Origin: Taiwanofungus camphoratus
Taxonomy: Eukaryota; Basidiomycota; Agaricomycetes; Polyporales; Taiwanofungaceae
Direction of reading: 5' to 3'
NCBI GenBank assembly: GCA_003999685.1
Contig: CP021227.1
Coordinates: forward strand, 682,001 to 746,000
DNA: 64,000 nucleotides
Below are positions 1 through 64,000 of the stretch, piece by piece. The translations under genes were made by a program, and so were the position numbers. Numbering within the stretch: position 1 is the stretch's first letter; the number at the start of each line of letters is the position of its first letter. A model generated the notes under the pieces. The model was given only the letters and a program-made list of their open reading frames with translations. It was not told the DNA's origin and ran no database searches.

Positions 1-73
1 GTGTGTGCCCATAAAGTGTAGGAACTGGTTCGTGAAGGTTCATAGTGCCTCACTTATTCCTTCACGGATCCCC

Positions 74-1334
74 ATGTCTTCTGTTGTAACTCAAACCGCG
101 TCCGATGGCCGTGTAGGCACTCGTATCCAGAACTACACAAGTCATTGGCAAAAGGACTTGAGCAAGGACACCAAGGTCGACAACCGCGTTCAGAATTACA
201 CAGACGTCATTAACGGTATCGCCAGTCTTCACATGTGAGATCGCAGTTCTTACCATGCGAGCAGGCTATTATGATGGCGCGACTGAGCTGTATGAATACG
301 GGTGGGCGCAGTCTTTCCACTTCAGCCGCTTCTACAAAGGCGAGGGCTTCGCAGCTGCACTTGCTCGCCATGAACATTACCTTGCGGCGAGAATGTCGTT
401 AAAGCCAGGAATGAAGGTCCTTGACGTCGGTTGCGGTGTGGGCGGCCCGGCGCGCGAGATCGCACAGTTTGCAGACGTAGAGATTGTAGGACTGAATAAC
501 AACGAGTTCCAGGTCGGGCGTGCAGCGAAGTACACGCACCAGGCCAGGCTGACGGGTCAAGTCTCGTTCGTGAAGGGCGATTTCATGAAGCTCGCAGAGC
601 AGTTCGGCGAAAATTCATTTGATGCCGGTTCGTCAAAGACTGTCCATAGTAGAAGAGGTCAGGGTGTTGACAGTGCCCCGCAGTCTATGCCATGGAGGCT
701 ACTGTGCATGCTCCTACCTGGGAGGGCGTGTATGGCGAAATCATGAAGGTTTTGAAACCCGGCGGAGTGGTATGCAGGTCATGCCCTTGCTGTCGCTGCA
801 TTGTTGCTCATTTGCTCGTCCAGTTTGGCGTGTACGAATGGTGCATGACTGACAGGTGGGAGCCCACGATACCCAAGCACAAAGAACTCGCGCACCGCAT
901 CGAGATTGGCAACGGTATTCCTGAAATGCGCCCGCTCAACAAGGCACGCAAGGCGCTGCTCTCGGTCGGCTTTACGATAGAGCACGAAGAAGACCTAGCA
1001 GAGAGGAACGACGAGGTTCCGTGGTATTATCCTTTGGAAGGCAACCTTTTCCAAGCGCAGACAGCCTGGGACTACTTCACAGTTTGGAGGATGAGCTGGA
1101 GTGGCAAGCTTGTGACCCACTATGGATTATGGCTTATCGAGCAACTAAGGTTGGTGCCTAAGGGGACATGGGAGGTCGGAGAGACGCTTAAGGTCGCTGG
1201 AGACGCTCTCGTGGAAGGGGGGAAGACTAAGGTGAGTCTGGACGTTGCAATGTATAACACCGGTTGATACTAAATCTTCGCAGCTCTTTACGCCAATGTA
1301 TCTCGTTGTCTGTAAGAAACCTCTCGCATCCTGA
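74..1334 (+). CDS. ERG6: Sterol 24-C-methyltransferase
   Basis: S-adenosylmethionine-dependent methylation of C-24 of zymosterol/lanosterol-type sterols in the ergosterol pathway, at the ER or lipid droplets. Five exons fit: 74-215, 265-627, 684-769, 824-1231, 1284-1334; together 350 codons (349 aa), normal for fungal Erg6. Seen: the N-terminal RVQNYTDVING, then YYDGATELYEYGW, the SAM-binding motif LDVGCGVGGPAREIAQF, and the conserved VYEWCMTD and GNGIPEM segments; the C-terminus ends YLVVCKKPLAS. Introns are 49-56 bp. One donor is GTTCGT, a weak but GT-type site. The ATG at 74 was chosen because an in-frame GTG further up adds residues unlike the family. No lesion seen; the gene looks functional. 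It is convergent with the minus-strand LSM8 gene. Confidence 0.95.
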
Positions 1335-1768
1335 TTTGTGCCATACATCTGTCGACTTGATAACACTTGTAGAGTATACCATGTGATACTTCCGTTATGA
1401 ACGCTAGAAATCTCACCGTATTGATAGCAAGGGGTTACCGTGGGGCGGTATGTGTACCTCGCAGTAAATTTGATACTTACCATCGGTATACGTACCCTAG
1501 TGAGGCTGCATCTACCCACCACCCTGTTCATGTGCAGGACGAACATCACTCAGAGTGGACATGAGCATGATCATTTTCAGACCCCAACATTACTTTCGAG
1601 GCTCGCTCCCAAGGCTCCAACAAGCGGGCGGCCCGGCACGGCGTGCTACATTGCGAGCTGGTAAATAGTGACGTGGTACGCACGTTACGAAGCCGCAAGA
1701 CCATAAGGCACGATCGCACGCTTATTACGGCATGCTGGTCGTAGACAGAGATAGACTGCGAAGCAGGT

Positions 1769-2316
1769 TCAGTAACGGATGGCAGGAAGCGGCTCTGCAC
1801 GAATCGTGGATAGATCGACAGCTTGGTCCAGTGCTTCATCCAATTCTCCAATCAAGACGCTGCATAAATATTTTAAAGTGAGAAAACTGAACACGGGCAA
1901 ACGATACAAATTGACGCACATCTGGTCACCCTTGACGAGATAAAGACCAAGAGGAATCTCCTCGACACCCTCGTCCATGCTGTAAACGCGCTCCTTCGAA
2001 TCTGAGAGGACAACGTTTGATTTTTGGTCATATCCTGCCATTACGCCCTGCACCAGGTTGATTTTAGTTGCGGTCAGGATTCAGTCAGCGAGAGGCAATG
2101 AGTGTAGACGCCGGAGGTCATGAGGGAAAAAATGCGGTCGAGCGAAAGTAAGCAAACAAGTCTAGGGAAAAGCAGAACAATACCGACCACGATTGCACGT
2201 CCATCCTGAAGGACAAGAAGAACACGATCTGCGGTATGTCAATTCAACGACTGGAACAAATTGAGCATCATAATTTCGGGAAACTCACGGTCGACGTAGC
2301 CTTGCAGGCTAGCCAT
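1769..2316 (-). CDS. LSM8: U6 snRNA-associated Sm-like protein LSm8
   Basis: Subunit of the nuclear LSm2-8 ring that binds the 3' U-tract of U6 snRNA for pre-mRNA splicing. Four exons on the minus strand: 2289-2316, 2188-2228, 1920-2047, 1769-1859; together 96 codons (95 aa), the usual length. The start reads MASLQGYVD. The Sm1 part is LLVLQDGRAIV, followed by SNVVLSDSKERV, the LSm8-typical SMDEGVEEIPLGLYLVKGD, and an Sm2-like LIGELDE. The C-terminus is DLSTIRAEPLPAIRY. The second intron uses GTCGGT as donor; this choice is needed to keep the frame. The long 3' distance to ERG6 (about 430 bp) holds no other gene. Confidence 0.93.
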
Positions 2317-2762
2317 CGCTAAGTGGGTGCTCTAAATGGACGTTGCCGCTAAGTGACAACGGTGAGCACGCAGGCGGTGGCACAATGGTGCGGTTGAGCG
2401 CCAGGGTCCTCCGGGTCCCGCCAACTCGATCGGACACGGACACACGTGACAGCGACGCGTGAAGCGCGGATGAAGGCCGGGCCGCCTCCTGACCACTGCA
2501 CTTGACACGAACTCCCATCTCAATGTCGTTAGCTCTAATACATCACATTTTCTTCTGTATTCACACATTCGGAATTTTTCAACCTTCTGTGCCCGCCCAC
2601 GGGCCGCCTCAGGAACGCGTGTCATGCCTACAGCCGTCTCGAAGGAAGCATGATGGCAGGACTGGCAAGATATAAAGAACCGCAGAAATTGAGTCCTGGA
2701 ACAGGGGTGTCTCGAGTTGCTACGTCCTAGAAATTTGTCCCTCAAGCCTTCCACATTTCTAT
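2317..2762 (+). promoter_or_regulatory. Divergent promoter region LSM8 / exo-polygalacturonase
   Basis: 446 bp between two divergent genes. A TATA-like box TATAAAGAAC lies at 2671-2680, about 85 bp before the polygalacturonase ATG, a usual distance for fungal core promoters. No reading frame here resembles a protein. Regulation by plant cell-wall sugars is likely for this enzyme class, but no specific operator was identified. Confidence 0.5.
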
Positions 2763-4789
2763 ATGCGCGCGACATTGCTCTCGTTAGTCTCCCTGGCTGC
2801 TACAGCCTTAGCTTGGGAGAGGATTTGTGCGGTCAAGCCGCTTGGCGGAGGTCAAGATGACGGTCCCAACATCAACAAGGCGTTCCGAGACTGTTCTCAG
2901 AACGCCGCCATCATCTTAGACAGGTATTATGTGGTGGATACTCTCCTAATGGCTACGGGGCTCGATAACGTTGACATTGTACTGAGCGGCGTTCGTAAGT
3001 ATCTTTCAAATTTGGTAGAGGGCTATTCCTAACCCTGAATCGCGTCGTGCCTTGAGTGCAATATACACCGGACATCGCCAAATGGTCTCCTGACAGTCTT
3101 TATCTCACTTATCAGAATGCGTACGCATCTCGTTATTGAACTGCTCTTACTCTGCGTCTTACTCGGAGTCTTACAGAACCACTTTTTGGTTCCTTTCTGG
3201 TAATAACATTCACTTGTTTGGCGGTGGGACACTAGACGGCAATGGCCAAGTCTGGTGGGACACCTTCAACATTACGCAGGCACGCCTCTGTCTATCACGT
3301 CCAGGTATCTCACTCACATACCCTCTTAAATCAGAATGCGGGTACTGCAGGTGGCTCGTCCACCACATTTGCACGACCCGTGCCGCTCACCGTAGGCAAT
3401 GCCACCAACGTCCTTGTCGAGGACATCACCCAAATTGGCTCGCCGTTCTGGGCATGCCTTTTTTACTATGCTCCATAATGCTTATTGATGTAACTTCCAT
3501 TGTGCATAGAATAACGTAAGGCGTGTGTTCGAAGTATCACTGCTAGCAACGTACTGAAACATCGGCGCTCAGTTTGTCTATCAGAGCACCAACGTCACGT
3601 ACAGGCACATCAAGTGCGTTCTATCTTGATTTATTTTCATGAGGTTATGAATTCAAGTCCGTTCCCCTTGCAGCATCAGCTCTGTGTCATACTCGAGTGC
3701 TCCTGCCAAGAACACTGGTATGTGTCGAAGCTTCATTTTTACAAACCAGATATTGACGTTCAGAGGACAGATGGTTGGGACATCTACCGCTCTTCACACA
3801 TCACGATCATGAACTCGACTGTCAACAACGATGATGATTGTGTCTGTATGTACTTTCTCTTTCATTACATTTGCTTTGAGTATCAAGTGTCCTAATTCGA
3901 CTGTGCAGCTCTCAAGCCCAACAGCACTAACATTGTTGTAAGTAACATGTGGTGCAACGGTTCGCATGGGATCTCCGTGGGCAGTCTTGGTCAGGCAAGT
4001 CCGCTTCTTTCATGTTACACACTGCCTTGGAGGAGTTATGTAAAAACCGTACCTCCAGTATGCCGGCGAGACAGATATTGTGGCAAATGTATATGCATCG
4101 AACGTGACGATGCGCTATGCCGAGAACGGTGCCCGCATCAAGGTCTTTGGCGGCAATCCGAGTCCCAGTATGTTCAAGCTCCTATAAACCTTTTTGGATG
4201 GCGATTTAGACGCATTTGCTCCGGCGTACTCAGATAGCACGGTTGGCGGTGGTACCGGATACGTGAGGAATATAACCTTTGAAAATTTCTACGGTGCGTC
4301 TTTGCACGATGAAACTCGAATATGGATGACTTGAACGACTTGAACGTAGTTTACGACGTCGACTACCCGATTCTGATCGACCAGGTTCTTCTCAGTGCTG
4401 GCGGAGTCATGCAGAAGACCTGATGTATTTCCTTGCACCTACAGTGTTACGACACGGACGCAAGCGTGTGCGCTGAGTACCCAAGTACCCTCACCATATC
4501 TGATGTCCACTGTGCGGATTCTCTTTTGTCAAGTTGGAAGATTTTGACTATAGCGTACACAGACATCAATGTCACGGGCATGTCTTCCGGGAACGAGGGT
4601 AGCGTGGTCGTTGATCTGGAGTGTTCTGCGGAATGCCAGGACATCACGGCCACGGGTACGAACCTCACTGCACCCAATGGTACCGCGACGTATGTTTGCA
4701 AGAACATCGCGAGTACGGCTGAGGTGCGCTGCTTGTTTGTTACTGCTGATGTAGCAAGACTTGACGTTTCAACTGGTTCGGTAGCTTGA
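2763..4789 (+). CDS. Secreted exo-polygalacturonase, GH28 family
   Basis: Releases galacturonic acid from pectin chain ends outside the cell. Signal peptide [17 protein letters not shown]. Fourteen exons fit, including a 6-nt microexon: 2763-2994, 3057-3120, 3177-3279, 3335-3451, 3510-3515, 3573-3613, 3674-3717, 3771-3845, 3909-3994, 4059-4167, 4234-4293, 4350-4384, 4445-4511, 4563-4789; total 422 codons (421 aa), phases consistent. Right-handed beta-helix enzyme; GH28 catalytic signatures are present: NNDDDC (paired Asp), [12 protein letters not shown] (His) and ARIKVFGG (Arg/Lys). Several N-glycosylation sites are visible. Odd: introns 3280-3334 and 3995-4058 begin with GC, and the intron at 3452 would too. 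The very C-terminus is less certain. Otherwise intact. Confidence 0.88.
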
Positions 4790-6056
4790 TTTTAGTTGCA
4801 CCACTCCGTCTAGCTCGTCGTGATGATCGAGGGCAAAGCGCGAGGATGGACAGGGAACGACTTATCGCGTGGTCATTACTTGCATTCTCTTTCAATTTGC
4901 CTTCTCGTGACACCAGCTTCTAGTTCGAGTTCAATCCTGTTGCGATTAGTACGACTATGTGTACCGGCGCACCTGTGTTTAAGATCACGTTGTGCTTGCG
5001 ACTGGGCGAAGTTGGAGCAGAAAATAGCCTACCTGAGCTACTTTGCCTGACCCATCCCTGGTGCTTTTTGACCATTTTCAATTCCAAGGTAACAGATAAA
5101 GCCTTGTGAAGTCCAGAACTTCCAGATACTACATGCCGGTTGCAGAATGCAGACTCCGACACAGACACAAACATATAATGATAAGGAAAGGTATCACCGC
5201 TGCTTGTACGCTCATTGCGTCAACATAATACGAGGGCCTAACTGTCTGCGTTGCGAATGGTCTGATCTATTTCGCCGGATCAAGAACACGGCAGCGGTCG
5301 TGCCATTACTTGACAGCCAAGTACGTCAGGATTGAGCACCCTGAATGCATTATAGAACTGGGTACATGGCAAGGTTCTCTCGAGAAGTCGCAACGCAGGA
5401 TAGCCAGTCGATTCCTAAGTCTGGGTGTTTCAATTTCGAGCACCTTAAATAATGAACGGAAAGATAGCTGCAGTACTGATGCACTCTACCACGATCCTGC
5501 CTTGTTGACTCTCCTAGGTCATCGTATGGTCATCGATAGAGATGTTATTCGCGGCCATTGAAGCAGCTCGTGTCTGACCAACGTGAGTGTTTTGCGGGAA
5601 AAGAACGCCGTGTTTGTGCATTGGTGAAAGATAACACCCCAGCACAGTTGTTAGTCACTGAGTCGGACGTCGCACGGGGCCATACAATCAAAGCTCTAGG
5701 AAAAAGTGCTTGTAGATTCGTGAAGTAGTCCCTAATGCCAATGTTGGTGTTAGAATAGTGTTAGAATAGTGTGTTGAGATGAGCGTCGGGGAAGACAAAG
5801 GCGTGGGACCGGGCGCCATCATTTTGTTTGGCAGAAAACGTTCAGCTCGGTCGCTGCCACGCTTTCCACCCAACTCGTCTCCGACTTTTTGTGTACAAGT
5901 CATCTAGACCTTCTGGCCTAGCTAGCTTCGCTAGTGCTTCTGTCCCACCCTCGTCCCTCGTTTCTGCCTCGTTTCGTCCGCTACTCGCCTTATCTCCCAC
6001 CGCCAGTGGGTCCCGTCAACCTCCCAATAGTCGCTCCCAGTAGTCCAGCTTTCTCA
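4790..6056. other. Intergenic region, no gene seen
   Basis: No frame resembles a known protein. A short tandem duplication of GTTAGAATAGT lies near 5750-5770. From about 5930 to 6050 the plus strand is a pyrimidine-rich (C/T) tract, as often found in 5' leaders of well-expressed fungal genes; it precedes the transporter gene at 6057. Confidence 0.5.
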
Positions 6057-8516
6057 ATGTCCGCCATGTCCAGCACAGATTACGAAAAGCCTTCCAGTGT
6101 GGGGGACCAGCATTTGCAGATGCTCGAAGTTCGCGACGAAAAGACTTCGGATCAGGCACTTCCGTCACCCGTTTCTACGCCCGCGCCCCGCTCGAACAAG
6201 CCCAAGCTCTCTGCAGCAGCCATCATTCCTGTCTGGATCGTTCTCAGCTCGTCGGTCATCATCTACAATAACTATCTGTACAATACCCTCAATTTCCGCT
6301 TCCCCGTGTTCTTGGTGACATGGCATCTTACATTCGCGGTGAGTGTCTTGACCCATTCTCCGCAGTTCTTTTGGATCGTTGTTCGCAGCGCTCAAATGAG
6401 AATTATGTGGCGTTGAAGCTCGGTAGTATATCATTGCCACACAGGCAATGTGATGTTCTATCCCGATACTATTGTGGGAGAGTGGCAGGTAATCGGATGA
6501 ATAACCTCCGAATTACCTTCGTGCGATGCAGTGCTGGGTTCTGCACTGTTCTTTTTCTACTTCTAAAATTCCGTCAGCACTCCCATTTCGAACTCGCAGT
6601 GGCCACAGGTCCTCATGGACTGTGGGAACTGTCCCTTGGCTACGGCCAGCTGTGATATACACGCTGGCGCTGGCAGGATTGTTGATGTGAAACAGAGGGC
6701 AAAATTGATCATTATCAGGCTCTTATCTCAGAGACAATGACGATTATTGTGGTAGTCCAGCTGTCGGGAGTCCTAGTATCGGGGATTGTGGTCGCTAGCC
6801 ATTGGCAATCCCACCTTCGCTGGTGTAGACATCTACCACGTTGACAGTAATTCCCTGCTGGCGTCTTACTCTGTCCAGTGGCCGATCATGATCGGACGAT
6901 CGATGCTTTGCGTTGCCGCTCATTCTCTACCCGCCTTTATCTCGCAGCATCCTGCGCTAGATAATCGTCTTCAGTGAAGACTAGTCGATTTGCGTTGGAA
7001 CACATAGGTGTTCCTAGAAGGAGCCGGATATGATTGCACTGTGGTTGGTTGAACGAGCCTCTGCACTATCAACTCAATGCTCATTGTTTGGGAGGCCTGA
7101 GATGGCGGGTAACGGTACTCGTCATTAGCCTTTATGCCCTGGGAATAGTGTGAACGAGCGTGTCGTCCATCACCACTCACAAATTAGAGGCCTTGGTTCG
7201 TCTCTAGTCTGAGATTGTCCATATCTTTCCGCGCAAACTATTGTGGGTATGTAGGCCTGACTAACTCAGGCATTTTCTACGAGGGGATCGTCGGCGGGGG
7301 TCATTGGGGCTCTCGCTTTGACTCTGACATCTTGTCGACTTCATTATACACCCTTCTTTCACTGAGCATGGTCGAGCGATCTGGAATAATGGCAGTTACT
7401 TCCTCCTTATTGTGTAGACACCGCAGTCTTCTTAACCAACTCGTCCTTTCTGGATCTATCTTTCTTTGCCCTTGTTCTTCTCCTTCGTGGTATCGTCGAA
7501 TTTCGTACTTATACAGCGATTGTTCAGGCAATTGGCACCCGTGTGCTTCAGCGCACCACGCACCTGCTCGATGGCGCGAAAGATGTGCACATGTCGAAGG
7601 ACATGTTCCTGCGCTCGATCTTGCCAATTGGCATCCTGTTCAGCGCGTCACTCATCCTCAGTAACACCGCGTATCTTTACCTCAGCGTCGCATACATCCA
7701 GATGTTAAAGGTGCGTCATGATTGGATCATAATTGCATTACATCTAGCACTTACTCTCGTGTTGTCTCTCTTAGGCATTCACTCCCGTTGCAATCCTGCT
7801 GATCTCGTGGACGTTCCGGCTACAAGAGCCGAACAAGAAGCTGGCCATGATCGTCTTGATGATCTCGTCCGGTGTCGCCCTCGCCTCGCGTGGCGAGCTC
7901 CACTTCAACATTTTTGGCTTCCTCACACAAGCAGCAGCCGTTGCTGTAAGCACTATTTTCTGCCCTGCTTTCATATTCATCGCGCGTCAACTACTGCCGT
8001 AATAGTTCGAAGCCTCGCGACTAGTGATAATTCAGATCCTCTTGCACGGGCTCAAGATGGATCCGCTCGTCTCGCTGCACTACTACGCGCCAGTCTGTGC
8101 GATCATTAATCTTGCGATCCTCCCGATGATGGAAGGGCTTGCGCCGTTTTACGAAGTGATGCGTGTTGGGTGCGAACCCTCGCCCTTGTCTCTATTTGAG
8201 CTGTGCTGATCCTAGCCTCTGATGGAAAGTCCCTTGGTTCTCTTGAGCAACGCATTCGTTGCGTTCTTGCTGAACGTCGCGGCTGTGTTCCTAGTCGGCG
8301 CGGGCAGCGGGCTTGTGCTGACGCTTGCTGGAGTGTTCAAAGACATTCTGTTAATCACGGGCTCAGTGTTGATATTCGGCACGACGATCACGCCGCTGCA
8401 GGTTATCGGTACGGCCGCCAGCGTCAGCTCTCTGTGCAAGGCTAACTTGAGTCGGTGCAGGCTATTCGATCGCTCTGGGCGGGCTCGTCTTGTACAAGAC
8501 CTCCGGCAGCAAATAG
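6057..8516 (+). CDS. Triose-phosphate-transporter-family protein (nucleotide-sugar-transporter-like)
   Basis: Multipass Golgi/ER-type drug/metabolite-superfamily carrier (TPT domain); substrate unknown. Six exons: 6057-6338, 7528-7710, 7775-7945, 8006-8169, 8230-8408, 8461-8516; 345 codons (344 aa), phases consistent. After a hydrophilic N-terminus of about 60 residues come membrane segments starting at [20 protein letters not shown], then [26 protein letters not shown], the typical [37 protein letters not shown] and the last helix [17 protein letters not shown]. An alternative ATG lies 9 nt downstream. Intron 1 is 1189 bp whereas the others are 52-64 bp, which suggests an insertion within it. 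No nonsense lesion in the exons. Whether it carries nucleotide sugars or phosphorylated sugars cannot be read from sequence. Confidence 0.85.
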
Positions 8517-8994
8517 AGGCAATGCGCCGCTAGTCGGGATTGCTATACGCACATCACGTGTTCTGTTTTTGTGATGACGAACTCTTCTACCACTGCCTAT
8601 CGTAAAGTCACACTACCTTTCTATCATGCCTTATGCCTCACAGATCTCTTGTCTGCCCTACTCTGATATTGAATATTAGGAATCTCTTACTACCGTACAT
8701 ACGGATGGATGTGCACGTTTTTCGTTCACGCTGTTGCTGGTCATCTCTCTTCCCTGTAGACCATGTTTCGGGCTGTATAGCGCTGTTCGCACAGATTATC
8801 GGGCTTCACGCAGGCGGGACTTGGCTACGAACATTGAATATTGTATTCCCGCTAGAATCACAAACTAAATCCTAGATTTTATTAGGGCGTTCTTGAATAC
8901 TAGGACCCTTTATTTAAAAGTTTCACAGGTTCAGGCGATGTTGGTGCTTAAAGCTAGTAATCTTTGAGGCTGACGGATTGACTCCAAGACAGCT
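8517..8994. other. 3' flank of the transporter gene, no gene seen
   Basis: AT-rich towards its right end; no coding frame resembling a known protein. It ends at the fold-back element. Confidence 0.4.
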
Positions 8995-9661
8995 TTATTG
9001 CCGTTTGCAGTAAAGCTGGCACGCGCGGCGACGCCACACATTTTGCCCGGGAATGATGTACCTATACCTCAAGAACAAGAGACCGGAACACCGTACATAG
9101 GGGGTGATTCTTGTAGCCCTGGACGAGATCTATTGAGCCCCATAGATATCATGGTGTTATGTGGTGATTCTATTGATGCCGTTTTGTCCCTGTGGGCAAC
9201 AAATAAATGTACTTTATAAAATTGTTAATTATGCCAAATGGATCCTTTTATATGCCTAAAGTGAGCCCCAGCAAAAAGAATGGCACACAAGTAAGGGTTG
9301 AAGAGGAATTATATGAGACATACGGTGCAGTTTGGTCATGTGATTAGTCTCCGATCTGCAGCAAAAACCTCAATTCCTTTTCAACCCTTACTTGTGTACC
9401 ATTCTTCTTGCTAGGGCTCACTTCAGGCATATAAAAGGATCCATTTGGTATAATAGACAATTTTATAAAGTACATTTATTTGTTGCCCACAGGGAAGGGA
9501 CAAAACGGCATCAATAGAATCACCACATAACACCATGATATCTATGGGGCTCAATAGATCTCGTTCAGGGCTACAAGAATCACCCCCTATGTAGGGTGTT
9601 CTGGTCTCTCGTTCTTGAGGTAAAGGTACATCATTCCCAGCTTTACTGCAAACGGCAATAA
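8995..9661. mobile_element. Fold-back (long inverted repeat) element, MITE-like
   Basis: The left arm 8995-9310 and the right arm 9372-9661 are near-perfect reverse complements, separated by about 61 bp. Termini are TTATTGCCGTTTGCAG on the left and its complement on the right. The arms differ by scattered substitutions and by about 28 extra GC-rich bases near 9019-9047 in the left arm only. There is no coding capacity. Architecture is that of a non-autonomous fold-back or hairpin DNA transposon; the flanking TTA/TAA could be the target duplication. No transposase source is in the window. Confidence 0.75.
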
Positions 9662-10472
9662 GTCCAGTTGCATATGTGGCTGCGATTGCTGAGCTGTGCG
9701 TCCTCTTAAACTGCGTCTAGTAGTGTTCGCGGCTTTTGCTTGAAAGTGCGCTATTGATCATGCATATATGTGCCATCCCAGTTTCCTAACACCTTTCCCA
9801 GTCGCCGAGGTTGCGGTAGGCGACGGGTTATTCCAAATTACCAACCTATTTGATAGATAACGCACTTCGGAACTAGAGTTCGTACAATGGGTGTAAACCG
9901 GAAAGCGACCCGTGTTTACAGCTACACAGTCCACCCCTCGTCATGCGGAGCCCTCGGATTTGTGTGTGCCTGTACATGTGTGGGATCCTGCATAGATTTT
10001 CTATCAAACACCGGTTGTCTAAACTGTAAGTAATCAAAGGTGGGCTTGTTGATGATGCGAGCTCCGAACCGATACCTAGTCTAACCTAGTCTCGTTGCTT
10101 GACCATAAATGGATATGGATGACAATATCCATATCTGTATACTTAGGGCCGCCTTATGAACAAAAAGGCAACTGCCTAGTCTTGGAACCAGCTGTTCGGA
10201 GCTGAATTTCTGCGCGACGAAACAACGGCTGTTCCGAGACTAGTAACTGCCTTGCATCTCAACACCTCTGAATAATATATGCAACAACGACCGAGGAAGA
10301 CCGATTTTATTCCGATATCCAACGAGAATTCCATACCCAACAGAGACAAACCTCCCATCCATGCATCTACTATATCCCCCACTAACCGAACTCGTCGCCT
10401 TCCAACCTACTAGAATGTTACTCTGGCGTAGTATAGAACAGTGGCACATTCTAATGCCTACTATTTGTACTT
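9662..10472. other. Intergenic, no gene seen
   Basis: No protein-like frame. A short palindrome (ATGGATATGG near 10108 with ATATCCATAT near 10124) and one copy of CAACACCTCTGAATA near 10260 (second copy near 10554) are the only structures noticed. Confidence 0.4.
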
Positions 10473-10770
10473 ACCGGAAAACACCGCGTCTTAGCACTAG
10501 ATTGCTTGTTGCGGTATACAAATGCTGATTTCATCATCATCATCGATCATCATCAACACCTCTGAATACTTTTCGGCATTCGCCGCATCTGAAGGCCAAT
10601 TCACAGTAGAGTACCAAAAGAAATATAAATTGGTGATCTCTTGCTCAAAAAATCATCAGGGAGGGGGAACATGCTACCCCTAGCATGGGGTGGCATGCTA
10701 TGATGATGATAAAATCAGCATTTACATACTGCCACAAGCAAACCGGTGCTAAGATGGGGTGTTACCCGGT
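10473..10770. mobile_element. Short inverted-repeat element, MITE-like
   Basis: About 70 bp at 10473-10546 is matched in inverted orientation at 10699-10770; shared pieces include the ATGATGATGAT runs, AAATCAGCATTT, CAAGCAA and GTGCTAAG. The middle is about 150 bp, includes a second small palindrome (CATGCTACCCC near 10669), and is non-coding. Size and terminal inverted repeats fit a non-autonomous DNA transposon; exact ends and a target duplication could not be fixed by eye. Confidence 0.5.
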
Positions 10771-12728
10771 GGGGCGGCATGCTAGACATACAAGACTGAA
10801 CCGGTTGCTCTGACACGTTAATCAATGTGTCGTACTCACTGCTTGTGGATATTTGTCCCCTCATGTGACTAGATAAGGTGGAAAGCCTACTAAATATTGC
10901 GAGTTGACCAAGTCTATCCGTGTCCAAAGCCTCGAACAGTGTCTAAGGCCTCAAGCTGAACGGGAAAAGGATGATGAGGTGGGCGAGTCAGAGATGCCCG
11001 AGACAGTTGGAGATAACATGACTGCGCGCAAGACTGACACTCCAACTATGCGCCCATGCGGCATGCTACATCGCGACCCGGATGCAAGGTAAAACAGACG
11101 TGGGCGAGGACATGATCCTTACAATCCTGTATGTAGTGAGTAATCGCCAGAAATGGTAAGATATTGCCTTTCAGGCCCGTTTGGACACGCATCTTGTGAT
11201 AATCTATGGGGCGTGTACAACTCCACGGTGGGGGAGCGCACCACGGACGTCCCTAACGTCGTGAGCAGGCAAATAATGTGACAGATTATTCACGGGTCGC
11301 GTGCAAGTCACCCACGTAATGAATGGTATGCTCGCCATACGAGCGCTCGCCGGCGGACATTATTGGGTATCAGCAAAACGCAAGTTACACCATGATTTCA
11401 CCTCTACAGTGAAGCGCCTTCGGACGTCAACTGAGGATATTGAAAGAGCCCCGCTTGCACGAGGTGCACATCGGTGTGTGCTATCAATTTTAAATCGGCC
11501 AGGAACGACAGGGGCGAAAACGAGTCCGTTTGAGTGCGGAGCACGTCGAGAGGGAACCGGTGGATAGGACTGAGGCACACCACCTATCATTCTCGAATAT
11601 ATCGAAGACAAAAATTGGAGCGGATGAAAACAAGTATCAGAGGCAGTGTTGGTGGAGCTCCGCGGCGTAAGTTAGACTGAGACTCCAGGTTGCCACGATA
11701 AGGCCGGGAAGGAGGAGCCGTGCCTTTGATTGGAGAAGCTTTCTCAGAAGGGTCTGTGAGTACCAAGGATACAGTCCCTGACTAGCAAAGCCTCGATCCC
11801 TGTTGCAGAAAGCACAATATCAATTGAATGTCAAAAATTGACAGCCTGCGTGTACAGAAGGCCTGTGCCTGCAGAGGTCGAATTGACGGCGGTTCTTTCA
11901 GCCGCTGAAGTAAACCGTAACACACTGTCACTCACAGACTACTGCAAGTTGTAGTTGGCAGCTGGTGTGGCACCGACGTCGCAAAAGGGGCAAACGCATT
12001 GGAGACAATTGGTCGCCTGACCTGCAGAGGAAAGTCGTGATCGATATCACGGTTGCCGACGAGATCGTGCCCGCGTTGTACCGCATGGCACTGACCGGTA
12101 GCGCTCAAAGGTGATGCGCATCAATACCAAGCATTTGAGGCAAAGCAGACCCCGAATCGTGCTCACTCGATAGAATGGTCCCGAACTTCGTTCTCGTGAA
12201 TTCATATGATAGTTAAACGGTGCTTCTAACTCGATTTTCTATACGGAGAGGATGCAAACCATGACAAGTCTATTGTGAGATACCGCAATCTCGAGCTCGT
12301 TTTACGGCTCTTTAAAAAGATGGCGAGCTTGGTGCATGTCTGGAATACCGGCGGCACTTTCGCGACCATGTCAGATCTAGAAATGTTGTTAGGCACGAGG
12401 CTGATAAGCCCCGGAGAGCAGACTGGAAAGGTCCAGACAAGAACTATCAAGAAGGTGGCACAGTTCACCACTGAGCAGCTGTTGTCGTCTACGACGATGA
12501 CTGCGAATAATATATGTGGTCCTTTTGCTTATCTGAACGTCAGGAACTACCCACAGAGCATTTGCGAAACGGTGGATAATTTTTGACAAATTTTGACCTT
12601 GCATAATGGACCTACGATCAGGCGACAATTTTGTTATCTATGTGTTGCCAGTCGACACTTCCCATGTGCTACATACGTTCGTGTGCCTGCTCTCCCCCAA
12701 GCTTCCGTTTGAAGTCAGATACGGGTTG
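10771..12728. other. Intergenic, no supported gene
   Basis: Open frames at 11301-11567 and 12275-12586 overlap frames on the other strand and resemble no known protein. Part of this stretch is the 5' flank of the oligopeptide transporter. Confidence 0.4.
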
Positions 12729-12736
12729 TATATAAT
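12729..12736 (+). promoter_or_regulatory. TATA box of oligopeptide transporter
   Basis: TATATAAT about 60-68 bp before the transporter ATG at 12797, in the usual position for a fungal core promoter. Inferred from position and sequence only. Confidence 0.55.
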
Positions 12737-12796
12737 GGGTGGGTACCTCCCGGTGGGAGGCTTCCCAAGGTCGTATCCCCTTCTCCGCCCCTCGCC

Positions 12797-15700
12797 ATGG
12801 CCGACACAGTTGCCCAGTTACCTGTGTACGCGGACGAGAAGCACGTCTCCGACGATTCTATCGAGAAGAAGTCGGTCGACGAGTCTTCAATCGACGACGC
12901 CCTGAAGGCCAAGGAGGTCGAAGAATTCGAGGAACGTCTCGCCAACGATGAGGCCTCTGAGGACGAATATCGGGTTGAGGAAGCCTACGAAGTAGCGATC
13001 AAGGTCTGTATAGCACCTATAATCTGCAGCGCAGCAGGAATCAGGTGCTCAATTATACTCACGATGTTGCTCGCGGCAGGTCTTGTCGCTCAAGGACGAC
13101 CCCACGCTCCAGGCGGTGACCTTCCGCACCCTCTTCCTCGGTCTTGGTTTCTCAGCATTTGGAGCGTGAGTGATGTGCCATCCCGTATATCCTCATTTCT
13201 TATCTAGCTGCCGTGGACAGCGTCCTGGCTCAGATCTACTACTTCAAGCCTCAGACCCTCAATGTCTCTGTCTTGTTGTTACTGGTCTTGTCCTACTGGT
13301 TCGGAAATGGCATGCACATACTCATTCCTCAGCGGGGTATCTTCAAGTGGCTCAATCCTGGCCCCTTCAATAGTGGGTGATCAGTCTCATTCTACACATC
13401 CGCTATGTGACACCATATCCAGTCAAGGAACATGTGGCCATTATCATCATGTCGTCTACAGCCGCCACGTCAGCTGTTGCGATTCAGGTCATTTCGGTCC
13501 AGGAGTGTGAGTCTGGTGGTCCTATTCCCCAATTTCCAATATCTAACGCGCTTGCCTGTTAGTGTATTACAATAATAACATGGTTAGTGGATCTCACGTA
13601 GAGGTATCGACCGCAGTCGCTGAATTTGGAAATAGAATGCTGGCATCGCGATCTTCACACTTATTGGCTCCCAGTTGATTGGGTATGGGTATGCTGGTTT
13701 GTTAGCAGATGCACTTGTCCGGCCCACGAAGTGCTTCTGGCCTGCCAACAGTAAGTGTTCATAATACTTCGTGCGTTGCGATATGCTGAAGGCGTCTTCT
13801 AGTCTACATTGCCAACCTGTTCCAGGCCTTGCACTGGGATAAGCAGATGACCTCTAAACGTGTCCGCCTCTTCTGGACCACATTTGCTATCCTCTTCTGC
13901 TGGGAGATTTTCCCTGAGTGTAAGTTGCTCCAGCACTCGGCTCTCGACAGGCTATGTGACTCATCGTTCTGTGGATGTATGCAGGGGTTTTCCCTGTCCT
14001 CTCAGGATTTTCCGTTTTCTGCCTGGCCGACAACAGTAGCTCGGTTTTCAGGAACATCTTCGGCGGGGCCAGCAATAACGAGGGCATGGGTCTACTCGCA
14101 TTGTGCTTGGACTGGAACTTGATCGGTAGCTCCTGCTTGTGGGCGCCGCTCTGGCTGCAGCTGAACCAGGATATCGGTATTATCCTCACGTATGTCCTCA
14201 TGTCCGCGGTGTACTACGGCAACTTGTGGCAGGCGAAGCAGTTCCCTTTCATGAGTCAGGCTATCTTCGTGAGTTCTTATTGGCAATACAACGGCAGAAG
14301 CACGTCGCTCACACTTACTCGTACATAGGCCCAGGACGGGTCTCAATACAACCAGACTGCGCTTTTGACCGACGGCAAATTTGATCCCGTGAAGTACGCC
14401 GAACTCGGGCCCGCTTACTTCTCCGCTACCAATGCTCTTTACTTGATCACGTCGAACTTGTCCCTCGGCGCGGTGCTTACTCATGTTCTGCTCTTCAACT
14501 GGAACGACATTAAGCCCTTCCTGTTGTCCTTGAACCCATGGAACAAAACTGAGCACCATGTCCACGATGCGCACTATGAGAAATTGAAGGTCTACAAGCA
14601 AATTCCTCGTTGGTGGTATATCGCCGTCCTGATTGTGGCTTACGCGATTGCACAAGCCAGTGAGTCTGAAACAGAGACATCGTCTCGGCATACTTCTCAT
14701 GTTCATCTGCAGCGAACTATACTGGCCACTCTGGTCTGTCTTGGTGGGCGCTGACCGTGCTCCTCATCATCGGATTCGTTTTCTGTGCCCTCTACTCCAC
14801 TCTGGCTGCCACGATCGGTTTCACTGAGTTCAACACTTCGGGTAATGGTTTCTTCCAGATGATCACTGGTGGGTCACGGACACCAATAACCCGTACTTGT
14901 TTTTGGCTGATTGGATTTCAAGCCTACATTGAACCTGGCCGTCCGGTCGCGAACATGTACGGTGCCATGTATGGCGCGCACCCTATGCAACAGGGCATCG
15001 CCTTCTTGCAGGACCTGAAACTTGGGCAGTATTGCAAGCTCCCGCCGCGCGTCACCTTCTGCATGCAGATGCTCGGCACCATTGTTGGAGCTATCCTCAA
15101 CTGTGAGTCTGCCTGTATATACCGATCTTAGCGTGTCAAGTGCTAACTGTATGCACGCAGATGTCATGATGTTGTCGATTATCAATGCCAACAGACCGGC
15201 ACTCCTGTCTATCTCTGGAACTCGTCTATGGTCTGGCCAGAACGCCCAAGCCTACAACTGTTAGTGTGGCATGTACATTCTTCCCTCTACTTGATATTGA
15301 CACGCGCACACAGCCAATGCCATTTCATGGGGTGCCCTTGGCCCAGAGATGTTCGGAGCTAAGTCAACATACCACATGGTTCCCATTGCACTGGCCATCG
15401 GTGTCACGCTGCCTCTGCCGTTCTATATTCTCGTAAGTTATACATCTACTGTATCAGATGGTGGAACCACGTTAATGATGCGCGCATAGCACCGCCTCTG
15501 GCCCAAGGTTGGTTTCAATAACCTCAACACATCCATCATCACACAGGTATGTCCTTCAGGTCATTCAGTAGGGCCGTCTAGCGCTGACAATATTTTCTAC
15601 AGTACTCCTGCTACTTGTCTGTTGGTATCAACACTTCGGTGAAGTAAGTGGCTGTGTCCTTCAACATGTTGATCATGGTTCACACGTATACCGCACAGCA

Positions 15701-16114
15701 CTGGCATGGCGCTCGGTATCTTCTCTCAGTGGTGGGTCCGGAGACGCTACCCGCGTTGGTTCGCTAAGTACAAGTATGTGGAATTTTCTTCGAGCTGTGA
15801 AATGTGCCGTAATCAATTCCCTTTTTATCATAGCTATATTATTGCCGCCGGTATGGATGGTGGAACTCAAGTAGTTCTTTTCATTCTGAACTTTGTACGT
15901 ATCGCCGAAGCTATGCTAGATCTGAGATTGCACAATAACTCACGCGTAATAAAACGCAGGCCATCTTTGGGGCCGCTGGCAATGCACACGCGTTCCCTCA
16001 GTGGTGGGGTAATGGTATGTCCATTTCCATGTCGCTTATTCCAATTTGTCTTATGATGCGTTACTCTCAGACTTCAACCTATCGGCGGACCGTTGCGCAC
16101 CACCGCCTAGCTGA
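12797..16114 (+). CDS. Small oligopeptide transporter, OPT family (intact copy)
   Basis: Proton-coupled plasma-membrane importer of short peptides (ISP4/OPT family). Nineteen exons: 12797-13003, 13080-13165, 13221-13372, 13423-13506, 13563-13582, 13636-13750, 13803-13919, 13985-14268, 14329-14659, 14713-14868, 14923-15102, 15161-15259, 15314-15432, 15490-15546, 15603-15643, 15699-15773, 15834-15894, 15960-16014, 16071-16114. They sum to 761 codons (760 aa), normal for the family, with consistent phases. After an acidic cytosolic N-terminus (ANDEASEDEYRVEEAYEVA) come many hydrophobic helices; family marks are NPGPFN followed by KEHVAIIIMSS, FGNGMH-type turns, QAKQFPFMSQAIF, KLPPRVTFCMQ and the C-terminal GNAHAFPQWWGN. 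Exon 5 is only 20 nt. No lesion seen. A decayed paralogue with matching intron positions lies at 33.4-37.0 kb. Confidence 0.94.
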
Positions 16115-19100
16115 TCATTGCCGAGGGTTTGATTTGTAGCATTATATCTATCGGACCATCGCTCTTATACTTGTACTGAGCTAGAGTCATCGCGCTAATG
16201 ACGGTGTGATAATGGTAACATTAGTTTTTTTCCCCTATTCACAGTTCGTTCGGATGGGTCCTAGTGACCTTTTGAGACTGTACAAATATACGAACTGGCC
16301 GCTTTGGACTGAGCGATTGTGTGTAAGGCTCGCAGAGCGGAGATAGGTGCACATTTATACTCCAATGACAAGAACATGTAGCTGTGCATGCTGGAATTAT
16401 AATTTGACATTCTTGTTGGAGCACGATCGTGTGGCGAGCTCGCAAGCTCGGCCGCGATAGTGCCTGGCCGGGAGCAAGGGGGTATCGGGTATGTAAATGA
16501 TGGATTTTTCATGTACTTACCTCACGCGGTTGCCCTTCGGGCTTCATTCGTGCCCGTGGACAAACCGCGCCCGCCGCCGTTTTTATCGCTTGTTCTCACA
16601 GTTCTCTGTGGCACGGTTCAGAGCCGATAGATCGGCTTGCCTCGTGCAGGGTATTGACGTGATTAACAGACACCTTCCTAAATACCCCAATTTGGAGAGT
16701 CAACATTGTAGTGCGATGTTTCCAACGAATATATACGGAGTGTTAGTGTGAAATTGCGCCAAATCGTAGCTCCTAGTGCTACGGCAACCACAACTCGATT
16801 TATAGCACTATCCAGTGCTATCGATTGGGGAGGTAGCACATCCAGCTACATAGTTGCCTGCATTTTTCTTGAAGTCGCCGTCGTAATCCATCATGAACAT
16901 TGACGCATGATCTGTCAGGTGCATATACACTCAATTAGTGTATGCTTACTTAGTAATCATCAGGGTCTGCATTAGTACCTTTGTGTCGCCATTATTTGGG
17001 TTTTTACTGCCGTGATACATTTGCAGAGTACACCAGCATCAGGCCATAAGCGGTGCCTCAGGAAGCAGTGTATCTATTTACAAGGAATGGCCATCAGGAT
17101 TGGATAAATAGCGGGCGTGTTGTCTCACTTTCAGCCGAGAGCTTCCCCTCCTCAACCTACAACCTGTCTCCCCTAAGCGGAGTTAGGGAGTGACTGGTCT
17201 TAATTCTTAGGTAGAGGGCTGTCCGGAATACCAGGAGTGACAAGCCGCCCCGTCTCCTACCAAGAACGACGGCCCGCCGACGAAAGTTACCTGCAGTCAT
17301 CGTGGTCAAGGGCAGTACACATATATATCGTACCTTGCATTTTGCTGATGTTCCCTTCTTAACATTACTGCATGTGATCGACTAGGAGATCCCGCCCCGC
17401 CCGCCAGTACGCAGGCATCTTGTATTCCCTCTTAGGCTCTCACAACCCCCACTGATAGCCACACACGTATCTTGACCAAGAGTGAAGCCGCCCATCGTTC
17501 GATGATCAAATAGTACAGTTATGCCACCGAGATAAGTTCAGGAAGGCACCTGGCATTACTAGATCAAAAGAGTGGCCACGGCACTAGCGGAACACACATC
17601 GAACAATGTTTGGAACATGTCATATCTTGCTCCCAGTCGGATTCTGTGTCCAGAGGACTTGGATTTGCTCGTTTGATGGGAGTGGCATGTCAGAGCGCAG
17701 GCGTACTGCCCTCTAGCACGCCACTCATAACACGCGATTAAAGGAGTCAGTTGTGAGTATAGACATTGTGATCTGTCTGTCTCAAGGATTCGGAGTTGCT
17801 TATTTGCTGCGAGTGGCATGCCAGAGCGCAAGCGCATTGCCCTCTAACATCCCACTCCTAACATGCAATCAAAGGAGTCACCGTGGCACCGCATCAGTCC
17901 TGTAATAGGACTGCTGTGAGTACAGACCTAGGCGTGTGAAGGGGCCAGATTGGAAATTCACCAGTCTACAGTCTACAGGCCCCAAGACCTAGGATGTAGC
18001 GCGTTTGGCTTCATATATATAACCTCTGTGTCGTGCGTCACATTTTGCGATAGTGCCTCGTCTGAAAAGGTGAAGACAATACCAGTATATCCTAGGTTTT
18101 CTTTCATCCACACTCCGGTGAACCATTCTAGCAGAGAAACAAACTGCGAGGTGCAGGACGTCCTAGACGTGCGAGCCTTGCTACTACCATGACAGGTATG
18201 TCAAAAAGACTCTTAAATTCGAGTGTGAAATTGACATGTCGGTCATGATACCAGGGGAATAGAATAGGCCCCTCAGTACAGGACCTCATTTCCACATCTC
18301 CCTCTTTCAGAAGTCAAAAGACAATCTAAGAGAGCTTCAGAAAATAGAATTCACCTCAACGACGCTCAAGAAGCTCGTATTCTCGGAAAATATGTGGTCG
18401 GAGATGGGCGTGTCTTGATGGTCTTGAAGATGGTCCGATACTTGTAAGCTCGAGACCTGCCGGGAAGGGCCTCTGCGGTGATCGGAAATGTAAGCTCCCA
18501 CCCCACGCCTACCAATTCACTGCCAGTGATGATAACGCTCGCAGCGGTGTCCGGAGAGGCGAAACACAGTATAAAAGCAGGGTTTAAATGCATCATCACA
18601 ACTTCTGACCTGATTTCAGTGACACCAGTAAGATGTGTGCACAGTGTTACTCACTGCTCCTTCTTGTCTTCGCTAGCCTATCCGCGGCTGTGTCGGTATG
18701 ATCTCGTGATTAGGCATCAAACTGCCCTAGCTGATACCTTCGTACAGTCGGCAGAAACTACGGACGCCTGTAGAACAGGCTGTGGAAATTCATTGTGGGT
18801 CATTCATCTTCAATTTTATGGGAAGCTGAGTCTGATGGCGCACCCGAGGTGGAGACAGACGTACCAATGAATCCAAAGGACAATGTGGCGACTACTGCTA
18901 TACCAGCTTGGGCCGGTAGATCGTAAAGTAAGTAATCAGACTTGGAATACTGCATAGACTTACGAGATGCACCAAAAGGGAAACATGTATACGCGAGATA
19001 GGTCTCGGCGTCAGATCGTTGCAGAAATATGCAGGAAAGTCGATGTATATCACATGATGATTTGGGACTAGTGAAACCTTGGGTGTGAAAGCTGAGAATG

Positions 19101-19786
19101 TTTACCGTCATGTGCATAGCAGGCTTCGCTGAATTCTTCAGTAGCGGAAATGCCACATTACTAGATGCGAATTTAAGGATCGCCCCTAGCACTCTCCATT
19201 GTCGGAAATTGATGCACTTGGACAGTAACCATGATGAAAAAATAGCAAGACCTCCGCCATAGGTTACAGTATGTGAGATAGCAGTGTAGATTTATAAATG
19301 TACCATATAAATTCATTGATGTTGTTGAGTTTCTGTTGTCGTGACAGCGAGTGTAGCAGGAGTTACAATACGAAGAGTACCATGAAGAAGTGGCCCAGAT
19401 GGGTTCGGTCCTCTATTTAAAACTTGAGCAGCTGGCTGGAATGCACTATCTGAGCAGTAATAATTGTCTTCACTGAGCAAGCGAGTCTCATATATGGATT
19501 TGTCAGAGAGGTGAGGCCGTAATCGAAGCTTGAAGCTATTGCCTTTCGATTCTAATAAGGACAAACAACCGCGCGTTCTGACGGGAATCTCCAAGTCCTC
19601 AGGCTGAGATTCGTCACACGTTTATATATCAAATAACACCTTAGATCACTAATATGTGAATTCCCATCGGCGGAGGGGTGAAGCCTCTGTTCACATACTA
19701 TTCTACCTCACCGCTACAGAACGCTCATTCTCGACTTTGAGAGCTAGGCTGACACGACAAGTGCTTTTCTTCCCGAACATCCTGTT
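16115..19786. other. Long intergenic region, no supported gene
   Basis: 3.7 kb without a recognisable protein. It contains a tandem duplication (separate entry) and a small hairpin TAGCAC-loop-GTGCTA at about 16802-16819. Minus-strand open frames at 18800-19192 and 19313-19594 have no recognisable motif and no convincing splice structure joining them. Confidence 0.4.
17659..17881. repeat. Diverged tandem duplication, two units of about 92 bp
   Basis: Unit 1 (about 17659-17750) and unit 2 (about 17789-17881) share GAGTGGCATG, CAGAGCGCA, TGCCCTCTA and AAAGGAGTCA in the same order and spacing, repeating at about 130 bp. Most differences are transitions. No coding role seen. Confidence 0.65.
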
Positions 19787-20758
19787 CTACGCGCTAAGCA
19801 AGAGGACTTCGTCTCCGCCAATGGGCCAGAAAGCTTCTTCAAGTTCGACAACGCGTGCCCAGATTGCCTCTGCGCGCACCCACGCAGGGGAGCCCGCAGA
19901 AATACCCAAGCTGAGGATAGTCACGGAAGATCAGAGGTGTGGATTAAAGGTCAATGAAACGATGGTGATAGCGGGGATGTGATAAGGGGACACCAGTCAC
20001 CGACCATGGCTCGCACAGGCCTTGAAGTAAATCACATCAACATCCAATGAAAGTCATCCGCTTACCTGTTTACGATGTCTGCAAGATCGTCTACGAAGTG
20101 GACGAATTCGGGGTTTGTCCAGTTCAGGACGAGCGCAGCGACGGCGGGTACAATGGTACCCTCAGCGGTGGGATCTGTGGAAAGCGAAGCAACATATCGC
20201 CAGGCGTCGAGGTACACCTATGGCATGTCGTGAAGGATTTCAACATCATACTTTTGACGAAGGAAACGACATCGCTGCACGCACCTGCTCCATGGCCCAC
20301 AAGAACACCAGCCCATCCTCAATCCGCCCCTCCGCGCCGATCCTTGCCATCTCCGCAGTATAGTCTCTCGTCGCCTTCCTTTCCTTCCACCCCTTCAGCT
20401 GCAGCCCCCATCTCTCCGCGGTCTCTCCAAAAAAGGCGACCTCCCTCACGACGTTCTCTAGCGCACCGCTGAGTGCTTGCACAATGCGCTGATTGAGGCG
20501 CTCCTCAGGCGAATTCGGGTCGTCAAGCGATGAGAACGGGACTGCAGCCAGGAGGCGTCCTATAAATGCCGGATAGGCATGTGCAGCGTAGATACGGTCC
20601 TGCGAGAGGTAGAGCGCAAGGAGCGCAGGCGGGAGCGTTCCGCGCCCGGCGGCGGCGAGGAAGGGGTGCTCGGTGGCAGCGGAATAGGGACGAGGAGTCG
20701 ACAGCGAGAGAAGATGAGTGGTAAGTTTATCTGGCGCTGAGATTGGTGTCACTGCCAT
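19787..20758 (-). CDS. TENA/THI-4 domain protein (haem-oxygenase-like fold)
   Basis: Three exons on the minus strand: 20285-20758, 20066-20217, 19787-19910; 250 codons (249 aa), phases consistent. The all-helical TenA fold is recognised from TEHPFLAAAGRGTLPPALLA, LYLSQDRIYAAHAYPAFIGR, the middle helix ENVVREVAFFGETAERWG, YTAEMARIG, then VYLDAWRYVAS, VALVLNWTNPEFVHFVDDL and the C-terminal LEEAFWPIGGDEVLLL. Family members take part in thiamine salvage (thiaminase II type) or have unknown roles; fungal stand-alone versions are mostly uncharacterised. The start was chosen at MAVTPISAP because upstream in-frame codons give a hydrophobic, non-family extension. No damage seen. The remaining doubt is substrate, not family. 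Confidence 0.82.
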
Positions 20759-22183
20759 GGTTGAGGACGGTAATATCAATGTGCGGAAAAAACAGCAGTT
20801 GTACCAGTGAGAGTCAAGTGATGTCACTGATAAGATAAAACAGGATAAACGCTTTACACTCAACAATCTTACGTTGAAAATGAACGCCAATACTTATTTC
20901 AACTGAAGATATATAGCTAGGAAAGCTTCTACCAAAGGCAAATGAATCACCTGAGCTCGCTAAGCTACCCTCTACTGAGGGGTTCCCATATTGTCGTCTC
21001 ACAACCTCTTCTACTTCTCAGACAAGATCATAAAGACACGGCGGAGGAGAGTAGGTAGGCGTGTCAAGGGGCCGAATACCTGAACTTCACGCTGACAGAC
21101 TTAAGTTGTGGAATGGCAGGTGCTGATGGTCCATTTTAGTTTTCAGAGACCATCGCTTTGACGCTCATGTACCTCCAAAGTTTAAGAAGCCTATGCCTCA
21201 AGATTCGAGTTAGCGGGACTCGACGCTTTGGCCCAAACTCTCTTGTTCCTTCCTTTTATTGAAGACTGGGGATTATCATTACTGAACATTCTAGTTCGTC
21301 GTTGTTCAATAGCAGCGCGAACATGATACTCCCATCCCCTGATTCTAGATAGTAATCGCTGCTATGCTCTCAACCGTTCTATCGACCGTAATTCCCTCTT
21401 ATCGATGACATCAACAATTATTGTGGATTGTCCCTTATTCTCTTTGTATACATGCCATGCATTCCATTCCTGCAGCTCATCCGTGCGCTTACAAGACTTA
21501 GACTAAGTCGGAGGCAGGTCTTGAATACGGTGGCTCGTGGAAGTCCTCGAATGAATGATCTACAACGTACTTGAACCTCTGGCGCTCGACTATGCGTCCT
21601 TCTACGGGGCGAGGCCATATGCGCGACATACTCTAGAAATTCGGGACTACTGTACACATGGAAGGCAAGAGAACGAGAACGCTTTGGCGATGTGACTGAG
21701 GTAGGGAATGAGCGGAAATGCACGGTTTTGTAGAACAGAGTAACGGTGGCTGGTCCTCGATTCAACTATGGCGAGCACTGTGCGATCTATGGAACAAGTT
21801 ACATACAGCCCTCCTTGCATATAGAAAGGTACAGTCCTGAAAAAGTACCGAGATACACCTAAAAAAACAGTTCGGAGAGCAACCGTGGGAGGTGATCCGG
21901 TAAACAGACAACGGACCCGAGACAGCAGTTTGAAAGAATCCATAAAAGTACATTGAAGGACGCGGAACCACGCATTCCGCGGACCAGGCAACCCTAAGAA
22001 CAAGAGAAGGGCACTGCTGTTGCTGCTGATGATAATGCAAGGAGCAAGCGAAAGCATGGGACGATTGATGTACGTAGATTTTTGGAAACGTTCGTGCCAA
22101 GATAAAAGGCGCACAGGTAAAGAGCAGTCTGCGCGCGGACGCGAAAGGCTGCAACAAGCAGAGACTGGATGACAGTTTCGGTT
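20759..22183. other. Intergenic, no supported gene
   Basis: Minus-strand open frames at 21418-22114 overlap each other and lack recognisable motifs. The right part is probably the 3' untranslated and downstream region of the orphan exon at 22184-22330. Confidence 0.4.
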
Positions 22184-22330
22184 TCAGTACTCTGGTCGCT
22201 TGAAGTCGTCCGGGATTGTATGCGCGTCCGGATCGTAGTCGCCATGCTTGATGACCTTTCCCACGGCGTCGTATTGTACAAAAGACTGATCCGAGGGCAC
22301 CGAGTCCCCTGTTGTTGCGAAGGTCTCCAT
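22184..22330 (-). CDS. Orphan 3'-terminal exon of the membrane-protein gene at 52.4-54.0 kb
   Basis: Minus-strand exon of 49 codons including stop. It is preceded by a good acceptor (pyrimidine-rich tract then GGCACAG) and reads METFATTGDSVPSDQSFVQY and on to a DPDAH-TIPDDFKRPEY end. There is no matching upstream exon next to it: the sequence on its 5' side is about 150 bp of intron-like DNA and then an LTR. Acidic, hydrophilic, cytosolic-tail-like. The plus-strand membrane-protein gene at 52392-54018 ends at VHVQ followed by a phase-0 donor, and this exon starts in phase 0. From memory of this agaricomycete family, the tail after VHVQ commonly starts METF and ends KRPPY-like. It is therefore read as the displaced last exon of that gene. 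The match rests on phase, polarity, context and family resemblance, not on an alignment. Confidence 0.75.
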   Translation of the reverse strand: METFATTGDSVPSDQSFVQYDAVGKVIKHGDYDPDAHTIPDDFKRPEY

Positions 22331-22477
22331 CTGTGCCGGGGGAAGGAAGAAAAAGATAAGAGGCACCCACGATTAGCTTCTATCAGGATATCGCCCGCTT
22401 CGCAGATCGGACGCGATAGGCTACAAGTTCCCACGGTCGCGCACACTGACTGAGGACAGTCAGGATTTCAATGGGGA

Positions 22478-22482
22478 GGAGG
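22478..22482. repeat. Candidate target-site duplication, copy 1 (GGAGG)
   Basis: Five bases directly outside the LTR start at 22483. The complement CCTCC occurs at 54031-54035, 12 bp inside the intron donor of the split gene. In the un-inverted order the two would flank the insertion in the same direction, as a 5-bp duplication should. Five bases in a purine-rich context can match by chance. Confidence 0.35.
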
Positions 22483-24248
22483 TGATGAGTCCCATAGCCT
22501 CCTGGGCCCCGAATCGCGATTTTAGGAGCTTTCTGATCCCCCAACCGACCACTCTAAGACTCTCCTACAGCCTACGACAGGAGGGATAGGTTCCTATAAT
22601 ATTCCTAATGCCCCCTCTCCTTCCTAAACCCTCCTAACACCCTACGAAGTCTTGCGAAGTCACACGAGGTGCTACGAGATTTCGAATGCTAGACGCGAAG
22701 TCCCTAACTCCTGCTAAGTCCACTATCGGACACTGCCGGCCCTCCCATACTGTTCCATTGGATCTAGGTCCTATCTACAACGTCACTCATCCCGGGCTTA
22801 GCTAAGAAGTCTTAGCTAAGTCTCTCCTAGCTCTTGTGATTGCAGCTCCCTCCGATAGGCTCCGAAACGGTCCGAAGTTCCGGAAATTGGACTTAGGAAG
22901 CCTTGTGCACCCCCATGGGTCTCGATCCTATGCCATAAGGTCATCCTAGGGCGTACCCATATGACCCTCCACCCAGTTAGGACACCTCCTGCCCCGATTA
23001 GGCCAAGTCCCGCTGCTAAGAACTTCGTGCGCTCTTAGCCCGCTAAGATAGGTGATCACGGCGCATGGCTGCTCTCGGATAGTCATCCCGCCCTCGTGAA
23101 TGAAGTTGGTCACCTTTCTACCGTTCGTAGTTCCCCTGTTTCAGTTCCTAATTAGTTCCTATCCCCCTCGTGTTCACTTCGGAGTCCATGCGTTTTAGTA
23201 CACATTTCGGACTCGTAAGGATCACTTCGCGCAAGATTAGTTCACCTCACGCTCCCCTATTTAGTCAGAGGTAGTTTACTATGTACGAGAGAGACCCCTC
23301 AGTATACGCTTCTCTCTTTGGAATACCAGTTCCCCTGTAGCTCCGATCTCAGGAAAGCGCCGCGAGTACAACCTTAGGAACGGTCCTAAGGTCCCTAAGT
23401 CTCCACCCCAGCTCCGTTTCAGTACCTTTGAACTACGTCTACGCTCACGATATATCTACGAACTACGTCTACGCTTCCCGAACTACGCACTACGATCTAC
23501 GAAGTCGCCGTGACTTCGTGCCCTTCAGCACCTCTTATAGCACCTATCCGGTGGGCCTCCGCCTTAGTTATACCCTTAGGCTCACGTTGCGTCATCCCTA
23601 CGTCCTACGAATAACCCTACGACTCCCCCATAGCCTTCATTACAGGCTATAGTACATCTCTCTACGCCCTCGAACTCTCCGACCCACACCTCGACGTCAT
23701 CAAACACTTCAGAGCTTCCAGCAACCTCGTTCCCTCATTCCTATTCCAAGTATTAGCTCTTCGAACCATCCGACCTCTCCTACAAGTCTCCTACGCCAGC
23801 CAAACCTCGCCCACCTTGCTCTAACAAACCTCTAAGCCTTACACCCTTTAGCTAACTCTAGCTAAAAGGACTTCGCAGCAGTCTCGTACCCTCTGCCGCT
23901 TAGTAGAAATTATAGTCCATTGGCTTATTGCTCCCTAATTCTATACAGCCTACAAAGTCAGCTCGCGCGCTTTAGCTAAAACTTCGAAGGACTTCGCAGA
24001 ATCTCGAAGGACTTCGCGTACTTCGGAGGGCCTCGCAAGGCCTTAAGGATAGTCTAGCACTTAGGAACAAGATCCTGTTGTGCAGGACCCTTGACCCCTT
24101 ACTCCCCTACTTACAAAAACAAGACATACAGGTTTCCCGGTATCATATAGGTTGTAGCTCCTACCCTCACACCCTCACAGTTATCACACTACCCCACAGC
24201 CACGTTGCGGAGCACTCCCTAGGTACCAGGGTCCCCTAGGTCGTATCA
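22483..24248 (+). repeat. LTR of a Ty3/gypsy element, plus orientation
   Basis: Runs from TGATGAGTCC to CGTATCA, so it has TG...CA ends with TGAT/ATCA inverted termini, about 1766 bp. Its right 1207 bp (23042-24248) is the reverse complement of 62794-64000 with no net length difference. It is non-coding and rich in short words such as CTACGAAGT and TTCGAAG. No gag or pol follows its 3' end; the neighbouring sequence is a non-LTR element cut mid-frame. Left edge inferred from the TG and the intron-like flank; right edge certain. Confidence 0.85.
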
Positions 24249-27200
24249 CCGGTCGACCTGGATGTGGATGGGGACCAACCCACCCAATATCTCCATCGCC
24301 CCGATCGGTGTGGTCTTGAAGCAGCCGGTGATCCACCTTGCTGCTCTCGACTGGGCGGTCTGCAGTTCTTTTGCAGCCCATTTGAGGCCCTTCCACTGTG
24401 GATTCCACCACAATTGAGCGCCGTATAGCATCAACGGAACGACGTGTGCTATATAGAGCCGCCGTTTGTTGATGGGATGGAATCCGCGTGCCGAATTACC
24501 GAGCATGCGAAGTGCATTGCACGTGCTGGCCGCCTTATTAGCGTAGAACCGCACGTGTGCATGGAAGCTAAGCTTGGGGTCTAAAAAGAATCCAAGATAG
24601 CGCATCGTGTCCTTTGCTCGCAAAGTGACATCATGTCCATCGGTTCGGATGGTTAGATCCAGACCAAGGGGTCGGGAAGTCGAATACCCCTTCTGACGCT
24701 TCCAGAAGTGCATCAACTCCAGCTTGTCTCCTTCGATGCCTAAACCTAAACGGTTCAGATCACCGACAAGATCATGGAAGACATCCGCCAAAATGGTGTT
24801 GTTCTTCAAAACAAGGGCTTGCAGGCTATCATCAACAGCCTTTGGCGAAGCCGCCATGATGAGACCGTCGTCCACATAGAACTGGGTCCCGGTGCGGCCC
24901 GGTTGTACCAAATGGACTGGCACCCACTTGTGTATGACCGGTGCAATATAAACCCCAGATAGAATCAGGGATAAACTCGCTCCTTGACCAACTCCGACAT
25001 CAAAGTCAGATGGATCGGTCAAGGTACCATTAAACATGAATCGGGTTTTCTGCCCGATCAAGTAATTTGCCATGAAATTACAGAGCTTGCTATTGAAGCC
25101 CTGCTTTCGCATGATTCCTACCAACGCATCATGATTGATGGATGGGTAGAACTGTGATACATCGAGCAGCAGCACCGATGGGATAAGGTTGCGCGCCCAT
25201 GCCTCTTTGACATTGTGCACTAATTGAATGCCAGCGTCAGTGGTGCTATGCTGCATAGCTCCGCCAAACTGGCATGGGTGTAGGATTCCCCACTTCTGGG
25301 CATCCCACTGCATTCTTTTGGCAATGATCTTTTCGAACAGTTTGCCAAAACAATTCAGCAAGCAGATAGGCCTGTAGGCCTTCGCTAGCGTATAGTCCGG
25401 TTTGTTCGGTTTGGGTAAAACCACCGTAACAGACCGCTTGAAAATGCTCGGATATACCTCGAAGTCGAGGCAAGCGTTATAGTACGTGCACAGCCATTGC
25501 CGCACGTGTATACCGAGATCGGTCTCGATGCCCTCCTCAGAGCGCTCGATCCGATCCACCATCCATTTGATCCACATTCAGTTCACGTGATCGGGACCGG
25601 GTGCAAATGTATTGCTAGTGAATTTGAGATTCTCGCGAATCTCAAACTCACTAATATCTGGTAGAGTCAATTCCTCCCTTTGGGGAATTTCATCCACAAA
25701 TGACAGATCCACCGGCCGTGGGTTGGCAGGCGTGAACTGAGCTTGGAATGCACGGCTGAGGTCAGTCGCACTTTGGACTGGTGCACCGTCAGCTTGTTGC
25801 AGCTGAATAGTGGCCTCTTGTCGTCTCGGCTTTGTCCATGCAACAAAGTCCGAGATCAATTGGGGATTGGATTCATCCATGATCCGATCAAAGTGTGCGC
25901 GCTTCGCCCGCTTCGTGACAAGGCGAAGTGTTGCACGTTGTTTATGCCGTTCAGACCGAAGTTCGGCAGCAACATCATATGCGTCTGCAGTGGCCTGAGT
26001 GCCAGGTCCCAACTGATGACGTATGTAGCGATACTGCCCAGACACCGCACTAAGGCGGTGCTGGGTGTTCGCCAGCTTAGTGGCCGCACGGGAGCATGCA
26101 GCATCCCACCACAACTTTGAACGTTTGGATGGTCGTTTTACTGCTGAAAACTCCATCCATAGTCGTTGGAGGTCTCGCTCGAGGCGATCCCCCATTCTTT
26201 CAACGCCTTGGGCGCTGCTGAAGTGTGTAGGGTAATCGGCGAACAATTTCGCCGTTGCCATCACAAATTGTTGGGCCGCGTCGCCGGTACGAGGAATACC
26301 CCGCACCGGTTCTGGCTCAACCTCAATCGGCATCTCCCACCACAGGACCGCGTGGTCGCTGTTGTGGCGGTGTGACATGAGTACATGAAGGTCTTGGCCT
26401 TCATAGTACACTGGGTCAATCCACACCAAGTCAATGACTCCAGGCGTGAGAGCAATATTGTGGGAACGCCAAGTGACTGGACCGTCCTGGGCGTTCATCA
26501 AGACCATATCGAGTTCGGCCTGGGCCAACTCAATGAGGCGATTGAAATCGGCGTAGTGCGGAGGCCACATCCGAGATCCCGCAGCTCATGCATCCCACAA
26601 TGGGTGGCGGAGATTGAAATCCCCGCACATACACGCAATGGGTGGAAGCGCGTGTACACGTGTTTCCAAATATCTAACAGCATCAAAAGTGGTGCTGTCA
26701 TTGTACACGTTCAGGACATTAAAGTCCCCGGACGGAAGCTTGAGCGCTACCAAAAGGCAATCCTTATGGGAGACGCTGTGGGTGACAACTTGCGGAGAGG
26801 CCGAAGCCCACCGCTTGTTGACATATACTGCAACCCGGGAATCTTTCGATGCCCCAAGGCACTTGAACGAAGCATGGGCAGACGTATTCTCATACGCCTC
26901 CCTGTCCTGTGACTTAGCAGAGGCCACATCCTTGATGCGGCCCCAGAATATCTCTTGGACGCAGATAATATCGGTGTCTCTATGTCTCTCGAGTAGAATG
27001 CTCGTATTCTCCGCAGATTTCTGAACATTCGCACTTATGCATGTGAGTGCGGGCCTCATAGGCTCGTCTCTCAGATTGTCGCCGTCAACCGTTGGGCTGG
27101 GCATACGGGAGGGGTCCGCTTCCACCACCATGGGGGAATCGGGCCGTTCATTATGTTGTGAGGCCGGCGGAATTCCAAACGGTGGGGCCGAAGCACCGTC

Positions 27201-27737
27201 AGAAGAATCCAGTTCACACGGTTGTCCATTACTCCCATAACGGGTTGATGGTATTGAACCCAATCCGGTGTGCCATGCACTACCTTCATGGGCAAAGGGC
27301 ATGGATTCAGCAAGGCTGCTTCCAGCACTAATGTGGTCGTTGCCCCCTCCCCCAGAGGGGATTGAGCAGCTTCCGCATCTTTGTGAATTGTCTGACACTA
27401 TGTCCATCGATTCAAAGAGAGGACCTCTCTCTCGAGAGGAACTCGAAGTGGAACTCTCCCCATGATATGGTGAGTTCATAGTTGTGTCCAATGGACGAGA
27501 TCTCAGATGATCCGAGTCAGCTTGAGTGCGATGAGCAGGGCAGCCGCCATGCACCGACATCGCACTCGACGAGGTGGGTGCACCATCAGTCCTAAGACCA
27601 ACAGCGGCTATAGGGGCACCAGTATGGGGGGAATTGGGAAGGAAACAATGAGATTTAGACATGCTGGGCACGGGCGCTAAATCGAGATGGTGGTGGTACT
27701 GGTTCAAGAAGCGGCGAAAAACTGCGCCACTTATCAC
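24249..27737 (-). mobile_element. Non-LTR (LINE-type) retrotransposon, 3'-truncated and decayed
   Basis: One minus-strand frame runs from about 27737 to 24249 and is interrupted by TGA at about 26586 and at about 25578. Domains in order: a Ser/Pro-rich N-terminus; an AP-like endonuclease (ISANVQKS near 27030, ICVQEIFWGRIKD, CMCGDFNLRHPLWD near 26600); a basic linker; a reverse transcriptase with KAYRPICLLNCFGKLFEKII, VGQGASLSLILSG and an intact YVDD; then the thumb region up to GGLVPIHIQVDR. There the frame meets the LTR: the first three LTR bases are the TGA that ends it. The C-terminal part and 3' end are absent from this flank. First ATG in the open frame is near 27662. Not active as it stands. 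Confidence 0.88.
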
Positions 27738-27960
27738 TCTGTAGTCTGCACTCTACTTACCGTAGCCGCTGGCAGCCTTCGGTATTGACAGCGTCGCCAT
27801 CTGTTCCTGTCGACCGCACTGTTCCAAGCACACGATAGTGAAACACAATCACGGGATGCAGCACTGAATCAAGCAAAGATACCGGCGTTATATCCACGCG
27901 TCGAAGACGAAATCATCCAAGAGAGGACAGAGTGTAATAGACTCGGAGCACGGAGCGAAA

Positions 27961-30828
27961 ATGCCACCTCCAAGAAATTGGTCCTACCCACCCACTCGAC
28001 GCGAGATCACACTCCTGCTATTCTCTTTGACAGTGTTTGTCCTGTCGTACAATCTTGAGACATCGTTGCAATTAGTTGGAGTTCACCCCACAAGGCTGAG
28101 CTCCTCGTATTTGTCCACTATCGGTATGTCCATGTCATGTCCTTCCGTTTCCTCACAGCGAGCATATATAGTTTATTGCGTCTTTCCGCGTAATAAATGA
28201 ATGTCATGTGCTCTCGACCAACCAAACAGCGTTGTACTTTCGATGCCTTTTGGTTGGTCAACGGTTGACTTCGACGATGTGGTGTTCGCGCTGGAAGTGA
28301 GCATCGATGTGTTTCCACACGTGCTCCATCCTGGACGCCTGTGATACCGCAATCGTTCAGGAGGATGCTAATGGCATACATGCTTTTCTCATCGCAGAAG
28401 ACAGGGGGGCTGGTTACTTGTCTTTGGCTCAAATGCTTGTTGTAATCGACTGCTCGTGTAACATGAAGTGTACACTACTCGCGGCCTCACTAGCATGTCT
28501 CCTCATGAAGCTCGTTATTCTTACCAAGAATCGGATGTGTCCAGGGCTCGTGCATAGTACACGAATGTCCAACCTTGGACGGCATAAGGCGTTTTATTTG
28601 AACCCCTAAAACTCTTCTTTGTTTCCCTATCTTGTTTCCAAGTTCTAAAAGTCATGAGATACGGGTACTAATGCATCATCTGTAATGACGGGTGAAATAG
28701 GTATTGGCACGCCAGACCCCGGCCTTGATCCTGACGGACGCAGGCCAAAAGAATGGCGGGATGAGTTGGAAGATGTGATCTTCGGCGAGTGGCAATGGGA
28801 GGTAGGAAAAGTCTCAGGAGTTGAGCGCGAGCAGGTCGGCGTAGGAATCGGCAATGCTGCCATATACAGCGTTGGTTACAGCAAAACAGTAGGAAGAAGT
28901 GCAGGAAGAGAAGATAGAGGGATAGGCCTGACGACTGGCGCCACAGTGCAGCAGCAATTCTTACGGTGGAGGAGCGAGGTGCCTACAGCGAAGGTGGTTG
29001 CGCATGTTCCGGGTGCGTACTCACTGCTGACTATCATTGATCTCATTATTGCTGCCCTTGATTCTGATCCGAGCCGTCAGGTTATACGATTCTTGACAAT
29101 GTTCTTGTTGCAAATGGGACATTGTTCTTGGTTACTGACGACGCTTCTTCGTTGCCCTCTGCTGATGCTATGGCTTCCTCTGCTCTAAACTTGGAGCTTC
29201 CCCCTCGTCAGCAAGATTTACAAGTCTTGAACCGGGAAGAAGCAAGGGTGCAGTTGGGTGCATTTGGCGGAAGGTGTGTAGCTCAACCTCAAATTGAGTG
29301 TGACACTATCTTTCACAGTAATGGTCACTCATAATCTGGTTATTGTAGGATCTTTGGTACTACTTGGCTCTCAACCGACCCTGCCAGGTCGCAAGACCCC
29401 TACACGCTCTTCTCTTTGTTCCGGACGCACAGCACCTTGGCTAGTGCATCGTCGTCTGGCTTTCACAGCATACCGTCTGGAAGCCAGGTTGGGTCGGTCA
29501 GCGGCATTCCGGCTCCGTTGAGACTGATATTCCCACACGTGCCCACATTTTCAAGCCCTCATATACCTCCAAGCGACGGGGATCCAAAGGCACATCCACC
29601 ACCAAGAGTTCGGTCATATAATGGCAGGTCTCGTCTTATCCAACTTACAACGTTCCGAAAGGAGATACTGATGTGCGGAATTGCTCTTGTAGGCATACAT
29701 CCCCTTCTTTCCAAGGCTGTGCTACCGACGGTTGGTGTTTGGTATTCAGAAGATTGGCAGGACCTTGCAGATATGAGCGTTCCCTGGCTGTTCGATCGGG
29801 TCGTTATAGCAGATCGTGGAGCAGCTGACAGAGGAAGAGAGCGCTGGAGCGCAGGTTGGTCTCCACCTGGAAAGCCAGCTGGAATCGGAGCTGGTGCAGA
29901 GTTCAAAAAAAGAGCCGAAGGAGACGAAGGGATGCCATCATGGGCTGCGCCGTTTGTGGGACTGGAAGCACGGAACAATTGGTGGACTCCGATGCGTGCT
30001 GCTCTCCTGCGTTACCTCAAGATTACAGAATCGCAAGCAAGACCATCGAATACACGCTTCAAATGGGGCAGAAAGTCAAAGTCTAGTTTCAAAAAGCCAG
30101 TCATAACGTATATATCAATGCAGTCAGAGCCACTGGGCGCTGGACCGCGATTATGGGATGAGGATCATGACGCTTTGGTAGCGGGTCTCAGAGGGTTGGA
30201 AAGAGAGGGTCTGGTGAGTGAAATGCATATCGTGAGAGGGAATGGAAGCCTAGACGTGCACGCATGGGAATGGGAGGAGAGAATGAAGGCTATCGCGAGG
30301 TCGGACGTGAGTAATCAGACTATAATAGCATCGGTTTCCCGCTGATGGTCTTACGCTTACCGTCACCGCCGTCTATTCTCGTTTGGTCTCATAGATTGTA
30401 CTTGGTCCCTATGGCTTCCACCTCTCCGATAGCATCTTCATGGCGCCGCCGACTTCGCTTCAGCAGGATGTGACCCCTACGCCCGAGCATAATGAGAAGC
30501 AGCCGCAAGGACCACTGGTCATTGAGTTCTTCCCTCCAGGTACATTTGTACCTGATCAGGAGTTTGCGGTTCGTTCGTTAGGGTGCAGGTACATGGCTTG
30601 GTGGAATGATAGGTTAGTCTATCACTTCTCTACGTGCTCTCTCGAATATGGTATCATTGAACTGATGCCACAATCGTGTCTCGCGTCCTTTCGGACAGGA
30701 AATTCTCCGATAGTTCTCTTCCGCCGGTTGTGCGACCGAATGCTAGCCAAGGACAGCGGTTGTCATTAGACGTCGGCGCCGTTATACAGGCCATACGAGA
30801 AGACATCTCGAGAGGAGCTCTTACCTGA
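27961..30828 (+). CDS. Putative GT61-type (DUF563-like) glycosyltransferase, type II membrane protein
   Basis: Six exons: 27961-28123, 28659-29012, 29081-29273, 29349-30306, 30395-30612, 30699-30828; 672 codons (671 aa), phases consistent. A short basic N-terminus is followed by one membrane anchor (ITLLLFSLTVFVLSYNL), giving a lumenal catalytic domain in the secretory pathway. Family-like segments: NVLVANGTLFLVTDD, GGRIFGTTWLSTDP, LFDRVVIADRGAADRGR, MHIVRGNGSLDVHAWEWEER, and IVLGPYGFHLSDSIFMAPP with LVIEFFPPGTF and RYMAWWNDR near the end. Probable role: addition of a sugar to glycoproteins or cell-wall glycans; donor and acceptor unknown. Intron 1 is 535 bp, far longer than the others. The open frame of the LINE element starts only about 220 bp upstream, so the native promoter may be altered. 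Confidence 0.7.
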
Positions 30829-33386
30829 CGTCAGGTCTTAGGGTGATCTCAATTGCTCCTGCATGAGCCATAGCGATGTACGCATGGTGAGATCACATGT
30901 AGGTGACACTGCGCCGTTATTACATGCATCACCATGGCCTACCTCCTGAGTATAGCTTCGAGTGAGTCGTGCATGGGTCGGACTGGTCAAGTACACTAGC
31001 TTCTTGTGAATGATTCCTCCCACTGCTTAATTTATCCCGAGACTGGATTTAAGCATGAAATCACAATAGCTGTCTGAACTCGTATATCTTCGCAGATACC
31101 TAAGATATTCTCGTCATACCCTTCTTGCAACGCTGCGAGGGAGAGCTCACGCCCCTCACCAAATACCTAAGTATGGCCTTAAGATTTGAGCGACGCTAGC
31201 ATGAAGAACCAGTGCACATTTTATGACATATCAATCAAGCATTGCTGCTCACGTCAGTGGGCATGGTCAGAGGTCTCTGATATTCGGTATTCCACCATGA
31301 GTCGTTGAAGGGGATATCTTCAGAAGCGAGCATGACGTGACACAAGTCATACAATGCACACAAGCTAGATCCAACGTTTGAGAGATAGATGACATACAAC
31401 GAGTTGAGCATATCTCTCGGGGAACAAATCACCTTGCACAAAACGCAGTCTAGTAACATCAGTATAGTCGGCACGGTCCCGACACGAGTTCCAAAAATGG
31501 GAAATATCTATAACCGACCTTTATTATAAAATCAAATAACGGCCGTAGAGCTGTATTGCATTCGTGGTCGAGACTAGACTTGTGTTATACTTGATAAGGG
31601 TGACTACAGACAGCGAACCCAACAGTTCGATTCATGACAAGTCAGCAACTGCACTTTTGCGCCGTCAAAGTGCTGAGGATTACCAGAGAGGCACTTAATA
31701 GGTGACGGGTTGGTTGAAAATTCACCGGCACCGGCCAGGTTAGAGTAGATCGGCAGAACTTACCGAGCCCGAGTACTAATGTTGACATATTCGCAATAGT
31801 TGCTCGAAGACGTTTCTCCCACTGGTGCTGTTGAAAAAGTTCCTAGCCTGACTTGCCAATGTAACATGCGAGGGACTTGTAAAACGTGATAAAGTCAAAG
31901 GCTTCTCACTCACCTGTCTATCAATGGCTGACGAAAGGCATCCATATCGTTCACACGGACGCAACGTCGCTAGTCATATCAGTGCGCGGGGTACCTCGTT
32001 TGGTCCCTACGTCAGTTTGTTCCCGAACATTTCCTGCGAGATATGAGTCATCGTTCGGCTGTATTTTCACGGCGAGAAATTGGGCATGGTTCGTGGAACG
32101 ATAAGTCGTAGCAGCTGCTATTCTGAATGTTCTGTAGGCGATTATCTTACATGCATCGTTGGTCCCGATTTGGACTGTGTCCGATATATACTCACTTGCC
32201 TGAGGGCAAAAAGGACTGTGAGTAACTTGAGACTGGGTGTAAAGCGCGCGCTAGCACGCGTAAGATAATCTTTGGTCATTCCGCCAAATTTTGTCTGATC
32301 GATCGGTGCGTAAGTATCCTTCCTAATCCTAGGCTTGGACTAGCTTATCTTGGTTCTCTCTATATTCTTCAATTCCCAAGGACCGTGCGCTGACTGCTCA
32401 AGGGAGCGCCTCGATTTGATCATTGATATGCATATCAGACAGATTGAACCTGCGTCGCCTGGTGAATGTCGTTAAAAGTCCTAGCACTGACGGGCGCCCC
32501 TGGACCCTGACCGAAGTCTGCGAACTTGACTATGTTCGACTGCATATTACGACCTACATCTGACATTGCCGTCTGTAAGTCATCTAGAATCTGATCAACA
32601 CCAGGCCAGGATGTCGCAGAGCAAAGTTAGAATTGAACGATCTTGTGCGCTGATTGTTAAAGGATGTCACGCAATTCAGTACCTCAGGTACAGTCCAGCC
32701 CAATGCCTAGTAGGGCTTGTGGTGAAAAAGCGAAATGAAGCAGAGTTAGTGCCTTTATTCAGATGTTAACGTCCAGTGGTGAACGGCGAGCAAAGTTCGA
32801 GGTACCGAACATCGAATACCTAACGTGGATCCGTCAACGCGTGGTCCCCTGAAAGCCATGAGACCTGTACGTGTGCCCACGCGCTCACGTGCACTTGGCG
32901 ATAGAACGGTCGATTACAACCACCGTCATGTTTTCTGGATACTGATTTAATCTCTTCGTCCATTTCGAATACGTTTACACCACTGCTTGTGTCTTTATAA
33001 GTCTTCGCTGCGATGATCATTTACGAATAAGTACTCCGTTATTTTGACCAAACTGTTGCTGCTCAGGTAGTATACACGAAGTTGTTTATGTCCTGTCTAA
33101 AGTTTTGCCAACTTCTGATAAGCGTTCACAGCACTTGTTATTGCGAACATTATTGTTCTATACGCGATCATATCACGAATTGACTAGCGGAGCCCAGAAA
33201 CCTGCTTATATGGCTCATGCGCTCTTCGTGCATAAGTATAGTATGTCCAATGCGGGATCATCGTGCCGTGTCCCACACGGTCTTTTGTGATACGGAACTC
33301 GAAACTCGGTCAAGAAGCTGACATCAGTTATAAGCATAAGCCCTCTGCCTATCAATACCCCAGGGTTTTCCCCTCTTCCATTCACT
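30829..33386. other. Intergenic, no supported gene
   Basis: Only short frames (under about 80 codons) on both strands and none recognisable. It includes the 3' flank of the glycosyltransferase and the 5' flank of the decayed oligopeptide transporter. No repeat was noticed. Confidence 0.4.
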
Positions 33387-36300
33387 ATGGCCGATGTCGT
33401 TCAGTTGGCTCTGCTGATAAGAAACTTGGCAATGCAGACTTGAACGATGATCAAGAGCTGAAAGCCATCGAAATCTTACAGGAAAGGTTCGCCAATGATG
33501 AGGCCACTGAAGACGAATATCGTGTGGAAGAAGCTTATGAAGTGGCGACCAAGGCAGGTTATTCTTCTGATCTACAACGAACCTCCATCGCTGCATCCGA
33601 TTGAATCCATATATAGGTGTTGTCGACTAAGGATGATCCGGAGCTTCAGGCTGTTAGTCTGCGGTCTGTCTTTCTCGGACTTGGTTTCTCGGCGTTCGGA
33701 GCGTCAGTGCTGAGTTCTCCTCTTCTGAGTTTCTAACTTGTACGCGCAGTGTCCTTGCGCAGATATATTACTTCAAGCCTCAGACTTTGAGTGTCTCCGT
33801 GCTGCTCTTGCTCATCCTATCATACTGGTTCGGAAATGGCCTGCACATGATCTTTCCATGGAAGGGCATCTTCAAGTGGATCAACCCTGGTCCATTTAAC
33901 AGTCTGTTATTGTCTGTTCTTGATCAGTATCCTGACGGCCTGACTCCCCGACTAGTCAAAGAACACGTGGCTATCATTATCATGTCCTCGGCTGTCTCCA
34001 CCTCGGCCGCTGCAATACAAGCGATATCTGTCCAGGAACGTAAGTAATGTGCCTTCGTGAATCATGATCATCCCATTAAGCGATGGCTGTGGTCAGTCTA
34101 CTACAACAATAACCTGGTATATTTTCCCACTTTGTGCAATGTATCTGCATTTATCTCGTACTTTGTGGATATGTAGAATCCTGGGATTGCGATCTTTACA
34201 CTGATCGAATCACAATTGATTGGCTACGGTTTGCGGGTATCCTACAGGATGTTCTCGTGAAACCGACCAAATGTTTCTGGCCTGCTAACAGTATGCCATT
34301 CAGAATAGCATCTTGGCATAATATTGATGACAACTTGTATAGTCTACATCGCCAATCTATTTCAGGCCCTGCATTATGATAGGCAGATGACCTCGAAGCG
34401 AGTGCGCCTATTTTGGACGGTTTTTGCCGTCCTGTTCTGCTGGGAAATTGTTTCCTGAATGCGAGTGCGTTTTCCGAGCATATGCAATCATATCGTACCT
34501 TCCTGTCTGTCACTCACATCCCATTTTACATACTACTTTCGTGGACACACAGTGATCTTTCCAGTCCTCACTGGTGTTTCCAATTTCTGTCTGGCCGACA
34601 ACAATAGTTCTGTGGTGAGGAACGTCTTCGGCGGTGCTGACAACAATGAAGGCATGGGCTTGCTCGCGTGGTGCTTTGATTGGAATTACACCACGAGCAA
34701 TTGTGTCTGGATACCAACCTGGTACCAGATCAACATGGACATCGGGATTTGTCTCACCTACATCTTCATGTCCGCCGTATACTGGGGCAATCTATGGCAG
34801 GCGAAGCAATTCCCTTTCATGAGCCAAGCCATATTTGTGGGTGGCGTCCAGCCCATTATGCAAACCCTAGTCTCAGCTCAATAATAATACACAGGCCGAG
34901 GATGGGACAGAATACAACCAGACTGCGCTCTTGACAAATGGAAGGTTTGATCCTGAGAACTGAGAGTGCGTTCGAGCGTAGTCTAGCGATGCTAGTAATG
35001 GACTGATTTTGATGCTCGCACAGCCGGCATACTTCTCTGCCACCAACGCGCTTGCACTGATCACGACGAACCTGTCGCTCGGCGCTCTCGTTACGCACGT
35101 CGGTCTCTGGCACTGGCAAGATCTCAAGCCGTTCGTCATGTCCCTCAATCCGTGGAACAAGTCGCCCTATTTGGTCCAAGATGCGGTAAGCCATCCGTGT
35201 CACGCTCACCACCACACTTTCGACTCCCCCTGTGCAGCACTGGGAGAAGATGAAGGTATACAAGCAGATCCCAAAGTGGTGGTACATTGTTGTACTTTTG
35301 GGCGCGTACGGCATCGCGCAAGTGAGTGCGTATACAATATGATTCAGCCACAACAACTGACCCCGTCACCGACAGCGAACTATACGGGCAAGTCCAGCCT
35401 ACCCTGGTGGGCGCTCACGGTTATTTTGATGATCGGGTTTTTCTTCTGCTCATTGTACGCGACACCGGTCGCTACGATCGGCTTTACTGGGAATGCCATT
35501 GGCTTCTTCGAGATGATCACAGGTGCGTGCGTGCGGCTGCGTGGCAGAATTAACGGTGATACGAAGTCTTGTCCCGTAGCGTACCTCGTCCCCGGGAATC
35601 CCGTGGCAAATATGTACGGCGCGCTGTACGGGGGCTAGCCGATGTCGCAGGGCATTGCGTTCCTGCGAGACTTGAAGCTCGGCCAGTATGTCAAGCTTGC
35701 ACCCCGCGTCACGTTCTGCATGCAGTTGACAGGTGGGTCCGGCGGCCTGCCTTGTTCGTCGTATAATCCCGCTGGACCATGCTGCTAGGCACCATTGTCG
35801 GCGCTCTCCTTAACTGTAGGTCCTTCGGTTGTGCTGCGCACCACAGTCAGAGCTAGAGCGTTGTTGCAGACGTCATGATGTTGTCAATCATCGATGCTCA
35901 ACGACCAGGTGCGTCTCTTGTGGCAAACTCAAGCAAGAGGAGGACTGACAGACATGGTGAACATAGCATTGCTAAGCATCTCAGGGACCCGGTGAGCCTG
36001 GTGCATTCATATTGGTTCACCGCACTGACTTTGGCGCCAGTCTATGGTCCGGCCAGAACGCCCAGTCATACAGCGGACGCCATTGCATGGGGTGCGCTGG
36101 GCCGCACATGTTCAGCCTGCACGCGACGTATCATATGGTGCCCGTCTCACTCGCAATTGGGTTCTTCCTCCCGCTCCCACTCTACCTCCTCGTGAGTCCG
36201 CGCACGCACGCTCACCGCGGAACACCACTCTGAGCCGCGCGGGCACAGCACCGCCTCTGGCCCAAGGCCGGCTTCCAGAACTTCAACGCATGCATCATCA

Positions 36301-36956
36301 TGGGCGTAAGTGTCGTGCTTGTGGCAGTGGCAGACGCAGACGACTGATGTCGGTCATGCTCCCGCGCTGCCAGGTGGGGGTGCGGGTAGTATTCCGATTA
36401 CCTGTACGTCGGGATCAACACGCAGGTGAAGTGAGTCCTCCCTTGCGGCGTGATGTGGTATTGCATCTGACGGCGCGCCAGCACGAGGATCGGGATCTTC
36501 TCGCAGTGGTGGGTGCGCACGCGCTACCCGCGTTCGTTCACCAAGAACAAGTACGTCTGCCAGGACTCCGCAGGACTCCGCGCGACTGCGACTGCGCCAA
36601 GCGCCTTCTGACGAAACACCAACAGCTACATCGTCGCGGCGGCGATGGACGGCGGGACGCAGGTGGTGCTGTTCATCCTCAGCTTTGTGCGCCGTGTCCA
36701 CCCGATGTCGCGCTACGCGGCATCTGACTGACTGACTGCCTGTCGCTCTTCCTCCGCGGTGCTGCGCGGCGCATTGTGCGCACGGGCGATATTCGGCGCG
36801 GCCGGCAACGCACACGCGTTCCCGCCGTGGTTGGGCAACGGTACGTTTCACGCGCACCGCGCCCTTAGGAGGCTCTAGCTCACTTTGACACTTTGGGTTC
36901 TTGCGACCGAAGACCTCAACCTTTCTGCCGACCGCTGTGTGCTGCCGCCACGATAA
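33387..36956 (+). pseudogene. Oligopeptide transporter (OPT) paralogue, decayed
   Basis: Same family and same intron positions as the copy at 12797-16114, and it runs to the matching C-terminus (NLSADRCVLPPR). Lesions seen: the ATG at 33387 (MADVVQ) is out of frame with the conserved ERFANDEATEDEYRVEEAYE; about one base is missing near 34228-34233 in the GYG-AG stretch; an extra base near 34450 brings a TGA into CWEI-FPE; TGA near 34961 just before a donor; TAG near 35636 in YGG-PMSQG. Between lesions the protein is well conserved (NPGPFN, KEHVAIIIMSS, QAKQFPFMSQAIF, VTFCMQ, SGTRLWSGQNAQSY), so inactivation is recent. The 36-37 kb part is more GC-rich than the rest. A functional product is unlikely. 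Confidence 0.88.
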
Positions 36957-38317
36957 GATGCTTCTTCGCTCGGATCTTGGCGTCGCGTTGGATATCTTGT
37001 AGGCATGTGCGAAGTGTACCATAGATACGAGATAGCCCTGACTGATCTACGAGCGGGACCCATCGTGACCCGACGGAACTTGTGCGCTGTGCTGAGCGCC
37101 TTGGCGTTAGCCCACTTGCCTCGGATTGCTGACGTTCACTCACTCTTTTTTGCATTGGCGAAGGGTGGTCATGTGGCTTGCCAACTTCTGTTTAACTTAT
37201 TGGCATAAGTATGGCTCGAATTGCAGCTGTGCCCTGCGTCGGGTGTCGTCTCAACTGCAGACACAGTCATTCCTGCTGCTGCTTATATTCCTGTCAGCAT
37301 TGCATCATTCAGTCGGAACGGTGGAACCCACGGCAATTTGAAGTTGGAATCAAGTATTAAACGGGTACATTGATTGATATATGCAGCATTCCCGAGGCCA
37401 TTGAGGCTTGCATGTCTGCGAGACCTGCCGGTACGACTGCGATCGCGCGAGCTGGCATTCGCCGACAGCTGATTGCTTCTTCTGCTGGGGCTCGTAGCTG
37501 CCCTTGAAGTCCGTGTGCTAGACAAAGAGCGTCCGTCGTCAACAGTTGCGAAGGCCAGTAAAGTCCGGTGCAACCGAGATGACATGTGAACACGCGAATG
37601 ACAGGAAAAGAGGCCTTCGCCTCCTGCGTCGCCTCGGAGCCTTGCCCTGCACTTGCATCCGCTCGTCAGCACCCACGAAAACCCCGCTCTGAGACGAGTT
37701 GCACTGACACTGATGGCAGTTGTTGCGCGCACCGCAACGCCCCCGCGGTCCTTATCGCCCAGGAGGGGCACGTCCTGCGGGCGGCGGGCTCGGTGCCCGA
37801 CGCGCGCTCTGTGAGCGGCTTGGCGAGTTACCTCGAGCGTGTTGCTCAGCGCAGCCTCCTGCCCACACCGCCATCGCTCCGCTGCTGACCGTGCTGCGCA
37901 CACCCTTGCCCCTGCTCTTCCTGGACAACGCCGTATTGGTAACCAGCCTGGCCATCCCGCTCCCCGCCAGACATATTCGGGCGTGCTGTCACCACACACG
38001 TCCTCAGCCCTCAGATCTCAAGCATCACGCTCTACAAACCCCATGGCACGGCCCTGTCCTCCCGCGTCCGTCGCCCCTGCAAACTGGACCCATGCCTCCC
38101 TCCTCTCGGTCGGCACCCACCTCGCAAAGCGCACGGATATGCCCCCACCCCCCGAAGGCGTAATGCCTAGCGTCGCCACAAGGCGCAAGCATGAGCCTGC
38201 TGTCTTGTTGGGTGTTTGCAGGACAGCCAGGGACATCCAGTGCCCATGCTTGCTGGCCCTAACGTGATGATGCCACTTTACCTGGGCCGCTCCCCTCTCG
38301 AGGTGTTCTTCTGGAGG
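36957..38317. other. Intergenic, no supported gene
   Basis: GC-rich; overlapping open frames on both strands at 37283-38267 look like compositional artefacts (Arg/Ala/Ser/Pro-rich, no motif). Near 38270 the base composition changes abruptly to AT-rich. Confidence 0.4.
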
Positions 38318-38640
38318 TTATGGCCCCACTGGTCTGTCAAGCTGCACCCTTGAGGAAACATTTCCATTCACAATGCATATGTAGCTAAATTTTTCCCACT
38401 GTAGGAGTTTGCTTTTATGCAGAGCAGGTGTGCTTACATAGACTACTATGGGTGCATGGTCTGATGCATATTGTTGGTTTGTTATAACAGCCTCTTCATT
38501 GGAGTATCTGTTTTGTGTCTCTGTCCCGGGCTTGTCTTTGCACTTCTGACATTCTGCACAATACATTTCTCCAGTGTTCTTCATCTTGGTTGTGATAAAG
38601 TTGGCTTCATTATTAGATGCAAGGGTATCAGCCCTCTGAA
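38318..38640 (-). pseudogene. Possible coding remnant in AT-rich island
   Basis: A minus-strand frame reads KNTGEMYCAECQKCKDKPGT and continues through ITNQQYASDHAPIVVYV and LQWEKFSYICIVNG. It carries a CxxCxxC cluster and protein-like composition, shares the AT-rich composition of the NACHT gene, and has no clear start or splice partner. It may be a fragment of a mobile or lineage-specific gene. Family not recognised. Confidence 0.25.
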
Positions 38641-39160
38641 GGGTGTGATCTAAGGTATGTCACAGGAGCCATAATGGGTCCAGTCTAAAGTGGGGGGCTT
38701 AAGTGAGCTACACTGTTAAGCACAAGGGAATGAAAAACCTGATGTTACAGAAGAGCCTCTGACATTACTTGAATGTTTAAGAGGGGTCTGATCCAATCAC
38801 TTACAAACAGGGGTCCCATTTCTGACTGTATACCTTCAGTATTGTCATTCAACCTCTGAAGGTTCTGACAGTCGGCTAGTTGCATGTCAATTATATTCAA
38901 ACAATCACAGTTGCCAATGGTGTACATTTACATACATGCTGCTCATAGATACTAAGACAAAGTACTGAAAATGACATATATGTGAACATGAGTATTGATG
39001 GGAATGAGTCCAGAAATGAAGAGCAGTAAAATTCTGCAACTAAGTCATATTTATTGCCCTGAGATGATGCATCTGTAATACTATTGATTGGGTATTGAAT
39101 CAGCAAGTCTACTGCACTGATGACTTCATGAAACAAATACCTGTAGTTGAGTTATGTGCT
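38641..39160. other. AT-rich non-coding stretch
   Basis: Strongly AT-rich with no protein-like frame. It is the 3' flank of the NACHT-ankyrin gene. Confidence 0.4.
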
Positions 39161-41019
39161 TCACTCAAGAGTTGCATCTGCCCCTCTGTCAAGCAGCAGC
39201 TGCACAATTGACTCATAACCTCCAGAGCATGCTGCCTGCAATACACTGCCATAGTGTCCACCCTGCACATTGACATCTGCTCCTCTGTCAAGCAGCAGCT
39301 GCACAATTGACTCATGACCTCCAGAGCATGCTGCCTGCATTGCACTGCCATAGTCTTCAACCTGCACATTGACAATCACATTATCATCAAGTAGATGCTT
39401 TGTGATTGGATATACTCCTGGTCCAAGTAGCTTTGTGTTGACATAAGCTGCTATATCCAGATTAATCTTGTCTGTCTGCATAGCAACTTGACAAGCATTT
39501 GTTTTGGCAAGATAATTGTCAATATCAGAGTCTGGTCGACTGGTCACCAGAATATGCAAATGATCAATCTTCTGATCATTCAGATGCTTGATGAAGTTTT
39601 GCAAAATGATGCTTTTCTCTTCACATTCTTCCAAGGCATCAAGAACAATGAATAACTGTGCTGATTTTGTAAAATCTGCAATGATATGATCCAAAAGTTG
39701 AGCAAGATCACTGGGTTTAGGTTGTTGTTGCCCATCATGATTTTGGGCATAAAGTGCTTCTAGCTTTCCTAGCATAGCTCTATGCTGAAGAATGAGCTGT
39801 TTGATCAGAGATGAGAGTAGCTTCTTGTACTGCTGTATCTCTGTGTCTCTGAAGTTGAAGTAAAAATAGACAACTGCAGCTTGAGGTTCATATTTCTTCT
39901 TCAGGTCTTCAATAATGGCAGAGCTTAACATTTTTCAGTGCAAGTACAATCAATGTACACATGAGATCATACCATAAAACACTTTTGCCACATCCAGCTG
40001 TGATTATGTTCAGTTAATGAGAATCAGACATTAGAATTGAATGCTTACTCATTCCATGCAGCCACAAAATTGAGTTTGAAGTCTTTTGCCAAGATTTATA
40101 TTCATCAATGTCAAGAAACCAATTTCCAGTATCTCTCTGCTGCTTTGCATTTACTTCATTGTGATGAACAGAGTGGTCTAGCTGTGTGAGCCAGTTCAAG
40201 ATCTTATGGTGCTGATCATCTGTTTATGTCCATTGTCAATCTCTGGATGTGAAAATACAAAAACAAAAAAAACCTACTCAGTGCAATCTTTTGAATCTCA
40301 TTCACTTTGTCTTTCATCTCCAACAAAGTATCCCTTAAGACCTTGATCAGAACATGCAGATTTCAAAAAAATCAATTCATACAGTTGATCCAATGGTATC
40401 ATTGAATTGAGAGCTTGTTGTAAAGCTCTGATTTTGTCCAGCTCTCTTTGAATTTCATCCTTTTGAAATGGCCATTTCAATGCTGCTTTTGCCCAGTAAA
40501 CGAATCTTCTCTTCAGCTCCTGTTTTTCATGGGTCCAAGCAGCTTCTCATGCAATTTTTTCAAGTTTTCAATATAACATCCCAGATCTTCAATGCAAAGT
40601 AGAATTGCTCAGTTCCACTTTCTTACTGTGCAAATGAAATCAACACACCATTCCGGATCTCAGACACACCGAGCACATCGGCACCTCTCTCCCTGACATC
40701 TGTGCTAGTTTCATTTCTCATCCTGACCACTACCTCCAGTAACTGCTTCAACCTCAACTTTTCGGATGTCTCAGAACTGTGTCTGCTGGCTGATTCCTCA
40801 ACATTCTCGAGATAGAACTTCAAGAGTTCAATCTCATGTTGGAGCTTCTGGATATCGTCAGGCGCATTCTTGACAGCTTGTGCATACTCGACGCAAATTT
40901 TCGAGATCGAACCAGTCAACTGGATCACGGAGATGATGCTCGCTACAGATCTTTGTTTAACATGGTCACACTGAATGGTAACTAAGGCTCCACTCACAAG
41001 CAAGACCAATCGTTGCCAT
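39161..41019 (-). CDS. NACHT-ankyrin STAND protein (NLR-like), probably disrupted
   Basis: Fungal Nod-like-receptor architecture, a class tied to non-self recognition and regulated cell death. Minus strand. Exon 1 (40998-41019) and exon 2 from 40942 give MATIGLASSIISVIQLTG, the usual helical N-terminal domain of fungal STANDs, followed by KNAPDDIQKLQHEIELLKFYLENVEE. Further on: KWPFQKDEIQRELDKI, then GNWFLDIDEYKSW, a Walker A motif GMTGCGKS formed across an intron near 40008, Walker B LFIVLDALEECEE, the sensor VTSRPDSDID, and two near-identical ankyrin repeats ending LLLDRGADATLE. A run of A's near 40523-40527 breaks the frame between KLHEKLLGPM and the following LKRRFVYWAK, so it is either a pseudogene or needs an unseen splice. 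Only two ankyrin units remain, so it may be 3'-shortened. AT-rich and unlike neighbours in codon use. Confidence 0.75.
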
Positions 41020-44000
41020 TGTAGTTAGCGTTGAGAACGGGGAAAGTCGAAATCGATAGTCAACGTTGTTCGATGACGGAAGCAAGTAAACAGACTAATG
41101 GGAGGATGGTGAAGTGAGGACGAGCTTACGAGTACGAGTGCCACTGGCAAGGCGCTTGCTCTATCGATATCGATCGCACAGCCTTGCAGACATAGCAATG
41201 CAGACGCGCAGGGAACGGGGCCCGAATACACACCGCATGTATATTTACAGGTTCGAGCGCTTTACGACTCGGATGCCTTCAGAGCTCTTATGATTTACGG
41301 CAACGTATCAGTATCACCATAGCACATTCAGATTCGCCCTACATGACAATGCAATGCTTCGTCACCGTCTTGTCTTTTCGCAGACACTATAGTGAGGAGC
41401 GTGCAACTGCTCGACCCTTGACGTTTATCTTGACGCCTCCGAGTTCGACCTGATAAGGTTCGAAGTGGCGAACACGTTTCTTCGGACATCTGCATTCAAG
41501 TGCGTGCGAGTCTTCGAACGGACGCTGGTGAAGTGCGATAGTAGGTCTTAATCCTATGCGACCAGGGCAGTTAGTCGCACGCTGCCACATTGGCTCCGTG
41601 CTCGGAATAACGCGTCTGGACAATTTCAGTGGTGGCACTAAGCCGTGCGCTGCGGGGCGGTCCTCCTAGTATACAGTGCGCAATGTCTCACGAAACGATC
41701 TCTAGAACTTTGCCGTGTCTACCGGTGTCCATGGACATATGTGGGTGAATATCTGCGCTACATAGTAGAATCAGTAAACACTAGAACAATGAGACACTGC
41801 AATTCATTCATACCTAACTCACGATGCGGCGCTAGCAAACCTGGCCGTGGAAACCCCGTTCAATTACCGGGTTCACCCTTGAGCGTCGTTGTGTCCCTTC
41901 GATGCTCATACCTTTTGCATCCCTCGCTGAAGGGACGTGACTGGGCCTTGTGGCGTTTGCGCATCATGCGCGCGCGAACGGCGTCTCGCACCGAAGCACA
42001 CGCGCGCAAGATGCCCAAGAGGGCCGCTCGTCCCATCAGGTCATCGTCCTCCAAGTCCCGCAGTCATCATGGACTCGATTCTAAGGCCCCAGCTGTGTTG
42101 TGATGGTCTCCGCCGCGCATATGCCTCGTCGGTACGCCGACTAATAAAGCACTGGCGTTGGGGCCGTTGCAAGACCTCATTGGCCTGAGGGGGAAACAAG
42201 CAGATCGGAGGATATCCGCGCAAGTCGGAGCATACTCGGCGCCCGCTGTGCCAGTAAGCTGATCGCGTCGCGGTGGCTGTATGCGAGGGACCGGAGACGC
42301 GTCAGCGGTCGGTGTGCGTCGTGTCAATATCGTCTCGAGACGCTCGACGAGGTGCTGTTTTCACGCGGGAGAATACGAGTCGGGTGCCAGGAGACTGATA
42401 CATTGCTATGTTGCGAGGCCCGCCTGCATTTTCTCCCGAGCCTACAGCTGCCTCTATGGCGCATGTCCTACCAGCCAGTCCCCCGCGCTCGTTCAGAAGC
42501 TGGCGGACGGACATTGGTCACTGTCGGCGCAGACGCATATCAAACCGCCAGATATATGCGTGTACAGTTCAGAGGTGCACTTCTTGATCCATGCTAGCGT
42601 CAACGCTGACCTCCACGCCTACGCACATCGCAGGCTTACAATGGCCGAACGAAGCGGGACATGGCGAGGCATGCTCGGACCTCCAATTCCCACTTGAACA
42701 TCCCGGCGCCCATGTGCAAGCCGTAACCCGCCTGCTGGGCTCACCGCACATCTTTATCCATGATCGGGGACGCGAGTGGGCGCTAGTGCCGTTGCATAGC
42801 CCTGAGGGGCGGACAGCGCATACACAAGAGGCGTTGGCAAGCGTCTGCAACCAGGACATAGGCTCCATGCTCGTTAGCGGGACATTATGCTCAGAGGCGG
42901 GAAGCACGTACTACGCAGACCACTCTACCCGATTCGGAATCTGCTGCGATAGGGTAGCGGATCCGACGAGGGTTAAGTAGACGTGATTGAGCGTGGGGGT
43001 GCACTGAGGCACCGTCCGCCATCCACCGCCCGTGGTGAGATGACCGCCATCACGAGTGTGCGCACGCCGCCCGCACACACTGGGGGACGCCACAATGTGC
43101 CAGTTGTTTGCCTCCCGTCAATCGTTGAATGTCGAGCGTCAAGGGAGTTGTGGAGCGAGTTGAGAGCACGCTGGAGGCACGAGTGTGTCGTATTCCGAGG
43201 CCTGCAATAACGTTGTTTAGAACCATGTGCGTTATTCAGTCAAGCGTGCGCATTCGCCCTCGTGTACGCGCCCCGCTCTTGCTCGTCCTCTGCACCCAAT
43301 TTCAGTCTTCTCTGATGCCTCGCACTGTGCTATCAGGTGTTTCGCTGTCGCCCGCACATGGACTGATCGCGAGGCCCGTCTCGGCTGACGACGTACCACC
43401 CTTATGACTTGCCGGAACAGAGCGGTACCACCGGGGATGCAAAGGGTCTGGAGATCCTGCGAGTGCGCCTGTGCGCAGTCATTTCTGATAGTTGGGATCA
43501 AGAAAGGAGGGCGGTGGTTGCGGCTGACTTCAGACCAGCGGGGATGCGCATCCTCATCGCGTGCACAACGCGCGAGGACAGCCGGCCGCGTCCGGCTCTG
43601 GGATGTATCTGTTGCGAGGTTGGCCTTGACGCTGACGACGGACGAGCTGGCATAGCGCCAGATATAGACGCGCTCTGGCTCCGAGGCTCAGAATCAGAGA
43701 ATCCAATGCGAAGAGATCTCCAGTAAGACGGCGGAACGGTGCGCGATCACATGCCCTGCCGGTCTATTTTTACCCACGTCTCACCCGTGACCGCACCTGT
43801 TTATTCACATGACGATCGTTTCTTGCTGTCCATTCCGTTCCGAGAGGGGTATCGACATGGCTGCCACAGCCATCATCCGATATAAGAACAACCAGCTGGC
43901 GTTGCGTATGAATCAGATCCCACCTTCGAGGTGCAACAGGCTACGAGCCGACACTTACTGACAGGTTTCGAGTCTGTCTGGGCGACACGACGCGCGGTGC

Positions 44001-44956
44001 TTCCGTGAAGCAACACACTGCTCTTCGCAGCTTGGACGTATTCGGCCCCGAGTGCGCACGCGAAATGACACAGCAGGGAAGACATGAAAAGACGATTGTC
44101 GCACTATGCGCTGCTTGTACGCGAGCTCGACGGCGGTCAAACACAGGCATGTAGGCAGCTTGGCAGGCGTGCGATCGCAGGGGGAATCTGGAGAAATCTC
44201 TGCATCCAAGTTCACGAGCGCACGTGCTTAATAGGTACACCTGCGCTCCTCGATCGTGCAGAATGTGATCGAGAGGCCGATTGCTATGAATCAATAATTG
44301 TCCTGGCTGGTCTGCCTGGCGTGACTGAAGAGGCGTCTGACACGGCGAGCGGCGGAGGCGGTTTGGCATAGGGACTCGGAGAACTTGGCTGCCTTCTCGG
44401 AGGTTCTTCGCGTGCCTCCTTAGGCCTTACCTCCTTTCTCTCGTTGTCGCTGACCAAGGCGCAAGGTTCCAGGCGAGCACTTAAATGCGTGCGCGGATCC
44501 TCTACTGGTGGTGTTTGCAGTGCTGGGCACGATCCGCACCGTCGGCCTGCCAATGGTCGCGACGCGATGCAGCTTTTGTGACCTTTGTTAGAACCAAACG
44601 CACAGTGCATGGATGTAGTCCGTTGCGCGCAGAGATCGTTATCTCGTCTTGCTCACCAACTACACGTCCCGATTTGAATTCCGCACTGGAATCCACTCCA
44701 CGCGCGGCCTCATGGCTGTAGGTACGCGTACGGCGCAACGGCGATGGTGCCTGGCTCAGGTCCGCGCGCAAAATCAGAGCACCCGCACACGATCCAGCGC
44801 TAGATCCGGGGAACTGTGGGGACGGGCGCGGGGAAAGCCTGGGGAACCCGCCCCCGCGTCACATGCCCTGCGACGCGCGTCGGTGCACTCTCTGCGAGAA
44901 ACGACACGCGGGGAAGCGACGATTGGCCTGGGCGGCCGTGGCCGATCATCAACGCC
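41020..44956. other. 4 kb GC-rich region, no supported gene
   Basis: Numerous overlapping open frames on both strands (for example 42281-42697 +, 42569-42907 -, 43941-44369 -) come from high GC and lack recognisable motifs, hydrophobic segments or splice structure. It may be decayed sequence. Confidence 0.4.
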
Positions 44957-44963
44957 TATAAAG
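44957..44963 (+). promoter_or_regulatory. TATA box of MFS transporter
   Basis: TATAAAG in a GC-rich setting, about 100 bp before the ATG at 45064. Inferred from sequence and distance. Confidence 0.5.
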
Positions 44964-45063
44964 CCTCCATGTGCGCGGGAGCAGTAGCATTCTGTGTTTC
45001 CCCGCTGCGAGTCCAGTCGCACGTCTATTTTTGCTGCGACCAGGAAGACCGACCAGCGACGCG

Positions 45064-47233
45064 ATGGCCGCTGGCGCTGCGGCGAGCACGGGCGCAAGCG
45101 CAAACATTGCGCACCTCATCAACCCGAGTAAGAAGTGGTGCAACAACTGGCGGTGAGTAGCAACATGCCCGTTACTGCGTGCGCCCACGAGCGTCTGATG
45201 CGAGATTTTCATTTTTTGTGCACCAGGCTGATTCGCCTGCATCCGTGGATTGTCCTGCTGTGAGTATGCGTTCAAAGTTTCTGTCTGACAGCATCGAGCC
45301 CTGACATGTGCCCGTTCATTCCTCCTCCCTTGACAGCCTCATCACCGCGTCAACAAGTGGCTTCGACAACAGCCTGATGAACAGCTTCCAGTCTCTACCC
45401 CAGTGGGAGAACTACTTTAACAACCCCCAGGGCGGAAAGCTCGGCCTACTGAACGCCATCCAGGTGCGTGCGCCGCGTTTTTGTGGATATACGCCATGAC
45501 TCACCTCAGCGAGACAGAACATTGGCTCGCCCGCGGGATACCCGTTCGCGCCCTACTTTTCTGACGGGTTCGGACGCCGGCCGACGATCTGGTTCGACGC
45601 GACGATCATGCTCGTGGGCGTCGCGGTGCAAACTGCCGCGCACAACCTGGGCATGTTCATCGGCGCAAGGTCGGTAGATCCTGGCGAGCTTGTGTATTTT
45701 GGAAGACTGACAGCGTGGACCGGTTCTGTATCGGCTTCGGACTGACATTTGCCGGTAAGAGATGGGCAATTTTCAATTTTTTCGAAAAGTGACTGACAAT
45801 CAGTTTAGCGAATGCTGCGCCGATGCTTGTCACGGAAATCTCGTACCCCTCATACCGCGCACAGCTCACCTCGCTGTACAACTCCCTCTGGTACTCTGGT
45901 AACATCATGTAAGCCCTTTCCCTCCCCCCCCCCAATCTGCCAATCGTACTAACATCGTACCCGTTGTCTCCAGCGCGTCTTGGACGACGTACGGCACAGA
46001 GCACATCGCGAATACATGGTCGTGGCGCATCCCCTCCCTGTTGCAGGGCCTGCCATCCATCTTCCAGTTCTTCCTCGTGCTCCTCGCGCCGGAGAGCCCG
46101 CGGTGGCTCCTCTCGAAAGGGCGCGATGCGCAGGCGCTCAAGGTCCTCGCATACTACCACGCGGACGGAGACGAGCTCGACCCCCTCGTGCAGTACGAGT
46201 TCCAGGAGATCAGGGCCGCGCTCCAGCTGGATCGAGAATGTGCGTGTACATGTGTAGCATGGCTTACGACGGGTATGCTGACTTGTTGGGGGATTCAGCA
46301 TCGAAGAATGTTGGGTGGAAGAGTCTGTTCTCGACCTCGGGCAACAGGAAGCGGATGCTCCTTATTATTGCAATCGCGTGGTTCTCGCAGTGGTCCGGGA
46401 ACGGCCTCGTCTCGTTCTACCTCAACAAAGTCTTCGATGCCATCAACATCACGAACCCTACTGACCAGCTGCTCATTACCGGGTAGGTATATCTTCTTTG
46501 CCATGCCTCTCGCACTGTGATGTTCACCGACTCATTTAAACCACTTGCCGGATAGAATTTTAGCCATCTGGAATTTATTCTGGGCGGTGTTCGCGTCGTT
46601 CATGATTAACCGCGCCGGACGCAGGGTTCTATTCTTGACATCAGCAGGTGGCATGATCGTATTCTTCTCGATGTAGACGGTCTGCTCCGTGCGCTTCGCG
46701 ATCACGCAGAACCCGCAGGTCGCGCATGCTATCATCGCGTTCATCTTCCTCTTCTACGCCGCATACGAGTGAGCCGTTCGTGTCCTGTTCCGCGCGGTGG
46801 GTGACTACCCTGGAGGGGGAGGGCAGCTTGGCGTTCACGCCTCTGATCGTGTCATATACGGTCGAAATCCTGCCGTACTCGCTGCGTGCGAAGGGCTTCA
46901 ACGTGTTCAACTTCGTCATCTCCGTCGCGCTCATCTTCAATCAGTACGTCAACCCGATCGCGCTCAGAAACATCGCGTGGAAGTACTACGTACGTCGCTG
47001 CCGGCTCATTCATGTTTCTCGCTCATTGGTTTCTTGGGTGCCGCGTGCAGATCGTGTACTGCTGCTGGCTGGTGTTCGAATTCGTGTTCTTGTACTTCAT
47101 GGTGGTCGAGACGAAGAACCGGACACTCGAGGAGACCGCGGCACTGTTCGACGGCGACGACATTGCGCAGCACATTGGCCAGCCTGTGCAGGACGTCAAA
47201 CATGACGACTATGACGAAAAAGCATCTGCGTGA
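45064..47233 (+). pseudogene. MFS sugar transporter with one in-frame stop
   Basis: Major-facilitator sugar porter (hexose or lactose-permease-like) of the plasma membrane. Eleven exons: 45064-45152, 45227-45259, 45337-45463, 45518-45669, 45714-45754, 45809-45908, 45974-46239, 46299-46482, 46556-46768, 46827-46989, 47051-47233; 517 codons with consistent phases. Seen: SGFDNSLMNSFQSLP, the DGFGRRPT loop, EISYPSYRAQLTSLYNSLWY, the PESPRWLLSKGR signature, FSQWSGNGLVSFYL, NRAGRR, PYSLRAKGFNVFN and the C-terminal VVETKNRTLEETAALFDG. The only lesion is TAG at 46674-46676 (codon 371) in FFSM-TVC, a position where Gln is usual (CAG to TAG). That removes the last membrane helices. All splice sites and the frame beyond it are intact, so it is a very recent null allele or a sequencing artefact. 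Confidence 0.8.
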
Positions 47234-48735
47234 CCTGCTTATGAGCAGGATGGGTAGCAGCGGGACGTCGGGATTCTATTCCATCATTGTAATTGGGTGG
47301 TTTGGGTTTGGTAGCTTTCTGGAAGTCATGACTTGTTGATGTTCGCAGACGCACACGCGTTTCTACGATCCTCGATGTCCTGCCATTCGATGTTCGCTTC
47401 TTCGAGAGGTTGTACTTGTGCCGTATTTCACGACTGAATCTAATCCTAAATCTCAAACATCTTCTGGTCTGGTTATAAGCGGGAACGTAGGGCTGCACAG
47501 TGCAACTCACCAAAATTCGCTGTCGGGTCCAGCCCAGGTCGAGATGTCGTGTATAATCCCTTATGACGTACAGTCCACTGTCACAGATGAAGCTCTGTAG
47601 CTAAGCGTAGCGTATCGTCAGTTGCCTGCGTCGTTTCCGCGGTGATATTTCGGGTTGTTTTATCAATGCGTACCTAATGACTCGGTACTTGGCAGGTACA
47701 TCCAATTTGTATGATTGCACAGAACATCCACCATTCTTCTCGGCGTTCAGCCTGCTCCCAGGCAGTAAGTTCACCCTGAGATGATTTCCGACTGTCGGAA
47801 AGAATGCGATAGATGTCTAGAATCGGAGGTTTCTCTTGGTCATGCATCAGTAGCACAGGTATCTAAGTGGCTCTGGCGCATATGACTGACGACATTTTTC
47901 GATTCTATTTTTGAGGATAGAGCATGATCAAGAAGTGCTGGTACACGGAAGCGTTTGAAATGCGTCATGAATGGTTTCTGATACTTATCTCTGCAACGTT
48001 CCAAGTTCCGTTAGCTGGCGAAGAGTCTATATTGATCCTATCACTCAGACGCCCCGGTTCGACTTGTTCATGAAGATCAGGTCGACTTGGATCGAGGTTT
48101 TGTAAAAAGAACTTGGACCGCAGATGAGGAAACTGGTCCAGTTCCAGAAATCAAGATTCTGATCAGAGTTGTCAGTTGTTTAAAGCCTAGACATACAAAT
48201 GTAATAGGTAGCCCGCAAAGGATGGCAAATTGGTCGACCTTCCAGGTGGTCGTTCAACACGGCTCACCTACATAGGTGTGAACGTCGTGAACGTTCAACT
48301 TTCCGATGGTCTAGACGCTGAACTTGAGGCACACCGTATTCAAATTTTTTTAAAAAGTAGCGAGCGACGTAGTCCTCTTTCAAGACAGTCCACGACGACG
48401 TAGTGTCGAACCTATCTGCGGCGAGCGACACCGACTTGCTTTCATATTCGGCAACCGCCAGGGAAAGTTTCGATCATTCGAGTCTGCGCCCAATTCAATT
48501 GAAATGTATAATCGCTGATGATTCTCGACCCCACATCTTACAGCATCTGCTTGTGCTTCTACTTTGAATTTTGGACTTCCAAGGCGCGGTTGCCCAACTG
48601 AAGCAATAGGACCACATACGAAAGTCATTGGCAGAACTCTTACACTACATCCCCATCCTTCTACGTATCAGCCACACTTTCTGCGCGTTTTCGTCCTAGC
48701 TGGTTGAACCTGATCCCGCGGAGCGTCACTCTATT
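47234..48735. other. Intergenic, no supported gene
   Basis: No recognisable frame. A minus-strand frame at 48380-48628 has no motif. Confidence 0.4.
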
Positions 48736-50460
48736 ATGAAGGTCAATTTCAGGTAAGTAGCAGGTAATGTTTAAAAAAGGTTTAGTCCCTAGTGCTGAAT
48801 GTCCTAACAGTTCTCAAACCTTTGCGGTACTGTCTACAAGCAGGGTAACATTGTGTTTACGGCGGATGGGAATTCCGTGTTGAGCCCTGTTGGAAACTGT
48901 GTTTCTGTGTTCGACCTTGTGAAGTGAGTTTTCTCTGAGGGAGCATTTTCGAAGCGTACGCTGACATTTATCAGCGACAAGTCCAGTACACTATCGTTTG
49001 AGAATCGAAAGAACATTGCTGCCATTGCCCTGAGCCCGGATTCAAACGTGCTGGTCAGTGTAGATGAAGGTAGACGTGCAGTAATTTCGTTTCGAGGATT
49101 AGAACATTGATGATGATCTCCTCCGCAGACGGACGTGCTCTGCTAGTCAATTTCAAACGAGGAGTCGTGCCTCACCACTTCAAGTTTCACAAAGCTGTAA
49201 AAGCGATCAAGTTCTCTCCGGATGCGAAGTAGGTTATTGCCCTCTATACACTGTTCGCAGAAGCTAAAGATTAAATTTGCTATCACACATGATTCTCACG
49301 TCCAAGTTTAGCGTACTCCGAACCATCTAGTTCGCGAATTCGCACCATTCGACCTCCATCGGACGTACACTGGGCACCATGATAAGGTAGAGTGATCGCC
49401 GGACTCGAAGTGCGTGTTTAATTTTCTCCTCGACCAGGCACCGTTTCACCATTTCAAGTAGATGCTTCATGACGACATCACGGGATATGACCGCTCGGCT
49501 ATTTACCCTTGATCCTGTGGAAGGGTTCCGACCTGAGACATTCGCTGGTCACAAAGATATTGCCATTGGTGCCTACTTCTCTGCGGATGCGAAGACGGTA
49601 GGGCTCTATCGCGGACGCTGCCTCAAGTCATTAACCTATTTTGTACAGGTTTATACCATTGGCCAAGACGGAGCTGTTTTCATCTGGAAGGTGAAGCCTT
49701 CAGACGCCGACTCTGACGACTCTGATGACGAGCCGATCGCCTCTTCATCTAATAGCCACATCAGCGCTCTCTTTCTACAGATCGCAAACACTCGCAGGGG
49801 TGCCGCCAAGCGGCACTACTTCAATCAACCCGGCAATAAAAGTTGTCTGCAGCACGTTTCACAGAGCATCGTCCCTACTAGTGGTGGGCTGATCCAACGG
49901 TGTCTTCGGGCTGTGGGAGCTCCATACTTTCTCAAACCTGCACAGACTTAATATCTCGCAGGAGAAAATCTCTGCGGTTGCGATCAACCCTAGTGGCGAG
50001 TGGCTAGCCTTTGGTGCAGCACGCCTTGGTCAGCTCCTCGTGTGGGAATGGGCATCGCAGTCATACGTGCTCAAGCAACAGGGTCACTTTTCTACTATGA
50101 GCACCCTTTTGTATGCTCCTGACGGGCAACACATCGCAACGGGCGGTGATGACGGGAAGGTGAAAGTATGGAACGCAACTTCTGGGTTCTGCTTCGTCAC
50201 ATTCTCAGAGCATTCTGCCCCCGTCAGCGCCGTTGAGTTCGCGAAGGCGGGACAAGTCCTCTTCACCGCATCACTCGATGGTACAGCGCGTGCGTTTGAC
50301 CTCGTGCGCTATCGGAACTTTCGAACGGTCACATCACCCTCCCCCGCGCAATTCGCATGCCTTGCAGTTGACCCAAGTGGAGAAGGGTCAGCAGGTGGCT
50401 TCGAAGTGTGTCTGTGGAGTGTACAGATGGGTAAACGTCTTCTGGGTAAACAGGGTATGT
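48736..50460 (+). pseudogene. PWP2: PWP2 (U3 snoRNP WD40 protein), 5' part only, decayed
   Basis: The intact protein is a twin WD40-propeller subunit (UTP-B) of the small-subunit processome in 18S rRNA maturation, and is about 900 aa. Here the start MKVNF, then CGTVYKQGNIVFTADGNSVL, FENRKNIAAIALSPDSNVLV, VPHHFKFHKAVKAIKFSPDA, LTTSRDMTARLFTLDPVEGF and GGDDGKVKVWNATSGFCFV are plain. Lesions: the acceptor near 48811 gives the wrong phase; TAG near 49309 replaces the Trp of a QVW-TPNHLVREF segment; TGA near 49393 lies before SPDSK, with a few residues missing; a one-base shift near 49850 plus TGA near 49890. Similarity fades near 50460, about halfway through the protein. The functional copy must lie elsewhere. 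Confidence 0.85.
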
Positions 50461-52278
50461 AGACCTGGTTTTGAATCCCTTAGGCCCGCATAGGCTTCGT
50501 GGCTTCGTATGCTCTTTCTTTCATAATGTATCTGCCCCAACGGACTGGAAGGTTGACAGCCCAGAATGTGGACACTCCCAAAGGGATTTGTACGGTGTGA
50601 ATCCGGGAACCCCACGAAACTGGCGCTATACTGGTTCTCGAGTGTTAGGCGTTCCGCGGGACGTCGCGTTCGTCAATTTCGGTGCGTATTCAGCTTCGTT
50701 TACGGAGTGCTGCAGGATCCTCCGATTGGGCCTACAGCTGGTATATCTGTAATATTACTGCCTTCGTATGTCCATCAAAACAATTGTAGGACCACATCCA
50801 AGCATCGTAAGGGTCTTTCAACGTGAGGGAATTCAGAAGCGCCTCATCCAGCAGGACCCTGGTTGGCAGCATGCAGGAGGGTAATGAGCTTATTTGAGCT
50901 CGCGTGCTCTTCGCAAAAGCTTTGGAAATTGAACGTGCCATTGAATACATCGTCTCACCATTCTCATCCAGTCACAAATCGACGACCGCATGCCATACAT
51001 ATAACTTTGGAACAGGTCTTACGAACCTGCTCCGACATTTGCATCGGAGGTTGGTAAGCGTCCAGTATGTGAATATCGCTACAGCATGTGCAGTGATGCT
51101 CGGCGAGAAGGCCTATATTTGGAAATGTTCTGCTTCACAGGTTGAATGCAGACATGCTCTGGCAGAAAGCGGATGATGTATCCAAGCAGGGGCCATGCAA
51201 GCGGCGCACGGTTCTGCACTATTCCTCTTCGAGCCTCTAGCCTCAACATGCGGGACACAACCTTCAGTCTTAGCTATCGACGCTGTCAACTTTTGTACGC
51301 TTTTGACTTCGCTTCGCACATGGCGTGATCGTAGAGAGACAGAGCTCTCGTAAGGGCCCTGGGAAGTTGTGATCATCAACGGCAACAGTTCCTGAGCGGT
51401 GTCCGCCAAGTCGATGCTTGCAAGGTATCCAAAGTGGCAGTTAAAGTCAAGGTAAATTTGTGCAGCAGCACATTAGCGAGGGCAGCGGAATCGTTTGGTC
51501 TTCGGTGTACCTGCTCTTCAACGATCGCGGCCGGGGATTGATCACGACAAACATACTGATCGGACAAGGTTCTAGTGCGCCATGACCTCAAATTTGCCTG
51601 GTTCCGTCAATAGACTCGATACGACAGAGTTCGTCCATGGATGAACTCGGCCGTATTGAGTCTTTCGACGAAAATAGGCCATTTTGGAAGACTCTTGAGC
51701 ATAAGGAGACGTTCTTCAATATACCATCGACGCTGAGCTTGAGTTCAACTGTAGGTAGGTTGTTTGGATGAAACCCCATCACCCTTGAAAAACAATCCAA
51801 AAAAGTCCTAGTGAGGTTTCAGTTGGGCCTGTTCGAGGTTATGTTTTGGCAAATTGATGGAGAAGTCTTCGTCGTCACTGAATGGGAAATTTTACCAGGC
51901 CAAAAGCAGCAGAAGCGCCCTTTACGGTGGCGCACGCGGCAATGCGAGCTCTGCGAGTTGTGTGTAAAAAGATCGATGTCCAGCTCCGAGTCGCTCCTGT
52001 CTTTGGAACTTGAGGATAGCCACTGCGGCAGGGCTGAAGCAAAGCATAGCTATCTAGCCTAGAAGGGAGTACAACTATCCTCTGCGTCCATACCGCGAGC
52101 TTCTTTCAAGGCATAGAACCCCATATCTCCCCGATATGAGCGTGTTCGGGTAATGAGAGGCTCTGGGAAGTGGGTGTCTGCTCAACCACAACACTTTTAT
52201 GCCGAGAGCCCTTTCATAAATGGAAGCTTTCTTTTCCGTGCCAGACCTTGCAACCTTCTGTCTCCGCACTGGCATTCC
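50461..52278. other. Degenerate or intergenic region
   Basis: The 3' half of PWP2 would be expected here but could not be recognised. A frame at 50904-51176 (ALEIERAIEYIVSPFSS...) has protein-like composition, but no family was recognised and it is not called. Confidence 0.35.
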
Positions 52279-52285
52279 TATATAG
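52279..52285 (+). promoter_or_regulatory. TATA box of split membrane-protein gene
   Basis: TATATAG about 110 bp before the ATG at 52392, followed by a pyrimidine-rich leader. Inferred from position. Confidence 0.5.
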
Positions 52286-52391
52286 TGGGTCTCGTCGCTC
52301 CTTTTACCTTTTCCCCCATCTCGGCCCCGCGACGCGAGTCCGCAGCCCGTCCCACTCGTCCCATCCCTTCCAGACGTAACAGTTCATCGAG

Positions 52392-54018
52392 ATGGTCAGC
52401 TGGAAGTCTCCAGCTGAGATCGCCAAGGATGGAGGTGAGTGTACTTCCGTTCGGGTCAAATTCCGGTGTTCTTATCCGGCTCTTTGCAAACATGGTCTCG
52501 AAATCGGTTTTGATGCCCGCCTTGTCCGCCTTCAGCGGCTTTCGACAGGTTCATGCACACTTTACTGGGGCTGTACATGTAGGTCCACGTCCGGAGGCAC
52601 GACGTGCCGGCGCGAGTTGCTTATATGCGTCCGCCACCTCAGCTGGGAGTTTTTCACTTCGCTTCCATTTGACTGGGACTTCATCAGTGGCAAGAAGAAG
52701 TTCAGATGGCCAATGGTCGGTACAGAATAATGTCCGGACCTTCCAGCGAACTGAAGGAGCTCTAGATCTTCTACTTTGCCGGACGATACTTCTTGCTGTT
52801 CGCCCTTATTGGGATGTGAGTTGCCCTGTCGGGTATTTCTGCCTAGATTACTTGAATTTCGCCACTCTTGATAGTGCTACAGCGCTGAACGTCACGGAGT
52901 ATGCTAAATCATACCATACACTGCGTCGTTGTGCGCTGACCAATGCGACAGTTCAGTCAATTGCCAGGCGTTATACACCTATAACCAGGTACAAGTGCTT
53001 CATTCTCTGATTATCTTTCCAGTTTGTTCAGCCTTGATTCGCGTTCAGGTGTTTGGAAACGCTGCAATTGGTCTCGCGAGCATCAACCTGTCGCTGCGCA
53101 CGTCCGTTGATAGTACTCCAGGTCTTATGGGACGCATATACTCACTGCTTTCTCATCAGTATGGCCGTCTGGTCGCAGTCGTGGTACATCGTGATACCAC
53201 TAGTGCTCGTCATCCTGGGTCATTGGTCGCTCCTCCTGCACGGTCAGTCACATTTGCCCTATGTCTGCTCTACGTCTGACCCACTTCTTGCCGACCAGGC
53301 ATCCTCCTCAAGGCCGCATGGATACCCGGCGAGGGCTGCCAAATCACAGAGACCAGCAACACAATCCTCGCGGCGACGTTCATCTACTCGATGATGTTCG
53401 ACTTCACCGTGCTGATGCTGACTGCGTGGAAGCTCGCGTTTCCTGCACACCGCGGGGACCAGAGCCGCATTGTGCAGCTCATCTTCGGCGACGGGCTGAT
53501 CTTCTTCATCATAGCGTAAGTACTGTGTGCGCTGTAGTGCTACGGTGTGCTCATATGCGGCTACATGCGCAGTTTCTTGGCGAACATGCTTGCCACGGTG
53601 AGCGTCTTACCGATGACTTTGTTGACTACTATGGATTGGACTAGAACTGAGTACTCTGACGCAGATCTTCATGCTCCTGAACCTCAACCCTGTCATGTCT
53701 ATCATCGCCAACGTTCCCGCCGCCATCGCGTCCACGGTAAGGCCTATCACAGTGAACCCATAGCCATTGAAATCACCCACTTCTCGCACCTTGACACCAG
53801 ATTGTCGCATGTCGTGTTGTCCGTAGGCTCAGCAACTACACCTCACCAGGCGTCGAACTCTTCGGGTATGCTGCCGAGCCTTTTGTTATGATTGCGTGTC
53901 TTCATTGGACTGCTTTTACAGGTCCACCATGGCATCTACCCTTGCGTTCAGCCATGGCGGTCGCAGCTGTGGACCGGTGGTAACGGTCAACGACAAGAAG
54001 GACGGCGTGCACGTCCAG
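52392..54018 (+). CDS. Multipass membrane protein of unknown function, lacking its last exon here
   Basis: Conserved agaricomycete membrane protein; no function known. Early exons: 52392-52434, 52536-52578, 52643-52715, 52766-52815, then further short exons to the one ending at 54018. Reads MVSWKSPAEIAKDGG, WEFFTSLPFDWDFISGKKKF, FYFAGRYFLLFALIG, VNCQALYTYNQ, VFGNAAIGLASINLSLRT, MAVWSQSWYIVIPLVLVILG, LAATFIYSMMFDFTVLMLTA, IFGDGLIFFIIAFLANMLA, IFMLLNLNPVMSIIANVPAA and RRLSNYTSPGVELF. That gives about seven hydrophobic helices and a cytosolic tail ending NDKKDGVHVQ. A strong phase-0 donor (CAG then GTGAGT) follows at 54019, but there is no acceptor or exon before the cysteine-cluster gene. The missing tail exon is at 22184-22330 on the other strand. 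As arranged, transcription would run into the retroelement and lose the C-terminal 48 residues. Confidence 0.85.
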
Positions 54019-54030
54019 GTGAGTAGCTGA

Positions 54031-54035
54031 CCTCC
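54031..54035. repeat. Candidate target-site duplication, copy 2 (CCTCC)
   Basis: Lies 12 bp into the donor-side intron stub of the split gene. It is the complement of GGAGG at 22478-22482, and the two would flank the insertion after un-inverting. Weak on its own because of its length. Confidence 0.35.
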
Positions 54036-54099
54036 AACCCTTGTCCTTGTGGTACCGTCAGGTGATAGACCTCTCCCTTTTGCCTTTCCCTTCCCCATC

Positions 54100-55477
54100 A
54101 TGTTCGATGATATGGACTCTGATGGTGTTGGCCTAGCTCACAGCGATGTCCTGGCGCTCCTCGATTCTCGTCCGGAGGGCGTAGCGGAGGCCGAAGATTA
54201 TCTGTGGTGGGCGAGGAACTTAGGACGTCGTGTGGTACGTATCCTCCTCGATCGCTCGATACATTGTCTTCACTGCGTTATAGGGTAACTGGCGGGTCCT
54301 GTCCCAGGCTTCGAACGCTTCTGCTGATCCTACCTTAGAGGCCGCCATCGTCGAAGGTTTGACGGCGATCCTCCCTCTCGCGGACTCGTCGTGGATCTCG
54401 TGGGCTCGCACCGGCTTTCCTCAGTTCGCTGCTATGCTTCAAGAGCGAGACGCACAGCGCGAACTCGCCCGCGCGACCGAACGACTTCGTGTGGAGGCGG
54501 TCGAGCGCGCTGCGCTTGAACGCGCTGCCCAACTTGCGGCTTCGTCTTCTGCTCCCTCGCCAGCCCCTAGTCGTACCTCATCGCGCACTCGTCGTCCCTC
54601 AGCTCGGGCCAAGGCAGCAGCTTCTACTCACGCGGCTTCCCAGGCCAGCTCAATCATGGCCTCCGTTTCCAGCGGCCAAGTCGGCAAACTTGCCTCGTCC
54701 ACTAGTTCGGGTGTCTTCGTAGGGGTCCCTCCTACTCAGGGGAAGGATACTGCGAAAGCGAAGGCCCCTCCGACGCCTGAAGCCCTGGCTAACATGGCGA
54801 AGGCGGCAGAGCATCGGCGAACCCATGTGAAGGTGAGTGCACGTCTTTTTCGTGACTGTTCGCGGCTTATCATCGCTACCTAGTGCGATCGCTGCAGCAC
54901 CTACACCACAGACTTCGAGTGCGAACTCCTGGTGGGTGCCGTGAAGTGCGGCAAGTGTCTGCGAGAGTCGCAGGGGTGTTATTGGGGCGGATTCTCCGTA
55001 GACGGTAAGGAGCGCGGCGTGCGCATTTCGAAGCGTGGTAGGGCTTCTCGTGCCCTCGTTATCGCGACATTGCTGATGTTAGGACGTTCTCTAGCTGCGG
55101 GCCAACCTCCTCAGATGTCCCCGCCTCGCGCCCGCGAGTCCAAGAAGGCGAAGTCGACCCCTGCGCCTACAATGTCGCTCGAGGCCTCGCTGGCCCTTAA
55201 CGGCGCCGAATACTTGGACGGCCTCACCCCTGCGCATCAAGCCGTTGTCGAAGGCCTCTGGTATGACCGCGCGATGGCCGAGAGTCGCGCGATGCGTCTC
55301 GAAGACTACATCTCGGGGCTCTATCGTGCCGAAACCGCCTTAACTGGTCGTACGCCTGCGCCGCTCGACTTGAGCTCTCTCCCTCTTCCTCGCCGTCACG
55401 TCACCGCCTCCTCTACTGATCCTGGTCCCTCCGGTGAGTCCGAGCAGGATGAGGAAGATGCCGAGGCCGAGGTTTAG
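54100..55477 (+). CDS. Cysteine-cluster protein of unknown function, antisense passenger beside the gypsy element
   Basis: Three exons: 54100-54234, 54284-54832, 54884-55477; 426 codons (425 aa), phases consistent, no lesion. The N-terminal part is acidic (MFDDMDSDGVGLAHSDVLAL) with WWARNLGRRV; a coiled-coil-prone ERDAQRELARATERLRVEAV is followed by a Ser/Ala/Arg-rich linker. A six-cysteine cluster then follows with spacing CX2CX8CX8CX2CX6C (begins CDRCSTYTTDFEC), reminiscent of a Zn2Cys6 binuclear cluster though wider in the first loop. The C-terminus is acidic (EQDEEDAEAEV). It starts about 65 bp inside the inserted block and points towards the gypsy pol 3' end. Codons are GC-rich, unlike pol. 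It could be a captured host regulator or an element-encoded accessory protein; function not assigned. Confidence 0.65.
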
Positions 55478-56010
55478 AAGGTGGGGGGGGTTCGTAGTTC
55501 GTCGTCTCGCCCATTCCGTATCCGTCGCACCAATGTGCTGTATTTTCTCTCGTTGCGCGTCCCTTTGCTAGGGACATTTTCCAATATGTGTACAATAGTC
55601 TGAATATAGCGGACGCAAACGTCGTCCTTGTGAAAAGGTTCCTAAGTGCGTGAAGTAACCAAACAACACAAAGATGAATTAGAAGACTTAGGGGGATAAA
55701 ATGCGCTCATTTAGGCTCAGTAAATCATCATGGCCTTGAAGGGCTTAAGGCCCCTCGCGCAATCTTCGCTCCGCTTGGCATTTTAGGAGCCTTTAGAACG
55801 ATATCGTGACTTCGTGAGTTGAATCACTATAGTAAAAAGTCGGAGATGTTGTAAGTAAAAATTCGTAGACATTCGGGACTTCGTAGCTGTCAAACTGAGT
55901 GGGGGCTTGTTGGGGAAAGTAAAACATGACCAAAGGGTAAGCGAAAAGTAAAATGGACGTAGCGTAATCTTAGCTAAAGTCGGGGTATCGTCGATTGCTC
56001 CTCTGATTCT
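55478..56010. other. Region between the cysteine-cluster gene and pol 3' end
   Basis: About 530 bp where the 3' LTR of the minus-strand gypsy element would be expected. No match to the LTR end (ATCA / TGATACGACC) was seen. It is rich in the same CTTCG/TCGTAG words as the element interior, so it may be untranslated element sequence. Confidence 0.45.
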
Positions 56011-59000
56011 TTAGTGAGCTTCGGATGGACTAGAGCCGGACTTAGGAGAGTAGGGATACGATCCTAGTTCTTCGTCATCGCCTTGGGTGGTAGTCAGCTC
56101 TAGTTCGCGAAGTCGCTCCGTTGACACGTCCAAGAGTTCGGTAGGAAGTTCGAGGGCTTTTCGCGCTAAGTAGGGGATGACTCGGAAGGCTGCCGTAGGC
56201 CTGTCGAGTACCGAACCATCCAATTCGCATAGGATATAAGCACCACCTTTGTTTCTCGATACCACGAGTACCGGGCCGAGGTAGCGAGGTCGCATCTTTC
56301 GATTTAGGGACTTTTCTATCTGTGTGTTGCGAATTAGTACTAAATCGCCCTTTTCGAAGTTGAAATCGTGGATGGTGTGCTTATGCTTCTCTTCGAATCG
56401 CAGAGCAGCTTGTCTTCGCGCTTCGTAGACCTTCGAATGTAGTTCTGCTACCTGAGTCACCCGCTTTTGCAATGCGATAGCTCGACGTGCGATAAGATCG
56501 GTCGTGGATAGCATGGAGGACGGAGGAGGAAGGATATAGGTGGCCTCTACGACGTCCAAGGGGATAACAGGGTGGGTGCCAGTGACCGCGAAATAGGGCG
56601 AACATCCCATGCGCTTTCGAGTCGTGATCCTTTCGGACCAGAAGACTGAGTACGTTGCCTGAGACCATTTAGACTCTTCGCCATCCACGGCCTTGAATAG
56701 AGCCTGCCTAACATCGAAGTGAGGCCTCTCCACCAGTCCGTTGGCACGCGAATTGTACCCACTAATTCGGATGTGTCGTAGCTGGTACTTCTTCGCTATG
56801 TAGTTCGTGGCTTTTACGAAGGGAGCGCCATTGTCCGTGACTATCTCCGATAGCGCGCCCCACCTACAAACAAAGTCTTCGAAGAGCCATTCTGCCAAAG
56901 CTTTAGCCGTCTCCTTGCGAAGCATCCGAAATTCGGGGTATTGGGTTAGAGAACACCGGCCTTGCACCAAGTACCTAAATCCGTTAGAAGGGGGCATATG
57001 CATGGTATCTATATGAACCTTTGCAAAGATCGGAGTGGGCGTAGCGACCGTAGGAGGGATTAGGATCTGCCACACTTGGCGAATCTGGCATAGGTGGCAG
57101 CTTCGAACATACCAGGCAATGTCGATATGATGGTAGGGCCACCAAAACCGCTCCGAAATCAGCACCTTCGTAGCGTGTATTCCTCGATGCGCGACTGCAT
57201 CGTGACATTCTCGGAGGATTCGTAGACGATCTGCCTGCTTTACAACTAGTTTGTGAGCTCCTTGTGGATCTTTGCGCCATAGTATGTCCTCGTCGAGGAA
57301 GAATAGAAGGCAGTATTTTACGAAACCTTCGTATTCTGAATCCGATAGGTTGGCAGGTCTCGCGAGGCTTCGTAGGAATTTTGCTACTAAGTCAAGTCTT
57401 GCGTCAGCTTCCTTGGCCATTTCGGATCTTGGGACACTATTGTAGCTCTCCTCCTCCCTATTGAAACCTTGGCTGTCCTCAGCCAACTCGGAGGCGAAGG
57501 TTGGAGCTATCAGAGGTGTGGGGGTTGTGATAGGAATGTTAGAGGCGAATTCGTAAGGGAATAGGGTAGAAATTGATGGTATAGGATGGGAAGGGGGGGC
57601 TTGGATGTGATGTAGAAACGAGTGCATTTTGTCTATCCAGTCTTCGAAGTCTTCTTCGCTGCTCTCTTCTTGATCTCCTGGCTGGGGGGTTCATCTTGAT
57701 AGTCCGTCTGGTCCATGCATCGTACCTGGTACATGTACTAGGGTGAAATGGAATGTTAGAATCGATACGATCCAGCGATTTATACTCGCGCTGGGTGCGA
57801 TGTCCGGATTTTGCAACATCCCTTTGATATAGCGTGCGTCAACCTCTACTATAAGGTTCCTAACTCCGATTAGGTAGATTCGTAGTACGCGAAGTGCTCG
57901 AAACAATCCGTAGATCTCTAACTTCGGTTGCGAGAACCTCCGCTCGCGATCATTTAGGGTGATGGATCCGAAATGATTGTAGAATCGAACTTTAGGGTTG
58001 TCCTCATCGCATTGGCAAAGGTGATAGCCAACTGCAATATAGGAGGTGTCAACCGCTAAGATCACGGGCGCACCTGACGAATAGTTAATGGATCAGAGAG
58101 CTGGGGAGGACAGCAAAGCATCCTTAAGGTCCTCCTGCGCTGCGATTTGCGCTGGACCAAATTCGAAGGGTACCGCCTTTCGCGTTAGGTGTACTAAGGC
58201 ATCTGCACGATGTGCGAAGTTTCGGATGAAGATACGGACCACTCCAATGGTTCCTAGAAAGGCTCGAACGTCAGATAGGGTCGCACAAGGTCCCCAGTTG
58301 CGTATGGCTGCAACACGAGACTCGTCCGGTAGGCGACCTTCTGGAGTACACCGATGCCCTACAACGGTGATTTCGCGGGCAATTAGAATGCTTTTAACTC
58401 CAGAAAAGGTACCTCCTGCATAGCGCATGCGTGTGACTATCCTATTGAGGTTCGTAAAATGTTCCCAAACAAACTTTCGAATGCCTGGGTTCTCCGAAAT
58501 AGGTACGAGATCGTATGAACTTTCAGGGCCTTTGACCGGAACATCGTTGATATAGGGAACCGTTAGGTGAGGAATTTCGGGCTGTAGGATGTGCGTAACA
58601 TCATCGTGGAAGATAGGGACCGAGTTGGTCCACCCCATAGGTAGAGTGACCAATCTCATAGCTCCGAAAGGTGTTTGAAATGTCGTAAGATCGTGCGAAG
58701 TCTCCGCTATCAAGCGTTCATCATAGCCTACATATAGATCCAACATAGCACCACAAGGTCGTCCTCCGAACTGTTCTGCGAGGTGTTCGGGAGTCGGGGG
58801 AACGCCTGAGTGTTGAATCGTGACAGCGTTTAGGGGTTCCAGACTATGTACAAGGCGTAGGGACTTTCCGTCTTTCTTCACCACACAAAACCATCGTGAA
58901 CGATAGGAAGAATTCAAAGGTTCGTAGACCCTAGCTGCGATCTTCTTTTTGATTATTGCGCACACTTCGTTGTAGATTCCGGGTGGAATAGGAATGTTCT

Positions 59001-59865
59001 TTTGTACCCATGGCGTGTGCGGTACTACCGGAAAGTCGATAGGAGGGAAGTACTCCGGCTTGAAGCACCCCCTTTCGGAGTCATTCCAAGCGAACGCATC
59101 AGCGTGTAGGGTCATAAAATGATGTAGTAGGTCCCTCTCTGCTGGTTGTAGGAAGTCTCCACTGTGTAGCTTGTCCGTGAGATCGTGCCGTTCTTGCGTA
59201 TATCGCGAAGTAGGTTCGAAAGGTGGTGGAGTCGGTGATAGGGTAGGCATCGTCGCTAAAGGGTCGCCTTTAATTTCGCGAATGATTCGGAATCGTTCGT
59301 CCAAAGCTCCCAGAATAGGGCGAGTCTTCAGCGCTACAGGCTTGTACTTCTTTTTCGATGCTGCAAATGTAGGAATAGGGGAAGAATCTGACAACTTAGG
59401 AAGGGATACCATCGGATTAGGAGCAAGGGAGGGTCTTCGGGCTGACTTCGTGACCTTCGTAGCGTTCCTGGGACCTGGAATGGGGATAGAGGATATGTCT
59501 TTAGAGGCGGAAAGCGAAAGCATAGGGAGAGAATTCGGATTATCGTGTGAAAGGGAGGGAGCCTCAGGCGGTGTTGCTGCTGCTAGAAAGCCAGATAGCC
59601 ACCTAGTATGATCAGCAGGACCTTCCGAGACTTTCGAAGTTTCGCTAAAATAGAGAGACTGCAGATAGCTAGACACAGAGTTAGAGACTGATAGATAGAG
59701 CGCAGGAACAGAATTGTTATCTGCCGCATTTACAGCAGCGAAAGACACGATTTTAGGGGTATCGGATTCATACTCAACGACCAGGGCGACCTCTCCTTGA
59801 TTTCTCAAATCCTCGAAATCTAAAAACCCGATCGTAAATGATTTGAAGAGTTCATGTGGGGGCAA
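56011..59865 (-). pseudogene. Ty3/gypsy pol: reverse transcriptase, RNase H, integrase (decayed)
   Basis: One continuous minus-strand frame broken by two TGA codons (near 58092 and 57688). Order: linker; RT with an RSRWFCVVKKDGKSLRLVHS fingers motif, LDLYVGYDE, TLPMGWTNSVPIFHDDV and YINDVPVKGP; RNase H with AVDTSYIAVGY, KLEIYGLFRALR and PGTMHGPDGLSR; integrase with an H2C2 zinc finger (HDAVAHRGIH...CHLCQ), a D-D-E core (HIDTMH, VTDNGAPF, GLVERPH) and a GPVLVVSRNKGGAY C-terminal barrel. No chromodomain seen. The RT box, normally YIDD in this lineage, reads YIND, which loses a catalytic Asp. Both stops lie where CGA (Arg) is likely. The element is therefore inactive. RT-RNaseH-integrase order places it in Ty3/gypsy (Metaviridae). 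Confidence 0.93.
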
Positions 59866-62753
59866 CTATGATGATGGGCTGGTAAGAACTTTTGACGTCC
59901 TCGAGGCATCGTAGGGATGGTCGCGACTTCGCTCGTGTTCGGGCATACGATCGTGATGGTCTGCTCCTCGTTTCCGAAGTTCTTAACCATACTCTCGGTT
60001 ATCACATCGAAGGGACGGCCTAGAAGGATATCGTAGGAGGGATTGCGTATGACGTGCATCTGTAGGTACAACACGATGTCGCCTACTTGGAACGAGACAT
60101 TTCGAACCAGTCCTAAGGAACGGTCAATACTGCCATTAGCAGACTGCATATTTAGCTGCACGGAAGGGTCGTAGATTAGTCCTAAGGCATGACAGACTTG
60201 CTCTGACATCGCAACCACTTGTGACCCAGGGTCCACGATGCATTCAATTCGCTCTTTGTTGTCGATTAGGGCTTCGATAGAACAGATAGAGTTCGAGTCG
60301 CGGGCTACTATAATTTCGGAGGGTTCTTCCTTTCCGGGTACGTGTCGTAAGTACGTTTCGTAGGGGTCTGGAATTATGGTCGAACCAGGGACAAGGGGTT
60401 CACCGTGGCACGATAGTTCGGAGGTTGCTAGCGTCGTTTTAGAAGCGAGATCGTCTGAGAGTTCCGTAATTTGAGCCATATGAGTAGCCTTAGGATCCAT
60501 AGGCACACGTTTAGGGGTGATAGCTTCGCGATATCGCGCACGAACATCCGGGGATATAGATAGTAGCTCCTCGGGCGTTAGTGTAACCACTGGTGTTCTC
60601 ATAGATCGCGCGAATATTTCCTCTGTAAGTTTCTCCTGATGAACCGGTGTGATCGTCTTATAGGCCACGTCCTTGCCTTTGTCTGCTGTAGGCTTCGGAG
60701 CTGCTGCGAAATTTCGAAGATTCGGAGGTGTGTAAGTAGCATCTCGAGCATTAGCGAAAGGATGTACTGGTGGAGCGGGCGGTGGAATGGCTGCCTGTGA
60801 TGCTGGTTGGGCTGGTACGTTAGGTGTAGACGAGGCATGCTCCGATGAGTTCGTGGGTGGATCGGACGCATTCGCAGGCTTCGGAGGTGACGGCGCTGAA
60901 TTAGAAGGATAATTGGATCGCCTTAGAATGGTAGGAGGGGTCTGGTTCTGCGCCTCCGCCACTGGGGCATCTTGGTTAGCAGGGGGATCCACTACTGGAT
61001 GCTGAGCGCGTCCTATCAGAGGTGCGTTGGCTAAGGGTGGGTTTCTAGGATCAGACTGCGCGTTAGGAGCACCCTGCCTTCTGCGCTGGGGTACTTCCAC
61101 ACCATCGAAGACTTCGCGACGTCTCCGAAGTTGGTAAATCTCGTGTTCTAAAGCGGCTATACGATCCTCGGCGGATAGTGAGAATGCGGGCACATTTAGG
61201 CGATTGTCGATTTCGAATAGGAGCTGTGGGGAGGAATTCGTGCCATTTCGTCGATGATATTCGTAAAGCCTATCGCGAATCATACATCCTGGGATCGTTC
61301 TGGGTACGAAATTTCCATTTGGCAGCACTATCTTTCCATCTGGGTTGCGCTTGCACTTGCCATCCTTGATGTCTTGCTCAATGTGCTTGCAACACCTAGT
61401 GCAGCAGTCCAAGTCCCCGCAATAGTGACAGTACTGGCCTTCTACATGAGTGTGCTCGCCGCGCGAGCTGTCCAATCGAGGGGGTCGCTGGTTCGCAAGA
61501 ACAGGAGCTAGCGCACTGGTTACGGACTTCGTGAGGATCTCTGCGAACGTCTGTAGATCCTCTATCTTTAGCGATGAGCCCCCCACGGGCACGGCAGTGG
61601 TCGAAGCAGTTACAGTCGTAGCAGAGGTAAGAGTCGTAGAAGTACCAAGGAGTACGAACTTCGCTGCGCTATGTAGCTGGTCCAAGGTGTAGGGATCATC
61701 GGGTAAGTGATCGGGGAACTTTAGCTGTAACCTAGTAGACACGCGAGCCCACAGTGAAGGCTGGAAGGCCCTCGCGAAAGCACGGCTTTGCTCGATAGTA
61801 GACAACCTATTTTTCGAAATTAGGTACTTCGTGATGGCATAAAACTCACGATAGAAGCTTCCTAAGTCTGCCGCATTGTTGATTCCAATTCTAGCACGTT
61901 CTCCTATCAACTGATCCAAGTCAGACATAGACCACATTCTATCGTCCTCTGTGCCTGGGTAGAGGCTTCTAATCTCCTTCTTGAAGTCTTCGTAGGTCTT
62001 CGTGACATCGGAACACTCAGGGAGGGACTCCCATAGGTCCGAAACATCGATAGGAGGGTAGCGAGTAGTCCAGTGTTTCTTTGTCGCCTTATCCGCTATC
62101 TGGCAGCGGACAAAAAGTGACTCTAAGTCCTGAAAATACCTTCGGATGGTCCTAGGCTGGTCAGGATCGAAGGTGGGGGATGTACGATCTCCTCGGGGCG
62201 GCATGAGTGGAGGTGCGTTCATGGTTGACACAGAAATAGGATTTAGGGGATTAGCTAAAGTGGGTGCGGTCAAAGATGGGTTCGATGCTGAGTTGATGCT
62301 AGCTGAAGAAGATTGGGTCGTAGAAGCGTCGGAAAGTGTAATAGAAGGAATCGGAGGGGAACGCGAAGCTGATGGGAGCGTAGAGGATAGCTGAGGGGAT
62401 GCCAGTAAATGGACTAAGATAGGGTCAGACGCTGAAGAAGGACCGCTTCCTTCGGAGGTGTTAGGAAGCTCAGGGGACGTGGACTGAGGTTCGAAGTCCT
62501 CAATTGGTGAGTCTTCGGACGTGGTAAGCGTGTCTAGAGACCCTTCGAAAAGAGCCTCGAAGTCGGGGGTCGATTCGGAAGATTCGAGTGTAGAAATGAT
62601 ATCGGAGGGGATAGTCGTAGGTGTTCGCGAAGCGGTGCTTCGTGGAAGGCCTGCTTGAGTATAGTAACGATAGCCGACCTGAAAGAACTCGGATAGTAAC
62701 TGATCGCTGTTTCTCGGAGAGGACTGGTTAGACGTAGGATGATCTGAAGGCAA
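59820..62753 (-). CDS. Ty3/gypsy gag with aspartic protease
   Basis: Open frame of about 977 codons. Ser/Thr/Pro-rich acidic N-terminus; capsid-like helical region (RTIRRYFQDLESLFVRCQIA, WESLPECSDVTKTYEDFKKE); a Cys/His cluster CHYCGDLDCCTRCCKH that differs from the standard CCHC knuckle; a long Pro/Ala-rich linker; then a retropepsin-like protease IECIVDPGSQVVAMSEQV with ILLGRPFDV. The usual DTGA-type active site reads DPGS, as in related fungal gypsy elements. The 5' end of the frame has no ATG near the LTR (it opens at a TTG); the first in-frame ATG is near 62222, so the start codon may be lost. The stop overlaps pol, which is in the -1 frame. Confidence 0.85.
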   Translation of the reverse strand: MPSDHPTSNQSSPRNSDQLLSEFFQVGYRYYTQAGLPRSTASRTPTTIPSDIISTLESSESTPDFEALFEGSLDTLTTSEDSPIEDFEPQSTSPELPNTSEGSGPSSASDPILVHLLASPQLSSTLPSASRSPPIPSITLSDASTTQSSSASINSASNPSLTAPTLANPLNPISVSTMNAPPLMPPRGDRTSPTFDPDQPRTIRRYFQDLESLFVRCQIADKATKKHWTTRYPPIDVSDLWESLPECSDVTKTYEDFKKEIRSLYPGTEDDRMWSMSDLDQLIGERARIGINNAADLGSFYREFYAITKYLISKNRLSTIEQSRAFARAFQPSLWARVSTRLQLKFPDHLPDDPYTLDQLHSAAKFVLLGTSTTLTSATTVTASTTAVPVGGSSLKIEDLQTFAEILTKSVTSALAPVLANQRPPRLDSSRGEHTHVEGQYCHYCGDLDCCTRCCKHIEQDIKDGKCKRNPDGKIVLPNGNFVPRTIPGCMIRDRLYEYHRRNGTNSSPQLLFEIDNRLNVPAFSLSAEDRIAALEHEIYQLRRRREVFDGVEVPQRRRQGAPNAQSDPRNPPLANAPLIGRAQHPVVDPPANQDAPVAEAQNQTPPTILRRSNYPSNSAPSPPKPANASDPPTNSSEHASSTPNVPAQPASQAAIPPPAPPVHPFANARDATYTPPNLRNFAAAPKPTADKGKDVAYKTITPVHQEKLTEEIFARSMRTPVVTLTPEELLSISPDVRARYREAITPKRVPMDPKATHMAQITELSDDLASKTTLATSELSCHGEPLVPGSTIIPDPYETYLRHVPGKEEPSEIIVARDSNSICSIEALIDNKERIECIVDPGSQVVAMSEQVCHALGLIYDPSVQLNMQSANGSIDRSLGLVRNVSFQVGDIVLYLQMHVIRNPSYDILLGRPFDVITESMVKNFGNEEQTITIVCPNTSEVATIPTMPRGRQKFLPAHHHSCPHMNSSNHLRSGF
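59823..59829 (-). promoter_or_regulatory. Candidate -1 ribosomal frameshift heptamer (G GGT TTT)
   Basis: On the minus strand gag ends TCG GGT TTT TAG. GGGTTTT is an X XXY YYZ slippery heptamer in the correct register, directly before the gag stop, and a -1 slip enters pol as ...GFLDFEDLRN. Gag and pol overlap here by 46 nt. No stimulatory pseudoknot was worked out. Confidence 0.7.
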
Positions 62754-62770
62754 TAAAATCTTGACTGCTC

Positions 62771-62789
62771 CCCCTCGCGGTGGGCTCCA
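62771..62789 (-). other. Candidate tRNA primer-binding site
   Basis: Minus strand, four bases after the LTR end: TGGAGCCCACCGCGAGGGG. It starts with TGG, as needed to pair with a tRNA 3' CCA. The priming tRNA was not identified. Confidence 0.5.
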
Positions 62790-62793
62790 GAAA

Positions 62794-64000
62794 TGATACG
62801 ACCTAGGGGACCCTGGTACCTAGGGAGTGCTCCGCAACGTGGCTGTGGGGTAGTGTGATAACTGTGAGGGTGTGAGGGTAGGAGCTACAACCTATATGAT
62901 ACCGGGAAACCTGTATGTCTTGTTTTTGTAAGTAGGGGAGTAAGGGGTCAAGGGTCCTGCACAACAGGATCTTGTTCCTAAGTGCTAGACTATCCTTAAG
63001 GCCTTGCGAGGCCCTCCGAAGTACGCGAAGTCCTTCGAGATTCTGCGAAGTCCTTCGAAGTTTTAGCTAAAGCGCGCGAGCTGACTTCGTAGGCTGTATA
63101 GAATTAGGGAGCAATAAGCCAATGGACTATAATTTCTACTAAGCGGCAGAGGGTACGAGACTGCTGCGAAGTCCTTTTAGCTAGAGTTAGCTAAAGGGTG
63201 TAAGGCTTAGAGGTTTGTTAGAGCGAGGTGGGCGAGGTTTGGCTGGCGTAGGAGACTTGTAGGAGAGGTCAGATGGTTCGAAGAGCTAATACTTGGAATA
63301 GGAATGAGGGAACGAGGTTGCTGGAAGCTCTGAAGTGTTTGATGACGTCGAGGTGTGGGTCGGAGAGTTCGAGGGCGTAGAGAGATGTACTATAGCCTGT
63401 AATGAAGGCTATGGGGGAGTCGTAGGGTTATTCGTAGGATGTAGGGATGACGCAACGTGAGCCTAAAGGTATAACTAAGGCGGAGGCCCACCGGATAGGT
63501 GCTATAAGAGGTGCTGAAGGGCACGAAGTCACGGCGACTTCATAGATCGTAGTGCGTAGTTTGGGAAGCATAGACGTAGTTCGTAGATATATCGCGAGTG
63601 TAGACGTAGTTCAAAGGTACTGAAACGGAGCTGGGGTGGAGACTTAGGGACCTTAGGACCGTTCCTAAGGTTGTACTCGCGGTGCTTTCCTGAGATCGGA
63701 GCTACAGGGGAACTGGTATTCCAAAGAGAGAAGCGTATACTGAGGGGTCTCTCTTGTACATAGTAAACTACCTCTGACTAAATAGGGGAGCGTGAGGTGA
63801 ACTAATCTTGCGCGAAGTGATCCTTACGAGTCCGAAATGTGTACTAAAACGCATGGACTCCGAAGTGAACACGAGGGGGATAGGAACTAATTAGGAACTG
63901 AAACAGGGGAACTACGAACGGTAGAAAGGTGACCAAGTTCATTCACGAGGGCGGGATGACTATCCGAGAGCAGCCATGCGCCGTGATCACCTATCTTAGC
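62794..64000 (-). repeat. 5' LTR of the gypsy element (partial, runs off the window)
   Basis: The 3' 1207 bp of the LTR in minus orientation, ending ...CGTATCA next to the primer-binding site. It is the reverse complement of 23042-24248 without net indels; at least nine substitutions were noticed, all transitions. Its outer end lies beyond 64000. Confidence 0.9.

Follow-up and report, generated by a model that had tools for sequence, protein, structure and literature searches.

Two origins of chromosomal inversions, staggered breaks repaired by end joining and ectopic recombination, are named in the portions available of a study of Drosophila subobscura, which assigns inversion E12 of that species to the former (PMC4965816). 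In Taiwanofungus camphoratus, the available part of the genome report describes translocation breakpoints in V5 that contain or adjoin retrotransposons, and notes inversions at the mating-type loci (PMC8865532). Duplication through circular DNA leaves a different trace. In the human segmental duplications ascribed to it in the available text of PMC7450558, the order A-B/C-D becomes B-A/D-C, closure is by microhomology or short indels, and the copy is non-tandem. In the wine yeast Z. bailii, the available text of PMC3053389 describes the circle-based spread of a horizontally acquired 17 kb chromosomal segment by non-homologous joining, with eight forms among 28 strains. No circular-DNA reinsertion is reported in the accessible part of a survey of 306 Magnaporthe oryzae genomes, in which transposable elements were masked (PMC9694575).

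The window analyzed here is a 64,000-nucleotide stretch of T. camphoratus chromosome VIII (C8), and positions without a prefix refer to it. It contains an inversion and a permuted duplication, which are known kinds of event but are unusually legible at this locus. Copies of a LINE, an intact gene copy, and a duplicated source serve as the locus's own controls, so that a single haploid genome suffices to read the mechanism. The window comes from the same species and apparently the same strain as the rearrangements in PMC8865532; in the portions of that report available, no description of the ChrVIII inversion or its mechanism was found. The inversion is very probably a single balanced event of 31.7 kb (22340-54069) produced by two breaks and end joining rather than by recombination between long terminal repeats (LTRs). 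Like E12 as described in the available text of PMC4965816, it would reflect breaks repaired without recombination between repeats; unlike E12, it lies in a fungus, its breaks fall in an LTR element and an intron, and there is next to no duplication at its joins.

The inversion splits a 14-exon membrane-protein gene. Exons 1-13 lie at 52392-54018 on the plus strand and exon 14, which encodes 48 codons and the stop, lies at 22184-22330 on the minus strand, in agreement with the preliminary description. Residues of exon 14 directly continue those of exon 13 in seven relatives, and splicing the 14 exons together gives a frame of 342 residues. The intact copy is found 63 kb to the right (C8:799335-803948), is continuous across both cut sites, and has no gypsy in its last intron. 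The two copies differ by dN 0.006 and dS 0.039, values computed on an earlier 339-residue model; the same model, when queried, matched no Pfam family. A full-length protein was also found in strain V5, without a genomic position.

Two LTRs, at 22483-24248 (plus) and 62794-64000 (minus, continuing to C8:746559), form the inverted repeats that had been reported previously, with 98.9% identity across the 1,207 bases common to both within the window. The right LTR is 1,766 bp at full length, and 17 of 1,766 positions differ between the complete pair. Most of these changes (13 of 17) are at CpG. The LTRs are sisters in a tree of 17 sampled LTRs (support 100/97); three sites are exclusive to this pair, compared with 4, 9, and 12 in three like-oriented pairs, and the right LTR has two sites in common with a neighboring LTR at C8:746786. 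The left copy, as the 3′ LTR, has the element's 3′ side inward and a CCGG outward; the right copy, as the 5′ LTR, has the element's 5′ side inward and a CCGG outward. Both the TG..CA termini and the 4 bp target duplication agree with a Ty3/Gypsy element.

The domain order protease, reverse transcriptase, RNase H, and integrase is a mark of Ty3/Gypsy. Pfam matches to protease, RNase H, and the integrase zinc-binding domain occur in that order on the minus strand within 56011-62819, in line with the gypsy block of the preliminary description; no match to reverse transcriptase or gag was obtained among the gypsy frames queried. Internal positions are counted over 8,859 bp, the length of this region in the copy on C10. 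By alignment, window 54070-62793 (minus) corresponds to internal positions 1-8721 and 22340-22482 (plus), which is purine-rich beside the 3′ LTR, to the 3′ end (8715-8859). The cut thus lies some 140 bp short of the 3′ LTR, and the two halves are complementary at 8715/8721 of 8859. It falls within the internal region's longest stretch of purines (23 of 8,859 positions), an observation made post hoc, and this tract varies among the three gypsy copies compared. Judged from sequence, the two LTRs and both internal fragments appear to be a single Gypsy element that inserted into a LINE and was later cut.

On their outer sides the LTRs abut the two halves of a single LINE, and a single CCGG duplication (24249-24252, with its partner just past the window at C8:746560-746563) connects these halves. 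The 5′ part (24249-27752, minus) carries a reverse transcriptase match and an endonuclease match slightly below the cut-off, while genome comparison places the 3′ part outside the window at C8:746560-750259. Of the 49 loci compared, 25 match the reconstructed empty site. Among these 25 rows, 20 pass across the site without a gap (17 distinct places by tally), and the remaining five each match half of it and belong to the locus in the window itself. The LINE copy in the duplicated source block is likewise uninterrupted at the gypsy site. Matching CCGG motifs alone were dropped as proof of a single insertion; because CCGG and similar duplications recur among these insertions, it is the continuity of the LINE that bears this argument.

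These flanks speak against the preliminary description's placement of the gypsy inside the last intron, as does the intact gene copy, whose intron has none. In the mechanism that accompanied that placement, the gypsy first sat in the intron and ectopic recombination between inverted LTRs then turned the interval around. Long inverted LTRs with 99% identity are what such recombination would use. However, re-inverting 24249-62793 leaves the intron with a circularly permuted gypsy (8715-8859, LTR, 1-8721) and the LINE with a solo LTR, so that no normal two-LTR element is restored, and in a one-event reading the breakpoints lie outside the repeats, at gypsy internal position 8715/8721 and in the intron. 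This simple form of LTR-LTR inversion is scarcely credible and was rejected, since the structure contradicts it unless a circle step is added.

The inverted segment instead spans 31,730 bp and includes parts of the gypsy, gene, and LINE together with duplicated pieces. At its left end (22339/22340, within 22335-22350) the intron is fused to gypsy, and at its right end (54069/54070, within 54060-54080) the last intron is fused to gypsy. The earlier proposal that an inversion had occurred and split the gene therefore stands, whereas its size of 38.5 kb and its ends at 24249/62793 do not. Alignments overlap at the joins by at most 7 bases on the right and 3 on the left, so that the break position is not pinned to a single base, and the breakpoint sequences share no long homology. 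Undoing 22340-54069 restores the gypsy, the LINE, and the gene. Duplicated pieces lie on the minus strand outside this interval and on the plus strand inside it, and re-inversion makes them collinear; one 0.5 kb sub-piece (32268-32836) is the exception in both respects and violates the orientation rule of the inversion model. Three controls, namely the LINE copies, the intact gene copy, and the duplicated pieces, thus agree with an inversion of 22340-54069.

The region is dense in LTR and LINE copies, which is the setting in which an assembly error at repeats might arise. Against this, each junction falls in non-homologous sequence, and the points joined correspond within the same two loci, a pattern that repeat collapse does not produce; the window also contains no N. 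The W1 assembly is described in the available part of PMC8865532 as PacBio-based, without N, and with telomeres on its 14 chromosomes. Misassembly is accordingly unlikely, and we give it very little weight.

In the proposed mechanism, an intact Gypsy of about 12.4 kb, with 1,766-bp LTRs and an internal region of 8,859 bp, would have lain in the LINE, flanked by the CCGG duplication, and some 30 kb from it the 14-exon gene would have had the same orientation. End joining would have reconnected double-strand breaks in the gypsy polypurine tract and in the last intron of the gene with the segment reversed, using microhomology of a few bases at most and with almost no loss. The LTRs would thereby have been turned into inverted repeats, as a consequence of the inversion rather than its cause. 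The two halves of the gypsy, the LINE, and the gene are directly visible, as are unbroken counterparts of the LINE and gene; we infer the two breaks, the end joining, the role of the purine tract, and the order of events.

A three-event version of LTR-LTR recombination would end in the identical sequence. In this scheme, a one-LTR gypsy circle leaves the LINE, where a solo LTR stays, opens inside its internal region, and inserts into the last intron; the inverted LTRs then recombine, flipping 24249-62793. The junctions, the kinship of the LTRs, and their CCGG flanks are all as this scheme predicts; it fits the complementary gypsy halves equally, and it would place the breakpoints within the recombining repeats. 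Solo LTRs are also common. Among the 15 LTR copies listed, 6 are bordered by matching 4-bp duplications and lack element sequence in the 20 bases on their flanks, and a seventh is solo-like with one mismatch in its duplication. Another circle-like event is found in the neighborhood. It nonetheless requires three events rather than one, and the sequence calls for neither of the extra two, which makes it improbable. A single two-break inversion is preferred because it accounts for the LINE halves and the complementary gypsy fragments in one event; LTR recombination, earlier offered as the simplest explanation, presupposes that a circularly permuted gypsy was already in the intron and that the LINE held a solo LTR.

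The preliminary description also listed genes that would have been turned around. Four of these are confirmed within the inverted segment: OPT transporter remnants (33658-35638, plus), a NACHT-ankyrin (NLR-type) open frame (39161-39931, minus), a sugar-transporter MFS piece (45903-46520), and a truncated PWP2 piece (48426-50436). The fifth, GT61, was not found in 60 Pfam queries, which covered a subset of window frames with some queried twice. Most frames queried between 28 and 48 kb had no Pfam match.

On sequence comparison, the block around the inversion duplicates C8:799-868 kb in circularly permuted order. The genome searches covered the window beyond 9699, and the source was read on either side of 843001-849000. 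Piece A (50431-54076, plus) matches C8:799335-803025 at 95.6%. Piece B (25350-32988, plus) begins inside the LINE, contains the reversed sub-piece noted above, and matches C8:823001-830712 at 95% to 31619 and 77-83% beyond. Piece C (41636-50436, plus), which holds the MFS piece and the truncated PWP2, matches C8:858830-867660. The end of the gene unit (21477-22342, minus), outside the inversion, matches C8:803948-803020 in two pieces at 89% and 97%. Two source stretches have no counterpart in the copy, and the OPT and NACHT-ankyrin sequences have no match in the source block.

After the inversion is undone, the copy runs from source 804670 to 867660 and then from 799335 to 803948, which is a circular permutation. 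At the closure junction (50431-50436), source 867660 is joined to source 799335 on 5 bp (GTAAA). This permuted order and closure are the signature of a circular DNA intermediate. The block ends correspond to source 803948 and 804670, and the intervening 720 bp or so were not found. Two unrelated duplications side by side were rejected, since roughly 720 bp of the 68 kb source separate the two block ends, and the ends of the source meet inside the copy. The window block was also rejected as the original, since its PWP2 is cut off at the junction and the frame in the source continues for 370 codons more. Substitutions are uneven across three duplicated pieces (2.8%, 2.2%, and 0.86%) and, because the LTR changes are also mostly CpG, no date in years is given.

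It is thus likely, although less so than the end-joining inversion itself, that ChrVIII 799,335-867,660 (68 kb) was copied as a circle closed on 5 bp and inserted in reverse. The opening point of the circle would lie between 803,948 and 804,670, and its insertion site 46 kb upstream; the gypsy would then have entered the copy, which the end-joining inversion later cut. The locus resembles the human duplications, as far as the available text of PMC7450558 describes them, in its permuted order, short closure, and non-tandem copy, and differs in being fungal, in its 68 kb source, in its reversed copy 46 kb away, and in the later inversion that cut it. Compared with the Z. bailii segment as described in the available part of PMC3053389, it would share circle-based spread, non-homologous joining, and a fungal host but comprises one native 68 kb block.

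The inverted LTRs now left in place may allow 38.5 kb to flip to and fro between nuclei. Four sequenced and crossable T. camphoratus monokaryons are described in the available part of PMC8865532, which makes the age and recurrence of both events directly testable. When a flipped segment has inverted LTRs close to its ends, these may be halves of one broken element and need not be the cause of the inversion. In a basidiomycete, the permuted duplication makes a candidate case of circular-DNA reinsertion and, if true, would show natural segmental duplication through a circle in a mushroom, with its closure readable to the base.

The inversion, 22340-54069 (breakpoints 22339/22340 and 54069/54070), splits a 14-exon membrane-protein gene into exons 1-13 at 52392-54018 (+) and a last exon at 22330-22184 (-). 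This gene also has an intact copy at C8:799335-803948, which is 63 kb to the right of exon 13 on the same contig (C8, taken as W1 chromosome VIII; the window is C8:682001-746000). That copy is continuous across both breakpoints and lacks the gypsy element: window 50431-54076 (+) corresponds to C8:799335-803025, and window 22342-21477 (-) to C8:803020-803948. The split-copy exons are open and encode 342 residues once joined, with nine synonymous and four non-synonymous codon differences from the intact copy in the first gene model. The last-exon residues come directly next in all seven aligned relatives. The best protein relative is P0001 from T. camphoratus V5 (98%), and relatives are named as hypothetical, transmembrane, or G-protein coupled receptor-type proteins in their sources; a Pfam search with the first gene model found no family. 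The present frame (53827-54030) would extend three codons past exon 13 into the intron and then stop. An inversion that splits a redundant gene copy is well supported, and it is smaller than the roughly 38.5 kb (24249-62793) of the preliminary description. The W1 assembly is described in PMC8865532 as PacBio-based and without N, with telomeric ends on the 14 W1 chromosomes.

The gypsy element is cut once. Its LTRs are inverted as first described, at 22483-24248 (+; 3' LTR) and 62794-64559 (-; 5' LTR), each a full copy of 1,766 bp, the latter running beyond the window end (64000) as C8:746001-746559. The inner side of the left LTR is the element's 3' end and that of the right LTR its 5' end, and CCGG lies outside both. 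The family has at least 40 full-length and at least five partial matches in the genome (40 of 539 candidates scored). All 15 copies examined start with TGATGAG and end with GTATCA; in six the 4-bp duplications flanking the copy in the chromosome agree, and a seventh has one mismatch. Like-oriented pairs spaced 10.6 kb apart occur on contigs C10 and C4, the C10 pair being an intact element with an internal region of 8,859 bp.

This C10 internal region, split into two halves kept separate, served as the query. Internal 1-4420 matches 62793-58374 (-), 4421-8721 matches 58373-54070 (-), and 8715-8859 matches 22340-22482 (+), with an additional 33-base match at 57450. The pieces complement one another, with a 7-base overlap within a purine tract that differs among the three copies compared. 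The break (22340, 54070) falls within a purine run that is longer than any other in the internal region (23 of 8,859 positions); this was spotted once the break was known. Along the element come matches to protease (59820-62819), then RNase H (57691-58092), and then integrase (56011-57690); no reverse transcriptase match was found among the frames searched.

The two window LTRs differ at 17 of 1,766 positions, of which 16 are transitions and 13 lie at CpG sites. Changes from CpG to TpG/CpA account for those 13, and decay is uneven within the one element, with 13 private changes in the 5' LTR and four in the 3' LTR. A solo LTR of the same family (C8:746786-748551, GCGG duplication) lies in the same LINE right of the window, inverted relative to the gypsy 5' LTR and 226 bp away; the source LINE carries its own LTR near the matching place. 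In L020, another stretch of the genome, a 5' LTR and an adjacent inverted LTR with CCGG on both sides (C4:1735575-1737340 and 1737518-1739283) are 177 bp apart. These neighbours have only two differing sites and share 14 private sites, and gene conversion between them is possible.

The LINE that the gypsy entered serves as a control. Its 5' part, with a reverse transcriptase match and an endonuclease match slightly below the cut-off, adjoins the left LTR on its right on the (-) strand, and its 3' part adjoins the right LTR on the outer side; both parts are multicopy. Both LTR flanks were fused with a single CCGG (124 bases) and compared with 49 loci, of which 25 matched. Twenty rows (17 distinct places by tally) are ungapped at 91-97%, and the remaining five are half matches at the window's own locus. 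Since other LINE copies are continuous across the fused site, the flanks, now 40 kb apart and reversed, were once adjacent.

The ectopic recombination between the inverted LTRs that had been proposed is most likely not what made the inversion: its junctions lie in the gypsy internal region and the last intron, and no homologous repeat was found at them. Gypsy and intron alignments overlap by seven bases at the right junction and three at the left, and overall the joins altered no more than a few bases. These short overlaps and the lack of a homologous repeat fit two breaks, one in the gypsy and one in the last intron, which would then have been rejoined in reverse by end joining, one of two inversion origins named in PMC4965816. 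The gypsy could instead have exited as a one-LTR circle and inserted permuted in the intron, with its LTRs then recombining; this would yield an identical final sequence, but it takes three events rather than one and is quite improbable.

The duplicated block around the inversion (21477-54076 and C8:746560-753552) repeats a single 68.3 kb source segment, C8:799335-867660, in circularly permuted order. Inside the inversion the pieces are on the (+) strand: 25350-32988 (C8:823001-830712), 41636-48400 (C8:858830-865586), 48426-50436 (C8:865616-867660), and 50431-54076, the piece used in the gene comparison, with sub-piece 32268-32836 reversed (C8:830559-830033). Outside it they are on the (-) strand: 22342-21477, the LINE at C8:746559-750259 (C8:820977-817270; a solo LTR lies at slightly different places in the two LINE copies), and C8:750261-753552 (C8:807937-804670). 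As a further control on the inversion, re-inverting 22340-54069 places all pieces except that sub-piece on the (-) strand, where the block reads from 804670 to 867660 and then from 799335 to 803948. The source ends are joined at 50431-50436 on GTAAA. In the source, about 720 bp separate the two ends of the block itself; this intervening sequence was found neither in the window nor in two further genome stretches (L005 and L006).

The source is read as the original and the window block as the copy, because PWP2 (Periodic tryptophan protein 2 is named among its best solved structures) continues 370 codons past 867660 in the source and ends at the junction in the window. Microhomology closure and permuted order are signs used for circular intermediates (PMC7450558), and the duplication likely passed through circular DNA. 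Two source stretches, 807938-817269 and 830713-858829, lack any equivalent in the block, which may count against this reading. An LTR and a second LINE cover most of the former, and the latter, as read outside 843001-849000, holds several LTR pieces. In place of missing source sequence, 32989-41635 holds OPT and NLR remnants, for which no match was found in the source block.

The LINE probably predates the duplication, because the match passes from LINE into non-LINE sequence in both blocks, although 24250-25349 is less similar to the source (93.4-93.7%) than the remainder (95.4%). The gypsy insertion is placed after the duplication because the source LINE, which has other interruptions, is unbroken at the gypsy site. 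The inversion is placed last. Substitutions in three duplicated pieces amount to 2.8, 2.2, and 0.86%.

Elsewhere in the window, 9049-9638 is an imperfect palindrome of about 590 bp (88% reverse self match), and 10275-10551 is a short dispersed repeat with an inverted sub-repeat and more than 20 genome copies, possibly a MITE. Two diverged OPT stretches (12930-15776 and 33480-36553; 72-85% in pieces), both with OPT matches, now share an orientation and were mutually inverted before the inversion. A TENA/THI-4 family open frame (20246-20893, -) lies beside the duplicated block, at its left end.

Karyotype differences in T. camphoratus are ascribed to retrotransposon-mediated translocation or inversion events (PMC8865532); the available part of that paper holds no description of the C8 inversion, and a literature search recognised no published account of the locus. 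Circle-based amplification is reported in wine yeast (PMC3053389), and the available part of a study of 306 M. oryzae genomes reports no circle-mediated translocation (PMC9694575). The inversion is ordinary in kind and unusual for the completeness with which it can be read; the likely circle-mediated duplication is the more interesting part.
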